Origin: Schumannella luteola
GTDB taxonomy: Bacteria; Actinomycetota; Actinomycetes; Actinomycetales; Microbacteriaceae
Reading direction: 5' to 3'
Assembly: GCF_013408685.1 (NCBI RefSeq)
Contig: NZ_JACBZY010000001.1
Span: 1,922,001 to 1,986,000 of the forward strand
DNA length: 64,000 nt
Shown here: positions 1 through 64,000 of the stretch, one piece after another
Numbering within the stretch: position 1 is the stretch's first letter
Layout: the number at the start of each line of letters is the position of its first letter
Position numbers and translations under genes: made by a program
Notes under the pieces: generated by a model
What the model was told of the DNA's origin: nothing
Seen by the model: the letters and a program-made list of their open reading frames with translations, nothing else
Databases searched by the model: none

Positions 1-313
1 AGGGGGAGCGGTTCTCGAACACGGCGACGTCGTAGAGATCGGGGATCTCGCTGGGGTTGTCGTCGCTCTGCGGGGCGAGCGGGTCGAGCGCGGCGCTCGG
101 GTTGACGACCCGGTTCTGCCGGGCCGCCGCGATCGACACCCACTCGCCGGTCAGCACGTCGAGACGCATGGTGGCCGTCTCGGGGCGCGCATCGAGCGTG
201 CGGGTGTCGAGGCGGCGCTCGGGCCCGAGGGTCGTGTCGGCGTCGTCGAAGTAGATGAGCTCGCGGCCGTCGGCGAGACGCGTGGGGTGGATGGCGATGC
301 CGGCAGCGGTCAC
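1..313 (-). CDS. galT: galactose-1-phosphate uridylyltransferase, N-terminal part (cut by window edge)
   Basis: Reading leftward from a GTG at 313, the frame stays open to the window edge and encodes about 104 residues of the N-terminus. The stretch around LTGEWVSIAAARQNR, followed by a Pro-rich linker and DVAVFENRSP, matches the start of GalT, which swaps UMP between UDP-glucose and galactose-1-phosphate in the Leloir pathway. The HPH active site lies beyond the edge and cannot be checked. A nearby ATG at 318 is out of frame and hits a stop at once, so GTG is the likely start. It is divergent from the DeoR-type repressor gene, with an 89-nt gap holding repeat sequences. A galK would be expected downstream, outside the window. 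Confidence 0.85.
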   Translation of the reverse strand, partial: MTAAGIAIHPTRLADGRELIYFDDADTTLGPERRLDTRTLDARPETATMRLDVLTGEWVSIAAARQNRVVNPSAALDPLAPQSDDNPSEIPDLYDVAVFENRSP

Positions 314-321
314 CGCATTAC

Positions 322-365
322 GATATCGAAAGCGCGACTTTCGTTTTCGACAGGTATCGAAAGCG
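322..365. promoter_or_regulatory. putative DeoR-type operator between galT and its repressor gene
   Basis: The divergent gap holds an inverted repeat CGAAAG-N5-CTTTCG (327-343) and a near-perfect direct repeat, GATATCGAAAGCG at 322-334 and GGTATCGAAAGCG at 353-365, spaced 31 bp (about three helical turns). DeoR-family repressors commonly bind such repeated TCGAAAG-type boxes beside their own gene. The repeats are seen; the role is inferred. Confidence 0.55.
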
Positions 366-402
366 GTCGTCGCTCACCGCATCCGGCATCGAAGGGACGG
401 AC

Positions 403-1224
403 ATGGCCGGTAACGATCGGATCGACCCCGCCGCGCGCCCGGTGACGGCGCGGCGCGAACAGCTCACCGCCCTCGTCGCCGAGCGCGGCTTCGTGCGCGT
501 GGCCGATGCCGCCGACGAGCTCGGCGTGAGCACCGTGACGCTGCGCGGCGACCTCGAGGCGCTCGCCGCGGACGGGCTGCTGCGGCGCGTGCACGGCGGA
601 GCGATGCCGCCGGTTCCCGAGCACCGCGAGTCGTCGATGGAGCTCTCGAGCGAACGGCAGAGCGCCGTGAAGCGGGCCATCGCGCGTCGTGCCGCGGCTC
701 TCGTCGCCCCGGGTACGAGCGTGCTGCTCGACGTCGGCTCCACCACGCTGGCGGTCGCCGAGGCGCTCGTCGAGCGCACCGAGCTGGCGGATGTCGTCGT
801 CATCACGAACGGGCTCTCGGTCGCCCTCGCGCTCGAGCGGGCGATCCCGCGCTTCGACGTGATCGTCACCGGCGGCACGCTGCGTCCGCTGCAGCACTCG
901 CTCGTGAACCCCGTCGCCGCCTCCACGCTCGAGGGCCTGCACGCCGACCTCGCGATCATCGGCTGCACCGGCGTCGACCGTGCCGGGCGCGTCACGAACG
1001 TGAACCTGCCCGAGGCCGAGGTCAAGCGCGCGATGCTCGGCGCCGCCGATCGGGCTGTGCTCGTCGCCGACGGCTCGAAGCTCGGCGTGACCCACCTCGG
1101 GCGCGTCGGCGCGCTCGCCGACTTCGAGGCGGTCGTGACCGGCGGCGAGGTCGCCGATGCGGCGGTGCTCGACGCGGTGCGCGAGGCCGGATGCCGTCTG
1201 CTGGCGGTGGATGCGCGCGGCTGA
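403..1224 (+). CDS. DeoR/GlpR-family sugar repressor
   Basis: 273 residues. Residues about 20-75 form the DeoR winged helix (VADAADELGVSTVTLRGDL then a GLLRRVHGGA wing), and the rest is the DeoRC sugar-phosphate-sensing domain with the family motifs DVGSTTLAVAEAL, ITNGL, TGGTLR and ADGSKLG. The ATG at 403 follows an AAGGGA Shine-Dalgarno-like stretch. It is divergent from galT and 22 nt ahead of two aldose-1-epimerase genes, so it very likely represses galactose catabolism and responds to a phosphorylated sugar. The ligand cannot be told from sequence. Length is usual for the family. Confidence 0.85.
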   Translation: MAGNDRIDPAARPVTARREQLTALVAERGFVRVADAADELGVSTVTLRGDLEALAADGLLRRVHGGAMPPVPEHRESSMELSSERQSAVKRAIARRAAALVAPGTSVLLDVGSTTLAVAEALVERTELADVVVITNGLSVALALERAIPRFDVIVTGGTLRPLQHSLVNPVAASTLEGLHADLAIIGCTGVDRAGRVTNVNLPEAEVKRAMLGAADRAVLVADGSKLGVTHLGRVGALADFEAVVTGGEVADAAVLDAVREAGCRLLAVDARG

Positions 1225-1234
1225 CGGCGGGTCG

Positions 1235-1240
1235 TAGCCT
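1235..1240 (+). promoter_or_regulatory. leaderless -10 box TAGCCT
   Basis: TAGCCT ends 6 nt before the ATG at 1247, placing a transcript start at or next to the start codon. The first epimerase gene probably has its own leaderless promoter. Confidence 0.45.
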
Positions 1241-1246
1241 GACGGC

Positions 1247-2362
1247 ATGACCGACGCCCGCGTGCCGTCTCCGCATCCCGACTCCGCCGTGCCGGCCGCC
1301 GCCGCGGCCACCTCCGCGCTCGTCGGCACCTCGCCGGTCGCCGCTCTCGGCGCGCCCGCGCCGGTGAGCGGACCGCGTTTCGAGCTGCGCAGCGGCGACG
1401 CGCGCGCCGTGATCGGCTCGGTCGCCGCGGTGCTCTGCGAACTCGAGGTCGACGGGCACGCACTGACCGAGACGGTGCCGGTCGACAGCCTCCCGCCGCA
1501 GGGCTGCGGCATCGTGCTCGCGCCCTGGCCGAACCGGGTGCGCGGCGCGCGCTGGACTCTGCGAGCCGCCGACAGCGGCGCCGCAGCCGACGCCGAGCTC
1601 GAGCTCGACCTGACCGACCCGAAGTGGAACGCCGCCTCGCACGGCCTGCTGCGCAACACCGCCTACCGGCTCGTCGACCACACGCCCTCGACCGTCGAGC
1701 TCGCGGCGCTTATCCCGCCGCAGCACGGCTGGCCCTTCGAGCTCGAGACCCGGGTGCGCTACGCGCTCGAGCCCGACGGCCTCGTCGTGACCCATCACGT
1801 GAGCAACGTCGGGGCGACGCGGGCGCCGTGGGCGGTCGGCGCGCATCCCTACCTGCGTGTGGGCGACACGCCCGCAGCCGATCTCGAGCTGCGGGTGCCC
1901 GCCGGGGTGGCGCTCGAGGTGGATGCGACGCTCATCCCCGTCGGAGCCCACCCCGTCGGCGACGACGAAGACCTGCGAGCCGGGAGTCGGGTCGGCGACC
2001 TCGAGCTCAACACGGCGTTCGTGGTGAATGCGGCGCCCCACTCGAGTGCGGACGACGCCGTCGACGCCGTCGACGCCGACGGCGCCCGCGAGATCGCCCG
2101 CCTCACCGCGCCGGGCGGCGCCGCGACGCAGCTCTGGGGCGACCCGGCGTTCCTCTGGGTGCAGGTGTTCACGCCCAGCGACTTCCCCCGCCCGCTCGGC
2201 GGCCACGAGCCGACTGGGAAGGCCGTCGCGCTCGAGCCGATGACCGCCCCGGCGGACGCGCTCAACTCCGGCGAGGGCCTTCTCTGGCTCGAGCCGGGCG
2301 CGAGCTGGTCGGCCTCGTGGGGCATCCGCCGCATCGCGGGCGCCGAGAAGCGGCACCCCTAG
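1247..2362 (+). CDS. aldose 1-epimerase family protein (paralogue 1)
   Basis: 371 residues. After an Ala/Pro-rich N-terminal extension of about 45 residues comes a galactose-mutarotase-like beta-sandwich. The expected catalytic positions are visible: a His in ASHGLL, a His in GAHPYLRVGD and the Glu base in ALEPMTAPADALNSGEGL; the LAPWPNRVR motif is also present. The enzyme should interconvert alpha and beta anomers of a hexose, cytoplasmically. It sits between the DeoR repressor and a second homologous epimerase gene. A TAGCCT box just upstream suggests a leaderless message. Substrate specificity is not readable; galactose is favoured by the galT neighbour. Confidence 0.8.
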   Translation: MTDARVPSPHPDSAVPAAAAATSALVGTSPVAALGAPAPVSGPRFELRSGDARAVIGSVAAVLCELEVDGHALTETVPVDSLPPQGCGIVLAPWPNRVRGARWTLRAADSGAAADAELELDLTDPKWNAASHGLLRNTAYRLVDHTPSTVELAALIPPQHGWPFELETRVRYALEPDGLVVTHHVSNVGATRAPWAVGAHPYLRVGDTPAADLELRVPAGVALEVDATLIPVGAHPVGDDEDLRAGSRVGDLELNTAFVVNAAPHSSADDAVDAVDADGAREIARLTAPGGAATQLWGDPAFLWVQVFTPSDFPRPLGGHEPTGKAVALEPMTAPADALNSGEGLLWLEPGASWSASWGIRRIAGAEKRHP

Positions 2363-2372
2363 AGTGGGCGCC

Positions 2373-3461
2373 GTGACGAGCGACGGAGCCACCACCCGCA
2401 TCCCCACGACCGCAGCCACCACGCCCGCCGATCCCGCGCCCGCGCCGGCGTCGAGCGAGCGCACGCCGATCGGCCGCCGCATCCACCTCTCCGGCGGCGG
2501 CGTCGAGGCCGTGATCGGCACGGTCGCCGCGACCCTCGCCTCGCTGCGCGTCGACGGCGTGCAGCTGACCGAGCCGATCGCCGAGAACGCCTGGCCGGCC
2601 TACTGCAACGGCATCTTCCTGGCGCCGTGGCCGAACCGCGTGCGCGACGGCCGCTGGACGCACGACGGCGCGGTCCAGCAGCTCGACGTGACCGAACGCG
2701 ACCGGAACAACGCGCTGCACGGCCTGCTGCAGTTCACCGACCACGAGATCCGCGAGCAGACGGCGACCTCGGTGACGCTCGGCGCGCTCATCCCGGCCCA
2801 GCACGGCTGGCCCTTCACGCTCGACAGCTGGGTGCGCTACGAGCTCGTGCCCGGCGGACTGCGCGCGACCCACGGCGTTCGCAACCTCTCGGGCGTCACC
2901 GCGCCCTATGCGACGGGCGTGCACCCCTACCTGCGCCTCGGCGATGTGCCGGTGCGCGAGCTGCGCGTCACCGTGCCGGCGGCGAGCTGCATCGAGGTGG
3001 ACGACCGCCTCAACCCGACCGGCGTGAAGCCGGTCGACGGCACCCCCGTCGACCTGCGGGCCGGCCGCCTGTTCAGCGACCTCGACCTCGACACCGCCTA
3101 CGCCGACCTCGACCCCGTCGACGGTGCGACGGCGTGGATCGAGGCGCCCGACGGATCCCGTCTGACGCTGCTGCAGGACCCGGACTGGCGCTGGGTGCAG
3201 GTGTTCACCACGTCGATCTTCCCGGCCGGCGGCTGGACCGCCGTCGACCCGGCGACCTCCGGTCCGGACCTCGAGGGCAGCGGCTACCTCGGCGGTCCGC
3301 TGGGCGACGCGATCGCGATCGAGCCGATGACCGCGCCGCCGGACGCGCTCAACTCGGGCGAGGGGCTCATCCACCTGCAGCCGGGCGCCGAATGGTCGGG
3401 CTCGTGGGCGCTGCGCTACACGCCGGCGCCGGCCGACGCGGCCGCGGGCGATCAGGCCTGA
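2373..3461 (+). CDS. aldose 1-epimerase family protein (paralogue 2)
   Basis: 362 residues from GTG 2373; GTG 2364 is an alternative in the same frame. TAGAGT at 2360-2365 ends 7 nt before GTG 2373, the leaderless spacing seen elsewhere here, which favours that start. The protein is clearly homologous to its upstream neighbour along its length (LAPWPNRVR, GVHPYLRLGD, AIEPMTAPPDALNSGEGL), so the two genes look like a tandem duplication that has diverged. The catalytic His and Glu positions are kept, so both copies are probably active. Its stop overlaps the start of the VIT-family gene (TGATG), hinting at shared transcription. Confidence 0.8.
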   Translation: MTSDGATTRIPTTAATTPADPAPAPASSERTPIGRRIHLSGGGVEAVIGTVAATLASLRVDGVQLTEPIAENAWPAYCNGIFLAPWPNRVRDGRWTHDGAVQQLDVTERDRNNALHGLLQFTDHEIREQTATSVTLGALIPAQHGWPFTLDSWVRYELVPGGLRATHGVRNLSGVTAPYATGVHPYLRLGDVPVRELRVTVPAASCIEVDDRLNPTGVKPVDGTPVDLRAGRLFSDLDLDTAYADLDPVDGATAWIEAPDGSRLTLLQDPDWRWVQVFTTSIFPAGGWTAVDPATSGPDLEGSGYLGGPLGDAIAIEPMTAPPDALNSGEGLIHLQPGAEWSGSWALRYTPAPADAAAGDQA

Positions 3462-4552
3462 TGAGCGGCGTCGCGCCTGCGCCGACCGAGCGACAGCTGC
3501 GCCGCTGGCGCGGCTATCTCGCCGACGAACGCGTCGAGGCCGCGCTCTACCTGCAGCTCGCCCAGCGCAAGACGGGGGAGGAGCGCGAGATCCTGCTCGG
3601 CCTCGCTGACGCCGAGAAGCGGCACGAGGAGCACTGGCTCGAGCTGCTCGGCGATCGCGTCGGGCGTCCCCGCGCCGGCAGTCTGCGCACGCGTCTGCTC
3701 GTGCTGCTCGCCCGTCGCTTCGGCTCGGTGTTCGTGCTCGCGCTGGCCCAGCGCGCCGAGGCGCGCAGCCCCTACGACGATGACGCGGATGCCACCGAGC
3801 AGATGGCGGCCGACGAGCGCATCCACGGCGAGGTGCTGCGCGGTCTCGCGGCGCGAGGGCGCGAGCGGCTCTCCGGCACGTTCCGCGCGGCGGTGTTCGG
3901 CGCGAACGACGGCCTCGTCTCGAACCTCGCGCTCGTGCTCGGCGTCGGGGCGACCGGCGTCGACCCGAAGACGGTGCTGTTCACCGGCGTCGCCGGGCTG
4001 CTCGCCGGCGCACTCTCGATGGGGGCGGGCGAGTTCGTGTCGGTGCGCTCGCAGCGCGAGCTGCTCGCCGCATCCCACCCCGACCCCGAGGCGGATGCCG
4101 CGCTGCCGCACCTCGACGTCGACGCGAACGAGCTCGCGCTGGTCTACCGGGCGCGGGGTGAGACGCCCGAGGAGGCCGCGGCGCACGCGCGGCGCACCTT
4201 CGCCCGGCTCGCGGCCTCCGATCCGGCGCTCGCGACCGGCAGCATCGAGACGGTCGGAGACCAGCACGAGGCCGTCGGCTCGCCGTGGCGGGCGGCGACG
4301 TCGAGCTTCCTGTTCTTCGCGAGCGGCGCCATCATCCCGGTGCTGCCGTACCTGTTCGGCGCGACCGGGCTGCTCGCGGTCGTGATCGCGGCCGTGCTCG
4401 TCGGCATCGCCCTGCTCGGCACGGGCGCCGTGGTCGGTCTGCTCTCCGGCGCCTCGCCGCTGCTGCGCGCGCTGCGGCAGCTCGGCATCGGCTTCGGCGC
4501 GGCGGCCGCGACCTACCTGCTCGGCCTGCTGTTCGGGGCCGCCGGCATCTGA
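3461..4552 (+). CDS. ferritin-like/VIT1-CCC1 family Fe(II)/Mn(II) transporter
   Basis: 363 residues. Residues about 10-130 form a ferritin-like (rubrerythrin/MbfA type) helical domain rich in Glu and His (ERVEAALYLQLAQ, AEKRHEEHW, AADERIHGEVL). Residues about 140-363 are the VIT1/CCC1 membrane domain with the signature FGANDGLVSNLALVLGV, GALSMGAGEFVSVRSQRE and about five membrane helices. Members move ferrous iron or manganese across a membrane; the ferritin-like domain probably senses or gathers the metal. The ATG overlaps the upstream stop, which supports this start rather than a longer in-frame reading inside the epimerase gene. It is not obviously related to galactose use. Confidence 0.85.
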   Translation: MSGVAPAPTERQLRRWRGYLADERVEAALYLQLAQRKTGEEREILLGLADAEKRHEEHWLELLGDRVGRPRAGSLRTRLLVLLARRFGSVFVLALAQRAEARSPYDDDADATEQMAADERIHGEVLRGLAARGRERLSGTFRAAVFGANDGLVSNLALVLGVGATGVDPKTVLFTGVAGLLAGALSMGAGEFVSVRSQRELLAASHPDPEADAALPHLDVDANELALVYRARGETPEEAAAHARRTFARLAASDPALATGSIETVGDQHEAVGSPWRAATSSFLFFASGAIIPVLPYLFGATGLLAVVIAAVLVGIALLGTGAVVGLLSGASPLLRALRQLGIGFGAAAATYLLGLLFGAAGI

Positions 4553-4613
4553 TCCGGCTCACGCCTGCAGGGCGTCCTCGGGGCACGACTTCCGGGCCGG
4601 CGCGGTCAGGTTC

Positions 4614-4619
4614 TAGCGT
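4614..4619 (+). promoter_or_regulatory. leaderless -10 box TAGCGT
   Basis: TAGCGT ends 7 nt before the GTG at 4627. It is the main reason to prefer GTG 4627 over the in-frame GTG at 4618, which lies inside the box. Confidence 0.45.
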
Positions 4620-4626
4620 GGATGCC

Positions 4627-5127
4627 GTGCACACGATCATCCTCTGGATCGGCTTCCTGGGTGGCTGGCTGCTCGTCGCCGGTCCGATCTACCAGGCCGC
4701 GCTCGAGCTGCGCGAGGAGGAGATCGACCGCGAGGCGATCGCCCGTGCCCACGAGAGCGTGCCGGAACCGCGACGCATCTCGCCCTGGTGGTGGCTGCTG
4801 CCGCCGGTCGCGTACCTCAAGATCCGACGCGACCGCGACGAGTATCAGCGGGTGGTGTTCGAGGCGATGCCGATCGAGACCCGGCGTCAGTTCCTCGGCT
4901 TCGTCAACAAGGCGACCGGCTGGCTGTTCGTCGCCGGGGGAGCGGCGCTCATCGCGCTCAAGGAGACGTGGGAGCTCGTGGAGCACTACCACTGGCCGAT
5001 CTGGCTGTGGATCGTGCTGGTCGTGATCATGGCGGCCGTATCGGTCGTCAACACCGCGGTGCGGATGGCGCGCACCGGCAAGACGCTCGGCGAGCGGCCG
5101 CCGGAGCGCTCGCGCCGGTCGCACTGA
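4627..5127 (+). CDS. hypothetical membrane protein, 166 aa
   Basis: I do not recognise the family. There is an N-terminal membrane helix (about residues 2-20, IILWIGFLGGWLLVAGPIY), an acidic cytoplasmic-looking stretch, a Trp/Pro-rich segment (SPWWWLLPPVAYLKIRRD), and two more hydrophobic segments (about 100-120 and 126-150) ending in a basic tail. Charge distribution suggests soluble loops on the inside. It stands alone: 74 nt after the VIT gene with its own -10 box, and followed by a strong hairpin. Confidence 0.6.
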   Translation: MHTIILWIGFLGGWLLVAGPIYQAALELREEEIDREAIARAHESVPEPRRISPWWWLLPPVAYLKIRRDRDEYQRVVFEAMPIETRRQFLGFVNKATGWLFVAGGAALIALKETWELVEHYHWPIWLWIVLVVIMAAVSVVNTAVRMARTGKTLGERPPERSRRSH

Positions 5128-5185
5128 GCCCGATCGGACCGGGCTCGAGCGCATTGAGCCGGATCTCACCGTGCCCCGGACACGA

Positions 5186-5220
5186 CGATGCCCGGAGCGA
5201 TTCGGGCGCTCCGGGCATCG
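5186..5220. terminator. 14-bp GC hairpin, U-less terminator candidate
   Basis: Perfect 14-bp arms (CGATGCCCGGAGCG and its complement) around a 7-nt loop, 58 nt past the stop of the membrane-protein gene. No T run follows on either strand, as is common for actinobacterial terminators. It may also close transcription from the small gene on the other strand. Confidence 0.5.
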
Positions 5221-5376
5221 AAGACCGGTAGAAGCGTTCGGCCGCGATCAGGGAGACGGCCGTGCTCGTTCGGGTGAGGCGGTAACCAGCCGCCGGTCTC
5301 GAAGAGTAGTCGAATAAACGTGAGCGAATAACTAGAACGTTCAGTCCACGTAGCGATTCCGCACGGACGTGCAACG

Positions 5377-5628
5377 TCAGTCCTGATCGGCGGCGGGATG
5401 ATCTCCGGCAGCACGGCCTCGGCGGCGCTCGACACGACTCTGCTCGCGGGCGACGCGCTCGGCGACCGCGTCGACCACGGTCGGACCGATGATGTCGCCC
5501 GCCGGGGTGCCGACGAGCAGGTCGTGCTCCTCGAAGAGGATGCCGGCGATGCGGCCGGGGAAGACGCGCGGGTGCGTCGCGGCGAGACGGTTGACGAGTT
5601 GCTCGAAGGTCTCGGCGGCGTCCGTCAC
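5377..5628 (-). CDS. hypothetical 83-aa protein
   Basis: Start GTG 5628 is chosen because TAGGAT (5636-5641 on the minus strand) ends 7 nt before it, the leaderless spacing. The protein begins TDAAETFEQLVNRLAATHPRVF and ends with a basic, His-containing tail (RRGRAAGDHPAADQD). It is predicted soluble, with no membrane segment or known motif that I recognise. A longer in-frame reading from 5775 has unlikely composition. The coding signal is moderate, with GC-rich third positions. Confidence 0.5.
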   Translation of the reverse strand: MTDAAETFEQLVNRLAATHPRVFPGRIAGILFEEHDLLVGTPAGDIIGPTVVDAVAERVAREQSRVERRRGRAAGDHPAADQD

Positions 5629-5887
5629 GCTGAGGATCCTACGCGCGGACCCTCGGATCCGCGACGACTGTCGCGGTGCTTTCGAGCTTCTGTCGTGCGT
5701 GATCGCCGGGTGGTGGCACCGGGTCCGGCAGCGTGACCGGTGCGCGGCGACTGCACATCCCGCCGCGCCTGACAACCCCTGTCCGTGTTCGGATGCGCGG
5801 CGTAAATTAAGCGCGCTCCCGGGGCGACGCGGCCCTCAGATCTCCGCCCGCCCGAGCACGCGTTCATCCCCCGCGCGCACGAGAGTA

Positions 5888-5920
5888 GGGCGCCCGCGTC
5901 AGTGCGGACGCAGGGCGCCC
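5888..5920. other. hairpin: GGGCGCCC-GCGTC arms around a 6-nt loop
   Basis: GGGCGCCC and GCGTC pair with GACGC and a second GGGCGCCC across AGTGCG, with one bulged A: a 13-bp stem. GGGCGCCC is itself palindromic. No U tract. It could be a terminator for a transcript from either side. Confidence 0.45.
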
Positions 5921-6014
5921 GTCCAATCTCCCGACCGCGGCGCGCCCGCACGATTCCGAGACGGGGCTGCGCATCCGTTCACCGGATCGCCGCCGCGGCG
6001 TCACGTCGGCGACC

Positions 6015-6020
6015 TACCCT
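6015..6020 (+). promoter_or_regulatory. leaderless -10 box TACCCT
   Basis: Ends 6 nt before the ATG at 6027. Its spacing supports the small ORF as a real, leaderless gene. Confidence 0.4.
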
Positions 6021-6026
6021 CGCGCC

Positions 6027-6170
6027 ATGTCCCACTGCCCGACCTGCGGTTCCGGCGTCGTCTACCGTTACGACACCGCGCGCCGCTCCGGTTCGCTCTA
6101 CGCCTGGTTCTGCCTGCAGCAGCCGCACGTCGTCGCCGACCCGCGCACGGCGATCAGCGACCGTCCCTGA
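6027..6170 (+). CDS. 47-aa zinc-ribbon-like micro-protein
   Basis: The ORF starts with SHCPTCGSG, a CxxC knuckle, and has a third Cys in WFCLQQPH with a His four residues later, so a C-C-C-H metal site is possible. No membrane segment. The TACCCT box 6 nt upstream gives a leaderless promoter, and codon use is like that of the neighbours. I cannot assign a function; small ribbons of this sort often bind nucleic acid or a protein partner. nhaA follows, with its own promoter. Confidence 0.5.
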   Translation: MSHCPTCGSGVVYRYDTARRSGSLYAWFCLQQPHVVADPRTAISDRP

Positions 6171-6193
6171 CACCGGCCGGCGTCTCCCGCCGG

Positions 6194-6277
6194 TAGACTG
6201 CTCGGCGGAGTGCCGGGAAGTCTGGTCGGCCCGCGCGTCACGTCGTGACGGCGGTCGCCCTTCGTCGTCGGGTCTGC
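6194..6277 (+). promoter_or_regulatory. promoter and possible structured leader of nhaA
   Basis: TAGACT (6194-6199) is a good -10 box, giving about 70 nt of leader before ATG 6278. The leader contains GCCGGGAAGTCTGGTCGGC (6212-6230), which can form GCCG/CGGC or CCGG/CTGG stems with a purine-rich loop. The compact look suggests a conserved element that could be a cis-acting RNA. I could not assign it to a named class. Confidence 0.35.
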
Positions 6278-7498
6278 ATGTCTCTTCTCCGTTCTGAGCG
6301 CGTCGGCGCAGTCCTCCTCCTCGTAGCGGCCCTGCTCGGCCTCGTCGTCGCGAACTCGCCGCTCGGCTCGGGCGCCCGCGAGCTGCAGGAGGCGCACCTC
6401 GGCATTCCGCTTCTCGGCATCGACCTCTCGGTCGGGCACTGGATCAGCGACGGCCTGCTCGCCGTGTTCTTCCTGCTCGCGGCGATCGAGCTCAAGCACG
6501 AGCTGACCACCGGCGAGCTGAATTCGCCGACGCGGGCGCTGCGCCCGGCGGTGGCGGCGGTCGGCGGCGTCGTCGTGCCGATCGTGATCTTCCTCGTCGT
6601 GGTCGGCGCGTCCGGCGGCGGGGTCGAACTGCTGCGCGGCTGGCCGGTTCCCACCGCGACCGACATCGCCTTCGCGCTCGGGGTGCTCGCCGTCTTCGGC
6701 CGGGGGATGCCGTCGCGGGTCCGGTCGTTCCTGCTGGCCCTCGCGATCCTCGACGACATCATCGCGATCGTGATCATCGCGCTCGTCTTCGCGCACACGC
6801 CCGATCTGCTGATGCTCGCCGGTGCGCTGATCGCCGTCGTGGCGTTCGGGCTGCTCAGCGTGCTGCTGCGCCGCGACAGCATCACCGCGCGACCGCTGCG
6901 CGTGCTCATCGGCGTCGTCATGGGAGTGCTCGGTCTCGCCGCCTGGGTGCTCGTGCTGCGGTCGGGCATCCACGCCACCATCGCCGGGGTCGCGCTCGGA
7001 CTCGCGATGAGCGCTCCGCCTGCGGGGCGGCTGCGCCACCGGCTCGAGCCGATCTCGAATGCGACCGTGCTGCCGCTGTTCGCCTTCTCGGCTGCGCTGG
7101 TCGTGATTCCCGCCGTCGCCCCGTCCGAGCTGTCGCCGGTGTTCTGGGGCATCGCCCTGGCGCTGCCGCTCGGCAAGATCATCGGCATCTCGCTCGGCGC
7201 GATCCTCTCGGCCGGTTTCGTGCCGAAGGCGTCGCGCGCCCGACCCGATCTGGGCGACGCGCTCGCCGTCGGCGCGCTCGGCGGCATCGGATTCACGGTG
7301 TCGCTGCTCATGAACCAGCTCGCGTTCGCGGCCGATCGGACCGTCGCCGACGAAGGAACGCTGGCCGTGCTCGTCGGCTCGGGGGTGTCGATCGTGCTCG
7401 CCGCGGTGCTGCTGCGCTGGCGCGTGCGGCGTCGTCGGACGCTGCAGCCGGCGCCGGGCGCGGCGGCGGGCGCGGCGGCGACGCCGGCGTCGTCCTGA
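6278..7498 (+). CDS. nhaA: Na+/H+ antiporter NhaA
   Basis: 406 residues with about twelve membrane segments. NhaA hallmarks are visible: the N-terminal LRSERVGAVLLLVAALLGLVVANSPLG, GHWISDGLLAVFFLLAAIELKHE, the TDIAFALGVL segment and the ion-binding Asp pair in LAILDDIIAIV. It exchanges sodium for protons at the cytoplasmic membrane in pH and salt homeostasis. ATG 6278 is preferred because family members begin near MSLLRSER; GTG 6245 would add 11 residues and has no clear Shine-Dalgarno. It has its own promoter and possibly a regulatory leader. Confidence 0.9.
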   Translation: MSLLRSERVGAVLLLVAALLGLVVANSPLGSGARELQEAHLGIPLLGIDLSVGHWISDGLLAVFFLLAAIELKHELTTGELNSPTRALRPAVAAVGGVVVPIVIFLVVVGASGGGVELLRGWPVPTATDIAFALGVLAVFGRGMPSRVRSFLLALAILDDIIAIVIIALVFAHTPDLLMLAGALIAVVAFGLLSVLLRRDSITARPLRVLIGVVMGVLGLAAWVLVLRSGIHATIAGVALGLAMSAPPAGRLRHRLEPISNATVLPLFAFSAALVVIPAVAPSELSPVFWGIALALPLGKIIGISLGAILSAGFVPKASRARPDLGDALAVGALGGIGFTVSLLMNQLAFAADRTVADEGTLAVLVGSGVSIVLAAVLLRWRVRRRRTLQPAPGAAAGAAATPASS

Positions 7499-7549
7499 CC
7501 CCGGCCTCGGCTGTGCCACGCCGCGCCGACTCGTGCCAGGCTCATCCCG

Positions 7550-8530
7550 ATGGAAACGGACGCGCTGTACCCGCCGATCGAACCGCACGACTCCGGTGAG
7601 CTGGAGGTCGGCGACGGCCACCGCCTCTACTGGGAGGTGAGCGGCAACCCCGACGGCAAGCCGGTCGTCTTCCTGCACGGCGGCCCCGGCGCCGGCACCG
7701 CGCCCTGGCAGCGTCGCTTCTTCGACCCGGAGCGCTATCGCATCGTGCTGTTCGATCAGCGCGCCTGCGGCCGCAGCACGCCGCACGCCGGCGACCCGGA
7801 GACCGACCTCAGCGCGGTGACGACGCAGCACCTGGTCGCCGACATCGAGACCCTGCGCATCCACCTCGGCGTCGACCGCTGGCAGGTTTTCGGCGGATCG
7901 TGGGGCAGCGCCCTCGCGCTCGCCTACGCGCAGGCGCACCCCGAGGCGGTGACCGAGCTCGTGCTGCGCGGCATCTTCACGCTGCGCCGCAGCGAGCTCG
8001 ACTGGTTCTACGAGGGCGGAGCGGCGGCGTTGTTCCCCGACCTGTGGGAGGGCTTCCTCGCGCCGATCCCCGTCGAGGAGAGGACGCCGGGAGGGCTCAT
8101 CCAGGCCTATCACCGCCGGCTCGTCGACCCCGACCCGGCGGTGCACGTGCCGCCGGCCGTCGCGTGGACGATCTGGGAGTCGTCGACGATCACCCTCCGC
8201 CCCGACGCGGAGAAGATCGCCGAGGCGGCCGAGCCGCGCGAGGCCACCGCCTTCGCGCGCATCGAGAACCACTTCTTCGTCAACGGCGGGTGGATGGAGG
8301 AGGGGCAGCTGATCGCGCACGTCGACCGCATCCGCCACATCCCCGCCGTGATCGTGCAGGGCCGCTACGACGCCTGCACGCCGATGGCGACCGCGTGGGA
8401 TCTGCACCGGGCGTGGCCCGAGGCCGAGTTCACGGTCGTCGACGACGCCGGCCACGCCGCATCGGAGCCGGGGATCGCGCGGGCGCTGCGGGCGGCGACC
8501 GATCGCTTCGCCGAGGTGTCGGGCTCGTGA
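7550..8530 (+). CDS. pip: proline iminopeptidase (prolyl aminopeptidase), peptidase S33
   Basis: 326 residues, an alpha/beta hydrolase. Oxyanion-loop motif FLHGGPGAGT (about 41-50), DQRACGRS, nucleophile elbow GGSWGSA with Ser117, and Asp and His of the triad in RYDACTP and DDAGHAAS near the C-terminus. This combination is the prolyl aminopeptidase signature: cytosolic release of N-terminal proline from peptides. The stop overlaps the next start (GTGA), so it is co-transcribed with the arsenate reductase fusion; the link looks incidental. The ATG is 51 nt after nhaA with a weak CAGGCT -10-like box 7 nt upstream. Confidence 0.88.
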   Translation: METDALYPPIEPHDSGELEVGDGHRLYWEVSGNPDGKPVVFLHGGPGAGTAPWQRRFFDPERYRIVLFDQRACGRSTPHAGDPETDLSAVTTQHLVADIETLRIHLGVDRWQVFGGSWGSALALAYAQAHPEAVTELVLRGIFTLRRSELDWFYEGGAAALFPDLWEGFLAPIPVEERTPGGLIQAYHRRLVDPDPAVHVPPAVAWTIWESSTITLRPDAEKIAEAAEPREATAFARIENHFFVNGGWMEEGQLIAHVDRIRHIPAVIVQGRYDACTPMATAWDLHRAWPEAEFTVVDDAGHAASEPGIARALRAATDRFAEVSGS

Positions 8531-9648
8531 GCGGCGTCGAGCCGGAGCGCGAGCCGTCGCCGGCGCGCCCGACCGTCCTCTTCGTCTGCGTGCACAACGC
8601 CGGCCGCTCGCAGATGGCCGCCGCGCTGCTGCGCGAGGTCGCGGGCGACCGCATCGAGGTGCTCTCCGCCGGCAGCGAGCCGGCCGACCAGGTCAACCCG
8701 GTCGCCGTCGCGGCGCTCGCCGAGATCGGCATCGATCTCGGCGAGACGACCCCGCGCATCCTCGCCGTCGACGACGTGCGCGCGAGCGACGTCGTCATCA
8801 CGATGGGATGCGGCGACGCCTGCCCCGTCTTCCCCGGCAAACGCTACGAGGACTGGGCGCTCGACGACCCGGCCGGCCAGCCGCTCGAGCGGGTGCGCCC
8901 GATCTTCAACGAGATCTACCGTCGAGTGACAGTGCTGGCCGCGGAACTGCTCGGCACGACGGTCGAAGCGCTGGTCTTCGATGAGCTCTCCCCCGGCTGG
9001 TTCACGATCGCCCGCGCCCGAGCGTGGAACGCGGGCCAGCTTGCGCTGTGGCATCGGCTGCGCGGGGCGCGGATCATCGAATGGCTGGGTACCGAGGAAG
9101 CGATCCTCGTGGGCGACGACTACGACTGGGCACCCGTCGTCGACACCGGTGCGCGGCAGCACCTCCGGCTCGGTGTGCGCCTCGGTGACGGCGGCTGGCT
9201 GCGCATCCAGGCGGGCGACGAGGGTCCGCTCGTGCTGGAGGAGGCCGACTATCCGGTCATCCACCAATCCCTGCCACCCGAGCCCGGGTCGATCCACCGG
9301 CCTGCCGATCTGAGCGGGTTCCCGGTCGGCGACGTCGAGGGTGTCGAGCTCGCGCTGCGTCGCTACGAGGATCCGGCGAACCAGATCGGCCGGCCCGACC
9401 GCCGGGGCGGAGACCATCCGGTCGAGCTGCTGCTGACCGTGTCCGGCCGGCGGATGCTGCTCATGGCGGCGGAGTACCCCGAGGTTCCCGCGCCGCCGGC
9501 CGACGGCGTGAGCTTCCGCTGGCCCGACGAGAGCCTGGTGGTGTTCCTCGAACCGGAGCGCGCCGACGCTCACCGCTGGCCGGCCGAGCGCGACGAGCTC
9601 GACCGGATCACGATCCCGCCGTCCGGATCCAGTACGCCGGGCGTGTAG
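8527..9648 (+). CDS. arsenate reductase (LMW phosphatase fold) fused to an unknown C-terminal domain
   Basis: 373 residues. Residues about 14-143 are a low-molecular-weight tyrosine-phosphatase-fold arsenate reductase: P-loop CVHNAGRS with Cys21 and Arg27, further cysteines Cys95 and Cys99 in MGCGDACP, and the YEDWALDDPAG motif with the Asp acid. It should reduce arsenate to arsenite with thiol cofactors. Stand-alone members end near here. This one runs on in the same frame for about 230 residues, rich in Trp, Arg and acidic residues (WFTIARARAWNAGQLALWHRL; YDWAPVVDTGARQHLRLGVRLGDGGWLRI), which I cannot assign. The start GTG overlaps pip. No ars regulator or arsenite efflux gene lies nearby. 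Confidence 0.75.
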   Translation: MSGVEPEREPSPARPTVLFVCVHNAGRSQMAAALLREVAGDRIEVLSAGSEPADQVNPVAVAALAEIGIDLGETTPRILAVDDVRASDVVITMGCGDACPVFPGKRYEDWALDDPAGQPLERVRPIFNEIYRRVTVLAAELLGTTVEALVFDELSPGWFTIARARAWNAGQLALWHRLRGARIIEWLGTEEAILVGDDYDWAPVVDTGARQHLRLGVRLGDGGWLRIQAGDEGPLVLEEADYPVIHQSLPPEPGSIHRPADLSGFPVGDVEGVELALRRYEDPANQIGRPDRRGGDHPVELLLTVSGRRMLLMAAEYPEVPAPPADGVSFRWPDESLVVFLEPERADAHRWPAERDELDRITIPPSGSSTPGV

Positions 9649-9738
9649 CCGCGGCAGCCTGCGCCGCCACAGCCGACACCGCTGTGCCGCCATGAAACGG
9701 CGCCCCGCGGGGCTTACCGCGGCGTCCGCGGCGCGGTC

Positions 9739-9744
9739 TAACCT
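9739..9744 (+). promoter_or_regulatory. -10 box TAACCT upstream of hen1
   Basis: TAACCT fits the local TANNNT consensus and would give a leader of about 27 nt before GTG 9778, with a GGAAG Shine-Dalgarno-like stretch. Confidence 0.4.
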
Positions 9745-9777
9745 GAGCGGAACACCGACAAGCCCACCGGAAGCACC

Positions 9778-11157
9778 GTGCTCCTCACTCTCAGCTACTC
9801 CGCCCCGAACGCCACCGACCTCGGCTACCTGCTGCACAAGCATCCCGATCGCCACCAGTCCTTCTCCTTGAGCGTGGGGCGCGCGCACGTCTTCTACCCG
9901 CAGGCCGACGACGACCGGTGCACGGCCGCCCTGATGCTCGAGGTGGATGCGATCGACCTGGTGCGCAGCAAGCGCCTCAAGGCGAGCGACGCCTTCAGCC
10001 TCGGCCACTACGTCAACGACCGGCCGTACGCCTCGTCGTCGATGCTCGCCGTCGCGATCGGCCAGGTCTTCCGCACGGCGATGACCGGGCGCTGCGATGC
10101 CCGACCCGAGCTCGCGGCGACGCCGCTGGCGCTCGAGGTCGAGCTGACGTCGGTGCCGGTCCGCGGCGGCGACGACCTCGTGCGCCGGCTGTTCGCGCCG
10201 CTCGGCTGGAGCGTCGAGGTGACCCCGACGCCGCTCGACGCGTCGTTCCCGGCCTGGGGCGATTCGCCGTACTCGACGGTGCGGCTCGCGGGCGAGCTGC
10301 TGCTCGGCGCCGCGCTGCGGCAGATCTACGTGCTGCTGCCGGTGCTCGACGACACGAAGCACTACTGGGTCAGCGACGACGAGGTCGGCAAGCTGCTGCG
10401 CGCCGGCGAGGGCTGGCTCGCCGTGCACCCCGAGCGCGAGCTGATCACGCGGCGGTACCTGGCGCACCAGCGGTCGATGGTGGTGGATGCGACGGCCCGG
10501 CTCGTCGAGTCCGGCGACGACGTCGCGGTCGAGACCCCCGAGGTGAACACGGCGGCGCCGCTCTACCAGTTGCGCGCCGAGGCCGTCATGACGGCGCTGA
10601 AGGATGTCGGCGCGCGCCGCGTCGCCGACGTCGGCTGCGGTGAGGGGGCGCTGCTGCGCCGCCTGCTCGTCGACCCCGTCTTCACGCAGATCACCGGATC
10701 CGATGTCGCAGCGCGTGAGCTCGCGAAGGCGGAGGAGGCGCTGAACCTGCGCGAGCTCAGCGACCGGCAACGTGAGCGCATCCGACTCATCCAGTCGTCC
10801 GCGACCTATCACGACCCGCGACTGCGCGATCAGGACGCGATCGTGCTCATGGAGGTCGTCGAGCACCTCGAGCCCGAGCGGCTGCCCGCGCTGGTCGGCT
10901 CGATCTTCGGCGACGCGAAGCCGGGCGCCGTGATCGTCACGACGCCGAACGCCGACTACAACCCGCTCTACCCGGCGCTGCCTGCCGGGCGGTTCCGGCA
11001 TCCCGACCACCGTTTCGAGTGGACGCGCGCCGAGTTCGCCGACTGGGCCGCGACCGTCGGCGCGACGCACGGCTACGTCGTCGAGCACCGCACGATCGGC
11101 GAGGTGGACGCGGCGGCCGGCTCGCCCACCCAGCTCGCCCTGTTCCGGAGGATCTGA
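9778..11157 (+). CDS. hen1: 3'-terminal RNA ribose 2'-O-methyltransferase Hen1
   Basis: 459 residues. The N-terminal half (about 1-240) is the bacterial Hen1 ligase-activating domain (DLGYLLHKHPDR, HVFYPQ, YVNDRPYASSSMLAVAIGQVF). The C-terminal half is a SAM methyltransferase with DVGCGEG (284-290) and the Mn-dependent Hen1 site ExxEH (Glu359, Glu362, His363) plus His408/His411 in the HPDHRFEW motif. It methylates the 2'-OH at the repair junction, so the repaired RNA cannot be cut again at the same place, and it activates its partner Pnkp. The stop overlaps the pnkp ATG (TGATG). GTG 9778 gives the conserved family N-terminus. Confidence 0.95.
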   Translation: MLLTLSYSAPNATDLGYLLHKHPDRHQSFSLSVGRAHVFYPQADDDRCTAALMLEVDAIDLVRSKRLKASDAFSLGHYVNDRPYASSSMLAVAIGQVFRTAMTGRCDARPELAATPLALEVELTSVPVRGGDDLVRRLFAPLGWSVEVTPTPLDASFPAWGDSPYSTVRLAGELLLGAALRQIYVLLPVLDDTKHYWVSDDEVGKLLRAGEGWLAVHPERELITRRYLAHQRSMVVDATARLVESGDDVAVETPEVNTAAPLYQLRAEAVMTALKDVGARRVADVGCGEGALLRRLLVDPVFTQITGSDVAARELAKAEEALNLRELSDRQRERIRLIQSSATYHDPRLRDQDAIVLMEVVEHLEPERLPALVGSIFGDAKPGAVIVTTPNADYNPLYPALPAGRFRHPDHRFEWTRAEFADWAATVGATHGYVVEHRTIGEVDAAAGSPTQLALFRRI

Positions 11158-13694
11158 TGGCCGCCCTCACCGTGCCCGACATGTCGCTCGTGGTGCTCGT
11201 CGGCACCAGCGGCTCGGGCAAGTCGACCTTCGCGCGCGAGAAGTTCGCGCCCTTCGAGACGCTGTCGAGCGACTTCTTCCGCGGCCTCGTGTCGAACGAC
11301 GAGAACAGCCAGGCGGCGACCGGCGCGGCGTTCGAGGCGCTGCGCTTCGTCGCCGGCCAGCGACTCAAGGCCGGGTTGCTCACCGTGATCGACGCGACGA
11401 ACGTGCGGTCGGAAGACCGTCGCTCGCTCGTGCAGCTGGCTCGCGATCATGACGTGCTGCCCGTCGCGATCGTGCTCGACGTTCCGGAGCGCGTCTGCAT
11501 CGAGCGCAACGCCGCTCGCAGCGACCGCGACTTCGGTGCGCGCGTGATCAAGCGCCAGCACGACGAGCTGCGTCGCAGTATGCGGTCGCTCGGCAAGGAG
11601 GGCTTCCGCCGCGTGCACACCCTCGACGGCGTCGACGCGATCGCCGCCGCCGAGATCGTGCGCGAGCCGCTGCTCAACGACCTCCGCCACGAGACGGGTC
11701 CCTTCGACGCGATCGGCGACGTGCACGGCTGCCGCTCCGAGCTCGAGGCGCTGCTGGGCGAGCTCGGCTACGTGCTGCAGCGCGACGAGCTCGGACGTCC
11801 GGTGGATGCGGTGCACCCCGAGGGGCGCCGCGCGATCTTCCTCGGCGACCTCGTCGACCGCGGGCCCGACACCCCTGGCGTGCTGCGCCTGGCGATGGGG
11901 ATGGTGCGCAGCGGCCACGCGCTCGCCGTGCCCGGCAACCACGAAGCCAAGCTGGTGCGCTCCCTGCAGGGCAAGCGCGTGCAGACGAGCCACGGTCTCG
12001 CCGAGACGCTGACGCAGCTCGCCGCCGAGACGCCCGAGTTCCGTGCCGAGGTCGAGCGCTTCGCCCACTCGCTGGTCGGCCACCTCGTGCTCGACGAGGG
12101 GCGTCTCGTGGTCGCGCACGCCGGACTCATCGAGGCGTATCAGGGGCGCGCATCCGGCCGCGTGCGCTCCTTCGCGCTCTACGGCGACACGACCGGCGAG
12201 ACCGACGAGTACGGTCTGCCGGTGCGTCTGCCGTGGGCCGACGACTACCGCGGCTCGGCCACCGTGCTCTACGGTCACACGCCGACGCTCGACGCCGAGT
12301 GGGTCAACAACACGATGTGCCTCGACACGGGCTGCGTCTTCGGCGGCAAGCTGTCGGCGCTGCGCTACCCCGAGCGCGAGGTCGTCTCGGTGCCGGCCGA
12401 GCAGGTCTGGTACGAGCCGGTGAAGCCGCTCGCGCCGGTCGTCCCCGTGGCCGAGCAGCGCGCCGCGGGCTCGCTGTCGATCGAGGATGTGCTGGGCAAG
12501 CAGGTCGTCGAGACCGGCACGCACGGCCGCATCACCGTGCGCGAAGACCACGCCGCGGGCGCTCTCGAGGTGATGAGCCGCTGGGCCATCGACCCGCGCC
12601 ACCTCATGTACCTGCCGCCGACCATGAGCCCGCCGGCCACCTCGAAGCGCGCGGATCTGCTCGAGCACCCCGACGAGGCCTTCGCGTACTACCGATCCGA
12701 GGGCGTCACCGAGCTCGTGTGCGAGGAGAAGCACATGGGATCGCGCGCGGTCGTGCTGCTGACTCGCAACCCGGCGCGCTTCGACGCACCAGCCGGCTGG
12801 CGCGGCGTGGTGCACACCCGCACGGGTCGCGCGTTCTTCGACGACGCGACGAACGACGAGTTCCTGCGCCGGCTGGATGCTGCGGTCGAGTCGGCGGGAC
12901 TCTGGCAGGAGCTGCAGAGCGACTGGCTGCTGCTCGACGCCGAGCTGCTGCCCTGGTCGCTCAAGGCCGGCGACATGATCCGCGACCAGTACGCGGCGGT
13001 CGGCGCCGCCGCGACCGGAGCACTGCCGCATGCCGTCGCAGCGCTCGCCGCGGCCGCCGAGCGCGGTGTCGACGTCGGCGACCTGCTCGCGCGGACCCGC
13101 GCTCGCGCCGACGACGCGTCGCTCTACGTCGACGCCTACCGCCGCTACAGCGCGCAGACCGAGGGGCTCGCGGGCGTCCAGCTGGCGCCGTTCCAGGTGC
13201 TCGCGGCCGAGGGCGCGACCTTCGCGACGCGTCCGCACTCCTGGCACCTCGACGTGGCCGCGCGACTCGCGGCGGCGGATGCCGAACTCATCCGGCAGAC
13301 CCGCTCGCTCGCGGTCGACCTCGGCGACGACGCGTCGGTCGCGGCGGCCATCGAGTGGTGGGATGCGCTCACCGCCGACGGGGGAGAGGGCATGGTCGTC
13401 AAGCCGATGGCCAACCTCACCCGTCTCGGCAAGGGGCTCGTGCAGCCGGGCGTCAAGGTGCGCGGCCGCGAGTACCTGCGCATCATCTACGGCCCCGACT
13501 ACACCGAGCCTGAGAACCTCGCCCGCCTGCGCGACCGCAACGTCGCGCACAAGCGCTCGCTCGCGCTGCGCGAGTACTCGCTCGGCCTCGAATCGCTCGA
13601 TCGTCTCGTGCGCGGGGAGCCGCTGTGGCGCATCCACCAGGCCGTCTTCGCGGTGCTGGCGATGGAGTCCGAGCCGGTGGATCCGCGGTTGTGA
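11157..13694 (+). CDS. pnkp: polynucleotide kinase-phosphatase Pnkp (RNA end-healing and sealing)
   Basis: 845 residues in three modules. An N-terminal P-loop kinase has GTSGSGKST (16-24). The central metallophosphoesterase has GDVHGC (187-192), GDLVDRG (230-236) and GNHE (260-263). The C-terminal ligase-like adenylyltransferase has its Lys525 nucleophile in EKHMGSR. Pnkp heals cut RNA ends (5' kinase, removal of 2',3'-cyclic phosphate) and, with Hen1, ligates them. All three active-site sets appear intact and the length is normal. Start ATG 11157 overlaps hen1. Together the genes form a complete RNA-repair operon, thought to restore tRNAs cut by ribotoxins. Confidence 0.95.
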   Translation: MAALTVPDMSLVVLVGTSGSGKSTFAREKFAPFETLSSDFFRGLVSNDENSQAATGAAFEALRFVAGQRLKAGLLTVIDATNVRSEDRRSLVQLARDHDVLPVAIVLDVPERVCIERNAARSDRDFGARVIKRQHDELRRSMRSLGKEGFRRVHTLDGVDAIAAAEIVREPLLNDLRHETGPFDAIGDVHGCRSELEALLGELGYVLQRDELGRPVDAVHPEGRRAIFLGDLVDRGPDTPGVLRLAMGMVRSGHALAVPGNHEAKLVRSLQGKRVQTSHGLAETLTQLAAETPEFRAEVERFAHSLVGHLVLDEGRLVVAHAGLIEAYQGRASGRVRSFALYGDTTGETDEYGLPVRLPWADDYRGSATVLYGHTPTLDAEWVNNTMCLDTGCVFGGKLSALRYPEREVVSVPAEQVWYEPVKPLAPVVPVAEQRAAGSLSIEDVLGKQVVETGTHGRITVREDHAAGALEVMSRWAIDPRHLMYLPPTMSPPATSKRADLLEHPDEAFAYYRSEGVTELVCEEKHMGSRAVVLLTRNPARFDAPAGWRGVVHTRTGRAFFDDATNDEFLRRLDAAVESAGLWQELQSDWLLLDAELLPWSLKAGDMIRDQYAAVGAAATGALPHAVAALAAAAERGVDVGDLLARTRARADDASLYVDAYRRYSAQTEGLAGVQLAPFQVLAAEGATFATRPHSWHLDVAARLAAADAELIRQTRSLAVDLGDDASVAAAIEWWDALTADGGEGMVVKPMANLTRLGKGLVQPGVKVRGREYLRIIYGPDYTEPENLARLRDRNVAHKRSLALREYSLGLESLDRLVRGEPLWRIHQAVFAVLAMESEPVDPRL

Positions 13695-13695
13695 A

Positions 13696-14187
13696 TCACT
13701 GAGGGAATCGATCGGGGAAGAGGGCGCACTCTTCGCGCCAGATCGAGATGGCGAGGCGGAGGTCGTCGGCATCCAAGCTCAGGTCGACGAAGAACTCGGC
13801 CTGCCGGCCTGCGGAGTCGCTTCGTCGCGATGGGGGAGCCGATTCTGCGCGGAGGAAGACGCGCAATGTGACGGACGTCGTCGTGCGGGCGATGAACCCG
13901 AAGCCGATGTTGGGCTCAAGGGCCGAGAACTGAGGTTCGCCGTCGAACAAGCCGTCGACGGTCGTTTCGACCTCGTCGCGAAGCACCTCCGCGAGCCAGG
14001 TGCCGAGCGCGCGTGCGTCGTCGACCTGGAGCGCCGGATCGCGGAAGCCCCATTCCTCATCGCCGGCCCGGACGTGACCCTCGATGATCAGCCAGTTGAG
14101 GTCGTCATGGTCGACCGTCGAGGGGAATTCGTAGTCGACAGGTCTGATGACGACCACGTCTCCACTTGTGCCGTCTCGCAATTCCAT
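13696..14187 (-). CDS. WapI-like immunity-family protein
   Basis: 163 residues from ATG 14187. The pattern MELRDGTSG...VVIRPVDYEFPS..DHDDLNWLIIEG, then WGFRDPAL, a WLAEVL helix and FSALEPNIGFGF resembles the WapI immunity family, whose founder neutralises the WapA tRNase of Bacillus; the match rests on memory of the motif pattern, without a search. No signal peptide or membrane helix. The stop lies one base beyond that of pnkp on the opposite strand, so the two genes converge with no gap. No polymorphic-toxin gene is visible, so it may be an orphan immunity gene or a domain reused for another purpose. Confidence 0.5.
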   Translation of the reverse strand: MELRDGTSGDVVVIRPVDYEFPSTVDHDDLNWLIIEGHVRAGDEEWGFRDPALQVDDARALGTWLAEVLRDEVETTVDGLFDGEPQFSALEPNIGFGFIARTTTSVTLRVFLRAESAPPSRRSDSAGRQAEFFVDLSLDADDLRLAISIWREECALFPDRFPQ

Positions 14188-14197
14188 GGCCCGCGGG

Positions 14198-14545
14198 TCA
14201 GCCGTTCGCAGGGGGCGCAGTCGCACTCGCGGCCTTCGGCGCGCGCTTCTTGCGCACCTCGCGCAGCACGATCTGCTCGGGGCAGACGGTGCTGAGGAAG
14301 TCGCCGACCGAGAGGGCGAGGTTGTCGGCGACGAGGGAGTAGAGGATGCGGTTCGCATCCCGACGCTCGCTCACGAGTCCGGCCTGGCGCAGCACGCCGA
14401 GGTGCCGCGAGATGGTCGGGCCCGAGGCGCTGAACTTGGCGGCGATCTCGCCGGCCGGCAGCTCGCCGTCTTTCAGATCCTGCAGGATCTGGCGCCGCGT
14501 GGGGTGCGCGAGCGCGGCGAAGATGTCGCTCGCGGTGTCTGCCAT
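14198..14545 (-). CDS. ArsR/SmtB-family transcriptional repressor
   Basis: 115 residues with a winged helix: IFAALAHPTRRQILQDLKDGELPAGEIAAKF, recognition helix SGPTISRHLGVLRQAGLV and wing ERRDANRILYSLV. No CxC metal-binding motif is present, so it is more like the SdpR/YczG subgroup than a metal sensor. The tail is Lys/Ala-rich. It is divergent from the NAD(P)-dependent oxidoreductase gene, with TTAGC repeats in between; that gene is its likely target. Confidence 0.85.
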   Translation of the reverse strand: MADTASDIFAALAHPTRRQILQDLKDGELPAGEIAAKFSASGPTISRHLGVLRQAGLVSERRDANRILYSLVADNLALSVGDFLSTVCPEQIVLREVRKKRAPKAASATAPPANG

Positions 14546-14553
14546 GTTTGCAA

Positions 14554-14607
14554 TTTAGCACTGAAGCTAGATATAACCGAGCAAGTTAGCCATTTAGCGA
14601 AATAGCT
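14554..14607. promoter_or_regulatory. AT-rich divergent control region with TTAGC boxes
   Basis: Between the ArsR gene and the oxidoreductase lie TTTAGC (14554), an inverted GCTA (14566), GTTAGC (14585), TTTAGC (14593) and ATAGCT (14602). TAGC-N6-GCTA at 14556-14569 is a small palindrome. The patch is much lower in GC than its surroundings. ArsR-type proteins bind such imperfect dyads near their promoters. Confidence 0.5.
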
Positions 14608-14619
14608 CAGGAGTCGATC

Positions 14620-15504
14620 ATGCGCATCGCCATCACCGGAGGCACCGGATTCGTCGGACGCCACCTCGCCGCCCGGCTCGACCCCTCCGACACCGTCATC
14701 GTGTCGCGCCGCACCGGCGTCGAGATCGACGACGTGGATGCGCTCGCCGCGGCCTTCGCGGGCTGCGACGCCGTCGCCCACTGCGCCGGCATCAACCGCG
14801 AGATCGGCGACCAGACGTTCCAGCGCGTGCACGTCGACGGCACCCGCGCCGTGATCGAGGCGGCTCGCCGCGCGGGGGTGAAGCGCATCGTGCTGCTCAG
14901 CTTCCTGCGCGCCCGCCCCGACTGCGGCTCGCCGTACCACGAGAGCAAATGGGCGGCCGAGCAGCTCGTGCGGGCCTCGGGTCTCGACTACACGATCCTC
15001 AAGTCGGGCATGGTCTACGGACGCGGCGACCACATGGTCGACCACGTCACGAAGGCGGTGCGCACCCTGCCGGTGTTCGGCACGGTCGGCTTCCGCGAGC
15101 GCACGGTGCGTCCGGTGCCGGTCGACGACGAGGTGGATGTGCTGCTCGCGGCTCTCGAGGGGCGCATCGCCGAGCCGACGGTCGCGGTCATGGGCGCTGA
15201 GGAGCTGCCACTCGGCGACGCCGTGCGCCGCATCGCCCGCGTCGCCGGAGGCCGCGTGCTCTACGTGCCGCTGCCGGTGTGGGCGATCCGGGTGCTGGCG
15301 CAGCTGACCGAGTGGACGATGAAGGTGCCGCTCGTCGCCAAGGCCCAGGCCGTGATGCTCGGCGAGGGCGTGAGCGAGGCGCTGCCGCGCGCGCCCGAGC
15401 CGCCCGCCGACATCCGCCCGCACCGCCGCTTCGACGACGACCGCATCCGCGCCGCCCTCCCCGACGGCGGCTTCACCTGCCGCGACCTGCGCTGGGTGCG
15501 CTGA
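14620..15504 (+). CDS. NAD(P)-dependent atypical SDR (NDUFA9/NmrA-like)
   Basis: 294 residues starting with the Rossmann motif ITGGTGFVG (5-13), then CAGINREIGDQTFQRVHVDGT and YHESKWAAEQLVR (Tyr and Lys of the extended SDR site) and SGMVYGRGD. It resembles the NDUFA9-like group of atypical short-chain dehydrogenases. The substrate is unknown. AGGAG at 14609-14613 sets the ATG. The last 32 nt overlap the convergent ImmA gene. The divergent ArsR regulator probably controls it; such pairs are common in actinobacteria. Confidence 0.78.
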   Translation: MRIAITGGTGFVGRHLAARLDPSDTVIVSRRTGVEIDDVDALAAAFAGCDAVAHCAGINREIGDQTFQRVHVDGTRAVIEAARRAGVKRIVLLSFLRARPDCGSPYHESKWAAEQLVRASGLDYTILKSGMVYGRGDHMVDHVTKAVRTLPVFGTVGFRERTVRPVPVDDEVDVLLAALEGRIAEPTVAVMGAEELPLGDAVRRIARVAGGRVLYVPLPVWAIRVLAQLTEWTMKVPLVAKAQAVMLGEGVSEALPRAPEPPADIRPHRRFDDDRIRAALPDGGFTCRDLRWVR

Positions 15505-15901
15505 GTCGCGAGTCGCGCGGGGGTGCTGCTCGCACGGCGGATCGGCTGTCGGCGGCGCCCGACAGATACGCGAGCATGAGCTTCTTCGTGACGTCGAGCT
15601 CATAGGCCCAGCGGGTCGGCTGCGCTGGGTACGCGGCAGCGAGTCGGACGAGCTGACCGTGGTCGATGAGTCGCAGCGCTGCCCACTGATCGGCGGTGCG
15701 CTCATTTCGCGGTGTCGACGTGCTGTGACCCAGCGCCGCGTGACCGAGTTCGTGAGCGAGTGTGCAGCGCTCGGCCACGGGTCCGAGCCCCGATCGCAGA
15801 AGGATCAGGCGATGATCGTCGTACCAGCGCCCCGCCTCCGGGATCGCGGAGGTCTCGACGCGGATGCCCATCCGCCGAGCGGCATCCCACGGATCGATCA
15901 T
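15473..15901 (-). CDS. ImmA/IrrE-family metallopeptidase
   Basis: 142 residues. Zinc-peptidase motif HELGH (His50, Glu51, His54) in AERCTLAHELGHAALGH, with a downstream Glu in RNERTADQWAAL as the probable third ligand: the COG2856 ImmA/IrrE fold. Members cleave a cognate Xre-type repressor (ImmR in ICEBs1, DdrO in Deinococcus). The ATG shares bases with the stop of the upstream Xre gene (TGATG overlap), so the two are translated together. The C-terminal 30 residues are low-complexity Ala/Arg. The 3' end overlaps the oxidoreductase gene by 32 nt. Confidence 0.8.
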   Translation of the reverse strand: MIDPWDAARRMGIRVETSAIPEAGRWYDDHRLILLRSGLGPVAERCTLAHELGHAALGHSTSTPRNERTADQWAALRLIDHGQLVRLAAAYPAQPTRWAYELDVTKKLMLAYLSGAADSRSAVRAAPPRDSRLSAPSAGRGR

Positions 15902-16287
15902 CAGTCTCCGGCCTCCTCGGGAGTCACCGCCTCGTCGCCGCGGTCGGCGGCGAATCGCTCCTCGTGCCGATGGTCTCCGATGGCGCCGACATCGTGATGG
16001 GATGCCGGCGTGGGTTGGATGTCGGTGTCGATCCCGGCTAGGAAATCGGACGGTTCGAAGTGGAGCGCTCGTCCCAGGGCCTCGATGTCGGACAGGGTGA
16101 AGCTCTTGCGCAGCATCAATCGTTCGCTGAGGTAGCTGTCGCTGAGTCCGGCCACGCGGGCGACGGCGGCACGAGACATGTCGACCTCATCGATGCGACG
16201 GATGACCGCACGGGCAGCTGCGACCGCGAAGGGGCTCGGGGCGGGCTCGGCTCTTCTCGGCACAGCCCCGACGGTATCCGAACCCAT
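15901..16287 (-). CDS. Xre-family HTH regulator paired with ImmA
   Basis: 128 residues with a helix-turn-helix at about 30-85 (SRAAVARVAGLSDSYLSERLMLRKSFTLSDIEALGRAL). The C-terminal tail is His/Asp-rich, disordered-looking, and may be the target of the adjacent peptidase. This is the order seen in mobile-element immunity switches and stress repressors. It is divergent from a small HTH gene; the shared upstream region has a perfect palindrome that is its probable operator. What it controls beyond this locus is not visible. Confidence 0.75.
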   Translation of the reverse strand: MGSDTVGAVPRRAEPAPSPFAVAAARAVIRRIDEVDMSRAAVARVAGLSDSYLSERLMLRKSFTLSDIEALGRALHFEPSDFLAGIDTDIQPTPASHHDVGAIGDHRHEERFAADRGDEAVTPEEAGD

Positions 16288-16323
16288 CCGGACGGCGGCG
16301 CTAGAGGCCCCGTTTCATCCCAA

Positions 16324-16343
16324 TGTCCCTATATAGGTTGACA
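16324..16343. promoter_or_regulatory. operator/promoter: palindrome CCTATATAGG abutting TTGACA
   Basis: CCTATATAGG (16328-16337) is a perfect 10-bp palindrome, flanked by TGTC (16324-16327) and GACA (16340-16343) that extend the dyad with a 2-nt offset. It directly touches a consensus -35 TTGACA (16338-16343). The AT-rich patch runs to about 16366 and is strikingly unlike its surroundings. It is well placed to be bound by the Xre protein and to control both directions. Confidence 0.6.
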
Positions 16344-16373
16344 AGCCATCTAAATAAGGAATGCTTGAGGCTC

Positions 16374-16622
16374 GTGAACTCTCCGATTCCCTACGCCGAG
16401 CAGGTCGCGGCTCGGGTCCGGATGGAGATGCGAAACCAGGGCAGACCGATCTCCGAGCTCGCCGCGATCCTCGGCATGGAGAACGTCCGCGACGCTGTCG
16501 CGCTGCACGACGGCGTGGTCGCGCTGTCATTGAGCGACGTCGATCTCATCGCCGCGTGGCTCGAGGTTCCGCGAGCCGCTCTGCTGCGACGGATCTTCGA
16601 CGAGTCGGATCGAGCGTCCTGA
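16374..16622 (+). CDS. small HTH-like protein, 82 aa
   Basis: From GTG 16374 the protein reads NSPIPYAEQVAARVRMEMRNQGRPISELAAILGME and ends VDLIAAWLEVPRAALLRRIF. The pattern of a helix followed by SELAAILGM and a later DLIAAWLEV is that of an Xre/Cro-like fold. An in-frame ATG at 16323 lies inside the operator and is unlikely. GAGG sits 5 nt before the GTG. It is divergent from the Xre-ImmA pair and probably belongs to the same switch, but its role is unknown. Confidence 0.6.
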   Translation: MNSPIPYAEQVAARVRMEMRNQGRPISELAAILGMENVRDAVALHDGVVALSLSDVDLIAAWLEVPRAALLRRIFDESDRAS

Positions 16623-16731
16623 TCGCCACGTCCGGGCGCGCTCGTCCCTCGCCCGGCCGCGCTCACCCGTGTCCGGCCCGACGCTGCCCGAAGGCGGCGG
16701 GCCGGGCCGCATCCTCAGCGGCGACCGCTCC

Positions 16732-17583
16732 TCACGAGCTGAGCGACCGCTGATCCGCGCCGAGCACGCCCAGCAGCGCCAGCGCATCCGCGTCGGGCGA
16801 GCCGACCGGGGCGCTGTAGAGCACGAGGTGCTGGTCGCGTTCGGCGAGGGCGAGCGAGTCGCAGTCGACCGTGATGGGTCCGACGACGGGATGCTGGAAC
16901 GTCTTCGTCAGCATCGGCGCCGACCGCACGTCGTGCTGCTCCCAGAGCCGGGCGAAGGCCGCGCTGCCGGTGCGCAGCTCGTCGATCAGCTCCGCGACCG
17001 ACTCGTCGTCGGGGTAGCGGGCCAGCGTCTGCCGCAGTTCGGACACCGCGTGGTGACGGAACTCCGCGCCGTCGGAGATGCCGTAGAGCGGGCTCGTCTC
17101 CGGATCCGGGTCGAGGAACGCGCGCCGCGCCAGGTTGCGCTCGCGCGGCGCGAGAGCGCCGAAGTCCTCCATGAGCAGGGCGGTGAGGTCGTTCCAGGCG
17201 AGCACCTCGAACGCGGCCGACATCACGAAGCCGGCCGTGTCGGGCAGCCGCTCGAGCAGCACGAGGATGCTCGGCCGCACGTCGCGCCGCAGCTGCTGCG
17301 AGCGGATCGGGGCGGTGCCGGCGAGCGTGTGCAAGTGGTCCGACTCCTCGGGCGTCAGCCGCAGCGCGCCGGCGATCCCGGCGAGCACCTCGGCCGACGG
17401 ACGCGGCGCGCGACCCTGCTCGAGGCGCACGTAGTACTCGGTCGAGATGTGGGCGAGCACCGCGACCTCCTCGCGGCGCAGACCCGGCGTGCGGCGACGC
17501 GGCCCGGCCGGCAGACCGACATCCTCGGGGCTCCGCCGCTCGCGACGGCCGCGCAGGAAGGCGGCGAGCTCCTGTCTGTCCAC
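16732..17583 (-). CDS. MmyB-like helix-turn-helix repressor
   Basis: 283 residues. The N-terminal HTH (about 5-75) has the family-defining GLRREEVAVLAHISTEYYVRLEQGRAP. The rest is the MmyB ligand-binding PAS-like domain (AFEVLAWNDLTALLM, FDPDPET-type segment, LWEQHDVR, HPVVGPITVDCD), which in a known structure holds a fatty acid. Members repress an adjacent, usually divergent, SDR gene, exactly the arrangement here (86 nt gap with a dyad). Confidence 0.85.
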   Translation of the reverse strand: MDRQELAAFLRGRRERRSPEDVGLPAGPRRRTPGLRREEVAVLAHISTEYYVRLEQGRAPRPSAEVLAGIAGALRLTPEESDHLHTLAGTAPIRSQQLRRDVRPSILVLLERLPDTAGFVMSAAFEVLAWNDLTALLMEDFGALAPRERNLARRAFLDPDPETSPLYGISDGAEFRHHAVSELRQTLARYPDDESVAELIDELRTGSAAFARLWEQHDVRSAPMLTKTFQHPVVGPITVDCDSLALAERDQHLVLYSAPVGSPDADALALLGVLGADQRSLSS

Positions 17584-17618
17584 GCCCCCAGTGTGCGCTC
17601 CCGCGCCCGCTGCAGCCT

Positions 17619-17633
17619 GGTACCGCCTGTACC
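17619..17633. promoter_or_regulatory. putative MmyB operator GGTAC-N5-GTACC
   Basis: Perfect 5-bp arms GGTAC and GTACC around CGCCT, 36 nt before the SDR start and 35 nt beyond the regulator start, in the divergent promoter region. Confidence 0.5.
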
Positions 17634-17669
17634 TGAATGGGATGCGCGGCCGCGACGACGCTCGGAGGC

Positions 17670-18449
17670 ATGACGAATCACGACATCCAGCCCGCCGGCC
17701 TGCTCGCCGGCAAGGTCATCTTCATCAGCGGCGCGAGCCGCGGGATCGGCGCCGCCGCGGCCCGGCTCTTCGCCGCCGAGGGCGCGTCGGTCGTGCTCGG
17801 CGCCCGCGGAGCCGATGCGCTCGACGGCGTCGTCGCCGACATCCGCGAGCACGGCGGCACGGCGGATGCGGTGGCCCTCGACCTCGCTGACGACGCCAGC
17901 ATCCGCGCGGCCCTCGCCCGCGTCGACGAACTGCACGGCCGCCTCGACGGCGCCTTCAACAACGCCGCCGTCGTTCAGCACCCCGGCCCGCTCGATCAGA
18001 CGAGCGACGACGACATCCAGCAGCAGTTCGCGGTCAACTTCCGTGCGCACTGGGTCGCCATGAACGCCGAGGCAGAGCTCATGCGCCGTTCGGGAGGCGG
18101 CGCGATCGTCAACACCTCGAGCATCGGCGCGCGTCGCGCCAACCCCACGCTGCCGGCCTATGGCGCCATGAAGCGCGCCCTCGACAGCATCACCGAGTCG
18201 GCCGCCGTGACCTGGGCGCCGGCCGGCATCCGCGTCAACGGGCTGCACCCTGGCGGCACCGCGACCGACATGATCGCCCAGTGGGAGTCGTCGACGCCCG
18301 GCGTGACCGCGCAGATCAACGCCTCGATCCCGATGGGTCGCATGGCCGAGCCCGTCGAGGTCGCCCAGGTCGCCGCGTTCCTGCTCAGCGACCGCGCTTC
18401 GATCGTCACGGGCGCGATCGTGCCCGTCGACGGGGGAGCGGGCGCCTGA
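17670..18449 (+). CDS. short-chain dehydrogenase/reductase (classical SDR)
   Basis: 259 residues. The cofactor motif GASRGIGAA follows KVIFIS near residue 20, FNNAAVV is the NNAG-like motif, and the active site has a Ser in TSSIGA and Tyr-x3-Lys in YGAMKRAL. It ends with the family C-terminus (GAIVPVDGGAGA). NAD(P)-dependent oxidoreductase; substrate unknown. ATG 17670 has a CGGAGG Shine-Dalgarno; an ATG at 17637 would give a longer N-terminus of unlikely composition. Probably repressed by the divergent MmyB-like protein. Confidence 0.85.
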   Translation: MTNHDIQPAGLLAGKVIFISGASRGIGAAAARLFAAEGASVVLGARGADALDGVVADIREHGGTADAVALDLADDASIRAALARVDELHGRLDGAFNNAAVVQHPGPLDQTSDDDIQQQFAVNFRAHWVAMNAEAELMRRSGGGAIVNTSSIGARRANPTLPAYGAMKRALDSITESAAVTWAPAGIRVNGLHPGGTATDMIAQWESSTPGVTAQINASIPMGRMAEPVEVAQVAAFLLSDRASIVTGAIVPVDGGAGA

Positions 18450-18503
18450 GCCGAACGGGCCGCGGGAGAGTTCGCCAGCGTCGGCCGGCGCGAGAAGGAA
18501 GGG

Positions 18504-18576
18504 TGGGCCCGGTGGGGCTCGAACCCACGACCCGCGGATTAAAAGTCCGATGCTCTGCCAACTGAGCTACAGGCCC
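18504..18576 (-). tRNA. tRNA-Lys (anticodon TTT)
   Basis: 73 nt on the minus strand. Acceptor stem GGGCCTG pairs with CGGGCCC (one G-T wobble), discriminator A, D-arm with GCTCAGTTGGCAGAGC, anticodon loop CTTTTAA (anticodon TTT) and T-arm GTGGGTTCGAGCCCCAC. CCA is not encoded. The cloverleaf appears intact. tRNA-Lys genes are common integration sites, but no integrase or direct-repeat attachment site was seen. Confidence 0.95.
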
Positions 18577-18644
18577 GATCGCTCCCCAGGATACTGACGA
18601 TTCGACGGTCGCCGTGCGACCGGCGGTGCGCTCGCCGCCGGTCG

Positions 18645-18650
18645 TACGCT
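18645..18650 (+). promoter_or_regulatory. leaderless -10 box TACGCT
   Basis: Ends 6 nt before ATG 18657; the six intervening bases, GGAGGG, also look like a Shine-Dalgarno, so either mode of initiation is possible. Confidence 0.45.
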
Positions 18651-18656
18651 GGAGGG

Positions 18657-19286
18657 ATGGCGGAACGGTTCCACAAGCCGGCGCGCATCCCCAACGACCA
18701 CTTCGAATACCACGTGGGCGGCGAGGATCCGGCGGTCACCCTGCGGCGCGCGCACGAGTCGGCGGCCGCGCTGCTCGCCCGCGCGCGGCAGACCACCGAC
18801 GAGGGCGTCGTCGACCGACTGCTGACGCACACTGACGAGCACGGTCTCGACCTGGTCGCGCAGCTGTGGGCGGCCGCCGGACCGCACACGCTGCCGGGAG
18901 CGCTCTGGCGCCTCTATCTGCTGCGCACGGCCGTGCGCGACGACCCGAACGGCGCGGCGCTCGCCTATCGCACCGGCGCCGCCGCGCTGAGCACGATCGA
19001 CCCGGTCGTCGCCGGGGCGTCCGAGCCGACCGGCCCCGAGCAGATCAGCGCGCTGGCCGATGAGATCCTGCGCGGCGTCTTCCAGGGCGACCTCGGCTCG
19101 GCGCTCGAGCGCGCATCCGCCTACTGCCGCATCTGCGCCGTCGGCTGGGCCGAGCTGGCGGATGCGCGCGACCCGGCCGATCCCGAGCACGCCACCGCGC
19201 TCACGGCCCGCGCGGCGCGCTTCGACAGCTTCGGCGACGACCTCGATCAGGCCGCTCGGCTCGAGCGGCGCGATCAGCTGACCTGA
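18657..19286 (+). CDS. conserved hypothetical protein, 209 aa
   Basis: Predicted soluble and helical, with the opening HKPARIPNDHFEYHVGGEDPAVTLRRAHESAAALL and a core LWRLYLLRTAVRDDPNGAALAYRTG. The protein resembles a Microbacteriaceae-type hypothetical family that I have seen misnamed as an RNA polymerase subunit; nothing in it looks like RNA polymerase. One CxxC (YCRICAVGW). No membrane segment. It stands alone between the tRNA gene and the sigK leader. Function unknown. Confidence 0.65.
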   Translation: MAERFHKPARIPNDHFEYHVGGEDPAVTLRRAHESAAALLARARQTTDEGVVDRLLTHTDEHGLDLVAQLWAAAGPHTLPGALWRLYLLRTAVRDDPNGAALAYRTGAAALSTIDPVVAGASEPTGPEQISALADEILRGVFQGDLGSALERASAYCRICAVGWAELADARDPADPEHATALTARAARFDSFGDDLDQAARLERRDQLT

Positions 19287-19360
19287 GACCGGCTGGACGG
19301 CGTCGACTCGGAGTCGGCTCGCGGTGCGAGCAATCGACGCCGGACCCGGACACAGAAGAA

Positions 19361-19436
19361 CCGGGCCGCAGAACGCCTCTCGGCGCAAGGCCGCTCGAAG
19401 CGGCTGAATTTGGAGCCCGGGGTTACTGCGGCCCGG
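19361..19436. ncRNA. candidate structured RNA: 11-bp outer stem with inner hairpin
   Basis: CCGGGCCGCAG (19361-19371) pairs perfectly with CTGCGGCCCGG (19426-19436). Inside, GCCGC-TCGAA-GCGGC (19390-19404) forms a second hairpin, and a less GC-rich single-stranded stretch follows (TGAATTTGGAG). On the minus strand the outer stem is followed by TTCTTCTGT, a weak U-rich tail, so a minus-strand small RNA ending there is possible; on the plus strand it would be part of the sigK leader. Not assigned to any known class. Confidence 0.35.
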
Positions 19437-19564
19437 CCGAGCCAGTGTAACGAGAGTGCGAGCGAGCTCGCTGATCGAGCGCGTCCCGGCAACGGCCCGG
19501 GCGTGTCATCCCCGGATCCCGCGACTCGTCGCGCGCGGTGGGCGCCGCATCCCACCCGATCGGG

Positions 19565-19589
19565 GGTGCGGATTCGAGAAGTCCGCACC
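19565..19589. other. hairpin GGTGCGGA-N9-TCCGCACC
   Basis: Perfect 8-bp arms around TTCGAGAAG, the second of three hairpins before sigK. It may be RNA structure or a protein-binding dyad. Confidence 0.45.
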
Positions 19590-19658
19590 AAACCCGTCCG
19601 CTCCGCACCCCGAACACCTTCATGTCACCGGCTCGCCCGACGCCGGTGCCCACGTACC

Positions 19659-19694
19659 CGGTGGGGGCGGACGTCCCAGTCGACGCCCCCACCG
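19659..19694 (+). promoter_or_regulatory. 11-bp hairpin in the sigK leader
   Basis: CGGTGGGGGCG (19659-19669) pairs perfectly with CGCCCCCACCG (19684-19694) across 14 nt. It ends 32 nt upstream of the GGGAAGGAG ribosome-binding site. It could attenuate transcription or affect sigK translation. Confidence 0.45.
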
Positions 19695-19726
19695 ATCCAC
19701 CCCGTCGGACGAGCGCCTCACGAGGC

Positions 19727-19735
19727 GGGAAGGAG
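19727..19735 (+). promoter_or_regulatory. strong Shine-Dalgarno GGGAAGGAG of sigK
   Basis: GGGAAGGAG lies 6 nt before ATG 19742 and decides that start over the in-frame ATG 19811, which has no such site. Confidence 0.65.
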
Positions 19736-19741
19736 CTGGCG

Positions 19742-20407
19742 ATGACCTCGATTCTGGTGTCGCGCTCCGCATCCGACGTTCACGCATCGGAGCGTGCGAA
19801 GCTGATCGGCATGGCCGACGACGCGATCCCCGAGACGGGCGCCGACCCAACCCCTCAGCCCGAGACGAGTTCGGAGGAGCTGCTCGAGCAGATCGCCGGC
19901 GGCGACCGCACCGCATTCGCCCAGCTCTACGACCGGCTCTCGGCGCGCGTCTTCGGACTCGTGAAGCGCTTGCTGCGCGACCACTCCCAGTCGGAGGAGG
20001 TCACGCAGGAGATCTTCCTCGAGATCTGGCAGGGCGCCTCGAACTACGACCACACCAAGGGCGGCGCGATCTCGTGGATCCTCACGATGACCCACCGCCG
20101 CGCGGTCGACCGCATCCGCGCTTCGCAGGCCAGCCGTGACCGCGACACCCGCATCGGAATCCGCGACTGGGAGCCCGACGTCGACGTCGTCTCCGAGAAC
20201 GTCGAGGTGCGCGTCGAGAACGAGCGCGTCAAGGTCGCACTCGGCCGGCTCACTGACCTGCAGCGCCAAGCCGTCGTGCTCGCCTACTACGGCGGCTATT
20301 CTCACCGCGAGGTGTCGGAGATGCTGCACATCCCGATCGGAACCGTGAAGACCCGACTGCGCGACGGCATGATCCGTCTGCGCGATGAGATGGGAGTGAC
20401 CTCGTGA
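19742..20407 (+). CDS. sigK: ECF RNA polymerase sigma factor SigK
   Basis: 221 residues from the ATG with the strong Shine-Dalgarno; the conserved protein proper begins near residue 40. Region 2 (about 60-130): FAQLYDRLSARVFGLVKRLL, SEEVTQEIFLEIW, GGAISWILTMTHRRAVDRIR. Region 4 (about 165-215): LTDLQRQAVVLAYYGGYSHREVSEMLHIPIGTVKTRLRDG. This is the SigK/ECF19 pattern, confirmed by the RskA gene overlapping its stop (GTGA). SigK is released when RskA is degraded and then transcribes its own operon. The long hairpin-rich leader suggests extra control. Confidence 0.9.
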   Translation: MTSILVSRSASDVHASERAKLIGMADDAIPETGADPTPQPETSSEELLEQIAGGDRTAFAQLYDRLSARVFGLVKRLLRDHSQSEEVTQEIFLEIWQGASNYDHTKGGAISWILTMTHRRAVDRIRASQASRDRDTRIGIRDWEPDVDVVSENVEVRVENERVKVALGRLTDLQRQAVVLAYYGGYSHREVSEMLHIPIGTVKTRLRDGMIRLRDEMGVTS

Positions 20408-21225
20408 CCGCCGACGACCGTCGCCGTGACGAACTCGCCGCGCTGACCGGAGCCTGGGCTCTGGATGCGTTGAGCGACGCCGAGCGCGCCGAGTTCGAGA
20501 GCTTCCTCGCCGACGCCGATGAGGTACGCGCCGAGGCCACCGAGTTCGCCGATACCGCCGTCTACCTGGGCCTGGCCGTCGAGCCGGAGAAGCCCTCCGC
20601 CGAGCTGCGGGCGAGCATCCTGGATGCCATCGTCGACCTGCCTCAGCAGAATGCTCCTGCTGTCGCGCCGGTGTCGATCGTGCCCGCGCTCCCCGAGCAG
20701 GAGCCTGTCGCTCCGAGCCGCATCTCGACGGAAGCGCCGGCTCAGCCGACGCCCGCCGAACTCAAGGCGCGGTCGCGCTGGTCGGGCGCCCGTGCGGCTC
20801 TGGTCTCGGTCGCCGCCGGTCTCGTCGTGGTCGGTGCCGTCGTGGGCGGTGCCGTCGGCCTGCCTGTGCTTCAGCAGAACCAGGAGATCAGCGCCGTCAC
20901 GTCCGCCTCGGATGTGCAGCGCGCCTCGGCCGACGTCGCCGGCGGCGGCAGCGCCGAGCTCGCCTGGTCGCCGTCGCTGGAGCGCTCGGTGCTCACGACC
21001 CGTGATCTCGACGGGCTCAGCGCTGATGAGGTCTACCAGCTCTGGTACATCGACGGGAAGGGCGCCGCGACCTCGGCCGGCACTTTCCGCGCCGGTCACG
21101 ACTCTGCGACGACGCCGCTCAGCGGCGACTACGCCAAGGGCGACACGATCGGCGTGACGGTCGAGCCCAAGGGCGGATCGAAGCAGCCGACGACGGCTCC
21201 GATCGTCGCCATCACGACCGCCTGA
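20404..21225 (+). CDS. rskA: anti-sigma-K factor RskA
   Basis: 273 residues. The N-terminal cytoplasmic anti-sigma part has ELAALTGAWALDALSDAERAEFESFL (Asp/Glu instead of the zinc HCC motif, as usual for RskA). One membrane helix lies at about residues 135-160 (AALVSVAAGLVVVGAVVGGAVGL). The extracytoplasmic part is the RskA C-terminal domain, with the fold motif YQLWYIDGKGAATSAGTF. It holds SigK at the membrane until regulated proteolysis. The GTG start overlaps the sigK stop. Confidence 0.92.
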   Translation: MTADDRRRDELAALTGAWALDALSDAERAEFESFLADADEVRAEATEFADTAVYLGLAVEPEKPSAELRASILDAIVDLPQQNAPAVAPVSIVPALPEQEPVAPSRISTEAPAQPTPAELKARSRWSGARAALVSVAAGLVVVGAVVGGAVGLPVLQQNQEISAVTSASDVQRASADVAGGGSAELAWSPSLERSVLTTRDLDGLSADEVYQLWYIDGKGAATSAGTFRAGHDSATTPLSGDYAKGDTIGVTVEPKGGSKQPTTAPIVAITTA

Positions 21226-21242
21226 GGCGGTTCGGATGTCAT

Positions 21243-21282
21243 CGACCTCCGTGCGCACGGCTGCGCCTGCGCACGGAGGTCG
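21243..21282 (+). promoter_or_regulatory. 15-bp perfect hairpin that buries the gtrA Shine-Dalgarno
   Basis: CGACCTCCGTGCGCA (21243-21257) pairs perfectly with 21268-21282 over a 10-nt loop. The 3' arm contains GGAGGT (21275-21280), just upstream of GTG 21284. It may be the terminator of sigK-rskA, a switch on gtrA translation, or both. No U tract follows. Confidence 0.55.
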
Positions 21283-21283
21283 C

Positions 21284-21811
21284 GTGGCGCGCTGGCGGGC
21301 GGCACTGCGTCGTCTGACCGCCTTCGGCATCGTCGGCGCGATCGCCTTCGTGGTGGATGCGGGACTCTTCAACCTGCTGCGCGCCACCGTGCTCGCCGAG
21401 GAGGTCGTGATCGCGAAGGTCCTCGCCGCCACGGTGTCGATCGCGGTGGCGTGGATCGGGCATCGCACGCTCGTGTTCCGCCGTCGTCGGGAGCAGTCGC
21501 TCGGCCGGGAGCTCGGCATGTTCGTGCTGGCGAACCTGGGCGGCCTGCTCATCGCCGCCGGCTGCCTCTGGGTCTCGCACGACCTGCTCGGGCTGCGCAG
21601 CGTCGTGGCCGACAACGTCGCGGGCAATCTGATCGGGGTGGCGCTCGGCACGGCGTTCCGGTTCGCGTGCTATCAGCTGATCGTGTTCCGGGCGCCCGTG
21701 TCGGCATCCGATGACAGCGGCGACGCGGCTCAGCCGAAGTCGCCGGCCGCGAAGCGCTCGGCGAATCCGCTCGCCGGCGTTCCGAGCGCGTCCGCGACCG
21801 GCGCCGACTGA
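21284..21811 (+). CDS. GtrA-family membrane protein
   Basis: 175 residues from GTG 21284, which is preceded by GGAGGT; ATG 21236 is in frame but would put the 15-bp hairpin in coding sequence. Four membrane helices: FGIVGAIAFVVDAGLFNLL, VVIAKVLAATVSIAVAWIG, LGMFVLANLGGLLIAAGCLWV and VAGNLIGVALGTAFRFACYQLIVF. This is the GtrA/DPMS flippase-like fold, linked to moving or anchoring polyprenyl-phosphate sugars. The Ala/Ser-rich C-terminal tail overlaps the convergent modC gene by 82 nt. Confidence 0.75.
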   Translation: MARWRAALRRLTAFGIVGAIAFVVDAGLFNLLRATVLAEEVVIAKVLAATVSIAVAWIGHRTLVFRRRREQSLGRELGMFVLANLGGLLIAAGCLWVSHDLLGLRSVVADNVAGNLIGVALGTAFRFACYQLIVFRAPVSASDDSGDAAQPKSPAAKRSANPLAGVPSASATGAD

Positions 21812-22458
21812 ACGACCCGGCCCACCTCCATCACCATCAGGCGCGAAGCCAGCTGCGTGACGTCGGCGCGGCTGTGCGTGATCACGATCGCCGGCCCGGC
21901 GAAACGGGTGAGGTGGTCGGTCAGCTCGTCGCGCATCGCCACCCGGGTCTCCGCATCGAGGGCTGCGAGAGGCTCGTCGAGCAGCAGCAGCTCCGGATCG
22001 CTCGCGAGAGCGCGCGCGAGCGCGACCCGCTGAGCCTGTCCGCCCGAGATCTCGTGCGGCCGGCGACCCTGTGCGCTCGCGAGCCCGACGCGATCGAGCC
22101 ATTCACGGGCGATGCCGCGCGCATCCACGCGCGTCGCCCCGCGCGCCCGCGGCCCGAAGGCCACGTTGTCGAGCAGCGTGAGGTGCGGGAACAGCAGGTA
22201 GTCCTGGAAGACGTAGCCGATGCGCCGGTCGGCGGTCGGCAGCTCCCTGCCGCTTGAGGTGTCGGCGAGAGTCCGAGCGCCCAGCTGGATGCGGCCGTCG
22301 GCGAGCGGCACGATGCCGGCGAGCGCCTGCAGCAGCGTCGATTTGCCCGCGCCATTCGGTCCGACGACGGCCAGGGTCTGGCCCGGCTCCACGGTCAGGC
22401 GCACGTCGATATCGAAGCCACCCCGGCGGGCTCCGACCTGCGCCTCGAGCGCTGTCAC
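21730..22458 (-). CDS. modC: molybdate ABC transporter ATP-binding protein, short form
   Basis: 242 residues. Walker A GPNGAGKST, Q-loop in YVFQDYLLFPHLTLLDNVAFG, signature SGGQAQRVALARAL, Walker B LLLLDEPLAAL and switch His in VITHSRADV. Full-length ModC has a C-terminal TOBE domain and about 350 residues; here it ends right after the ATPase domain, and the nearby HTH-TOBE protein may take over molybdate sensing. Start GTG 22458 overlaps the modB stop. The 3' end overlaps gtrA by 82 nt. It powers import of molybdate. Confidence 0.85.
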   Translation of the reverse strand: MTALEAQVGARRGGFDIDVRLTVEPGQTLAVVGPNGAGKSTLLQALAGIVPLADGRIQLGARTLADTSSGRELPTADRRIGYVFQDYLLFPHLTLLDNVAFGPRARGATRVDARGIAREWLDRVGLASAQGRRPHEISGGQAQRVALARALASDPELLLLDEPLAALDAETRVAMRDELTDHLTRFAGPAIVITHSRADVTQLASRLMVMEVGRVVQSAPVADALGTPASGFAERFAAGDFG

Positions 22459-23288
22459 GATGCGAGCCCCGGGATCCACCGGTCGCGCAGACTGACCAGC
22501 ACGACCAGCGACACCGCCATGAGGACGAGGGCCAGAGCGATCGCGGCATCCGGATCGGTCTGCAGCTGGAGGTAGGTCGCGAGCGGCAGCGTCTGCGTGA
22601 TGCCGGGGAAGCTGCCGGCGAAGGTCACGGTCGCCCCGAACTCGCCCAACGCCCGGGTGAAGCACAGCAGGGCGCCGGCGCTGAGTCCTGGCCAGATGAG
22701 GGGGAGCGTCACCCGGCGCAGGATCGTCCACCGGCTCGCTCCGAGCGTCGCCGCGGCGACCTCGAAGCGGCGGTCGGAGGCACCGAGGGCGCCCTCGACC
22801 GCCAGCACGAGGAACGGCATCGACACGAAGACCTGCGCGATGACGGCGGCCGCCGTCGTGAACGGGATGGTGATGCCGAACCACGAGTCGAGCAGCGATC
22901 CGAGCACCCCGCGTCGCCCCAGCAGCAGCAGCAGCGCCACACCGCCGACGACCGGCGGCAGCACGAGCGGCACCGTCACCAGGGCGCGCAGCAGACGTCG
23001 AGGAATCGAGGGCCATTTCCGGGTGCGCCCCAGCGCGAGCGCGAGCGGCACCCCGAGCAGCAGGCTGATGACCGTCGACGCCGCCGCGGTCGTGAGCGAG
23101 AGTCCGAGCGCCTGCACGACGCTCGCCTGCGCGACCACCGAGCCGAGCTCGCTCCAGGGGGCGCGCACGACGAGGGCGACGAGCGGCAGCACGAGCACCG
23201 CCAGCGCGACGAGTGCCGGGATCCAGACGACCCCGGCACTCGCCGCGCGTACCGGGCGAGGCCGGGATGCTCGCTCAGGCCGCGCCAA
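22455..23288 (-). CDS. modB: molybdate ABC transporter permease
   Basis: About 277 residues with five or six membrane helices and the permease EAA loop (EVAAATLGASRWTILRRVTLPLIWPGL); the stretch FTRALGEFGATVTFAGSFPG is typical of ModB. It forms the membrane channel with ModC. The start is uncertain: TTG 23288, overlapping modA by 14 nt, gives a sensible N-terminus, while the in-frame ATG at 23372 is deep inside modA and later GTG codons would cut the first helix. Confidence 0.82.
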   Translation of the reverse strand: MARPERASRPRPVRAASAGVVWIPALVALAVLVLPLVALVVRAPWSELGSVVAQASVVQALGLSLTTAAASTVISLLLGVPLALALGRTRKWPSIPRRLLRALVTVPLVLPPVVGGVALLLLLGRRGVLGSLLDSWFGITIPFTTAAAVIAQVFVSMPFLVLAVEGALGASDRRFEVAAATLGASRWTILRRVTLPLIWPGLSAGALLCFTRALGEFGATVTFAGSFPGITQTLPLATYLQLQTDPDAAIALALVLMAVSLVVLVSLRDRWIPGLAS

Positions 23289-24090
23289 ACCCGGCCTTCG
23301 CGAGCAGCTTCTGTCCGGCGTCCGAGAGCACCCAGTCGACGAAGGCCTTCGCGGCGTCGGGGGAGGGCGCATCCTTCAGCACGGCGATCGGGTAGTCGTT
23401 GACGGCGTCGGCGGCTTCGTCGAACGGGATGCCCTTCACGTCGGCGCCCGCCGCCAGCACGTCGGTGCGATAGACCAGGCCGGCATCCGCCTCGCCCAGG
23501 CTGACCTTGGTGAGCACCCCCTTCACATCCTGTTCCAGGGTGTCGGGGGCGGCCGTGATACCGGCCGCCTGGAAGACCTTCACCGCAGCGGCGCCGCACG
23601 GCACCTCGGGCGCGCAGATCGCGATCGTGCGGGAGGCGTCGGCGAAGTCGGCGAGCTTCGTGACCTTGCCGGGGTTGTCTTTCGGCACGGCGATCTCGAG
23701 CGTGTTCGTCGCGAAGGTCTTCGGCGCGCCCGCCGCGGCGCCGCCGTCGGTCACGGTCGTCATCGTCGCCGGGCTGGCGGCCGCGAAGACGTCGGCGGGG
23801 GCTCCGCTGAGGATCTGCTCGGCGAGGGCCGAGCTGCCGCCGAAGTTGAGCACCACCTCGACACCGGGGTGCTGCTTCTCGAAGACCGTCTTCGCCTCGC
23901 CGAAGACCTCGGTCAGCGATGCCGCGGCGAAGATCGTCACGGTTCCGCTGAGCTTCGGCTCGGTGCTCGGCGACGCAGCATCGGCTCCGGAGCCGGCGTC
24001 GCTCGAACCGGCAGCGCAGCCGGCGAGAGCGAGCGCGACAGTGGCGAGACCGGCGGCGAGAGTCCAGCGCAGGGGCCGGCGGGCGCTCAC
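23275..24090 (-). CDS. modA: molybdate-binding lipoprotein ModA
   Basis: 271 residues. Signal peptide with lipobox ALALAGCAA (Cys near 25), a Ser/Asp-rich linker and the ModA fold: VTIFAAASLTEVF at the start of the mature domain, NFGGSSALAEQI, GAPADVFAAAS and a C-terminal DWVLSDAGQKLLAKAGFG. It captures molybdate outside the membrane for ModBC. The GTG start overlaps the stop of the upstream HTH-TOBE gene, so the order is tobe-modA-modB-modC in one operon. Confidence 0.9.
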   Translation of the reverse strand: MSARRPLRWTLAAGLATVALALAGCAAGSSDAGSGADAASPSTEPKLSGTVTIFAAASLTEVFGEAKTVFEKQHPGVEVVLNFGGSSALAEQILSGAPADVFAAASPATMTTVTDGGAAAGAPKTFATNTLEIAVPKDNPGKVTKLADFADASRTIAICAPEVPCGAAAVKVFQAAGITAAPDTLEQDVKGVLTKVSLGEADAGLVYRTDVLAAGADVKGIPFDEAADAVNDYPIAVLKDAPSPDAAKAFVDWVLSDAGQKLLAKAGFGAA

Positions 24091-24518
24091 GACTCGCTCC
24101 GGCGGGCGGAGTCGGGCAGCTCGATGGCGACGTTGGTCGCCTTCACGGTGGCGACGGCGAGCGAGCCCGGCTGGAGCTCGAGCTCGTCGGCGGCCTCGCG
24201 GCTGATGAGCGACACCATGCGGAACGGCCCGGCCTGCAGCTCGACCTGCGCCATGACCGTGTCGCGCACGACCCGGGTGACGATCCCCGTGACGCGGTTG
24301 CGGGTCGACGCCTTGGCTGTCGGGAACGCTGCCCCGAGCGTCGAGGCCTCGCCGATCTCCTGCGCGACGCGGGCGAGCTCCGTTCCGGCGATGTGCTGCG
24401 GCCCGGAGCCATCGCGCTCGAGCGTGAGTCGGCCGGATTCGGCCCAGCGTCGGATCGTGTCATCGCTGACGGCGAGCAGAGCCGCCGCCTCGCTGACTCG
24501 GAACGTCGTCGTCACCAT
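24087..24518 (-). CDS. HTH-TOBE molybdate-responsive protein
   Basis: 143 residues. The N-terminal MerR/excisionase-like HTH (FRVSEAAALLAVSDDTIRRWAESGRL) is joined to a single TOBE (molybdate-binding) domain (about 72-137: RNRVTGIVTRVVRDTVMAQVELQAG...MVSLISREAADELELQPGSLAVATVKATNV). It is the first gene of the mod operon. The combination suggests a molybdate-sensing regulator in place of ModE, or a molybdate store. ATG 24518 directly follows an 11-bp inverted repeat shared with the divergent moeZ-like gene. Confidence 0.85.
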   Translation of the reverse strand: MVTTTFRVSEAAALLAVSDDTIRRWAESGRLTLERDGSGPQHIAGTELARVAQEIGEASTLGAAFPTAKASTRNRVTGIVTRVVRDTVMAQVELQAGPFRMVSLISREAADELELQPGSLAVATVKATNVAIELPDSARRSES

Positions 24519-24520
24519 CG

Positions 24521-24573
24521 GATCTCCGCATTCTCGTCGTGGTCGTCTCAAACTATCCGCGGATGCGGAGATC
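24521..24573. promoter_or_regulatory. 11-bp inverted repeat spanning the mod / Moco divergent promoters
   Basis: GATCTCCGCAT (24521-24531) and ATGCGGAGATC (24563-24573) are perfectly complementary across 31 nt. A minus-strand -10-like TAGTTT lies between them. The position suggests an operator or DNA loop for coordinated control of uptake and cofactor synthesis, probably by the HTH-TOBE protein. Confidence 0.5.
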
Positions 24574-24608
24574 GACGCGGTTCGTCCCCGGCCTGTAAGA
24601 ATTGCCGG

Positions 24609-25751
24609 ATGCGGCCGACCGGAAGCCCCGACCCCGTCTCCGGGGGCGACGACGACCGGTTCTCCCGCCAGCTCGCGCTGCCCGGATTCGACGCCGCGAC
24701 GCAGGCCCGGCTCGCCGCTGCCCGAGTGCTCGTCATCGGCGCGGGCGGTCTCGGCAGCGCCGTGCTGCCGATGCTGGCGAGCATGGGCGTCGGCGTCATC
24801 GGCGTCGTCGACGACGACCGCGTGGAGACGAGCAACCTGCATCGACAGACCCTGCATGCCCCCACCGATGTGGGCCGCGCCAAGGTCGCCTCCGCGGCCG
24901 CGACGCTGCGGTCGCTCGCTCCGACGACCGAGGTCATCGAGCATCCCGTTCGGCTCGACTCCGGCAACGCGCTCGAGATCGCCGGGGGCTACGACCTGCT
25001 CGTCGACGGCAGCGACAACTTCGCCACCCGCTACCTCGCGAACGACGTCGCCGCGCTGCTCGGCATCCCGCTGGTGTGGGGCGCCGTGTCGCAGTTCTCG
25101 GGCCAGGCCGGGTGCGTCCTCCCCGGCTCGCCCGACTACCGCGATCTCTTCCCGGTGCCGCCCGCCCCGGGCGCCGTGCCCAGCTGCGCCGACGGCGGCG
25201 TCTTCCCGGCCGTCTGCGCGATCGTGGGCGGAATCCTCGTCGGCGAGGTCGTGAAGTTGATCGGCGGTCTGGGCACCCCGCTCGTCGGGCGGGTGGCGCT
25301 CGTGGATGCGCTTGCCGGCACCGCCGATGAGGTGCGTTTCGCGCGCGACCCGGATCGTGCGCCGATCACCGGACTGATCGACTACGACGCCTTCTGCGGG
25401 CTCCCGGCGGCGGACGAACTCGTCACGCCCCGCGCCCTGCGCGACGAGCTGCGCGGCGCGACGCCGCCGCGACTGGTGGATGTGCGCGAGCCGGACGAGG
25501 TCGCGCTGGCGACGCTGGCGGGGGCGACGCTGATCCCTCTCCCGCGGCTCGAGGCGGCTGCGACGGCGACCGCGGTCATGGCCACGCCGCTCGCGCTCGA
25601 CGAGGACATCGTCGTGCTCTGCCACCACGGCGTGCGCTCGCGCTCGGCCGCGTCGACGCTGCGGGCGCTCGGGTTCACCCGGGTGCGCGAGCTGGCGGGC
25701 GGCATCGACGCCTGGGCGGCGGACGTGGACCCCGAGATGCGCAGGTACTGA
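24609..25751 (+). CDS. MoeB/ThiF adenylyltransferase with C-terminal rhodanese domain (MoeZ-like)
   Basis: 380 residues. The E1-like domain (about 15-255) has the nucleotide motif IGAGGLGSAVLPMLASMGVG and the DDDRVETSNLHRQ and SDNFATRYLAND signatures; the crossover-loop region has PSCADGG. The rhodanese domain (about 280-380) has LVDVREPDE and the loop Cys in VVLCHHGVRSRSA. It should adenylate the MoaD C-terminus and supply sulfur for molybdopterin synthase; the related actinobacterial MoeZ also serves other sulfur carriers. First gene of the plus-strand Moco operon, overlapping moeA. Confidence 0.85.
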   Translation: MRPTGSPDPVSGGDDDRFSRQLALPGFDAATQARLAAARVLVIGAGGLGSAVLPMLASMGVGVIGVVDDDRVETSNLHRQTLHAPTDVGRAKVASAAATLRSLAPTTEVIEHPVRLDSGNALEIAGGYDLLVDGSDNFATRYLANDVAALLGIPLVWGAVSQFSGQAGCVLPGSPDYRDLFPVPPAPGAVPSCADGGVFPAVCAIVGGILVGEVVKLIGGLGTPLVGRVALVDALAGTADEVRFARDPDRAPITGLIDYDAFCGLPAADELVTPRALRDELRGATPPRLVDVREPDEVALATLAGATLIPLPRLEAAATATAVMATPLALDEDIVVLCHHGVRSRSAASTLRALGFTRVRELAGGIDAWAADVDPEMRRY

Positions 25752-26980
25752 TGAGCGAACGACGCTTCTCCCGTCCCGAGCACTTCCACGTCGCCGCGCG
25801 TCCCACGGTCGCCGAGCACAAGGCCGTCATCGCGTCGCTGGTGGGGAGCGCCCTGCCCGGCGGCTCCGAGCTCGTGCCGCTCGACGAGGCTCTGGGGCGC
25901 GTCACCGCCGAACCCGTGCTGTCGCCGGTCGACCTGCCGCTGTTCCGCAACTCGCAGATGGACGGCTTCGCCGTGCGTGCCGCCGACCTCGCCGCGGCGC
26001 CGGTCACCCTGCCGGTGGCGGCGGTCGTCGCCGCGGCCGCCGGGGAGCCTCCCGTGCTGGCCCCAGGCACCGCGATCCGCATCATGACGGGCGCTCCCGT
26101 GCCGCAGGGGGCGGATGCGATCGTGCCGATCGAGCAGGTCGAGATGCGCGCCGAGGCGGTCGCGTTCGCCGTACCGGTCGCTGCGGGCGTGTTCGTGCGC
26201 GAGCGCGGCAGCGATCTCCGCGCCGGCGACCAGCTGATTCCGGCGGAGCGTCGTCTCGCATCGCGTCACCTCGCAGCGCTGGCTGCGGCCGGCATCGACG
26301 AGGTGGCCGTCCGCCCGCGCATCCGTGTCGCCGTCCTCACGACCGGCAGTGAGCTCGTCGATGTCGGCGCGGTTCCCCGCCCCGGTGAGATCCACGACGC
26401 GAACGCCGTCGCCGTCGCGGCGGCGGTGGTCGAGTGCGGAGGCGTCGTCGCGGTGCGGGGTCGGGCTCGCGACGACCGCGCGGTGTTCGACGAGCTGCTC
26501 GCCGACGCGGTGCGCGGCGCCGACCTGGTCATCACCTCGGGCGGCATCTCGCAGGGCGACTTCGAGGTGGTGCGCGAATCGCTGCTGCCGCGCGGCGGAT
26601 GGGTCGGCACGATCGCGATGCAGCCGGGCGGCCCGCAGGCGCTGGCCCTGATCGACGGGGTGCCGGTGATCGGCTTCCCCGGCAATCCGGTGAGCACGCA
26701 GCTCTCGTTCGAGGCCTTCGTGGCGCCGCTGCTGCGCGAGCATGCCGGTCTGCCGACGGCGCTGCGGGCGCGACGCCGACTGCGACGATCGATCGTCTCG
26801 CCGGCCAGGCGTCAGCAGCTGCTGCGCGCCCGATTCGTGGGTGACGACGAGGTCGAACCGGTCTCGGGGCCGGGCTCGCACCTGGTGGCGGCGCTGGCGG
26901 CAGCGGATGCGGTGATCGTCGTGCCGGCGGAGACGACGGAGCTGCCGGCGGCGGCCGAGGTGGAGGTCTGGGGACTGTGA
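25751..26980 (+). CDS. moeA: molybdopterin molybdotransferase MoeA
   Basis: 409 residues. Motifs in order: LDEALGRVTAEPVLSPVDLPLFRNSQMDGFAV, IRIMTGAPVPQGADAIVPIE, a FVRERGSDLRAGD segment, TTGSEL, GEIHDANA, TSGGISQGDFEVV and the FPGNPVSTQLSFE motif near 305-320. It inserts molybdate into adenylated molybdopterin. The ATG shares a base with the moeZ-like stop and its own stop overlaps the next GTG, so translation is coupled. Confidence 0.93.
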   Translation: MSERRFSRPEHFHVAARPTVAEHKAVIASLVGSALPGGSELVPLDEALGRVTAEPVLSPVDLPLFRNSQMDGFAVRAADLAAAPVTLPVAAVVAAAAGEPPVLAPGTAIRIMTGAPVPQGADAIVPIEQVEMRAEAVAFAVPVAAGVFVRERGSDLRAGDQLIPAERRLASRHLAALAAAGIDEVAVRPRIRVAVLTTGSELVDVGAVPRPGEIHDANAVAVAAAVVECGGVVAVRGRARDDRAVFDELLADAVRGADLVITSGGISQGDFEVVRESLLPRGGWVGTIAMQPGGPQALALIDGVPVIGFPGNPVSTQLSFEAFVAPLLREHAGLPTALRARRRLRRSIVSPARRQQLLRARFVGDDEVEPVSGPGSHLVAALAAADAVIVVPAETTELPAAAEVEVWGL

Positions 26981-28032
26981 GCGAATTGAGCCATCTGGAT
27001 GCCGACGGGCGCGCGCGCATGGTCGACGTCGGGTCGAAGCAGGTGACCGCTCGCGCCGCGACGGCGTCGGCGCGCTTCGTGACGACGACCGAGGTGCTCG
27101 ATCTGGTGCGGCGCGACGGCCTGCCCAAGGCGGACGTGCTCGCGACCGCGCGACTGGCCGGCATCGGCGGGGCGAAGCGCACGAGCGACCTCATCCCGCT
27201 GTGCCACCCGCTGCCGCTCGACTCGGTGTCGATCGACTTCGCGTTCGAGGAGCCGCCGCAGTCGGGCGACACGGCGAGCATCCTCATCACGGCGACCGCC
27301 CGGGTCACGGCGCGCACCGGCGTCGAGATGGAGGCGCTGACGGCGGTGACGGTCGCCGGACTCACCCTGCACGACATGGTCAAGGCCGCCGATCCAGCCG
27401 CGACGCTGACCGAGGTGCGGCTCGAGCACAAGACGGGCGGGCGTCACGGCGAGTGGATCCGGGATGCCGACGCCGGTGCGTCCGTCGCGGCCACCCCTGA
27501 TGAACGCTCCGCCACCGCATCCTCCGCCGACGTACCTGCCGCGGCGCGCCCCGTCGATCGCACCGCGGCAGTGATCGTGGCCTCGACCCGCGCGGCGGCG
27601 GGGGAGTCCGACGACCGCACCGGCCCGGTGCTCGCCGATTGGCTGCGCGAGCGCGGGTTCGCGATCGACGCGCCCCTCGTCGTGGCCGACGCCGATGTGG
27701 CCGGCACCCTCGACACGGTGCTCGCGGCGCGGCCGCAGGTGGTCATCACGACGGGCGGAACCGGACTCGGCCCCGGCGACCAGACGCCCGATGCGGTCGG
27801 CCCCCGGCTGCAGCGGGAGCTGCCCGGCGTGATCGAGGCGGTGCGCGCCCGCGGTCTGCTCAGCACGCCGACGGCGGCGCTCTCTCGGGGTGTCGCGGGC
27901 GTGACCGCCGGCGGCACGATCGTCGTCACCCTGCCGGGATCGACCGGGGCGGTGCGCGACGGCATCACCGTGCTCGACGGCCTGCTCGACCATCTCGTGC
28001 ATCAGCTCGCGGGGGACGCCGACCATGGCTGA
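26977..28032 (+). CDS. moaCB: MoaC-MogA/MoaB fusion (bifunctional Moco synthesis)
   Basis: 351 residues. Residues about 1-160 are MoaC (cyclic pyranopterin phosphate synthase): MVDVGSKQVTARAATASA, KRTSDLIPLCHPLPL, GVEMEALTAVTVAGLTLHDMVKA. After an Ala/Ser-rich linker, residues about 190-345 are a MogA/MoaB adenylyltransferase (TTGGTGLGPGDQTPDA, LSRGVAGV, TLPGSTGAVRDG). One chain thus carries an early and a late step. Such fusions are known in actinobacteria. It overlaps moeA and moaE. Confidence 0.9.
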   Translation: MSELSHLDADGRARMVDVGSKQVTARAATASARFVTTTEVLDLVRRDGLPKADVLATARLAGIGGAKRTSDLIPLCHPLPLDSVSIDFAFEEPPQSGDTASILITATARVTARTGVEMEALTAVTVAGLTLHDMVKAADPAATLTEVRLEHKTGGRHGEWIRDADAGASVAATPDERSATASSADVPAAARPVDRTAAVIVASTRAAAGESDDRTGPVLADWLRERGFAIDAPLVVADADVAGTLDTVLAARPQVVITTGGTGLGPGDQTPDAVGPRLQRELPGVIEAVRARGLLSTPTAALSRGVAGVTAGGTIVVTLPGSTGAVRDGITVLDGLLDHLVHQLAGDADHG

Positions 28033-28453
28033 ACCCGCGGCGTCTGCCGACCTCGACCTCATCGTCACGCGGCCCCTCGACGTCGAGGCCGTCGAGGCAC
28101 GCGTGGCCGCGCGCTCCGCCGGCGCGCTCGTGACCTTCCGCGGCGTCGTGCGCGACCACGATGGCGGGCGCGCCGTGTCCGCCCTGGAGTACGAGGCCCA
28201 TCCCGAGGCGGCGCGGTTCCTGCAGCAGGCCTGCGACACGATCGCGCAGCGCTCCGGCGTGCAGGTCGCCGCGGTGCACCGGGTCGGCGCCCTGACCGTC
28301 GGCGACGTCGCCCTGGTCGCCTGCGCGGCCTCCGCCCATCGGGCCGAGGCGTTCCGGGCCTGCGGCGAGCTGGTCGACCTGATCAAGCAGACCGTGCCGA
28401 TCTGGAAGCGCCAGACCTTCGACGACGGCGCATCCGAGTGGGTCGGGCTCTGA
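28025..28453 (+). CDS. moaE: molybdopterin synthase large subunit MoaE
   Basis: 142 residues with ALVTFRGVVRDHDGGRAVSALEYEAHPEA, the HRVGALTVGD motif, and a C-terminal AFRACGELVDLIKQTVPIWKRQ carrying the catalytic lysines. With thiocarboxylated MoaD it makes molybdopterin from cyclic pyranopterin. Its MoaD partner lies 11 kb away on the other strand. The ATG overlaps the end of the MoaC-MogA gene by 8 nt. Last gene of this operon; the convergent glycosyltransferase gene ends 2 nt later. Confidence 0.92.
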   Translation: MAEPAASADLDLIVTRPLDVEAVEARVAARSAGALVTFRGVVRDHDGGRAVSALEYEAHPEAARFLQQACDTIAQRSGVQVAAVHRVGALTVGDVALVACAASAHRAEAFRACGELVDLIKQTVPIWKRQTFDDGASEWVGL

Positions 28454-28454
28454 C

Positions 28455-30065
28455 TCAGCCGCGTTCGAACAGGTAGACGTCGGTGCGCGAGAACCGGGTC
28501 GTCTCGCGCAGCTCGAAGCCCGCGTCCCGGAACACGGCGAACTTCTCGTCCTGCGTCTCGGAGTGGTTGCTGACGACGTACCAGACGTCGTCGTAGCCGC
28601 TCAGCAGAGCCGGATCGAGCGCCGTGTTCCGCTCCCAGAGCCCGCGCGGCGGCGACGAGGCGTTGACGTCGCCGAGCCCGGCGACGGCCTGCGGATAGCT
28701 CTGCGCGATGACCCGGGAGGTGACCGTGGGATGCCCGCGCAGCCCGCCCCAGACGATGCCGGCGGTGGTGGACGGCGCGGCGCCCGGCGCGCCGGATCCG
28801 GTCTCGATGAGACCGAGCTCGGCGGTGCGGGCGGCGAGATGGTCAGCGACCTGGTTCCAGTCGCTGTGCTGCTTCGCCTCGGGCATCCGCTGGCCCACGT
28901 ACGACGGCACCGCGAGCGCCACGATCAGCGCGACCCCGACGATCCTCAGCGCCCGCCGCGGCAAGGCGTCGACGACGACCGCCATCGCGATCGCCACCGC
29001 CGGGAGGCAGAAGGTGAGGTAGCGGGGCGAGTAGAGCGGGGTCAGGGCGACCGAGGCGGCGAGCAGCCCGAGCGTGGGCACGGTCAGCAGGGCGATCGTC
29101 AGCGTCGCGAGCAGAGGTCGGCGCGCGAAGCCCCGCACCAGCAGCGCCCCGCCGAGGGCGATCATCAGCCAGGCGACGAGCGCGAACGGCGCCGCCTTCG
29201 GGAAGTACTGGGTCACGAGCACCGCGTGCGGCGTGGTCGCGTCGAGCGGGTGGATCCAGCTCACCTGACCCTTCTGCCGCTCCGCGAGCACGGTCAGCGG
29301 CCAGGTCGACAGCACGGCGGCCGCCGCGGTGATCGCGAACGGCACGGCCTCCCGCCAGCGCAGTCGGCGGGCGATCAGCAGCACCGCGACGACGGCCGCG
29401 TGGGCGACCAGCGCCAGCGCCACGTAGAGGTAGAGCACGATCGACAGCCCGGTCACGACCGCGTACGCCACCCAGTAGAGCCGCCGCCGACGCGGCGACG
29501 CGTCGCCGCGGTACTGCAGCGCGCACACCAGCAGCAGCGAGGCGAGCGTCACGAGCAAGAGGCTGAGCGCGTAGCTGCGGCCCTCGCCGCCGGCCCAGGT
29601 GAACCGCGGCAGCACGAGCAGCACGACCCCGGTGATCAGAGCGAGCCGACGGGATGCCAGCCGCTCGACCAGAAGCACCGTCACGGTGACCGTCACGCCG
29701 GCGGCCACGATGCTCGGCACCCGCAGCGCGAACGCCGAATAGCCGACGAGCTCGAACCACTGGTGCAGCAGCCAGTAGTAGAGGGCGTGCACCGCGTCGA
29801 CCTGGCGCACGAGCACGCCGAGCGCCTCGACGTCGCGGGTCGCGGCGGTGACGCTCGCCCCCTCGTCGTACCAGAGCGACGGAACCCAGGCGAAGGCGCC
29901 GGAGACGATCGAGGCGATCAGTCCGAGCACGAGAGCGGAGCGCCAGGGGCGGCGACGGGTGCGCCGGTCGCGCGACGGATCCGCCGTCGTGGATGCGGCG
30001 GGGGACGACTCGGGGAGCGAGGTCGCGACCGCGTCCGCGTCGATCACGACGACCGGCGCGGTCAC
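28455..30065 (-). CDS. polytopic glycosyltransferase, GT39/ArnT-like (C-type GT)
   Basis: 536 residues from GTG 30065. After a short Ser/Thr/Arg-rich N-terminus there are about eleven membrane helices. The first outside loop has WYDEGASVTAA, the Asp-Glu motif of polyprenyl-phosphate-sugar-dependent C-type transferases. A soluble C-terminal domain of about 130 residues ends in RFSRTDVYLFERG. It should move a sugar from a lipid-phosphate donor to an acceptor on the outer face. It overlaps the neighbouring GT gene (GTGA). The mannose synthase at 41.3 kb could make its donor. Confidence 0.82.
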   Translation of the reverse strand: MTAPVVVIDADAVATSLPESSPAASTTADPSRDRRTRRRPWRSALVLGLIASIVSGAFAWVPSLWYDEGASVTAATRDVEALGVLVRQVDAVHALYYWLLHQWFELVGYSAFALRVPSIVAAGVTVTVTVLLVERLASRRLALITGVVLLVLPRFTWAGGEGRSYALSLLLVTLASLLLVCALQYRGDASPRRRRLYWVAYAVVTGLSIVLYLYVALALVAHAAVVAVLLIARRLRWREAVPFAITAAAAVLSTWPLTVLAERQKGQVSWIHPLDATTPHAVLVTQYFPKAAPFALVAWLMIALGGALLVRGFARRPLLATLTIALLTVPTLGLLAASVALTPLYSPRYLTFCLPAVAIAMAVVVDALPRRALRIVGVALIVALAVPSYVGQRMPEAKQHSDWNQVADHLAARTAELGLIETGSGAPGAAPSTTAGIVWGGLRGHPTVTSRVIAQSYPQAVAGLGDVNASSPPRGLWERNTALDPALLSGYDDVWYVVSNHSETQDEKFAVFRDAGFELRETTRFSRTDVYLFERG

Positions 30066-31507
30066 GTCGCCGCCTCGGAGCTCGAGTCCGACGCCGAGGC
30101 CGAGGCCGAGGCCGAGGTCGAGGCCGATGCCAGCGCCGATGAGGGCGTCGCCGCGCCTCGGTCGATGCGCGCCGCGCGCCGCCGCAGCAGCCACGCCACG
30201 ATGAGGACCACGAGCGCGATCGCCAGGGCGATGCGGCTGACCGTCAACGAGGGGATCAGCGAGCGCGCCGTGAGGGCGAGCACCACCGCGAACCACTCCC
30301 AGCGGCGGCTGAGCACGATGAACGGCACAAGCAGCAGGGCGTACCAGACGTACCGCGGGCTGACGAGCAGCAGCGTCGTCCCGACGAGCACGACCTGCGT
30401 CATCCAGGGCTGCGTCGGGTCGGTGCGCCACACGCACAGCGCCGCGATGACGGCGAGCAGCACGGCCGCGACCGGCAGCGCCGCCGATCCGGGCAGCACG
30501 ACCGTGAGCAGCGCGAAGCGCGAGCCGTCGTCGTAGCCCTCCTCCTTGAGGTAGCCGGGCAGGTATCCGAGCACGCGGGGTCCCGAGGCGATGACCGCCG
30601 GCACGTAGACGGCGGCGAAGGTGAGCACGGCGGCGACGATGACCGCGACCGGGCGCCGACGGATCAGCGGGGGAGCGACGATGACGGGGATGAGCTTGGT
30701 CGCGATCGCTGCACCGAGGGCGATGCCGCCCCAGATGCGCCGGCCGCGGCTGATGAGCAGGGTCGCGACGAGGGCGAGCGCCGCGCCGAGCACATCCACG
30801 TGGGCGTTGTTGACCGCCTCGATCGCGATCAGCGGACACCAGCCCCAGAGCGCCGCCCAGCGCGGGTCGAGCTGACGGCGGCGGAGCGCCGCGAGCAGGC
30901 CGGCGGTCAGGGCGAGGGCGATCACGAGGCCGCCGATCTGCAGCGGCAGGTACTCGGCCTCGGGCGGCACGAACAGCCGCACCGTCGCGAAGTAGGCCTC
31001 GGCGACAGGAGGGTAGATCGTGAGCACCTTCGGGCGGTTGATGGCCGTGCACAGGGGATCGCCGTCGTCGACGCTGCGCACCTTCTCCTGGCGGATGCCG
31101 GGGCAGCTGAAGCCGCCGTCGGCCTCGACCTCGGGTGCTCCGAAGAGCCAGGCGGGGCGCAGGTCGTCGAGGGCGTCGGAGGCCGGCACGTGGTCGTAGG
31201 GCGAGATGCCCGCCTTCTGCACGATGCCGTCCCAGGCATAGCGCGCCGAGTCGGTGCTCGTGGTCGGCGGGGCGAGCAGCGCGGCGCCGCCGATCAGCAG
31301 TGCGCCGCCCAGCACGACCGCCGTCACCCGGCGCGCGGGAACGCGGCGCAGTGCCAGCACCGCGAGGGCGAAGAGCCCCCAGGCGATCCCGGTCCAGAGG
31401 GCGATCGACGGTCGTTCGCCCGACCGCAGCGAGGTGAAGTTGAGGGTCGACCAGCCGATCGCCGCGGCCGTGGCCGCGGCGAGCACGACGGCCACCGCAG
31501 TCCTCAC
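30062..31507 (-). CDS. polytopic glycosyltransferase, GT87 (DUF2029)-like
   Basis: 481 residues with about eleven membrane helices. The outside loop ARYAWDGIVQKAGISPYDHVPASD and the following Cys-containing loop with DPLCTAINRP are typical of GT87/alpha-mannosyltransferase-like proteins that use polyprenyl-phosphate mannose. The tail is low-complexity Ala/Ser (ASTSASASASASDSSSE), coded by a hexamer tandem repeat. GTG 31507 has GAGAGG just upstream. It is transcribed away from the molybdoenzyme gene and overlaps the second GT gene by 4 nt. Confidence 0.8.
   Translation of the reverse strand: MRTAVAVVLAAATAAAIGWSTLNFTSLRSGERPSIALWTGIAWGLFALAVLALRRVPARRVTAVVLGGALLIGGAALLAPPTTSTDSARYAWDGIVQKAGISPYDHVPASDALDDLRPAWLFGAPEVEADGGFSCPGIRQEKVRSVDDGDPLCTAINRPKVLTIYPPVAEAYFATVRLFVPPEAEYLPLQIGGLVIALALTAGLLAALRRRQLDPRWAALWGWCPLIAIEAVNNAHVDVLGAALALVATLLISRGRRIWGGIALGAAIATKLIPVIVAPPLIRRRPVAVIVAAVLTFAAVYVPAVIASGPRVLGYLPGYLKEEGYDDGSRFALLTVVLPGSAALPVAAVLLAVIAALCVWRTDPTQPWMTQVVLVGTTLLLVSPRYVWYALLLVPFIVLSRRWEWFAVVLALTARSLIPSLTVSRIALAIALVVLIVAWLLRRRAARIDRGAATPSSALASASTSASASASASDSSSEAAT
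30083..30120. repeat. hexanucleotide tandem repeat (GCCGAG)n in the GT87 gene tail
   Basis: Several near-perfect copies of GCCGAG in a row code an Ala/Ser repeat on the minus strand. Because the unit is 6 bp, copy changes would alter tail length without shifting the frame. Confidence 0.6.
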
Positions 31508-31570
31508 CTCTCGATCCTGACCCCTCGGCCCGGCGCATCCGGTCGGGGGACGGCCTCTGTCTGCGAACCG

Positions 31571-31576
31571 TAATGT
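31571..31576 (+). promoter_or_regulatory. -10 box TAATGT upstream of the molybdoenzyme gene
   Basis: The best TANNNT box in the 111-nt divergent gap, about 42 nt before ATG 31619, giving a leader of roughly 35 nt. Confidence 0.35.
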
Positions 31577-31618
31577 TTCGCGCCGCCCTCGGCGCCGGGT
31601 CCGTGGTGCACTGGGAAC

Positions 31619-32785
31619 ATGGCGGATCTGACGTCGCGCGTCGCCGACCGGCTCGAGCCGGTCTTCGCCCGCCTGCGTCGCACCAGCTCCGACCCGGTGA
31701 AGTCGACCCGCACCGCCGTCGTCATCGGCCGCCTGCTCGGCGCCGCGTTCACGATCTGCTTCGCGACCGGCGTCTTCAGCCACGTGCTGCAGGACTATCC
31801 GAGCTGGATCGTGCTCCCGCGGCCGGTCAGCCTCTACCGCGTCACGCAGGGCCTGCACGTGATCAGCGGGATCGCCTCGATCCCGCTCCTGCTCGCGAAG
31901 CTGTGGACCGTCTTCCCGCGGCTGTTCGAGTGGCCTCCGATCCGCTCGCTCGCCGGGGTGCTCGAGCGGCTGTCGATCGCGGTGCTCGTGACCGCCTCGC
32001 TCGTCGAGGTCGCGATCGGGCTGCTCAACATCTTCCAGGTCTACGTGTTCCCGTTCCCGTTCCGGCAGACGCACTACGCGCTCGGCTGGGTCGTGTTCGG
32101 CAGCCTGATCGTGCACATCGCCGTGAAGCTGCCGCTCATCGCCCGCTACTGGCGCTCGGGTGCGCGCGACCGTCCGCGGGCCGGAGCCGTGGTCAGCCGC
32201 CGGGGGCTCGTCGGCATCGTCGGGGTCATGGTGGGCGCCGTCACGGTGACGACGGCGGGTCAGACGATCGATGCGCTGAAGCCGTTCAACATCCTCGGTC
32301 CGCGCAAGCAGAACATCGGCCCGCAGGGCCTGCCGGTCAACAAGACGGCGATGCAGGCCGGTGTCATCGCCGTCGCCAAGTCGCCGGAGTGGGCCCTCGA
32401 GGTCGTCGCCGGCGGGGCGACGACCCGCTTCGATCTCACCGCGCTGAGGGCGCTGCCGCAGACCACGGTCGACCTGCCGATCGCCTGCGTCGAGGGCTGG
32501 AGCCAGATGGCGCGCTGGAAGGGCGTGCGGATGCGCGATCTGCTCGAGGCGGCGGGTGCGGCCGCGGAGAGCGATCTGAAGGTGCGCAGCCTGCAGCGCA
32601 ACGGCGTGACCAGCAGGATGGAGATGCCGGCCGGGTTCAGCGCCGACCCGATGACGCTGGTCGCCCTGGAGCTGAACGGCGAGGTGCTCGACATCGACCA
32701 CGGCTATCCGGCGCGGGTCATCGCGCCAGGTCGTCCCGGCGCGCTCCAGACGAAGTGGCTCGCGCGCATCGAGGTGGTGTCGTGA
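31619..32785 (+). CDS. membrane-bound molybdopterin-dependent oxidoreductase (cytochrome b-like/SUOX fusion)
   Basis: 388 residues. The N-terminal half (about 35-185) has four membrane helices with conserved His residues (VFSHVLQD, GLHVISGIASI, TLYALGW-like QTHYALGWVVFGSLIVHIAVKLPLI), like a b-type cytochrome. The C-terminal part (about 225-388) is a sulfite-oxidase-fold Mo-cofactor domain with the probable Mo ligand Cys290 in LPIACVEGWSQMARWKGV and GYPARVIAPGRPG. There is no separate Tat signal; the Mo domain follows the helices. It is the only molybdoenzyme in the window and sits in the midst of the Moco genes and glycosyltransferases. The substrate is unknown. Confidence 0.82.
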   Translation: MADLTSRVADRLEPVFARLRRTSSDPVKSTRTAVVIGRLLGAAFTICFATGVFSHVLQDYPSWIVLPRPVSLYRVTQGLHVISGIASIPLLLAKLWTVFPRLFEWPPIRSLAGVLERLSIAVLVTASLVEVAIGLLNIFQVYVFPFPFRQTHYALGWVVFGSLIVHIAVKLPLIARYWRSGARDRPRAGAVVSRRGLVGIVGVMVGAVTVTTAGQTIDALKPFNILGPRKQNIGPQGLPVNKTAMQAGVIAVAKSPEWALEVVAGGATTRFDLTALRALPQTTVDLPIACVEGWSQMARWKGVRMRDLLEAAGAAAESDLKVRSLQRNGVTSRMEMPAGFSADPMTLVALELNGEVLDIDHGYPARVIAPGRPGALQTKWLARIEVVS

Positions 32786-33297
32786 GCGCCCCGCGGATCG
32801 GCCTGCTCGGCCGCGTCCGCGCGATGCCGGTCTTCGCGGTGTCGCCGTCGACCGAGCCCTATCGCGTCGCTCGGATCGTGCTGATCGTGATCGGCGTCGC
32901 GATCGGCGTGGTCGGGGGCGTCATCCTGCTCAACGATGTCGCACCGAAGCGCTTCGTGGGCCTCGCGACGTGGCTGATCGTGGCGGTCGTCCTGCACGAT
33001 GCGGTGCTCGCGCCCGTGCTCGTCGCCGCCGGGCTGGCGTTCCTGCGTGTGCGCGAACGGCTTCGCATCGGCCGGCTCGCCGCGACGATCGTGCAGGGGG
33101 CTCTGGTCGTCGCGGGTGTCCTGACCGCGATCGGCGTGCCGGGACTGCTGGCCAACCGTCGCGGCAGCGCCAACATGACGATCGCGACGACGCCCTACCT
33201 GCTCTCGGTCGCCGTCGTCTGGGTTGCCGCTGCGGTGGTCATCGCGGCGGCGCTCGTGCTTCCGCGGGCGATCGAACGGCGTGCGCGCAGGAAATAG
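32782..33297 (+). CDS. small polytopic membrane protein paired with the molybdoenzyme
   Basis: 171 residues with four predicted membrane helices (IVLIVIGVAIGVVGGVILL, FVGLATWLIVAVVLHDAVLAPVLVAAGLAFL, ATIVQGALVVAGVLTAIG, LLSVAVVWVAAAVVIAAALV). GTG overlaps the molybdoenzyme stop. One conserved-looking His in the second helix. It may be a redox partner, anchor or chaperone for its neighbour. Its 3' end overlaps the convergent methyltransferase gene by 103 nt. Confidence 0.65.
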   Translation: MSAPRIGLLGRVRAMPVFAVSPSTEPYRVARIVLIVIGVAIGVVGGVILLNDVAPKRFVGLATWLIVAVVLHDAVLAPVLVAAGLAFLRVRERLRIGRLAATIVQGALVVAGVLTAIGVPGLLANRRGSANMTIATTPYLLSVAVVWVAAAVVIAAALVLPRAIERRARRK

Positions 33298-33929
33298 CGC
33301 CCGCCGTCCTGCCATTCCGACTCGAGGCGCAACCCGGCCTCGCCGAGCAGGTCGCGCAGCGCCGAGTGCCCGACCCGGGCCCAGGGGAACGGGCCGCTCT
33401 CACTGCCGTCGTCGCCCACCGCGATGAAGACCGCGGTCTCGTGCAGCCAGGCGTCGGCGTCCGCCTCGACGATGACCGAGCCGCCGGCGGCGAGCAGGTC
33501 GTGGCAGCGCCGCATGAGCGCGAGAGGGTCGCCGCCGATGCCGACGTTGCCGTCCATGAGCAGGATCGTGCCCCAGGCGCCTTCGAGCGGAAGCCGCTCG
33601 AACACCGAGCGCCGCAGCGCCGGCGTGCCGTCGGCGGAGGTCATGGCGACGGCGTCGTCGGAGACGTCGATGCCCAGGGCGGCGACCGCGCGATCCGCCG
33701 CGGCGCGCACCATGCGGCCCGGCCCGCAGCCGATGTCGAGGAGCGGGGCCGCGGCATGGTCGAGCACCGAGAGGTCGGCGTCGGTCGCCAGACCGAGCCA
33801 GCGGGCCGCATCGATGCTGATCTCGTCGCCGTCGCCATCGATGCGGCGCAGCACGAGCGGCCCGCTCTGCTCGGCGCCGAGCAGCCCGCGGTACGGCTCG
33901 TCGCCGCCGGTGCCGAAGGTGCCGCTCAT
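33195..33929 (-). CDS. class I SAM-dependent methyltransferase
   Basis: 244 residues. The SAM-binding motif LLDIGCGPGRMVRAAAD is near residue 62, ALGIDVSDDAVAM is motif II, and MDGNVGIGGDPLALMRRCHDLLAAGGSVIVEAD completes the fold. The last 35 residues (Thr/Ala-rich) run into the convergent membrane gene and may be dispensable. ATG 33929 overlaps the stop of the DUF2064 gene, so it is last in the operon GT2-DUF2064-MT. The acceptor is unknown; the context suggests a sugar or lipid-linked intermediate. Confidence 0.8.
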   Translation of the reverse strand: MSGTFGTGGDEPYRGLLGAEQSGPLVLRRIDGDGDEISIDAARWLGLATDADLSVLDHAAAPLLDIGCGPGRMVRAAADRAVAALGIDVSDDAVAMTSADGTPALRRSVFERLPLEGAWGTILLMDGNVGIGGDPLALMRRCHDLLAAGGSVIVEADADAWLHETAVFIAVGDDGSESGPFPWARVGHSALRDLLGEAGLRLESEWQDGGRYFLRARRSIARGSTSAAAMTTAAATQTTATESR

Positions 33930-34585
33930 CGGCGCGACCCCTCGCGGAGTCCGGCGAAGACGCGCGCGGTGCGCAGTCGAGGATGCTCGGCCGTGATCGC
34001 CCGCAGGTCGTCGACCGTGTCGAGATCGCGCAGCGGCGGAAGGTCGCGCACGCTCAACCCCGCACCCACCAGCCGTCGCCGCTGCATGGCGCCGGTGTCG
34101 TCGCGCGACATCGGCACTCCGCGGATCAGGTCGCCGCGGGTTCCGTCGACCGATGTCATGCCGAGCGCCCAGAACCCGCCGTCCAGGGCGGGACCGAACC
34201 AGGCGGCGGGATGATCGCCCGCGCCCGCCTCGGCCGCCTCCACCTCGCCGAAGAAGACCGACATGTCCGCGGCGGCGAGCTGCGGAGTGTCCATCCCGAC
34301 GAGCAGCAGCGCCCCGTCGATGGCATCGAACAGGGTGCCGAGGCGCGCGTCGAGCCCGCCCTCCGGCTGGGGGAGCACGTCGAAGCCGGCTGCGAGATCG
34401 GCGGGTGCCTCGCCGTCGAAGAACAGAACCCGGCGCGTGGCCGGCAGCTCCCGCACGACGGCGATCGTGTCGGCGAGGCTCGCCGCCGCGACCTCCGCCG
34501 CCTCGTCGAGCGTCAACGGCGGATGCAGCCGCGTCTTGACCCGTCCCGGCCGGCATTCCTTGGCGATGAGGGCGACGGTCGTCAT
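33926..34585 (-). CDS. DUF2064 / TIGR04282-type nucleotidyl- or glycosyltransferase
   Basis: 219 residues. ALIAKECRPGRVKTRLHPPLTLDEAAEVAAASLADT is the family opening, followed by RVLFFDGEAP, LLVGMDTPQL (Asp metal ligand) and WFGPALDGGFWALGM. The fold is that of GT-A/CofC-like nucleotidyltransferases. Relatives accompany GT2 enzymes in arsenosugar clusters, but no arsenic methyltransferase is seen here. It probably makes or transfers an activated group in the same pathway as its overlapping neighbours. Confidence 0.75.
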   Translation of the reverse strand: MTTVALIAKECRPGRVKTRLHPPLTLDEAAEVAAASLADTIAVVRELPATRRVLFFDGEAPADLAAGFDVLPQPEGGLDARLGTLFDAIDGALLLVGMDTPQLAAADMSVFFGEVEAAEAGAGDHPAAWFGPALDGGFWALGMTSVDGTRGDLIRGVPMSRDDTGAMQRRRLVGAGLSVRDLPPLRDLDTVDDLRAITAEHPRLRTARVFAGLREGSRR

Positions 34586-35250
34586 CGTGACACCTCCGCC
34601 AGCAGTCGCGACATGTCGAGGATCGCGGTCGCGGTGCCGCGCACCGTGCCGGTCACCTTGGATCGGCCGACGCGGGCCGTGTAGCCGACCTCGGTCTCGG
34701 CGATGCGCCAGCCGGCTGCATGAGCCCGCAGCACCATCTCGAGCGGGTAACCGCTGCGGCGATCGAGCAGGCCGAGCTGCTGCAGCTCGCGGGTGCGGGC
34801 CATCCGCATCGGACCCAGGTCGTGGATGCGCGTGCCCGTGATGCGCGAGAGCCGCCGCGCGAGGAAGCGGTTCGCCATCCGCACATGCAGCGGCCAGTCG
34901 CCCCGGCGTGCGCGCGAACGGTGGCCGAGCACCAGATCGGCTTCGCCGGCGTCGAGCAGTTCGGCCATCGGAGGGAGCTCGGCCGGGTCGAGTGAGGCGT
35001 CAGCATCGCAGAACGCGACGAGCGGGGCGGTCGCCGCCAGCAGTCCCGCGTGGGCGGCGCTGCCGAAGCCGCGACGCGGCTCACTGATCACGAGAGCCCC
35101 GGCGGCCTCCGCCACCTCCGCCGAGCGGTCGCTCGAGCCGTTGTCGACGACGATCGCGCGGTAGCCCTCGGGCAGTCGCGCGAGCACACCGGGCAGCGCC
35201 CGCTCCTCGTCGAGGCACGGGAACACCACATCGACCTCGGCACCGCTCAC
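34582..35250 (-). CDS. family 2 glycosyltransferase
   Basis: 222 residues. GT-A fold: VDVVFPCLDEERALPGVLARLPEG, VVDNGSSDRSAEVAEAAGA and the CDADASLD metal motif; a MRMARTRELQQLGLLDRRSGYPLEM stretch near the acceptor side. No membrane anchor, so a cytosolic transferase using a nucleotide sugar, possibly onto a polyprenyl phosphate. GTG 35250 is preceded at 6 nt by TACGGT on the minus strand: a leaderless first gene of the operon GT2-DUF2064-MT. Divergent from the response-regulator gene. Confidence 0.82.
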   Translation of the reverse strand: MSGAEVDVVFPCLDEERALPGVLARLPEGYRAIVVDNGSSDRSAEVAEAAGALVISEPRRGFGSAAHAGLLAATAPLVAFCDADASLDPAELPPMAELLDAGEADLVLGHRSRARRGDWPLHVRMANRFLARRLSRITGTRIHDLGPMRMARTRELQQLGLLDRRSGYPLEMVLRAHAAGWRIAETEVGYTARVGRSKVTGTVRGTATAILDMSRLLAEVSR

Positions 35251-35256
35251 GCTCCG

Positions 35257-35262
35257 ACCGTA
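35257..35262 (-). promoter_or_regulatory. leaderless -10 box TACGGT (minus strand)
   Basis: Ends 6 nt before GTG 35250 and so marks the promoter of the GT2-DUF2064-methyltransferase operon. Confidence 0.45.
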
Positions 35263-35419
35263 TTCGCGTCGACGCCGTGAGGCGGGCGAGAAGTGTTACG
35301 GAACGCGAACGGCCTGCGGTGCACTCGCCCCCGCCGATCGCGCGCAGGGGGAACGCAGCGCGCGCGACGCAGCCCGTGCGCGCGCTGAGTGCGCCACCGA
35401 GGCGACGGCCCTCTGGCCT

Positions 35420-35425
35420 TAGCCT
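35420..35425 (+). promoter_or_regulatory. leaderless -10 box TAGCCT
   Basis: Ends 6 nt before GTG 35432, start of the response-regulator gene. Confidence 0.45.
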
Positions 35426-35431
35426 GAGCCC

Positions 35432-36181
35432 GTGAGCACCGACCGCCCCGCCGCCGATATCCCGCGACGGCGCGATCGACGGGTGCTGCTCGTCGAAGAC
35501 CAGCGCGAGCTCGCGGAGGTCGCCGTCGGCTACCTGCGGGCGGCGGGTCTGCTCGTCGACCACGCACCCGACGGGTTCTCGGCGCTCGCGGCGGTGGCGC
35601 GCATCCGCCCCGATCTGGTCGTGCTCGACCGGGTGATGCCGGGCATCGACGGGCTGGAGGTGTGCCGACGCCTGCGCGCCGATCCGGCGACGGCGGAGCT
35701 GCCGGTGCTGCTGCTGACCGCGATGAGCGACGAGCAGGCGCGCATCGACGGGCTCGAGGCCGGCGCCGACGACTACCTGACGAAGCCGTACTCGCCGCGC
35801 GAGCTGGTGCTGCGAGTGCAGGCGATCCTGCGCCGCACGGTCTCCGAGTTCGCACCGGAGGCGCCGATCACCCTCGGCCGGTTCCAGCTCGATCCCACGG
35901 CGCGCACGGCCCGACTGGATGGTGAGCCGCTCGAGCTGACCACGCGCGAGTTCGACCTGCTCGCCTTCTTCCTCAAGCGACCGAACCAGGTCTTCCGGCG
36001 TGACGAACTCCTTCGCGTCGTCTGGGGATGGACTCACGGCGATCTCTCCACGGTCACCGTGCACGTGCGGCGGCTGCGGGAGAAGATCGAACCGGATCCG
36101 GATTCCGCTCGGCATCTGGCCACCGTCTGGGGCGTTGGCTACCGCTTCGAGCATCCGGAGGAATCGCGTGGGACCGACTGA
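35432..36181 (+). CDS. OmpR/PhoB-family response regulator
   Basis: 249 residues. Receiver domain at about 17-130 with acidic VEDQ, phospho-acceptor Asp66 in VVLDRVMPG, Thr in LLLTAMS and Lys in YLTKPYSP. Winged-helix output domain at about 145-240 (LTTREFDLLAFFLKRPNQVFRRDELLRVVWG, STVTVHVRRLREKIEP, VWGVGYRF). Overlaps the histidine-kinase gene by 14 nt. Lying between the GT operon and the epimerase operon, it is a good candidate for the regulator of this cluster. Confidence 0.88.
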   Translation: MSTDRPAADIPRRRDRRVLLVEDQRELAEVAVGYLRAAGLLVDHAPDGFSALAAVARIRPDLVVLDRVMPGIDGLEVCRRLRADPATAELPVLLLTAMSDEQARIDGLEAGADDYLTKPYSPRELVLRVQAILRRTVSEFAPEAPITLGRFQLDPTARTARLDGEPLELTTREFDLLAFFLKRPNQVFRRDELLRVVWGWTHGDLSTVTVHVRRLREKIEPDPDSARHLATVWGVGYRFEHPEESRGTD

Positions 36182-37073
36182 GTGGATCGCCGCCGCCGTG
36201 CTCCTGGTGGCACTTGCCGTCCTCGCCGCGGTCACCGCTGCGGTGATCGCTCGGCGCGCACGAACCGCGCAGGCGGCGGCCGCCGCCGACATCGCCCGCC
36301 TCGGCCAGCAGCTGCGGCGCGAACGCGACGAGCGCGCCCGCGAAGAGCGTGTCGCCGCGTCGCGGCGTGAGCTCGCTGCGTTCATCGCGCACGACCTGCG
36401 CACCCCGCTGAGCGGGATCGTCGCGATGAGCGAGTCGCTCGTCGACGGCGTCGCTGACGATCCGCAGCGCTTTCATGGGCGCATCCACGATCTGGGTCTG
36501 CAACTCTCGGGCATGGTCGACGACCTGTTCGAACTCAGCAAGATCGAGTCCGGTTCGCTGGGGATCGCCCTCGCGCCGGTGTCGCTGGTGGAGGTGGTCA
36601 GCAATGCGGTCATGGATCACCGATCGCGCCACCTCGATCGCGAGATCCGTCTGCGGGTGCCCGAGGGCGGCGACGTGGTGGCGATGGGTGACGAGCGCGA
36701 GCTCGAGCGCGCCGTGTCGAACCTGCTGCTCAACGCGATCCAGCACAGCCCAGCGGGCGCCCCGGTCACGGTCAGCGCGGCCGTGCTCGACGGTCGGCCC
36801 GTGATCTCGGTCGTCGACGCGGGGCAGGGGATCCCCGAGTCGGAGATCGCCCGCGTCTTCGAGGCCGGGTGGCGCGGTCCCGCCGCGGAGCCGTCGCCGG
36901 TCGGCGTCGGCGCGCAGACCGGGGGAGCCGGTCTCGGCCTCGCCATCGTGCGCGGCATCGCGCGAGCGCATCACGGTGAGATCAGCGTCAGCAACGTGCC
37001 GGGCGGATGCCGATTCGAGTTGAGCCTGCCCGGTGGCGGGGCGCTGCCGGGCGCGGGCCTGTCGGCGGCCTGA
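36168..37073 (+). CDS. sensor histidine kinase with a minimal sensor
   Basis: 301 residues. One membrane helix at about 6-29 (IAAAVLLVALAVLAAVTAAVI), a basic/acidic coiled linker, then HisKA with His75 in FIAHDLRTPLSG and HATPase_c (NLLLNAIQHSP N box, DAGQGIP, GGAGLGLAIVRGIARAHHG). It lacks an extracytoplasmic sensor domain, so it may sense within the membrane or through a partner. GTG 36168 follows GGAGGA at 5 nt. Partner of the overlapping response regulator. Confidence 0.87.
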   Translation: MGPTEWIAAAVLLVALAVLAAVTAAVIARRARTAQAAAAADIARLGQQLRRERDERAREERVAASRRELAAFIAHDLRTPLSGIVAMSESLVDGVADDPQRFHGRIHDLGLQLSGMVDDLFELSKIESGSLGIALAPVSLVEVVSNAVMDHRSRHLDREIRLRVPEGGDVVAMGDERELERAVSNLLLNAIQHSPAGAPVTVSAAVLDGRPVISVVDAGQGIPESEIARVFEAGWRGPAAEPSPVGVGAQTGGAGLGLAIVRGIARAHHGEISVSNVPGGCRFELSLPGGGALPGAGLSAA

Positions 37074-37105
37074 TCGCCGGCGCCCGGATCAGGGCTCGAT
37101 CACCG

Positions 37106-38155
37106 TCACTCGCCGCGCAACGGCGCCATCGCGAACTCGCGCATGCCCTCGTCGAGGTCGCGCCGGGCACGCCAGCCGAGCTCGCGGGCGGCGCGCTCGG
37201 ACGACGCGGTGACGTGCCGCACGTCGCCGAGGCGGAACTCCCCGGTCACGATCGGGGCGTCGCCGCCGGCGTGACGCGCGAGCGCCTGGGCCATCTCGAG
37301 GATCGTCGTGACCCGGCCGCTCCCGACGTTGAAGGCCCGCACGGCGGTCGGCTGCTGCGCCTCGGTCCAGTCGAGTGCGGCGAGGTTCGCGTCGGCGACG
37401 TCGGCGACGTGGACGAAGTCGCGACGCTGCCCGCCGTCTTCGAACACGCGCGGGGTCTCGCCGCGCGCGATCGCCGAGCGGAAGAGCGAGGCGACGCCGG
37501 CGTAGGGGGTGTTCTTCGGCATCCGCGGCCCGTAGACGTTGTGATACCGCAGGGCGGCGACCCGTCCGCCGGTCTCGCGCGCCCAGGCGGCGCTGAGGTG
37601 CTCCTGGGCGAGCTTCGTGGCGGCGTAGACGTTGCGGGGGTCGAGAGCCGCGTCCTCGTCGAGCAGCTCCGGGGCGAGCACCTCTCCGGTCTCGGGGTGG
37701 CGGGGGTCGAACTGGCCGGCCTCGAGGTCGGCGACCCGGCGCGGCGCCGGCCGCACGATGCCGGTCGACCCGGAATAGGCCCCTTCGCCGTAGACGACCA
37801 TCGACGAGGCGAGCACCAGGCGGCCGACCCCGGCACGCGCGAGCGCGGCGAGCAGCTCGGCGGTCGCCAGATCGTTCGAGCCCACGTAGTCGGGCGCGTC
37901 GCCGATCTCCTTGCCGAGCCCGACCTTCGCCGCCTGATGGCAGACCGCGTCGATTCCGCGCAGGGCGCGATCGAGGGTGCTCGCATCCCCGACGTCGCCG
38001 ACGATCAGCTCGACGCCGTCCGGCACCGCGGCCGGCCCCTGATGCACGTCGCTGCGCAGCGAATCGAGCACCCGCACCTCGATACCGCGGTCGAGAGCGG
38101 CCGCGACGATGTGCGAGCCGATGAACCCGGCTCCGCCGGTGATGAGTAGGCGCAT
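37106..38155 (-). CDS. NAD-dependent sugar epimerase (dTDP-L-rhamnose 4-epimerase-like)
   Basis: 349 residues. Extended SDR with Rossmann motif ITGGAGFIG near the start, DAVCHQAAKVGLGKEIGDAPDYVGSND, active-site Ser in ASSMVVYG, Tyr-x3-Lys in YAATKLAQE, and RDFVHVADVADANLAAL. The AKVGLG and long insert before YAATK resemble dTDP-L-rhamnose 4-epimerases (dTDP-6-deoxy-L-talose formation). It would supply an unusual 6-deoxysugar donor. Its ATG overlaps the stop of the phosphorylase gene, so moaA-moaD-mtnP-epimerase appear to be transcribed together. Confidence 0.78.
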   Translation of the reverse strand: MRLLITGGAGFIGSHIVAAALDRGIEVRVLDSLRSDVHQGPAAVPDGVELIVGDVGDASTLDRALRGIDAVCHQAAKVGLGKEIGDAPDYVGSNDLATAELLAALARAGVGRLVLASSMVVYGEGAYSGSTGIVRPAPRRVADLEAGQFDPRHPETGEVLAPELLDEDAALDPRNVYAATKLAQEHLSAAWARETGGRVAALRYHNVYGPRMPKNTPYAGVASLFRSAIARGETPRVFEDGGQRRDFVHVADVADANLAALDWTEAQQPTAVRAFNVGSGRVTTILEMAQALARHAGGDAPIVTGEFRLGDVRHVTASSERAARELGWRARRDLDEGMREFAMAPLRGE

Positions 38156-38988
38156 CAGGCCGCCTCGCCGCCGGTCGCGCTCGCGACCGGACGCTCGAGC
38201 ACCCGCCGAACGGAGTCGGCGGCGATGAGCTCACGCGGGGCGAAGTCGCCGGGCACGCCGGCGACGACCCCGGCGATGATCTCGCGGATGCGGGGCAGCG
38301 CCTCGCTCAGACGCCGGAACACCAGCTCGGCGCTGACCGCATCCGGGTCGTCGGCCGAGTCGCCCGCGTCCGTGTCGGTGACGATCGCGAGCGTGACCGC
38401 TCCGATCCCCAACTCGGCCGCCAGCGCGACCTCGGGCGCAAGCGTCATGTTCAGCAGGTCGACGCCGTCGCCGCGGTACCGCGTCGACTCGGCGCGCGTC
38501 GAGAAGCGCGGGCCGGGGATGACCCCGATCGTCGCCGTCGGCCGGGCCTCCGGTGCGACCTCGAGCATGATCCGCCGCAGCACCGGATCGAAGGGGTCGG
38601 AGAACGGCAGGTGCTGCACGTCGCCCTGGTCATAGAACGTGCCGGCGCGGCCGTGCGTGTAATCGACGATCTGGTCGAGCACGGCGAGGGCGCGAGGCGG
38701 GTACTCGGCACGGATGGAGCCGACGGCGGCCGTCGAGACCAGCGCGGTGACGCCGAGCGACGCGAGCGCCCAGATGTTCGCCCGCGCGTTGATCAGGTGC
38801 GGGGCCACCGAGTGGCCGGCGCCGTGTCGCGGCAGGAACGCGACGGTGCGACCCGCGAACTCCCCGATCGACACCGGTGACGACGGCCGCCCGTAGGGGG
38901 TGTCGACCTCGCGCAGCTCGGCGCCCTCGTCGAGGAGGTCGTAGAGGCCGGAGCCGCCGATGATGCCGATCGTCGCTGCTGCGCTCAT
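38155..38988 (-). CDS. mtnP: S-methyl-5'-thioadenosine phosphorylase family protein
   Basis: 277 residues from ATG 38988. The PNP/MTAP type-2 fold: IGIIGGSGLYDLL, phosphate-binding FLPRHGAGHSVAPHLINARANIWAL, VSTAAVGS, YTHGRAGTFYD, substrate-binding LNMTLAPEVALAAELGI and TDTDAGD. It phosphorolyses methylthioadenosine; related actinobacterial enzymes may also take 5'-deoxyadenosine. Standing 67 nt after moaD-moaA, whose radical-SAM step releases 5'-deoxyadenosine, it may remove that by-product. Confidence 0.85.
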   Translation of the reverse strand: MSAAATIGIIGGSGLYDLLDEGAELREVDTPYGRPSSPVSIGEFAGRTVAFLPRHGAGHSVAPHLINARANIWALASLGVTALVSTAAVGSIRAEYPPRALAVLDQIVDYTHGRAGTFYDQGDVQHLPFSDPFDPVLRRIMLEVAPEARPTATIGVIPGPRFSTRAESTRYRGDGVDLLNMTLAPEVALAAELGIGAVTLAIVTDTDAGDSADDPDAVSAELVFRRLSEALPRIREIIAGVVAGVPGDFAPRELIAADSVRRVLERPVASATGGEAA

Positions 38989-39055
38989 GACTCGATTGTG
39001 GGGCACGTTGGCGCGCCCCGCTGTCTCAGCCACCGCTGTGTCAGCCGCGGGCGTC

Positions 39056-39304
39056 TCAGCCGCCGGCGAAGGGCGGCAGCACGTCGGCCGTCGCCCCGAG
39101 CTCGCGAGCGTCATCCCGGCTGACGACGCCGTCGATCAGCAGCGAGCCGTTCGCGAGCACGCGCTCCATCGCGGCGCCGTGACGCCGTTCCAGCTCCCGA
39201 CGCAGCTCGCCCGCCGTCGTCACCCCGGCGATGGTCTCGTCGCGACGGCCTGCTGCCTCCGCCGCGGCAGCGAAGAAGCGCACCCGCACCCCGGGCTCAG
39301 CCAC
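39056..39304 (-). CDS. moaD: molybdopterin synthase small subunit (sulfur carrier) MoaD
   Basis: 82 residues, beta-grasp: [46 protein letters not shown], and the C-terminal PPFAGG whose last Gly becomes a thiocarboxylate. It works with MoaE (28.0 kb) and the MoeZ-like enzyme (24.6 kb). The ATG overlaps the moaA stop by 8 nt. Confidence 0.92.
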
Positions 39305-40376
39305 CGATCGCGCCCATGCTCGTCAGCGGACGCACGAAGTCGGCGCGATCCATTCCGTGGCCCGGCTGCTTCACCCACATCGCGGCGCGCCAGCGGTCGG
39401 CGATCGCCTCGTCGTCGGCGCCCTCGCGCAGCAGCTCGCGCAGGTCGGTCTCGTCGTCACCGAACAGGCACGAGCGAACCGAGCCCTCCGCGGTCACCCG
39501 TGTGCGGTCGCAATCGGCGCAGAACGGGCGCGTGACCGAGGCGATGATGCCGACGGTCGCGGGGGCGCCATCCACCTCGTAGCCGCGCACGGCCCACTCC
39601 TCGGCGGGTGCGGACGGGTCGTGTCGACCGACCGGCACCAGATCGAACCGACGGCCGAGCACCTCGAGGAGGTCCTGCGCGCTCACGAGCTCGTCGCGGC
39701 TCCAGGTGCCGTCGGCGTCGAGCGGCATCTGCTCGATGAAGCGCAGCCTCGATCCGGTCGAGAGCGCCCAGGCGAGCAGATCGCCCGCCCCGGCGAGGGT
39801 GTCGCGCAGCAGCACGGCGTTGATCTTCAGCGGGGTGAGTCCCGCCTCGTGCGCGGCGCGGATGCCGGCGAGAACGGCGGGCAGCCGGTCGCGTCGTGTC
39901 AGGCGGGCGAAGTGCTCGCGATCGATCGTGTCGAGCGAGATGTTGATGCGGGTGAGTCCCGCGTCGCGCAGGGCGCGGACGCGCTTGTCGAGGCCGATGC
40001 CGTTGGTCGTGAGCGAGAGCGGGACGCCGTCGGCCTCGTGGGCGCTGCGCCGGATGATCTCGGCGAGATCGGCGCGCAGCAGCGGCTCGCCGCCGGTGAA
40101 GCGGATGTCGCGGATGCCCAGCTCGCGCACCCCGATGCCGACGAGCCGGGCGATCTCGGGCGGGGTCAGCAGCCGCTCACGCGGGATCGCGGGGAGCCCC
40201 TCAGCCGGCATGCAGTAGACGCAGCGCAGCGAGCACTTCTCCGTCAGTGAGATGCGCAGATCGCGGGCCACGCGGCCGAAGCTGTCGACCAGGTCCGGCG
40301 TCGCGGGCCGTTCGTCGCCGGCGGCGGGGGAGCCCGCGCGGCGCACCCGCGGCATCCCCAGTGTCAGAGCGACCAT
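39297..40376 (-). CDS. moaA: GTP 3',8-cyclase MoaA (radical SAM)
   Basis: 359 residues. N-terminal Fe-S motif [31 protein letters not shown], and the C-terminal cluster CADCDRTRV...CLFG. The last residues MGAIGG include the C-terminal GG needed for activity. It carries out the first step of Moco synthesis, releasing 5'-deoxyadenosine. Start ATG 40376 is preferred over 40415 because TACGGT (40383-40388, minus strand) ends 6 nt before it: a leaderless promoter. Confidence 0.93.
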
Positions 40377-40382
40377 GTGCCC

Positions 40383-40388
40383 ACCGTA
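40383..40388 (-). promoter_or_regulatory. leaderless -10 box TACGGT of moaA (minus strand)
   Basis: 6 nt before ATG 40376; sets the moaA start 13 codons inside the longest reading. Confidence 0.45.
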
Positions 40389-40536
40389 GGCGGCGGGCGA
40401 ACGCGATGTCGTCATCCATCGGATGCTGTGCGCCGCCTGTACGCAATGTCACGAAAAGGTCACGGACCGATCCCTTTCGATCCTGCTCCCGAACCCATGT
40501 CACCAACCGGGAAACACCGACCAAGGGAACGGATAC

Positions 40537-41232
40537 ATGCGCTCCACCTCCAAGAACTCGATCATCAAGAGCGGCCTCGGCATCATCGCCGTCGGCGCCC
40601 TCGCCTTCTCGCTCGCGGCCTGCTCGACGAGCAGCAACAGCGGCTCCTCGCCCAGCAAGGAGACCACGAAGTCGTCCGAGAGCAAGCCGGAGCCCGTCGT
40701 CTCGCTGCCCGACCTCTCCAAGGGCGTCGACACCCAGGTCACCGTCGACCAGAGCTTCGTCGATGCGCTGACCAGCCTCAGCCTGACGCCCGGCGTCGTG
40801 GGCACCGCGACCTTCACCGACGGCGTCTTCGCCTTCCCGATCACGGGCGGCAACGTCGACTACTACGACCCGGCCAAGTCGTACCGCCCCTACGTGCAGG
40901 GCGAGATCGACCACGACGGCTCGGGCATCAGCCTGACCGGCGGCGGCAAGGTCGTCGAGCTCACCGACTTCAAGATCAACCCCGGCACCTCGGAGCTGCA
41001 CGGCAAGGTCACCGTCGACGGAACCGTCGCCGCGCCTGACGCCTTCCTCTTCGACCTGCACGGAGGCACCCTGAAGCCGCTGCAGATGGAGGGTGACAAC
41101 GGCGTGCTCGAGGGCACGACCGTGCACATCTCGCCCGACGCCGCCGACCTGCTGAACCAGACCTTCGGCACCGACGCGGTCAAGGCGCAGATGCTCGTCG
41201 GCGTCGCCAAGATCACCGTCGCCACCAAGTAA
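40537..41232 (+). CDS. secreted lipoprotein of unknown function, 231 aa
   Basis: Signal peptide with lipobox SLAACS (Cys about residue 29), then a Ser/Lys-rich linker and a beta-rich domain with repeated Gly/Asp turns (VTVDQSFVDALTSLSLTPGVVGTATFTDGVFAFPITGG, GKVVELTDFKINPGTSELHGKVTVDG). Members that bind haem (HtaA) have a somewhat similar FPI/GG pattern, but I cannot confirm that. ATG 40537 follows AAGGGA. It is a single-gene unit with a clear terminator. Confidence 0.7.
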   Translation: MRSTSKNSIIKSGLGIIAVGALAFSLAACSTSSNSGSSPSKETTKSSESKPEPVVSLPDLSKGVDTQVTVDQSFVDALTSLSLTPGVVGTATFTDGVFAFPITGGNVDYYDPAKSYRPYVQGEIDHDGSGISLTGGGKVVELTDFKINPGTSELHGKVTVDGTVAAPDAFLFDLHGGTLKPLQMEGDNGVLEGTTVHISPDAADLLNQTFGTDAVKAQMLVGVAKITVATK

Positions 41233-41272
41233 CGACAGCGGAACCGACGAACGTCGGACCGCATCCCGGTAG

Positions 41273-41304
41273 AGCCCGCCGTGCACCCGCACGGCGGGCT
41301 TTTC
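41273..41304 (+). terminator. rho-independent terminator of the lipoprotein gene
   Basis: GCCCGCCGTG (41274-41283), 6-nt loop, CACGGCGGGC (41290-41299), then TTTT. The flanking A-T pair extends the stem to 11 bp. This is the most classical terminator in the window. Confidence 0.85.
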
Positions 41305-41324
41305 CGCATTCAGAGAGGCATCAC

Positions 41325-42122
41325 ATGTCCCGGACCCTGGTGATCGTGCCGACCTACGACGAGCGGGAGAGTCTGCCGGTCACGCTCCGGCAGCTGCTGA
41401 AGCTCGACCGCGAGTTCGACATCCTCGTCGTCGACGACGACTCGCCCGACGGCACCGGCGCACTCGCTGAGCGGCACGCGACCGACTCGTCGCGCATCCA
41501 CGTGCTGCACCACGGTGCGCGGCGCGGTCTCGGTGCGGCCTACGTCGCCGGCTTCGGCTGGGGACTGGATCGCGGCTACGACCGTCTCGTCCAGATGGAC
41601 GCCGACGGATCGCACCGCCCCGCCGATCTCCCGCGCCTGCTCGACGAGCTCGACGCGGGGCACGATCTCGCGGTGGGGTCCCGGTGGGTGCCGGGTGGCC
41701 GTGTCGAGAACTGGCCGCTGGCGCGCCGACTGCTGAGCCGCGCGGGGAGCGCCTATGCGCGTCTACTGCTCGGACTGCCCGTGCGCGACGTCACCGGCGG
41801 CTACCGGGCCTTCACGGCGTCGGTGCTGCACCGGGTCGAGTTGGGGTCGGTGACCAGCCGCGGCTACTGCTTCCAGATCGACCTGCTGCGCCGGGCGGTG
41901 CGCGCGCAGGCCGACATCGCCGAGGTGCCGATCGTGTTCCGCCAGCGCACCGCGGGCCGGTCGAAGATGAGCTCGTCGATCGTCGCCGAGGCACTCGTCC
42001 AGGTGACCCGGTGGGCCGTGCGCGACCGCCCTCGGCGTCGCGGGCTCGATCGCGTGTCGCGGCGTCACACCGCGACGCCGCGGAAGGCGACGGCAGGCCG
42101 CGTCCCTAGGCTGGGGGAGTGA
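41325..42122 (+). CDS. polyprenol-phosphate mannose synthase (GT2, DPM1-like)
   Basis: 265 residues. LVIVPTYDERESLPVTLRQLLKL, VVDDDSPDGTGALAE, the metal-binding MDADGSHRPADLPRLL, GSRWVPGGRVENWPLARRLLSRAGSAYARLLLGLPVRDVTGGYRAF are diagnostic of DPM synthases. It transfers mannose from GDP-mannose to polyprenyl phosphate on the inner membrane face; the product feeds C-type and GT87 mannosyltransferases. The C-terminus is basic, with no membrane helix. It shares bases with the next GTG start. Confidence 0.9.
   Translation: MSRTLVIVPTYDERESLPVTLRQLLKLDREFDILVVDDDSPDGTGALAERHATDSSRIHVLHHGARRGLGAAYVAGFGWGLDRGYDRLVQMDADGSHRPADLPRLLDELDAGHDLAVGSRWVPGGRVENWPLARRLLSRAGSAYARLLLGLPVRDVTGGYRAFTASVLHRVELGSVTSRGYCFQIDLLRRAVRAQADIAEVPIVFRQRTAGRSKMSSSIVAEALVQVTRWAVRDRPRRRGLDRVSRRHTATPRKATAGRVPRLGE
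42107..42112 (+). promoter_or_regulatory. leaderless -10 box TAGGCT
   Basis: 6 nt before GTG 42119. The GGGGGA between could also serve as Shine-Dalgarno on a longer transcript. Confidence 0.45.
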
Positions 42123-43384
42123 GCCTCCCCGACGCCTCGAGCACCGCATCCGACCCCGCCTCGATCGCGGCTTCGAGCTCGGCTTCGAGCTCGGCCGAGC
42201 TGCCCTGGCAGCGCACCGCTCGGGCCGCGGGGCTGCTCGGAGCCGACGGCGTCGCCCGGCCGACGATCTTCGCCGAGATGTCGGCGCTCGCCGCCGAGCG
42301 CGACGCCCTCAACCTGGGACAGGGCTTCCCCGATGAAGACGGCCCCGCCGAGGTGCTCGAGGCGGCCCGGCAGGCGATCAGCGACGGCGTCAATCAGTAC
42401 CCGCCGGGTCGCGGCATCCCGGTGCTGCGCCAGGCGATCTCCGATCACCAGAAGCGCTTCCGGGGTCTCGACTGGGATGCCGACCGCGAGGTGCTCGTCA
42501 CCGCCGGCGCGACCGAGGCGCTCTCGGCGTCGCTGCTCGCCTTCGTCGACCGGGGCGACGACGTGGTCGTGATCGAGCCCTTCTACGACAGCTACGCGGC
42601 GCTGGTCGGGCTCGCCGGCGGGCGTCTCGTGCCGGTGCCGGCCCGCGCCCCCGATTTCCTGCCCGACCCCGACGAGCTGCGCGCCGCGGTGACCGATCGC
42701 ACCGCCGTCATCCTCATCAACACGCCGCACAACCCGACCGGCACGATCCTGCCCGACGCGACGCTGCAGCTCATCGTCGAGCTCGCCGAGAAGCACGACG
42801 CCGTGATCGTCAGCGACGAGGTCTACGAGCACCTGGTGTTCGAGCGCCGGCACCGCAGCATCGGCGAGTTCCCCGGTGCGCGCGGGCGTGCGATCACGGT
42901 GTCGAGCGCGGCGAAGACCTTCAGCGTCACCGGCTGGAAGATCGGCTGGATCACGGCCGCGCCCGAGCTGGTGGATGCGGTGCTCGCCGTCAAGCAGTTC
43001 CTCACCTACGTGGGCGGCGCGCCGTTCCAGCCCGCGGTCGCCGTCGGTCTCGGGCTGCCGGAGGCGTACTTCCGCGGCGAGGCCGAGAAGCTGCGTGCGC
43101 GCCGCGATGAGCTGACGGCGGCGCTCGAGTCGGTCGGCTTCTCGGTCAACCGACCCGGCGGCTCGTACTTCCTCGTCGCCGACGGCGCCCCGATCGGCCT
43201 GCACGATGGCGTCGTGACCGCGCGCCGCCTCGTCGACGAAGTCGGCGTGGTCGGCATCCCGATCTCGGCCTTCACCGTGCCCGAGCACCGCGCCGACTTC
43301 GCGTCGCTGCTGCGCTTCACCTTCGCCAAGAGCGCCGCGACCGTCAGCGCGGCGTCCCGCCAGCTCGAGTCCTTCCGCCCGTAG
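42119..43384 (+). CDS. class I PLP aminotransferase
   Basis: 421 residues. After a Ser/Ala-rich extension of about 30 residues: NLGQGFPDEDGP, YPPGRGIPVLRQAI, TAGATEALSAS, INTPHNPTG, SDEVYEH, and the PLP lysine in SSAAKTFSVTGWKIGW. This is the methionine/kynurenine-aminotransferase-like subgroup, often used for methionine salvage, succinyldiaminopimelate or aromatic amino acids. The N-terminal extension is coded partly by a 12-bp tandem direct repeat. It overlaps the mannose-synthase stop but has its own leaderless box. Confidence 0.85.
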   Translation: MSLPDASSTASDPASIAASSSASSSAELPWQRTARAAGLLGADGVARPTIFAEMSALAAERDALNLGQGFPDEDGPAEVLEAARQAISDGVNQYPPGRGIPVLRQAISDHQKRFRGLDWDADREVLVTAGATEALSASLLAFVDRGDDVVVIEPFYDSYAALVGLAGGRLVPVPARAPDFLPDPDELRAAVTDRTAVILINTPHNPTGTILPDATLQLIVELAEKHDAVIVSDEVYEHLVFERRHRSIGEFPGARGRAITVSSAAKTFSVTGWKIGWITAAPELVDAVLAVKQFLTYVGGAPFQPAVAVGLGLPEAYFRGEAEKLRARRDELTAALESVGFSVNRPGGSYFLVADGAPIGLHDGVVTARRLVDEVGVVGIPISAFTVPEHRADFASLLRFTFAKSAATVSAASRQLESFRP

Positions 43385-43433
43385 CGCGAGCCGCGCGGCG
43401 GGGTCGCGACCGGTGGAGCGGTCCCGGCAACGC

Positions 43434-43467
43434 CGCAGGGCGCCGAGCCGAAGCCCGACGCCCTGCG
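43434..43467. terminator. bidirectional U-less hairpin between aminotransferase and pstB
   Basis: CGCAGGGCG (43434-43442) and CGCCCTGCG (43459-43467), perfect 9-bp arms in the 124-nt gap between two convergent genes. A second dyad CCGGTC...GACCGG follows near 43479-43501. No T run. Confidence 0.5.
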
Positions 43468-43508
43468 CGAGATGCGATCCGGTCACGCGCAGCGCGACCG
43501 GCATCCGA

Positions 43509-44288
43509 TCATCCGAACTTGCCCGAGACGTAGTCCTCGGTGGCCTGAACGTTCGGGTTCGAGAAGATCGTCGAGGTCTCGTCGTACTCGATCAGCTTGC
43601 CCGGCTTGCCGGTGCCGGCGATGTTGAAGAACGCGGTCTTGTCGCTGACGCGCGAGGCCTGCTGCATGTTGTGGGTCACGATCACGATCGTGTACTCGGT
43701 CTTGAGCTCCTCGATCAGGTCCTCGATGGCGAGGGTCGAGATCGGGTCGAGCGCCGAGCAGGGCTCGTCCATCAGCACGACGTCGGGCGACACGGCGATG
43801 GTGCGCGCGATGCAGAGACGCTGCTGCTGACCACCCGAGAGACCCGAGCCGGGCTTGTCGAGGCGGTCCTTGACTTCGTTCCAGAGGTTCGCGCCCTGCA
43901 GCGACTTCTCGACGAGGTCGTCGGCGTCGGTCTTCGAGATGCGGCGGTTGTTGAGGCGCACGCCGGCGAGCACGTTCTCGCGGATCGACATCGTGGGGAA
44001 CGGGTTCGGGCGCTGGAACACCATGCCGACCTGACGGCGCACGAGCACCGGGTCGACGCCCTGACCGTAGAGATCGTTGCCGTCGATGCGCACCTCGCCC
44101 TTGACGTGGGCGCCGGGGATGACCTCGTGCATGCGGTTCAGCGTGCGCAGGAAGGTCGACTTGCCGCAGCCGGACGGGCCGATGAACGCGGTGACGGTGC
44201 GGGGCTCGATCTGCATGCTGACGCCTTCGACGGCGAGGAAGTCGCTGTAGTAGACGTTGAGATCGTTGACTTCGATGCGCTTGGACAC
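43509..44288 (-). CDS. pstB: phosphate ABC transporter ATP-binding protein
   Basis: 259 residues. Walker [33 protein letters not shown], signature [15 protein letters not shown], Walker [15 protein letters not shown] and [20 protein letters not shown]: the PstB consensus. It energises phosphate import and, through PhoU, signals phosphate status to SenX3-RegX3. Last gene of pstSCAB, 31 nt after pstA. Confidence 0.97.
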
Positions 44289-44319
44289 GCTGGGCCTTCC
44301 GGGATGCGGTGGTCGGGTC

Positions 44320-45441
44320 TTAGCGGCCGGACTTCGGAGAGAAGACGACGGCGACGATACGGGCGATGAGGTTGAACACGACCACGAGCAGCACGAGCAG
44401 CAGCGCGGCTCCCCAGGCGGCGTCGTTCGACGCCTCGATGTCCTGGCCGGGGAACTTGATGCCCGAGTAGGCGAGCACCGGCAGGGTCTGCATGGGGCCG
44501 TTGAACGGGTTCGCGTTGAAATTGTCGGTGAAGCTCGCGGCGATGAAGATCGGCGCGGTCTCGCCGATGACGCGGGCGATGGCCAGCATGACGCCGGTGA
44601 TGATGCCCGAGACGGCGGTGCGCAGCACGACCTTGATGATCGTGAGCGAGCGGTTCACGCCGAGCGCGTACGAGGCTTCGCGCAGATCCATCGGCACCAG
44701 GCGCAGCATCTCCTCGGTGGAGCGCACGACGATCGGGATCATCAGCACGCACAGGGCGACGGAGGCCGAGAAGCCCGAGAACGCCTTGGGTCCGACGATC
44801 AGCGTGAAGAGCGCGAAGGCGAACAGACCGGCGACGATCGACGGGATGCCGGTCATGACGTCGACCAGGAAGGTCACGACGCGGCGCAGCAGGTTGCTGG
44901 GCTGCGCGTACTCGACGAGGTAGATCGCGGTGAGGATGCCGATCGGAACCGAGATCAGGGTCGCGATGCCGGTGATCTCGAGGGTTCCGACGATGGCCTG
45001 CCAGGCGCCGACGCGCTGGGTGACCTCGAGCGTCTCGGGGTCGAAGCTCGATCCGCCGGTCTGGCTGATGAAGCTCCAGTTGAGCTGGCCGATGCCCTTC
45101 GAGACGACCGTCCAGAGGGTCGACACGAGCGGGATGAGCGCGAGGAGGAACGCGACCGTGACGAGTCCGCGCACGAGGCGGTCGACCGCCTTGCGGCCGT
45201 TCTCGACGAGCGCCGACGCGATCGTGATGACGATCAGGTAGAGCAGACCGGTCAGCACGAGGGTGCCGGTGACGCCGTTGGTGGGGTTGCTGTACCCGCC
45301 GAGCAGCGCGACCACGCCGGCCGACACGACGAGCGCGCCGACGGTGACCCAGACGTTGATCAGTCGGGGGAGCTGGCCGGAGGCGAGCGAGTTGGTGATG
45401 CCCGTGGCCGGGCGGTTCGGGTCGATGGCCGGGGAGGTCAT
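44320..45441 (-). CDS. pstA: phosphate ABC transporter permease PstA
   Basis: 373 residues. The N-terminal part carries extra membrane helices ([38 protein letters not shown]) before the six-helix permease core with [26 protein letters not shown] as EAA loop and [10 protein letters not shown]. It forms the channel with PstC. The ATG overlaps the pstC stop by 4 nt. Confidence 0.95.
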
Positions 45442-46499
45442 GCGGTCTTCGCCTTCGGGGTGCGGGTGCGGCTCTTGCGGGTGGCGCCGGGGCCCGTGCG
45501 GGCGACGATGGCGCGGGCGATGAAGTTCACGGCGAACGACACGACGAACAGCATGAGTCCGGTTCCGGTGAGGGCGGAGCGCTGCAGGTCGGTGGCGATC
45601 GGGAAGTTGGTGGCGATGTTCGCGGCGATCGTCTGCGAGTTCTGCCCCTCGGTGACGACCGTGAGCGAGAACAGGATCGACGGCGAGATGATCAGCGCGA
45701 TCGCCATCGTCTCGCCGAGCGCGCGGCCGAGGCCGAGCAGCGTGGCGCTGACCATGCCCGAGCGGGCGTAGGGGAAGACGGAGAGCTTGACCATCTCCCA
45801 GCGCGTGGCGCCGAGGGCGAGCGCGGCCTCTTCGTGCAGGCGCGGGGTCTGCAGGAAGATCTCGCGGGTGATGGAGGTGATGATCGGCAGGATCATGACC
45901 GCGAGCACGACGCCGCCCGCGAGGATCGTCGATCCACTGCGCGAGACGGTGCCGCTGAACAGCGGGATCCAGCCGAGGTAGGTGTTGAGGAACTCCTCGA
46001 GCGGGAGGAGGAAGGGGCGGATGACGATGATGCCCCAGAGGCCGAACACGACGGACGGGACCGCGGCGAGCAGGTCGACCAGGTAGCCGAGCGCTCCAGC
46101 CAGGCGGCGCGGTGCGTAGTGCGAGATGAAGAGGGCGATGCCGATCGCGACCGGGGTGCCGAGGATGAGCGCGATGAACGCGGCCCAGATCGTGCCCCAG
46201 AGCAGCGGCCCGACGTAGGCCCAGAAGCTGGTGAAGTTGGCGGTGGGGCCGTCGTTGAGCTCGGCGTTGGTCTCCCAGTTGGCGGTGATGCCGGGGAGCG
46301 AGCGGATGATCAGGAAGATCGCGACGCCCGCGAGGATGACCATGATCAGCCAGGCGGAGCCGGAGCTGAGGCCGAGGAAGACCTTGTCGCCGGCGCGGCC
46401 GGAGCCTTTGCCGGTGAGGGCCCGGCCCCCCTGGCGGGGGGCCGAGCCGGGTGCACCCTGCGGCGCGGAGGCGTTCGTGACGGTCGTGCTGTCGGTCAC
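45438..46499 (-). CDS. pstC: phosphate ABC transporter permease PstC
   Basis: 353 residues. Short Gly/Arg-rich N-terminus, then six to seven membrane helices with VPSVVFGLWGIIVI, LHEEAALALGATRWEMVKLSVFPYARSGM (EAA loop) and GLGRALGETMAIAL. Partner of PstA. The start ATG 46499 is 49 nt from pstS. Confidence 0.95.
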   Translation of the reverse strand: MTDSTTVTNASAPQGAPGSAPRQGGRALTGKGSGRAGDKVFLGLSSGSAWLIMVILAGVAIFLIIRSLPGITANWETNAELNDGPTANFTSFWAYVGPLLWGTIWAAFIALILGTPVAIGIALFISHYAPRRLAGALGYLVDLLAAVPSVVFGLWGIIVIRPFLLPLEEFLNTYLGWIPLFSGTVSRSGSTILAGGVVLAVMILPIITSITREIFLQTPRLHEEAALALGATRWEMVKLSVFPYARSGMVSATLLGLGRALGETMAIALIISPSILFSLTVVTEGQNSQTIAANIATNFPIATDLQRSALTGTGLMLFVVSFAVNFIARAIVARTGPGATRKSRTRTPKAKTA

Positions 46500-46548
46500 G
46501 GGGATGTTCTCCTGGTCTCTGCGTCTCGGGTGCGGTGATTCAGCTGAA

Positions 46549-47670
46549 TTACTTGATGGAGCTCAGCGTCTTGTTGATCTCGTCGAGGATCGACGTCGGC
46601 AGCGGGGCCGAACCGGCGTTCTTCTCGGCGACCTTCTGGCCGAGGTCCGAGGCGACGAAGCCGAGGTAGCCCTTGACGAGCTCGGCCTGCTTGGCGTCCT
46701 TGAACGTCTTGCAGGTGATCGCGTAGGAGACCAGCGGGATCGGGTAGGCGTCAGCCGTGGTGATCTTCGCGTAGTCGATGGTCTGCGAGAGGTCGCCCTC
46801 GACGCCGTTCGACTTGAGCTCGGCGGCGGTCTCGAAGGCCTTGGAAGCGCCCTTGCCCGAGAACTCGACGAACTTGTCGCCGACGCCGATCGCGGCGGCC
46901 TTGACGTCGCCGATGGCGCTGTGGTCGGCGTAGCCGATCGAGCCGGCGGTCGCCTTGACGGTGTTCACGACACCCGAGCCACCCTGCTGCTTCGACACGT
47001 TGCCGGCGACGGGCCAGGCGTTCGACGCGTCGTAGGGCCAGTTGGCCTTCTGGGTCGCGACGAGGTAGTTGGTGAAGGTCTGGGTGGTGCCCGAGCCGTC
47101 GCCGCGGGCGACGGTGGTGATCGGGCCGGCCGCGAGGGCCTTTCCGCCGTTGTCCTTCGTGATGGCCGCGTCAGACCAGTCGGTGATCTGCAGGTTGAAG
47201 ATCTTGGCGACGGTCTCGCCCGAGAGCTTCAGGCTCGAGGCGCCCTCGACGTTGTAGATCACCGCGACGCCGTCGAGGTAGATCGGCAGGTTCACGGCGC
47301 CGTCGGCGCCGCAGACGGCCTCGGCGGCCGTGGTCTGCTCGGGCTTCAGCGGCGAGTCGGAGCCCGCGAAGTCGTACGAGCCGGCGGTGAAGTTGGTGAC
47401 GCCGCCGCCCGAGCCCTGCGACTTGTCGTAGTTGACGGTCAGGCCCTTGGCCTGAGCGGTGATGGCGGTGGTCCAGGCCTGCTCGGCGTTGGCCTGAGCG
47501 GAGGAGCCACCGGCGGTGATGGTGCCGGCGAGCTTCGAGTAGTCGGCCGCCTCAGCCGACTTCGAGGGGGCGGCGGACTCGTCGGAGCCACCGGACGTGG
47601 CGCAGCCTGCGAGTGCGACGGCGCCGACGAGAGCGATGGCGGCGATGCTGCCAGAGCGCGTGAGCTTCAC
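46549..47670 (-). CDS. pstS: phosphate-binding lipoprotein PstS
   Basis: 373 residues from GTG 47670, preceded by AAGGGA; the longer reading from 47748 lies upstream of the Shine-Dalgarno and lacks a signal peptide at its start. Signal with lipobox VALAGCAT, then TITAGGSSAQANAEQAWTTAI, NFTAGSYDFAGSDSPL and VARGDGSGTTQTFTNYL, the PstS phosphate-binding loops. It captures phosphate outside the membrane. First gene of the operon, 92 nt downstream of a three-unit PHO box. Confidence 0.95.
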   Translation of the reverse strand: MKLTRSGSIAAIALVGAVALAGCATSGGSDESAAPSKSAEAADYSKLAGTITAGGSSAQANAEQAWTTAITAQAKGLTVNYDKSQGSGGGVTNFTAGSYDFAGSDSPLKPEQTTAAEAVCGADGAVNLPIYLDGVAVIYNVEGASSLKLSGETVAKIFNLQITDWSDAAITKDNGGKALAAGPITTVARGDGSGTTQTFTNYLVATQKANWPYDASNAWPVAGNVSKQQGGSGVVNTVKATAGSIGYADHSAIGDVKAAAIGVGDKFVEFSGKGASKAFETAAELKSNGVEGDLSQTIDYAKITTADAYPIPLVSYAITCKTFKDAKQAELVKGYLGFVASDLGQKVAEKNAGSAPLPTSILDEINKTLSSIK

Positions 47671-47746
47671 TGTATTCCCTTCGGAATGCGGGTTGAGGAC
47701 TGAGTGCAGGGCACTCGGTTGCTCACGGTAAGAAGCCGATGTGGAC

Positions 47747-47790
47747 ACATTTGGGGGCGTCGGTGAACGGGAGGTTAACGGAAGGTCAAC
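47747..47790 (-). promoter_or_regulatory. PHO box (three units) and -10 of pstS
   Basis: On the plus strand GGTGAAC (47762), GGTTAAC (47773) and GGTCAAC (47784) recur at exactly 11 nt; on the minus strand they read GTTCACC, GTTAACC and GTTGACC in the direction of pstS. This is the actinobacterial PhoP/RegX3 direct-repeat unit. AAATGT (47747-47752, minus) about 9 nt downstream is a possible -10. Confidence 0.8.
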
Positions 47791-47840
47791 GGGCGCCTCG
47801 GCCCTGGACAGGTCCCGTCAACCCGCTCCGACGACGGCGA

Positions 47841-47874
47841 AAGGCCCGCCGCCGCGGGAGCGGTGACGGGCCTT
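47841..47874 (-). terminator. hairpin terminator of the ppk-mutT1 operon
   Basis: AAGGCCCG and CGGGCCTT, 8-bp arms around 18 nt. Read on the minus strand it ends CCTTTCG, a short T run. It stands between the mutT1 stop and the pstS promoter. Confidence 0.55.
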
Positions 47875-47920
47875 CACGAGCGGTGAACGGCTCGGGATGA
47901 CCGGTTCGGACTGGCGCGGC

Positions 47921-48861
47921 TCAGGCTGCGGGCCCGTGCACCTCCACGGCGATGACGCCGCTCTGGGCCGGGTCGAGCGGAAGGTGCACGACGGCGTATT
48001 CGGCGGTGCCGAGGCCGGACGCGCGGCGCAGCTCGTCGGGTCGCGCGGCGCCGGCGCGACGGCCGATCTCGGCGAGGATCTCGGGCAGCACCGGACCGTG
48101 GCTGCACAGAACGGCCGTCTTGCGCTTGTCGAGCCGGCGCTGCACGACCGACCCGACGTCGTCGGTTCCGTCGGCGTAGGCGTCCTGGCTGATCTCGTCC
48201 GTCTGCGCGACGGCGCGTCCGGTGAGACGCGCGGTCGGCTCGATCGTCGCGACGCAGCGCACCGCGGTCGAGGTGATGAGCTTGCGCGGGCGGTAGGCGG
48301 CGATGCCCTGGGCGACGCTGGTCGCCTGGGCGGCGCCGCGCTCCTGCAGCGGGCGCGTCGCATCCGGCCCGCCCCACTCGCTCGGGCTCACGGCCTTGCC
48401 GTGCCGCAGGGCGATGACGGCGAAGCTGCGGGCGCGTCCCTGACTCCAGAGCTCGGCGAAGCGGTCGACGAGCTCGATGTCGTGCTCGTAGTCGAGCACC
48501 TTGCGGGCCTTGTCGATCGATACCCAGTCGAGCTCGGCGATCTCGTCGTTCGCCTGGAAGGTGGATGCGGCGATCGCATCGTCGCCCACCTCGGCGAGCC
48601 AGTAGTGCACGATCTTCGGCCGGCCGTTCGGCAGCGGGTACTCGACGACGCCGACCGGCGCGCCGAGTCCGACGAGCAGCCCGGTCTCCTCGGCGATCTC
48701 GCGCACCGCAGTCTCGGGCAGCGTCTCACCCGGATCGAGCTTGCCCTTCGGCAGCGAGACGTCCTTGTGCTGGGTCCTGTGCACGACGAGCACGCGCGGC
48801 TCGCCGTTCTTCTCGCGCCAGACGACCGCTCCGGCCGCCAGGACGGGCGGGGGAGCGACCG

Positions 48862-48865
<4 letters not shown>
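47921..48865 (-). CDS. mutT1: MutT1-like Nudix hydrolase with histidine-phosphatase domain
   Basis: 314 residues from GTG 48865. The Nudix box lies at about 41-63 ([23 protein letters not shown]). After residue 145 comes a histidine-phosphatase domain with the catalytic RHG (Arg153, His154, Gly155). The same two-domain architecture occurs in mycobacterial MutT1, which removes 8-oxo-dGTP/GTP or diadenosine polyphosphates. It overlaps the ppk stop (GTGA), an arrangement common in actinobacteria. Confidence 0.88.
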
Positions 48866-51033
<2,168 letters not shown>

Positions 51034-51039
51034 GGGGCA

Positions 51040-51074
51040 ATCCTGCCACCGGGCCGCGTTAACGGGAGGTGAAC
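51040..51074 (-). promoter_or_regulatory. PHO box (two units) and -10 of ppk
   Basis: CGTTAAC (51057) and GGTGAAC (51068) are 11 nt apart, and CAGGAT (51040-51045, minus strand) ends 6 nt before the ppk ATG. The PHO units cover the -35 position, where activated RegX3 would contact polymerase. Confidence 0.7.
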
Positions 51075-51077
51075 CGG

Positions 51078-51806
51078 TCAGACGCCGTTCGCGGCGGGGG
51101 AGCTCTCGTCGGTGTCGACGCCGGCGCGCGCGGCGGCGGCGGCGGCGTCGTCCTCGTCGAAGTTGAAGCGGTAGCCGACGTTGCGCACGGTGCCGATGAG
51201 CGAGTCGAGGTCGCCGAGCTTCGCGCGCAGGCGCCGCACGTGCACGTCGACCGTGCGCGTTCCGCCGAAGTAGTCGTAACCCCAGACCTCGCTGAGCAGC
51301 TGCTCGCGGGTGAAGACGCGCGAGGGGTGCGTCGCGAGGAAGCGCAGCAGCTCGAACTCCTTGAAGGTGAGGTCGAGTGGTTTGCCGTGCACCTTCGCCG
51401 AGTAGCTGGCCTCGTCGATCACGACGCCCGAGGCGTGGATCTTCGAGCCGGTCGACTCCTGTGCGGCGCGGCCGATGGCGAGGCGGATGCGCGCATCCAC
51501 CTCGGCCGGCCCGGCGTCGGCGAGCACGACGTCGTCGACGCCCCAGTCGACCGAGACCGCGGTCAGGCCGCCTTCGGTCAGCACGAGGATCACGGGCGCC
51601 CCGGCTCCGGCCTGGTCGAGCACCTTGCACAGCGCCTTGGCCGCGGCGAGGTCGCGACGCGCGTCGACGAACAGCACCTCGGCATCGGGAGCCGTCACGA
51701 GCGCGGCGGGGTCGGCGGGGATCTGCCGCACGCGGTGCGACAGCAGCCCGAGTGCGGGCAGGACATCGCCGTCGATGGTCGGGGTCAGGATCAACAGCTG
51801 CGCCAC
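51078..51806 (-). CDS. glnR: GlnR-type orphan response regulator (nitrogen control)
   Basis: 242 residues from GTG 51806 with GGAGG upstream. The receiver lacks the usual acidic pair after the first strand ([11 protein letters not shown]) though Asp48 is kept; [35 protein letters not shown] and the output domain [53 protein letters not shown] match Streptomyces GlnR closely. It controls nitrogen assimilation genes without a kinase. Next to ppk, it brings nitrogen control beside phosphate genes. TAGAAT at 51835-51840 (minus) is its -10. Confidence 0.88.
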
Positions 51807-51848
51807 GCGTCCTCCGGGTTCCGCCAGGGTGCCGATTCTATTGCCCCC

Positions 51849-51854
51849 TACGAT
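51849..51854 (+). promoter_or_regulatory. leaderless -10 box TACGAT
   Basis: Ends 6 nt before ATG 51861; nearly back-to-back with the TAGAAT -10 of glnR on the other strand. Confidence 0.45.
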
Positions 51855-51860
51855 GGCCTC

Positions 51861-52139
51861 ATGTCCCGCGTCCTCGTCAGCGCCGTGCCCGTCTGGGTCG
51901 TCGCGCTCGGCGCGGGCCTCGCGGTCGCCCTCGTCTCGGGGGCCGCGTGGCTCACCTGGATCCCCGTCGTCGCGGCCCTCAGCCTGCTGGTCGCCTTCGC
52001 GATCCAGCTCGCAGTGGGGCGTCGCGAGGGGCTCGTCACCCGGCTCGGCGTGAGCGTCGTCGGCGTGTTGATCGTGCTGGTCGCGATCAGCGGGGCGCTC
52101 GCGATCGTGCATCCCGTCTCGCTGACCTTCTCGGTCTGA
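51861..52139 (+). CDS. small membrane protein, 92 aa
   Basis: Three hydrophobic helices ([65 protein letters not shown]) separated by GRREGLVTR. Leaderless box TACGAT. Typical actinobacterial small hypothetical membrane protein, divergent from glnR. Function unknown. Confidence 0.65.
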
Positions 52140-52205
52140 GTGCGGCGGCCGTCGATCCCGGCGACGCACCGCCCGCACGGCTCGGCGCGGGTGCGGGCAC
52201 CCGGT

Positions 52206-52211
52206 TAGACT
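52206..52211 (+). promoter_or_regulatory. leaderless -10 box TAGACT
   Basis: Ends 6 nt before ATG 52218, start of the 35-codon gene. Confidence 0.45.
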
Positions 52212-52217
52212 GACCGC

Positions 52218-52325
52218 ATGCTGGCTCTCGAACTCTTCTACATCGGGCTTCTGGCGCTGGCCACCCTCGGCATCGGATTCACCGCCGTGACCGTGCTCTA
52301 CAACCTCTTCCGCGGCCAGCGCTGA
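52218..52325 (+). CDS. 35-aa single-helix membrane micro-protein
   Basis: The ORF codes one membrane helix ([23 protein letters not shown]) and a basic end NLFRGQR, implying an N-out/C-in or amphipathic micro-protein. It is preceded by TAGACT at leaderless spacing and followed 2 nt later by the nitrobindin gene, so it is probably the first cistron of that unit. It is too short for usual gene finders. Function unknown. Confidence 0.6.
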
Positions 52326-52327
52326 GC

Positions 52328-52936
52328 GTGTTCGACATCGACGCCGGCGTCCCCGCCGAGCTCGGCCCTCTCTCGTGGCTGCTCGGCGTCTGGGAGGGCA
52401 CCGGGGTCATCGCCTACAAGGTGGGCGACGAGGTGCGCGAGCACGAGTTCGGCCAGCGGGTGGCCTTCACGCACGACGGCCTGCCGGTTCTGAACTACTC
52501 CTCCTACGTGTGGCTTCCTGGCGAGGGTGAGGATGCGGCGCCGCAGCCGCTCTACACCGAGTCGGGCTACTGGCGTCTCGCGCGCGACCGCACCGACGGG
52601 GACGTCGGGCCGGGCATGCTGCCGGGCATCGGCGAGCGGCCGTTCACGTCGGCCGAGTCGGTCGAGACGCTGCGCAACGCACAGGGGTCGTTCGACATCG
52701 AGGTCTCGCTCGTGCAGCCCGGTGGGGTGAGCGAGGTCTACCTCGGCACCATCGCGGGGCCGCGCATCGACCTGGCGACGGATGCGGTCATGCGCACCTC
52801 CGGTGCCAAGGACTACGCCGCCGCGACGCGCCTCTACGGTCTCGTCGACGGGCACTTGCTCTGGGCCTGGGACATCGCGGCGCTCGGCCAGGATCTGCGC
52901 ACCCACGCCTCGGGACGGCTGGCGCGCGTTGACTGA
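52328..52936 (+). CDS. nitrobindin-like haem-binding (FABP-like) protein
   Basis: 202 residues. [15 protein letters not shown] near the N-terminus is the nitrobindin GxWxGxG signature; the following barrel strands ([39 protein letters not shown]) match the THAP4/nitrobindin-like family, and the C-terminus [24 protein letters not shown] has the His position used for haem. It may bind ferric haem and scavenge nitric oxide or peroxynitrite. Followed by YgfZ with an 8-nt overlap. Confidence 0.82.
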
Positions 52937-54008
52937 CGTCGACCCCTTCGCCGCGCGACCCGGCGCCGTCGGCGCCCCGCCGCAGCACTATGGCAACCCC
53001 ATCGCCGAGCAGCGCCCGCTGCGCGCCGGCGACGCGATCGTCGACCTCTCCGACCGCGCGGTGCTGACGATCACGGGTCCCGACCGTCTGTCGTGGCTCG
53101 ACTCCCTGACCTCGCAGAGCCTGAAGGCGCTCGCGCCGGGGGAGTCCACCGAGACGCTGCTGCTCGACCCGAGCGGACGCGTCGAGCACGCCGCCCGTGT
53201 GGTCGACGACGGCGAGACCGTCTGGCTGCTGCTCGACACCCGCGAGTCGGGTGCCGCGCTCGCGGCGTTCCTCGACCGGATGCGCTTCATGCTGCGGGTC
53301 GAGGTCGCCGACCGCTCCGACGACTTCGCGACGCTCGGCGGCTTCGGCGCCGACCCGCTGCGCGGCCTCGGCTCCCCGGTCGCGGTGTGGCGCGACCCCT
53401 GGGCCGAGATCACCCGGGGCGGGCACCAGTACGCGCAGGGCGCGCATCCCGCATCCGGCTGGGACTACAGCGAGACCGTGATCCCGCGCGCCGCGCTCGC
53501 CGAGCTGGACGAGCTGCCCGCCGCCGGCACGCTCGCGCTCGAGGCGCTGCGCATCGAGGTCTGGCGGCCGCGTGCGGCGACCGAGCTCGACGCGACGACC
53601 CTGCCGCACGAGCTCGACTGGCTGCGCAGCGCCGTGCACCTCACGAAGGGCTGCTACCGCGGTCAGGAGACGGTCGCCAAGGTGCACAACCTCGGTCACC
53701 CGCCGCGTCGCCTGGTGCTGCTGCACCTCGATGGCTCGCAGAACGTGGTCGTCACCCCCGGCGACGAGGTGCGCGCGGTGGTGCGCGACGCCGAGACGGT
53801 CGTCGGCCGTGTCACCGCGTCCGCCCAGCACCACGAGCTCGGGCCGATCGCACTCGCCGTGCTCAAGCGCTCCGCTCCGGAGGGGGACGTGGTCGTGCTC
53901 GCCGAGGACGGCGAGGTCGCCGCCGCGCAGGAGGTCATCGTGCCCGTCGACGCCGGCGCTGTCGCCGACGTGCCCCGGCTGCCTCGTCTCGGCGCGGTGC
54001 GCCGCTAG
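52929..54008 (+). CDS. ygfZ: YgfZ/GcvT-family tetrahydrofolate-binding protein (Fe-S cluster repair)
   Basis: 359 residues. The family signature KGCYRGQE is at 240-247 (Cys242). The GcvT-like folate fold is seen in AIVDLSDRAVLTITGPDRLSWLDSLTSQ and LPHELDWLRSAVHLTKGCY. It supports Fe-S enzymes such as MiaB using folate. The start TTG 52929 is inferred: it gives a sensible N-terminus and overlaps the nitrobindin stop by 8 nt; no ATG or GTG lies nearby in frame. Confidence 0.85.
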   Translation: MTDVDPFAARPGAVGAPPQHYGNPIAEQRPLRAGDAIVDLSDRAVLTITGPDRLSWLDSLTSQSLKALAPGESTETLLLDPSGRVEHAARVVDDGETVWLLLDTRESGAALAAFLDRMRFMLRVEVADRSDDFATLGGFGADPLRGLGSPVAVWRDPWAEITRGGHQYAQGAHPASGWDYSETVIPRAALAELDELPAAGTLALEALRIEVWRPRAATELDATTLPHELDWLRSAVHLTKGCYRGQETVAKVHNLGHPPRRLVLLHLDGSQNVVVTPGDEVRAVVRDAETVVGRVTASAQHHELGPIALAVLKRSAPEGDVVVLAEDGEVAAAQEVIVPVDAGAVADVPRLPRLGAVRR

Positions 54009-54055
54009 GCCGCGGCCCGGCGATCCCGACCCGCAGCGACCGACGGCGCAGCACG

Positions 54056-55249
54056 GTGTCACCAGCGACAGCACCGGATGACGGATCCGCGGTGGCGACG
54101 GCCCGATCCCGCGCGACCGCCGCGATCGAGCGCCGCCTGCGCCGCCGCCTCGACGTGCTCGCGGTCGGGCGGCGCGTCACCGACTCGGCGCCCGCGATCC
54201 TGCAGATCGTCGCCGCCGTCACCGCCGCCTACGCGATCGCGCACTTCGCGATCGGCCACGTGACGCCGCTGCTCTCGGTCACCTTCACGCTGAGCGCACT
54301 CGGGCTCGCGCGTGACGCCCGGCCGCGCCTGCTCGTCGAGACGATCGTCGGCATGCTCATCGGCATCGCGCTCGCCGATCTGCTCGTGCTGATCGCGGGG
54401 CGCGGGCTCTGGCAGCTGGTGGTCGTGCTCACGGTGACGCTGTTCGTGGCGCGCGCCGCGTCGCCCTCGCCGGGGTTCGCGATCGCCGCCGCCATCCAAT
54501 CGGCCCTCGTCATGCTGCTGCCCGCCCCGGTCGGCGGGCCCTTCACCCGCACGCTCGACGCGCTGATCGGCGCCGCGATGGCGCTGCTCGTGACCGCGCT
54601 CGTGCCCCGTGACCCGCGTGGTGCGGCCCGCCGCGAGGGGCGGGTGCTCTACGCCGTGCTCAGCGAGTCGAGCGGATCGATCGCGGGCTCGCTCGCCGAG
54701 GGCGACGCGGCGGCGGCGTCGCTGGCGCTGACGCGGCTGCGCCGCACCCAGCCGATGGTGGATGCGTGGGCGAGCTCGCTCGAGAGCGCGATCGCGGTCG
54801 CGCGCATCGCCCCGCTGCTGCGCCGGCACCTGCCCGAGCTGCGTCGGCAGCAGACCGCGCATCGCACCGCCGACCTCGCCGCCCGTCACCTGCGGGTGAT
54901 CGCCCGCCGCACCGAGTATCTGAGTCGTGACGGAGTCGCCCGCCCGGAGCTCGCGGAGCTCGTCGCCGAGGTGCAGTCGGTTCTCGGCGATCTGGGTCGC
55001 GGCCTCGACCCGCGCGCCGGCGGAACGGCCGGCGGAACGGCCGGCGGAACCGCGGGCGCTCCCGACCTCGACGCGACCCGGAACCGCCTCGCGACTCTCG
55101 CCGGCCGACTGGACCCGGCCGTCGTGTCGACGAATGCGACGGCGCCGGAGGCGACCATCGTCATCCTGCTGCGGCCGCTCGTCGTCGATCTGCTCACCGG
55201 GGCCGGGACCTCGGCGGATGACGCGCGCGCCCTGCTGCCGGAGATCTGA
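54056..55249 (+). CDS. FUSC-family membrane protein
   Basis: 397 residues from GTG 54056 (GTG 54090 also possible). Five to six membrane helices between about 40 and 190 (APAILQIVAAVTAAYAIAHFAIG, LLSVTFTLSALGLA, VETIVGMLIGIALADLLVLIAG, QLVVVLTVTLFVARAA, LDALIGAAMALLVTALVP) followed by a helical cytoplasmic domain (DPRGAARREGRVLYAVLSES). The pattern is the aromatic-acid exporter/FUSC type. A Gly-Gly-Thr-Ala repeat near 323-334 is coded by a 12-bp tandem repeat. Confidence 0.75.
   Translation: MSPATAPDDGSAVATARSRATAAIERRLRRRLDVLAVGRRVTDSAPAILQIVAAVTAAYAIAHFAIGHVTPLLSVTFTLSALGLARDARPRLLVETIVGMLIGIALADLLVLIAGRGLWQLVVVLTVTLFVARAASPSPGFAIAAAIQSALVMLLPAPVGGPFTRTLDALIGAAMALLVTALVPRDPRGAARREGRVLYAVLSESSGSIAGSLAEGDAAAASLALTRLRRTQPMVDAWASSLESAIAVARIAPLLRRHLPELRRQQTAHRTADLAARHLRVIARRTEYLSRDGVARPELAELVAEVQSVLGDLGRGLDPRAGGTAGGTAGGTAGAPDLDATRNRLATLAGRLDPAVVSTNATAPEATIVILLRPLVVDLLTGAGTSADDARALLPEI
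55017..55053 (+). repeat. 12-bp tandem repeat, three copies
   Basis: GCCGGCGGAACG-type units in the FUSC gene code repeated Gly-Gly-Thr-Ala; the third copy is slightly altered. Copy-number change would keep the frame. Confidence 0.65.
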
Positions 55250-55289
55250 GCTCGCCTGTCGTTCGGCGCGCCGCGCGCCCGGCGTGGCG

Positions 55290-56441
55290 TCAGAACCGCA
55301 GCGCGGCGGGGGAGTCGAGCTCGAGCCAGCGGTCCTCCGGGCCGAGCGTCGCGCGGGTCATCCGGTCGGCCGCGATCAGCGGGCCGAACCCCAGCGCCGT
55401 GAGGCTCGCGACGTCGTCGATCGGCACCTGGAACGTGCGGAAGGCGCCGAGGTCCGGGTCGCCGGCCGCGACCTCGCGGGCGTCGTCGCCACGGCGGTAC
55501 TTCGCGACGAGCGCCGTCTGGTCGAGCACGTACCCGGTCGCGCGCAGTTCGCCGTCGACGACCCAGGCCGCGACCTTCCAGAACCGCTGGGGGATGTGCG
55601 TGCCGCGATAGAGCGGATCGTCGGAGGCGAAGACGGGGCCGGTGAACACGCTCACCCGCGCGTCGCTGCCCTCGGTCGCCTCGAGCACGTAGTCCTCGAG
55701 GCCGAGCCACAGCTCGGGCTTCTGGTTGAAGGCTGACGACTGCGGTGCCGCGTTCGTGTAGGCGAAGGTGTCGACGTTCGCCTTCTTCGCGGCCGCCGCG
55801 TCACCCCACACCGGGTCGCGGCGGCGCACGAGATGACCCCGGTCGAGGTCGTTGCGGGCGTAGACCTCGGGCCCGGTCTGCTGATCGTCGGGGATGCGGC
55901 CGTCGAGGTGCCAGTCGTCGCCGCGCCCCAGGTCGACGAGCTTCGCCCCGTCGATGTTGACCGCCGTGAACGCCGCCAGCTTGCGGTGGGTGTCGAAGCC
56001 GATCGAGAAGTGCGTCGAGTCGAGCGGCGTCAGCTCGCGGCCCTCGGCCGGGGTCGGGAGGGGGACGGGCTGGGCCAGGAAGTCGACGTCGTATCCGCTC
56101 ATGCGGGCATCCTCGCCCCGGCCGGTGACATCGGGGTGAATCTCGCCGGGGATAGGCGGGGCGGCTGCGCTCGCAGGCGGAGCCGCCGGAGCCGCTGGAG
56201 CGGGAGCCGGAGCCGCCGCCGCCCCGCCGGCGGCGAGGCGGGCCTCTAGCCCCGCGAGTCGCGCCTCGGTCGCCCGCAGCTGGGCCTCCCGGCCCGCCAG
56301 CAGGGCGTCACGCTCGGCCGCGATCGCGGCGCGGTGCTCCCGCAGCGCCACCCGGATCGCGCCGCGGATCACGAGGTAGAGCACCCACAGCAGGATCATG
56401 ATGAACGGCAGCGAGATCACCAGCTGGAACAGCAACTCCAT
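55290..56441 (-). CDS. membrane-anchored DNA/RNA non-specific endonuclease
   Basis: 383 residues. A membrane helix (about 5-26, FQLVISLPFIMILLWVLYLVI), a charged coiled coil (about 35-72), an Ala/Pro hinge (72-98), then a NUC1/beta-beta-alpha-metal nuclease with the active site DRGH (200-203) and Asn230/Asn239 in TNAAPQSSAFNQ. The usual signal peptide of secreted family members is replaced by an anchor and coiled coil. The acceptor side is unclear: positive residues after the helix (RGAIRVALREHR) argue for a cytoplasmic nuclease, which would need an inhibitor. No immunity gene is seen adjacent. Confidence 0.83.
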   Translation of the reverse strand: MELLFQLVISLPFIMILLWVLYLVIRGAIRVALREHRAAIAAERDALLAGREAQLRATEARLAGLEARLAAGGAAAAPAPAPAAPAAPPASAAAPPIPGEIHPDVTGRGEDARMSGYDVDFLAQPVPLPTPAEGRELTPLDSTHFSIGFDTHRKLAAFTAVNIDGAKLVDLGRGDDWHLDGRIPDDQQTGPEVYARNDLDRGHLVRRRDPVWGDAAAAKKANVDTFAYTNAAPQSSAFNQKPELWLGLEDYVLEATEGSDARVSVFTGPVFASDDPLYRGTHIPQRFWKVAAWVVDGELRATGYVLDQTALVAKYRRGDDAREVAAGDPDLGAFRTFQVPIDDVASLTALGFGPLIAADRMTRATLGPEDRWLELDSPAALRF

Positions 56442-56535
56442 AGAGCCGAACTTAGCTCAGCGAGTGCGCCGCGACGGGCTCGCCGCGAAGAGCTGACGCC
56501 GGCCGTCGCGCGTCGTCGACGCTCGACCGGACAGC

Positions 56536-57357
56536 TCAGCGCGCCCTCGTCCCCGGGCCCTCGCCGGGCGCGACCGCATCCCAGTCGACCGTGAGCTCAC
56601 CCAGCCGCCAGCGCGCGCGACCGTCGCGAACCGGCCAGCCGACGGCGCGCATCCCCTCGGCGACGGCGATCCAGCGCTGACTCGGACCATAGGCCGACAG
56701 CGGCGCCGCGCGGGCCCACTCCCGATCGAGCGCGGCCACGAAGTCGTGCACGCGCTCGCCGGCGACGTTGCGGTGGATGAGCGCCTTCGGCAGCCGCTCC
56801 GCCACGATCGACGGCTCCTCGAGCTCGGCGAGTCGCAGCGACACCGTCAGCGTGCGCGGACCCTCCGGTCCGAGCGCGACCCAGCTGCACACCCGCCCGA
56901 TCTCGTCGCAGGTGCCCTCGACCAGCAGTCCGTCGGGCTGCAGGCGCGCGAGCATCCGCCCCCACGCCGCCGGCACCTCGTGCTCGTCGTACTGCCGCAG
57001 CACGTTGAAGGCGCGGATGACGGCCGCGGGGCGTCCGCCCGGCGTGGGCGTCTCGAAGCCGCCCAGCCGGAAGCTCACGCCCGGGCGAGCTCGCTCGCTC
57101 GCGATGCGCACGCGCTCGGGCTCGATCTCGACGCCGACCACCTCGACGTCGGGGCGCACGCGGGTCAGCCGCTCGTGCAGCTCGAGGGGAGTCGTGGCCG
57201 AGGCACCGTAGCCGAGGTCGACCACGAGCGGATCCGCTGTCTGCCGCAGCACCGGCTGCACGGCGATCCAGCGATCGATGCGGCGCAGGCGGTTCGTGTT
57301 CGTGGTGCCGCGCGTCACGCGTCCCTCGACGCGTTCGCCCCGCGCTCCGCTCGCCAC
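56536..57357 (-). CDS. class I SAM-dependent methyltransferase-like protein
   Basis: 273 residues from GTG 57357. [18 protein letters not shown] opens the protein, [20 protein letters not shown] is the SAM-binding motif ([10 protein letters not shown] in place of the usual GxGxG), and [14 protein letters not shown] is motif II; VRIAFN-like [20 protein letters not shown] follows. This type is a common actinobacterial hypothetical of unknown acceptor. The C-terminal part has a Trp-rich stretch. It is divergent from gpmA. Confidence 0.72.
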
Positions 57358-57434
57358 CCGAGCACAGTACCGGCGGCGGGCCGCGGAGGCGTGCGGCAGC
57401 CGATGCGACGTCCTCCGTCGTCACCGCCCGTCGC

Positions 57435-57440
57435 TAGGCT
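57435..57440 (+). promoter_or_regulatory. leaderless -10 box TAGGCT of gpmA
   Basis: Ends 7 nt before ATG 57448. Confidence 0.45.
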
Positions 57441-57447
57441 GAGCACC

Positions 57448-58194
57448 ATGACGAGCACGCTCATCCTCCTGCGCCACGGCAACTCCGACTGGAACCAGAA
57501 GAACCTGTTCACCGGGTGGGTGGATGTGCGGCTCAGCGAGCAGGGCATCGCCGAGGCCAAGCGCGCGGGCGAGCTGCTCGCCGAGTCGGGCCTGAAGCCG
57601 CAGGTGCTCTACACGAGCCTGCTGACCCGCGCGATCCAGACCGCGAACCTCGCCCTCGAGGTCGCCGACCGCCTGTGGATCCCGGTCAAGCGCGACTGGC
57701 GCCTCAACGAGCGCCACTACGGTGCGCTGCAGGGCCTCGACAAGGCCGAGACCCTCGAGAAGTACGGCCCCGAGCAGTTCCAGATCTGGCGCCGCAGCTT
57801 CGACACCCCGCCGCCGGCGCTCGCCGATGACGCCGAGTGGTCGCAGGTGGGCGACGAGCGCTACGCCGACCTCGCCGACAGCGAGCTGCCCCGCACCGAG
57901 AGCCTCAAGCTCGTGATCGACCGCCTGCTGCCCTACTGGGAGAGCGACATCACGAAGGACCTCGGCGAGGGCAAGACGGTGCTCGTCACCGCCCACGGCA
58001 ACAGCCTGCGTGCGCTCGTCAAGCACCTCGACGGCGTGAGCGACGCCGAGATCGCCGAGCTCAACATCCCGACCGGCATCCCGCTCGTCTACGAGCTCGA
58101 CGACGACTTCCGCCCCACGGGCCCGGGCCGCTACCTCGACCCGGAGGCCGCGGCCGCCGGTGCCGCCGCGGTCGCCAACCAGGGCAAGAAGTAA
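57448..58194 (+). CDS. gpmA: 2,3-bisphosphoglycerate-dependent phosphoglycerate mutase
   Basis: 248 residues. [29 protein letters not shown] is the diagnostic start with catalytic His10; [30 protein letters not shown] and [17 protein letters not shown] with the second catalytic His follow. It interconverts 3- and 2-phosphoglycerate in glycolysis. Leaderless promoter. Followed 19 nt later by a 2H phosphoesterase gene. Confidence 0.96.
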
Positions 58195-58213
58195 GCCGGA
58201 GCGACACGACTCC

Positions 58214-58693
58214 ATGCGATTCCTCGTCGCGGCCTTCCTCGACGACGTCGCCCTCGACGCCGAGTTCGAGCCGGGCACGCTGCCGCTGCACGTGACCCTG
58301 CTCGGGCCCGGCGACACCCACGCCGACCAGGGCCAGCTCGAGGCCGGCATCGAGGCGGCCCTCGCCGCCTTCGCGCCGCTCGAGGTCGAGGCCGGCGACG
58401 ACGAGCTCTTCGGCGACGCGCACGACGTCGAGGTGACCCTGCTCGACGATGAGACCGGCGAGCTGGATGCGGTGCACCGGGCGCTCATCCAGCAGCTGCG
58501 TCCGCTCGGGGTGTCGCTCGTCGACGCCCGGCACGCCGGCGCCGGCTTCCGACCGCACGTCACCGCGGTCGACGGAGATCGTCTCGATCGCGGCGAGCGG
58601 GTCGAGCTGGATGCGGTGGCGCTGCTCGAGCGCGACCCGCACGCCGACGGCGGGCCCGTCTGGCGCCTGATCGCGCAGTTCCCGCTGATCTGA
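58214..58693 (+). CDS. 2H phosphoesterase (LigT / RNA 2',3'-cyclic phosphodiesterase-like)
   Basis: 159 residues with the two HxT motifs that define the 2H superfamily: His26/Thr28 in LHVTLLGPG and His115/Thr117 in RPHVTAVDGD, about 87 residues apart. Such enzymes open 2',3'-cyclic phosphate RNA ends. This raises a possible link with the Hen1-Pnkp repair operon, whose substrates carry the same ends, though it lies 45 kb away. Probably co-transcribed with gpmA. Confidence 0.78.
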   Translation: MRFLVAAFLDDVALDAEFEPGTLPLHVTLLGPGDTHADQGQLEAGIEAALAAFAPLEVEAGDDELFGDAHDVEVTLLDDETGELDAVHRALIQQLRPLGVSLVDARHAGAGFRPHVTAVDGDRLDRGERVELDAVALLERDPHADGGPVWRLIAQFPLI

Positions 58694-58710
58694 CCCGGAT
58701 CGCCGCTCGG

Positions 58711-59253
58711 CTACAGCGCGGGCTGCGAGTGCAGCTCGCTCGAGAAGCTCCGGCCGTCGAGCTCGACGTAGACGCGCGACTCGATCAGCGACACCGTCAG
58801 CTCGCTGCGGCGGCCGAGCGCGCCCGCGACGTCGTCGACGAAGCCGGGGTCGAAGCTGCGCAGCTCGATCTCCTCGCCGCGGTGGATCTTCTTGCCCGCC
58901 CAGAGCGCGGCGACCTTCGCCGGATCGCGGTGCGTGTAGACGACGGTGCGGTCGGCGAGCTTGCTGCCGAAGTGAAGGCGCTCCGCATCCGGGCCGCCGA
59001 TCTCGATCCACCCGGTGATCGAGCCGGTCGCGTCGCGCACGAGCACCGCCGGCTCGTTCTTCGTGGTCGAGATGCCCTCGCTGAAGGCGATGCCCTCGAC
59101 GTACTCGAGCGCGTAGGCGAGCACTCGTGTCACGAGGAACTGCTCGGTCTCCGAGGGGTGGCGTGCGGCGCGCAGGCTGACCGACTCGTAGACGCCCCGA
59201 TCCACGTCGGAGATCGTGAGATCGAAGGTGTGGATCGTCGCGCCGGCAGCCAT
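58711..59253 (-). CDS. yaeQ: YaeQ family protein
   Basis: 180 residues. ATIHTFDLTISDVDRGVYESVSLRAARHPSETEQFLVTRVLAYALEY and WIEIGGPDAERLHFGSKLADRTVVYTHRDP match YaeQ closely. The fold is PD-(D/E)xK nuclease-like, with E in WIEIG as part of the site, but no activity has been settled; older literature links the gene to transcription antitermination. Convergent with the 2H phosphoesterase gene, 17 nt away. Confidence 0.88.
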   Translation of the reverse strand: MAAGATIHTFDLTISDVDRGVYESVSLRAARHPSETEQFLVTRVLAYALEYVEGIAFSEGISTTKNEPAVLVRDATGSITGWIEIGGPDAERLHFGSKLADRTVVYTHRDPAKVAALWAGKKIHRGEEIELRSFDPGFVDDVAGALGRRSELTVSLIESRVYVELDGRSFSSELHSQPAL

Positions 59254-59315
59254 GGGATCGAGCCTAGGCGCGCGGACGGGATCGGTCCGACCGCGGCAGC
59301 GTCACGGGATGCGCG

Positions 59316-59819
59316 TCACAGGAAGTGCGAGCCGAGCTCCAGCACGAGCGCCTCGAACTCCACGGGGCCGCTCGTGTCGACGCGCACGACCGGACCGAGG
59401 GCGAGCGGCTGGAACGCCTCGAAAGCCGCATCCCAGTCGCGGTGCACGCCCGCTCGCGACGGCTGACGTGCCGCGAAGCGCTCGCGGGCGACCTCGACGG
59501 GCACCTCGCACCACAGCTCGACCGTGCGCGGCGAGCCGGCGACCTCGAGACCGCGGCGGGCGAACTCGAGATCGCGGCTGCGGTCGAGCACCGCATCGAC
59601 GATGACGCCGCCCTCGGTCTCGGCGGCGAGCCGCCAGAGCGTGTCCATCGCGATGCCGCCCAGTCGCGCGGAGTCGCCGTCGGGCAGCAGCTCGCCGAAG
59701 CTCTCCTTCAGCGCGTCCTTCGCCAGCACCGGGGCTCCGAGGATGCCGCCGAGCTGACGGGCGAGCGACGACTTGCCCGAGCCGGGGAGTCCGTTGACGA
59801 GGATCGCGACCGAGGCCAT
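59316..59819 (-). CDS. P-loop small-molecule kinase-like protein
   Basis: 167 residues. Walker A GLPGSGKSS (10-18), KDALKESFGELL, and a lid region VDAVLDRSRDLEFARRGLEV with Arg residues; the fold is an adenylate/shikimate kinase-like AAA domain. The substrate is unknown. ATG 59819. Between yaeQ and the phoU terminator, as an independent unit. Confidence 0.72.
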   Translation of the reverse strand: MASVAILVNGLPGSGKSSLARQLGGILGAPVLAKDALKESFGELLPDGDSARLGGIAMDTLWRLAAETEGGVIVDAVLDRSRDLEFARRGLEVAGSPRTVELWCEVPVEVARERFAARQPSRAGVHRDWDAAFEAFQPLALGPVVRVDTSGPVEFEALVLELGSHFL

Positions 59820-59910
59820 CTGCTCAGCCTAGGTCGCACCGGCGTCCGCGACAGCGCCAGGGCCAGCGAGCACGAACGCATCCGCGCCGGCGACCGCGCC
59901 GCGAACGACC

Positions 59911-59942
59911 GAGGGCGGCCATCCCGCAGGATGACCGCCCTC
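59911..59942 (-). terminator. hairpin terminator downstream of phoU
   Basis: GAGGGCGG (59911-59918) pairs with CCGCCCTC (59935-59942), and CATCC/GGATG adds five pairs inside after one mismatch. It lies 36 nt past the phoU stop. No U tract. Confidence 0.6.
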
Positions 59943-59978
59943 GTGAGCGTCGGGCGCCGTGCGGCGCCGGGGGAGGAC

Positions 59979-60635
59979 TCAGTCCTCGTCGGCCGGAGTC
60001 CAGTCGCCGGTCGCCAGGTACTGCACCTTCTTGGCGATCGAGACCGCGTGGTCGGCGAAGCGCTCGTGGTAGCGCGAGGCCAGCGTGGCGTCGACGGTGT
60101 CGGACGCGCCGCCGCTCCAGGTCTCGGCGAGAACCTGGTCGAAGACGCTGAGGTGCAGCTCGTCGACCTTGTCGTCCTCGTTGCGGATGTGCTCCGCGAT
60201 GTCCACGTCCTGCGTCTCGAGCAGCTCGGTGAGCTTGCGGGCGATCTGCACGTCGAGCTCGCCCATGCTCTTGAAGGTCGGGCGCAGGCTCTTCGGAACC
60301 ACCTTCTCGGGGAAGCGGTAGCGCGCGAGCTGCGCGATGTGGCGGGCGATGTCGCCCATGCGCTCGAGCGAGGCGCTGATGCGCAGCGCGCTCACGACGA
60401 TGCGCAGGTCGCGGGCGACCGGGTTCTGGCGCGCCAGGATCTCGATCGCGAGCTCGTCGAGCTCGTTGGCGGCGGCGTCGATCTTGCTGTCATCGGCGAT
60501 GACCGACTCGGCCAGGGCGACGTTCGACTCGTTGAACGCGGTCGTCGCGTTGTCGATCGCCTCGGCGACGAGGCCGGCGATCTCGACCAGACGGTCCTGC
60601 ACATCACGCAGTTCCTGCTGGAAAACCTCACGCAT
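59979..60635 (-). CDS. phoU: phosphate-signalling regulator PhoU
   Basis: 218 residues from ATG 60635 (a longer in-frame start at 60683 lacks a Shine-Dalgarno; GAGAGGA lies upstream of 60635). Two three-helix repeats with the metal-binding motifs ERMGDIARHIAQLAR and ERFADHAVSIAKKVQ. It couples PstSCAB to SenX3 and limits phosphate uptake. Divergent from senX3-regX3 across a PHO-box region. Confidence 0.93.
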   Translation of the reverse strand: MREVFQQELRDVQDRLVEIAGLVAEAIDNATTAFNESNVALAESVIADDSKIDAAANELDELAIEILARQNPVARDLRIVVSALRISASLERMGDIARHIAQLARYRFPEKVVPKSLRPTFKSMGELDVQIARKLTELLETQDVDIAEHIRNEDDKVDELHLSVFDQVLAETWSGGASDTVDATLASRYHERFADHAVSIAKKVQYLATGDWTPADED

Positions 60636-60699
60636 CTGCTGCGTCCTCTCGTTGTCACGGCAGACCGATCCCCGCCGCGGCACTACGGTCGCGCTGTCA

Positions 60700-60740
60700 G
60701 GTTAACGACCGGTGACGATCCCCTGAACTTCGGGGTGAAC
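60700..60740. promoter_or_regulatory. PHO-box array between phoU and senX3
   Basis: GGTTAAC (60700), GGTGACG (60711) and CCTGAAC (60722) follow an 11-nt period, and GGTGAAC (60734) follows 12 nt later. The units are oriented like those of pstS, that is toward phoU. The array probably lets RegX3 act on both divergent operons. Confidence 0.7.
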
Positions 60741-60788
60741 GACCCCGGAACGTCGGGATGCGCTGCGGGGAACAGCTGGCGGCCAGCC

Positions 60789-60794
60789 TAATGT
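60789..60794 (+). promoter_or_regulatory. leaderless -10 box TAATGT of senX3
   Basis: Ends 7 nt before ATG 60802. Confidence 0.45.
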
Positions 60795-60801
60795 AGGGGC
60801 T

Positions 60802-61956
60802 ATGGACGCGGCCTGGCTCGTGCCCGCCGCCCTCGGGTTCGGCGTGGTCATCGGCGTCGGCGCGACGACTCTGCTCGTGCTGGCTGCCCGCCGCGGCGAC
60901 CGGGCGCGCGAGGTGCTCACCCCGCGGGTGCCCGACGGGGTGGATGCGCTCATCGAGTCGCTCGACTCGGTCGGCATCGTCGTCGACCCGAGCAACAACG
61001 TCGTGTCGGCCTCGCCGCGAGCCCTCGCCACGAACCTCGTCTTCAACGACCACCTCGTGCACCCCGAGCTGCTCGACATCGTCGACAAGGTGCGCCGCGA
61101 CGGGCTCCCCGCGAGCGACGAGCTGCATCTCACGCGCAGCCGCCTGGGGGAGCAGTCGCTGCACCTCATCGTGCGCGTCTCGCGCCTCGGCGCCCGCTAT
61201 GTGCTGCTGCTCGGCGACGACCGCACCGAGGCGCACCGCCTCGAGGAGGTGCGCCGCGACTTCCTCGCGAACGTCAGTCACGAGCTGAAGACGCCGATCG
61301 GCGCCGTCGGCCTGCTGGCCGAAGCGCTCGAGTCGGCCGCCGACGAACCGGATGCCGTGCGCCGCTTCGCCGCCCGGCTCAGCGCCGAGGCCGAGCGTCT
61401 GGCGAAGATCACGTCCGAGATCATCCAGCTCAGCCGGCTCCAGTCGGGCGATGCCCTCGAGAAGGCGGAGCTGGTGGATGTCGACCACCTCGTGCGCCAG
61501 TCGATCGATCACCACCGCGTCGCCGCGGAGGCGAAGGACATCGAGCTGGTGGCCGGCAAGCGCCGCCACGCGCTCGTGCTCGGCGACTCGGCCATGCTGT
61601 CGACCGCGCTGAACAACCTCGTCGCGAACGCCATCCAGTACTCGCCCGAGCACTCGCGCGTCGGCATCGGCGTCACGCTGACCGACGGTGTCATCGAGAT
61701 CGCCGTGACCGATCAGGGTGTCGGCATCCCGGCCGCCGATCGCGACCGCGTCTTCGAGCGCTTCTACCGCGTCGACGCCGCCCGCGCCCGCAACACCGGC
61801 GGCACGGGCCTCGGCCTCTCCATCGTCAAGCACGTCGCCCAGAACCATGGCGGCGACGTGCGTCTCTGGTCGCAGCCGGGCAACGGCTCGACTTTCACCA
61901 TCCGCCTGCCGGAGGCCGTCGAGGCCTCCGCCGTCCCCACGGGAGCTACGGGATGA
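60802..61956 (+). CDS. senX3: phosphate sensor histidine kinase SenX3
   Basis: 384 residues. One N-terminal membrane helix (about 5-29), a PAS domain (about 45-140, IESLDSVGIVVDPSNNVVSASPRA), HisKA with His160 in FLANVSHELKTPIGAVGLLAEAL, and HATPase_c (NNLVANAIQYSP, TDQGVGIP, GGTGLGLSIVKHVAQNHGG). Partner RegX3 overlaps by 4 nt. It senses phosphate status via PstSCAB-PhoU. Confidence 0.95.
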   Translation: MDAAWLVPAALGFGVVIGVGATTLLVLAARRGDRAREVLTPRVPDGVDALIESLDSVGIVVDPSNNVVSASPRALATNLVFNDHLVHPELLDIVDKVRRDGLPASDELHLTRSRLGEQSLHLIVRVSRLGARYVLLLGDDRTEAHRLEEVRRDFLANVSHELKTPIGAVGLLAEALESAADEPDAVRRFAARLSAEAERLAKITSEIIQLSRLQSGDALEKAELVDVDHLVRQSIDHHRVAAEAKDIELVAGKRRHALVLGDSAMLSTALNNLVANAIQYSPEHSRVGIGVTLTDGVIEIAVTDQGVGIPAADRDRVFERFYRVDAARARNTGGTGLGLSIVKHVAQNHGGDVRLWSQPGNGSTFTIRLPEAVEASAVPTGATG

Positions 61957-62633
61957 CCCGCATCCTGATCGTCGAAGACGAGGAATCGCTCAGCGAGCCC
62001 CTCGATTACCTGCTGCGCCGCGAAGGCTACGAGACCGCTGTGGCGGCCGACGGGCGCTCGGCCCTGCAGCTGTTCGAGCGCGGTGGCGCCGACCTCGTGC
62101 TGCTCGATCTCATGCTGCCGGGCCTGCCCGGCACGGAGGTCTGCCGTGAGCTGCGCACGACCTCGAACGTGCCGATCATCATGCTGACGGCCAAGGACTC
62201 CGAGGTCGACATCGTGGTGGGGCTCGAGCTCGGCGCCGACGACTACGTCACCAAGCCGTACTCCTCGCGCGAGCTGCTGGCCCGCATCCGCGCCGTGCTG
62301 CGTCGCCGCGTCGAGGCCGTCGACGTGGATGACGCCGTTCTCGAGTCGGGCCCGGTGCGCATGGATGTCGAGCGTCACGTCGTGACGGTCGACGGCAACG
62401 AGGTCGCGATGCCGCTGAAGGAGTTCGAGCTGCTCGAGCTGCTCATGCGCAACGCGGGACGCGTGCTCACCCGCGGCCAGCTGATCGATCGCGTCTGGGG
62501 CGCCGACTACTACGGCGACACCAAGACGCTCGACGTGCACGTGAAGCGCATCCGCTCGAAGATCGAGCAGGACCCGTCGCAGCCCACGCTGCTCGTGACG
62601 GTGCGCGGTCTCGGCTACCGCTTCGAGGCGTAG
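61953..62633 (+). CDS. regX3: phosphate response regulator RegX3
   Basis: 226 residues. Receiver with Asp52 in VLLDLMLPGLPG, TAKDSEVDIVVGLELGADDYVTKPYSSRELLAR, and winged helix (VAMPLKEFELLELLMRNAGRVLTRGQLIDRVWGADYYGDTKTLDVHVKRIRSKIEQ). It should bind the PHO boxes at pstS, ppk and phoU/senX3. The ATG overlaps the senX3 stop. Confidence 0.95.
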   Translation: MTRILIVEDEESLSEPLDYLLRREGYETAVAADGRSALQLFERGGADLVLLDLMLPGLPGTEVCRELRTTSNVPIIMLTAKDSEVDIVVGLELGADDYVTKPYSSRELLARIRAVLRRRVEAVDVDDAVLESGPVRMDVERHVVTVDGNEVAMPLKEFELLELLMRNAGRVLTRGQLIDRVWGADYYGDTKTLDVHVKRIRSKIEQDPSQPTLLVTVRGLGYRFEA

Positions 62634-62641
62634 GCCGGTCT

Positions 62642-62671
62642 CCGGGTCCGACGCTGCGGCGTCGGACCCGG
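62642..62671. terminator. 13-bp GC hairpin after regX3
   Basis: CCGGGTCCGACGC (62642-62654), loop TGCG, GCGTCGGACCCGG (62659-62671); perfect. It starts 9 nt after the regX3 stop. No U tract. Confidence 0.65.
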
Positions 62672-62688
62672 GATCGCAGCCGGAACGA

Positions 62689-62726
62689 CGAAGGGCCGGA
62701 CATCCTCGCGGATGTCCGGCCCTTCG
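62689..62726. terminator. 17-bp GC hairpin, bidirectional terminator
   Basis: CGAAGGGCCGGACATCC (62689-62705), loop TCGC, and its perfect complement at 62710-62726. It lies between two convergent genes and is the longest perfect hairpin in the window. Confidence 0.7.
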
Positions 62727-62753
62727 CGTGTCTGTGGCCGCGGGCGGCGGGGC

Positions 62754-63356
62754 TCAGCCGTTCGTGGCGGGCTGCGACGCCTCGCCGCTGGGGGTGCCGC
62801 TCGGCTCGGTGCCGTCGGCCGGGGTCGACGCCTCGCCCGAGGGGGTGCCCGACGGGGTGCCGCTGGGCGAGACCGAGGGGCTCGGCTTCGCGGTGGGGCC
62901 GTGCTCGGCGTACTCGGCGAAGGTCGTGTCGAGCACGGGGACGCCGAGCTGCAGGCCCTCCTGGTTGCCGTAGACGAAGTAGAGCTGGGCGAGCGCGCCG
63001 GCCTTCGGATCGAAGTCCTCGAGCAGCTTCTGGCCCTTCTTGCCGTAGCCGACGTTGTTCGCGCCCGGCTTGAGCTTGACCGTGACGTTCTGCTTGTCGC
63101 CGTCCGACTCGTACTGCACGCGCAGGTCGATGTCGTCGTCGGAGCGGTTGACGGCGGTGAGCACGAGGTTCGCGTCGCCCTCGTCGTTCACGATCGCGAC
63201 CGCGTTGCGCAGGTCGACCTGGCCGACGTTGCCGCTCACGCCATCCGACGGGTCGTAGTGGTTCGTGGTCGCCTGGGGCGTCACGAAGTTGCAGCCGGCG
63301 AGGCCGACGGCGAGGCCTCCGAGGAGGGCGATGGATGCCAGCGCGCGTGCCTTCAA
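62754..63356 (-). CDS. putative lipoprotein, 200 aa
   Basis: From TTG 63356, preceded by GGAGAG at 5 nt, the protein begins with a perfect lipoprotein signal (KARALASIALLGGLAVGLAGC, Cys about 22). ATG 63398 and the ATG at 63488 are in frame but give poor signals. The mature domain is beta-rich (VGQVDLRNAVAIVNDEGDANLVLTAVNRSDDDIDLRV), like a cell-surface DUF-type protein. The C-terminal 40 residues are Ser/Pro/Thr-rich with two PSGTPSGEAS repeats. Function unknown. Divergent from carD. Confidence 0.68.
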   Translation of the reverse strand: MKARALASIALLGGLAVGLAGCNFVTPQATTNHYDPSDGVSGNVGQVDLRNAVAIVNDEGDANLVLTAVNRSDDDIDLRVQYESDGDKQNVTVKLKPGANNVGYGKKGQKLLEDFDPKAGALAQLYFVYGNQEGLQLGVPVLDTTFAEYAEHGPTAKPSPSVSPSGTPSGTPSGEASTPADGTEPSGTPSGEASQPATNG

Positions 63357-63422
63357 CAGAACTCTCCAGATGTCGCTCGACGGGGCGAGAGACAGCATAT
63401 CGGGGCCCTCGAGGGGCCCGGG

Positions 63423-63460
63423 GTTAGGCACCCCTAACTGAGGGGCAGCTGTGTTAGGAT
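63423..63460 (+). promoter_or_regulatory. carD promoter: palindrome GTTAGG-N4-CCTAAC and -10 TAGGAT
   Basis: TAGGAT (63455-63460) is a good -10. At 63423-63438, about 16 nt upstream of it, GTTAGG and CCTAAC form a perfect 6-bp dyad over CACC, in the -35 region. It could bind a repressor or activator controlling carD and/or the divergent lipoprotein gene. Half sites resemble DtxR/IdeR TTAGG, but the spacing is different. Confidence 0.5.
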
Positions 63461-63486
63461 AGCCAGTCTGCGGAAGGAAAAACTCC

Positions 63487-63969
63487 ATGCTCTTCGAGGT
63501 CGGCGAGACTGTCGTTTACCCCCATCACGGCGCTGCAACCATCACCGAAGTGAAGACCAGGAAGGTCCGTGGCGAAGAGAAGCTCTATCTGAAGCTCAAC
63601 GTCACGCAGGGCGACCTCACGATCGAGGTCCCGGCCGAGAACGTCGACCTGGTCGGCGTTCGCGACGTGATCGGCAAGGAGGGGCTCGACAAGGTGTTCG
63701 AGGTGCTGCGTGCGCCGTTCACCGAAGAGCCCACCAACTGGAGCCGTCGCTACAAGGCCAACCTCGAGAAGCTCGCCTCGGGCGATGTGATCAAGGTCTC
63801 CGAGGTCGTGCGCGACCTGTGGCGTCGCGACCAGGATCGCGGCCTCTCGGCCGGCGAGAAGCGCATGCTCGCGAAGGCGCGCCAGATCCTCGTCTCCGAG
63901 CTCGCGCTCGCCGAGAAGACCGACGAGGAGAAGGCCTCGACGGTGCTCGACGAGGTGCTCGCCTCCTGA
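63487..63969 (+). CDS. carD: RNA polymerase-binding transcription regulator CarD
   Basis: 160 residues. The N-terminal RNA-polymerase interaction (Tudor-like) domain is [37 protein letters not shown], followed by the helical DNA-binding domain with the Trp in [21 protein letters not shown] and [33 protein letters not shown]. CarD stabilises open complexes at rRNA and other promoters. GGAAGGA sets ATG 63487. An ispD-ispF unit often follows in this group but lies beyond the window. Confidence 0.96.
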
Positions 63970-64000
63970 GCTCGCTCTGGTTCGCCAGAACAGCCTGAAT

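What the first reader, a model, noticed from the sequence alone, without database searches (positions are those of the whole stretch)
21730..42122. Moco genes bracket a glycosyltransferase cluster built around one membrane molybdoenzyme
Molybdate uptake and Moco synthesis genes lie on both sides (mod-HTH/TOBE, moeZ-like, moeA, moaC-mogA, moaE on the left; moaD, moaA on the right). Between them the only visible molybdoenzyme, a SUOX-fold domain on a b-type membrane segment with Cys290, is surrounded by two polytopic lipid-sugar-dependent GTs, a small membrane protein, a SAM methyltransferase, a DUF2064 transferase, a GT2, a two-component system and a dTDP-sugar epimerase. DPM synthase follows at 41.3 kb. 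I infer a dedicated pathway: an extracytoplasmic glycoconjugate or glycolipid modified by a Mo-dependent redox reaction. The families are known; the assembled pathway and its product are, as far as I know, not described.
Basis: partly seen in the sequence, partly recalled or inferred. Interest (0 to 1): 0.75.

Follow-up and report, generated by a model that had tools for sequence, protein, structure and literature searches.

The report
Molybdoenzyme tied to methylthio-sugar pathway
The molybdenum enzyme in this soil-bacterium genome sits in, and is inherited together with, a gene set matching the one tuberculosis bacteria use to put a rare sulfur-containing sugar on their surface, so it most likely oxidises or reduces that sugar's sulfur, a job for which no envelope enzyme was known.

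Summary
One molybdoenzyme gene (b-heme membrane domain fused to a SUOX-fold domain, 31619-32785) lies among GT-C, methyltransferase, DUF2064, GT2, two-component and epimerase genes, with Moco genes on both sides. No other molybdoenzyme of three families searched is in the genome. The association is real: 41 of 150 Microbacteriaceae genomes have the enzyme, and exactly the same 41 have a true DUF2064; across the phylum all 32 enzyme-positive genomes have DUF2064, 27 on one contig within 12 kb. MTAP-epimerase-GT2-DUF2064 plus a GT-C is the mycobacterial methylthioxylose (MTX) pathway (MtxS Rv0539, MtxT Rv0541c). Two mycobacterial genomes carry the whole set, molybdoenzyme included; two split it into Rv0535-0541c-like and Rv0218-like blocks. 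The enzyme belongs to the dual Sec/Tat Sco3746 family (function unknown) with an MsrP-like CVEGWS motif. Best reading: a respiratory extracytoplasmic redox enzyme for the methylthio/methylsulfinyl sugar. Substrate and direction are inferred, not shown. In most Microbacteriaceae MtxT is replaced by a GT87 enzyme. New variant of a known kind.

The parts
21730..24090 (-). molybdate-type ABC transporter (binding protein, permease, ATPase)
   Evidence: Pfam SBP_bac_11, BPD_transp_1, ABC_tran; homologues beside the enzyme in many relatives
24393..25751 (+). ThiF-rhodanese (MoeZ-like)
   Evidence: Pfam ThiF 3e-63, Rhodanese
25751..28453 (+). moeA, moaC-mogA fusion, moaE: Moco synthesis
   Evidence: Pfam
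28455..30059 (-). GT-C B: polytopic mannosyltransferase-like (PMT_2, MT1671-like)
   Evidence: Pfam PMT_2, NCBIfam NF052499 below cut-off
30062..31507 (-). GT-C A: GT87 polyprenyl-P-sugar transferase type; takes the place of the MtxT-type GT-C found in other lineages
   Evidence: Pfam GT87 3e-15; 39 loci with it, 19 with MtxT-type, none with both
31619..32785 (+). membrane molybdoenzyme, Sco3746 family: 4-TM b-type cytochrome domain, internal twin-arginine (R194 R195) before TM5, SUOX-fold domain with Cys290 in CVEGWS
   Evidence: family description in PMC5449189
32782..33297 (+). small 4-TM protein next to the enzyme in all Microbacteriaceae loci (probable partner)
   Evidence: 47 of 47 loci
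33195..33929 (-). class I SAM methyltransferase (role unknown); its C-terminal tail overlaps the 4-TM gene on the other strand
   Evidence: Pfam Methyltransf_23/11; conserved beside the enzyme or DUF2064
33926..34585 (-). DUF2064/TIGR04282 nucleotidyltransferase-fold protein (predicted sugar-1-P nucleotidyltransferase)
   Evidence: model pLDDT 96 matches 3cgx, FbiD, KdsB, GlmU
34582..35250 (-). GT2, polyprenyl-phosphate-sugar synthase type (MtxS position)
35432..37073 (+). OmpR-type response regulator and histidine kinase
   Evidence: conserved in a subset of clusters
37106..38155 (-). GalE-like NAD-dependent epimerase
38155..39114 (-).
39056..40415 (-). moaD and moaA
   Evidence: Pfam ThiS, Radical_SAM, Mob_synth_C

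Best explanation
The cluster makes a methylthio-pentose of the methylthioxylose (MTX) type, puts it on an envelope glycan, and controls the oxidation state of its sulfur with a dedicated molybdoenzyme. Proposed steps: (1) MTAP splits 5'-methylthioadenosine into adenine and 5-methylthioribose-1-phosphate; (2) the DUF2064 protein, a CofC/KdsB-type nucleotidyltransferase, activates it; (3) the GalE-like epimerase changes one hydroxyl (ribo to xylo, if the product equals MTX); (4) the GT2 (MtxS position) loads it on polyprenyl phosphate; (5) after flipping, a GT-C enzyme (MtxT in mycobacteria, a GT87 enzyme here) transfers it to an envelope glycan; (6) the Sco3746-family enzyme, whose Mo domain is exported by Tat and whose b-hemes reach the quinone pool, interconverts methylthio and methylsulfinyl sugar, more likely reducing the sulfoxide (MsrP-like) than forming it. 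Shown here: genes, co-occurrence, synteny, fold, conserved residues. Known in M. tuberculosis from the literature: MTA as source, MtxS, MtxT, presence of MTX and its sulfoxide on LAM. Inferred: steps 2, 3 and 6, the identity of the sugar and the acceptor in this organism.
For: Identical 41/150 presence sets for enzyme and true DUF2064 in Microbacteriaceae; MTAP in 33 of those 41 and 0 of 109 others; phylum sample 32/32 with DUF2064, 27 on one contig within 12 kb. Full cluster enzyme-4TM-MT-DUF2064-GT2-RR-HK-epimerase-MTAP in two mycobacterial genomes (L119, L120); MTX-type block plus separate enzyme block in two others of the genus (L121/L122, L123/L124), one with a PE_PGRS gene. MtxT-type GT-C adjoins the cluster in these, in a large-genome group and in deeper lineages, mutually exclusive with the GT87 GT-C. 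Literature: MtxS=Rv0539, MtxT=Rv0541c (PMC8780516); donor MTA (PMC11127046); MSX abundant on LAM (PMC8531672); MSX is a substrate of Mtb MsrA (Stalford 2009, reference in PMC5911930). Active-site motif CVEGWS matches MsrP CVEAWS, not sulfite oxidase CAGNRRS. Sec/Tat topology and two b-hemes of the family: PMC5449189. DUF2064 fold. No arsenosugar radical-SAM gene in the genome.
Against: No biochemistry; I know of no report of the sugar in any Microbacteriaceae. Eight of 41 cluster-positive genomes have no MTAP match above threshold, and five of these clusters also lack the adjacent methyltransferase, so the core can persist without them. In the large-genome (Streptomyces-like) group MTAP is not beside the cluster, and MTAP is common in the phylum (192/296), so it discriminates weakly there. 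The terminal GT-C here is not MtxT. Overall fold scores favour sulfite oxidases over MsrP. The methyltransferase and 4-TM protein have no clear role. Rv numbers of the neighbours rest on synteny recalled from memory plus domain checks.
Confidence: 0.58

Rival explanations
1. The cluster makes the methylthio-sugar glycan, but the molybdoenzyme oxidises the thioether to the sulfoxide (electrons to quinone) rather than reducing it: an MTX S-oxidase that produces MSX.
For: MSX is abundant on LAM in all strains tested (PMC8531672); the Mo-domain fold scores best against sulfite oxidases, which oxidise sulfur; dedicated Moco supply fits a biosynthetic step.
Against: The motif next to the active-site Cys is MsrP-like; sulfoxides also form spontaneously with oxidants, so an oxidase is less needed than a reductase.
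Confidence: 0.22
2. The enzyme is a general envelope repair enzyme (MsrPQ-like methionine sulfoxide reductase) whose gene merely travels with the sugar genes.
For: Family noted as a distant homologue of MsrP/MsrQ (PMC5449189); motif similarity.
Against: Presence is perfectly tied to DUF2064 in the family sample and fully nested in it in the phylum sample, and co-occurrence persists when the loci are unlinked. A general repair enzyme should occur without the sugar genes.
Confidence: 0.12
3. The cluster makes a different 5-modified pentose or other sugar (for example arsenosugar-like), MTAP acting as a broader nucleoside phosphorylase.
For: DUF2064 and GT2 match models named for arsenosugar biosynthesis; some clusters lack MTAP.
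Against: The arsenosugar radical-SAM gene is absent; the DUF2064 hit is below that model's cut-off; homologous mycobacterial genes make MTX.
Confidence: 0.2
4. Coincidental neighbourhood: housekeeping Moco, mannosyltransferase and methionine-salvage genes that happen to be adjacent.
For: Flanking genes such as DPM synthase and the phosphate block are not part of the conserved set.
Against: Order conserved across families and co-inheritance across 150 and 296 genomes, also where the blocks are unlinked.
Confidence: 0.02

Closest known systems
Mycobacterial methylthioxylose (MTX) capping pathway of lipoarabinomannan: MtxS (Rv0539), MtxT (Rv0541c) with neighbours Rv0535 (MTAP), Rv0536, Rv0540 (neighbour numbers from memory)
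   Same: MTAP, GalE-like epimerase, GT2 and DUF2064 homologues together; a GT-C transferase beside them
   Different: Here the terminal GT-C is GT87 rather than MtxT; a molybdoenzyme, 4-TM protein, methyltransferase and two-component system are integrated; acceptor and product unknown; no LAM known to me in this group
Sco3746 family of dual Sec/Tat-targeted MoCo/heme-b membrane proteins (Tooke 2017, PMC5449189)
   Same: Architecture, conserved TM histidines, internal twin-arginine before TM5, C-terminal Mo domain
   Different: Nothing tested differs; the published family has no assigned function or pathway, which is what is added here
MsrP/MsrQ (YedY/YedZ) methionine sulfoxide reductase
   Same: SUOX fold, CVE[AG]WS motif, heme-b membrane partner; thioether/sulfoxide chemistry proposed
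   Different: Single fused polypeptide; only about 20% identity in the fold match; linked to a sugar pathway instead of protein repair
Arsenosugar biosynthesis glycosyltransferases TIGR04282/TIGR04283
   Same: DUF2064 matches TIGR04282 best; GT2 matches TIGR04283 among others
   Different: Both below cut-off; the radical-SAM partner is absent

Membership tests
Sco3746 family (dual Sec/Tat MoCo-heme b) | Four Sec TM helices plus a fifth preceded by a conserved twin-arginine motif | tested here: met
   RR invariant in the 20-sequence alignment and present in nearly all of about 64 homologues; helices in the model; description in PMC5449189
Sco3746 family (dual Sec/Tat MoCo-heme b) | Conserved TM histidines for two b-hemes | tested here: met
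   H80, H152, H166 invariant; b-type cytochrome fold matches for residues 29-182
Sco3746 family (dual Sec/Tat MoCo-heme b) | C-terminal SUOX-fold Mo domain with invariant Cys | tested here: met
   Oxidored_molyb 4e-24; C290 invariant; Z 18 to sulfite oxidase
MsrP (methionine sulfoxide reductase) | Match to the curated MsrP model | tested here: not met
   NF003767 26.4 bits against cut-off 207
MsrP (methionine sulfoxide reductase) | CVEAWS-type motif at the active-site Cys | tested here: met
   CVEGWS in about 60 of 64 homologues; E. coli MsrP CVEAWS
Sulfite oxidase/dehydrogenase | Cys followed by the NRR-type sulfite-binding motif | tested here: not met
   Chicken enzyme CAGNRRS versus CVEGWS; SorA, SorT, SoxC models far below cut-off
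MTX pathway | MTAP plus epimerase plus GT2 plus DUF2064 block | tested here: met
   MTAP co-inheritance
MTX pathway | MtxT-type GT-C (Rv0541c homologue) | tested here: not met
   No MtxT-type hit in the window; GT87 instead. Five other Microbacteriaceae loci do have the MtxT type
MTX pathway | Methylthio-pentose on a surface glycan | not testable with these tools
   needs glycan mass spectrometry or NMR
Arsenosugar biosynthesis | ArsS radical-SAM enzyme in the genome | tested here: not met
   TIGR04167 absent

The most novel reading that the evidence does not exclude
Sco3746-family molybdoenzymes, including M. tuberculosis Rv0218, are dedicated envelope enzymes that set the redox state of the sulfur in methylthio-pentose glycan caps: a molybdoenzyme acting on a carbohydrate thioether/sulfoxide, powering a renewable surface antioxidant from the respiratory chain across Actinomycetota.
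Probability: 0.45. Interest if true: 0.87.

Novelty: new variant of a known kind. Interest (0 to 1): 0.72.

Why it matters
Methylthioxylose and its sulfoxide are known decorations of tuberculosis LAM, used in diagnostics and proposed to be antioxidant, but no envelope enzyme controlling their redox state was known to me, and a 2024 paper called it unclear whether the modification exists outside LAM (PMC11127046). This locus gives a testable candidate enzyme, shows that the gene set is widespread in Actinomycetota including groups where LAM is not known to me, and offers a function for a molybdoenzyme family of unknown role, and through it for Rv0218, a gene linked to meningeal tuberculosis and reported as needed for growth in mouse spleen (PMC5800017). 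It also suggests a reason for keeping the whole Moco pathway in a genome whose only detected molybdoenzyme is this one.

Tried and rejected
Arsenosugar pathway: suggested by the TIGR04282/04283 names, rejected because ArsS is absent. Membership in sulfite oxidase, SoxC or MsrP proper: scores far below cut-offs. DPM synthase and GtrA as cluster members: found at full strength only in the nearest relatives. Homology of the window's GT-Cs to MtxT: no convincing profile match. phmmer with the active-site fragment to align MsrP from the PDB gave nothing; E. coli MsrP was read directly instead. The main paper on MtxS/MtxT is not in the library, so it is cited through later papers. A literature search for lipoglycans of Microbacteriaceae gave nothing usable, nor did one for arsenosugar enzymology. 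What replaces MTAP in MTAP-negative clusters was looked for in five of them and not found.
Full report
Observation. Two corrections: the gene at 38155-39114 is a 5'-methylthioadenosine phosphorylase (best models: MTAP, E = 5e-78 and 3e-71, somewhat below curated cut-offs), and the epimerase is GalE-like rather than specifically a dTDP-sugar enzyme. moaD is a small ORF at 39056-39304 just beside moaA. The genome (one contig, 3.75 Mb; nearest named relative Schumannella soli, 96% identity in the enzyme) has a single SUOX domain and no member of the PF00384 or PF02738 molybdoenzyme families. So, of the families searched, the Moco genes serve this one enzyme.

Is the neighbourhood meaningful? In 150 Microbacteriaceae genomes the full-length enzyme occurs in 41. 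Strong DUF2064 matches (E below 1e-12) occur in exactly the same 41. Within genera both are present or absent together (g1, g9 and g17 each contain genomes with both and genomes with neither). MTAP (E below 1e-30) occurs in 33 of the 41 and in none of the other 109. In 296 genomes sampled across the phylum the enzyme occurs in 32; all 32 have DUF2064; in 27 both are on one contig at 1-12 kb. Fisher tests ignore relatedness but are extreme.

Conserved arrangement. In 47 loci (46 relatives and the window) the 4-TM protein is beside the enzyme in all, GT2 and DUF2064 in 39, epimerase in 35, methyltransferase in 34, MTAP in 29. Where the sugar genes are not beside the enzyme (Curtobacterium-like genomes) they form a separate MTAP-epimerase-GT2-DUF2064-methyltransferase block, and that block lies beside moeA, moaC/mog and moaE, while the enzyme lies beside modABC and moaA. 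The coupling to Moco supply therefore survives the split.

Link to the mycobacterial methylthioxylose pathway. Four genomes of one genus of the class were examined. L119 and L120 contain the complete cluster: MtxT-type GT-C, enzyme, 4-TM, methyltransferase, DUF2064, GT2, response regulator, kinase, epimerase, MTAP. L121 and L123 contain MTAP-epimerase-(DUF7937 protein)-GT2-DUF2064-(GT-C); L121 is flanked by UbiA (menA-like), PHO4 and enoyl-CoA hydratase (menB-like) genes. In these two genomes the enzyme lies elsewhere, with the methyltransferase, near an esterase and a WS/DGAT gene (L122, L124). A PE_PGRS gene in L124 marks that genome as a mycobacterium. From memory this is the order of M. 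tuberculosis Rv0534c-Rv0548c and Rv0217c-Rv0221. The enzymes of the linked and unlinked mycobacterial loci form one well-supported clade. In M. tuberculosis Rv0539 (MtxS) makes decaprenyl-phosphate-MTX and Rv0541c (MtxT) transfers MTX to the mannose caps of LAM (PMC8780516); the source is 5'-methylthioadenosine, and whether the modification exists outside LAM was unclear in 2024 (PMC11127046).

GT-C exchange. In most other Microbacteriaceae and one large-genome locus a GT87 GT-C is in its place. Of 63 enzyme-bearing loci (window not counted), 39 have GT87, 19 the MtxT type, 5 neither, none both. The two families share no detectable profile similarity. This looks like replacement of the last transferase, possibly with a change of acceptor.

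The molybdoenzyme. The 388-residue protein has four TM helices with invariant histidines (80, 152, 166), a fifth hydrophobic segment preceded by an invariant RR pair, and a SUOX-fold domain with invariant Cys290. It matches the Sco3746 family, shown experimentally (for Sco3746 TM fusions) to need both Sec and Tat and to place the C-terminal domain outside; its function was not assigned (PMC5449189). The model (pLDDT 77, low at the active-site loop) matches sulfite oxidases best (Z 18) and MsrP (Z 14), and the membrane part matches b-type cytochromes such as superoxide oxidase. At the cofactor Cys the family reads CVEGWS, as E. coli MsrP CVEAWS and unlike chicken sulfite oxidase CAGNRRS. The chemistry most consistent with this is thioether/sulfoxide interconversion.

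Mechanism. MTX carries a thioether, and its sulfoxide (MSX) was found abundantly in LAM of all M. tuberculosis strains studied (PMC8531672). MSX is a substrate of the M. tuberculosis MsrA (title of Stalford 2009, cited in PMC5911930), but MsrA is, to my knowledge, cytosolic. An extracytoplasmic, quinone-linked MsrP-like enzyme co-inherited with MTX synthesis genes is the natural candidate for MTX/MSX interconversion. I favour reduction about two to one over oxidation. DUF2064 has a nucleotidyltransferase fold (pLDDT 96; best matches 3cgx, 2i5e, FbiD Rv2983, KdsB, GlmU), fitting activation of methylthioribose-1-phosphate.

Limits. The sugar has not, to my knowledge, been observed in this group. 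Eight cluster-positive family genomes have no MTAP above threshold; five of those clusters also lack the methyltransferase, leaving epimerase-GT2-DUF2064-enzyme-4TM (plus a GT87 GT-C in three of them) as core. MTAP is common in the phylum and only moderately enriched there (30 of 32 versus 162 of 264). The methyltransferase, the 4-TM protein and the two-component system have no assigned role. Significance values are not corrected for phylogeny.

Novelty. Both halves were known separately: the MTX pathway in M. tuberculosis and the Sco3746 family as a model of protein targeting. Their coupling, its spread through Actinomycetota, the swap of the final transferase and the resulting function for Rv0218-type enzymes are, as far as I could find, not described. 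Rv0218 has been associated with meningeal tuberculosis and reported as needed for growth in mouse spleen (PMC5800017).

Noticed in passing
window 40519-41229 (+) and homologues in 26 loci: A lipoprotein (lipobox LAAC) with no Pfam match lies within a few kb of the enzyme in about half of the Microbacteriaceae loci, all with the GT87 GT-C or with neither GT-C type. Possibly a further component or the acceptor.
   Followed up: partly
L040, L041, L042, L046, L049: The adjacent methyltransferase and MTAP are missing together, leaving a smaller core cluster; no obvious replacement gene beside it.
   Followed up: partly
L143, L144 (Curtobacterium-like genomes): The sugar block MTAP-epimerase-GT2-DUF2064-methyltransferase sits directly beside moeA, moaC/mog and moaE although the molybdoenzyme is on another contig.
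   Followed up: yes
L122, L124 versus L119, L120: Within one mycobacterial genus the molybdoenzyme is inside the methylthioxylose cluster in some species and at an Rv0218-like locus in others; all four enzymes form one clade.
   Followed up: yes
window 31619-32785: The enzyme here has a much shorter linker between the membrane and Mo domains (388 aa in all) than most relatives (about 400-490 aa).
   Followed up: no
window 19538-21811: ECF sigma factor, RskA-type anti-sigma factor and a GtrA-type membrane protein directly left of the molybdate transporter; GtrA found only in the loci of the nearest relatives.
   Followed up: no
window 43509-51630: Phosphate-type ABC transporter genes and a polyphosphate kinase right of the cluster; ordinary phosphate block.
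   Followed up: no
G360 contig 242: A second MTAP gene lies about 0.5 kb from the enzyme in a deep-branching genome that has another MTAP elsewhere, an independent hint that a dedicated MTAP belongs to the cluster.
   Followed up: partly
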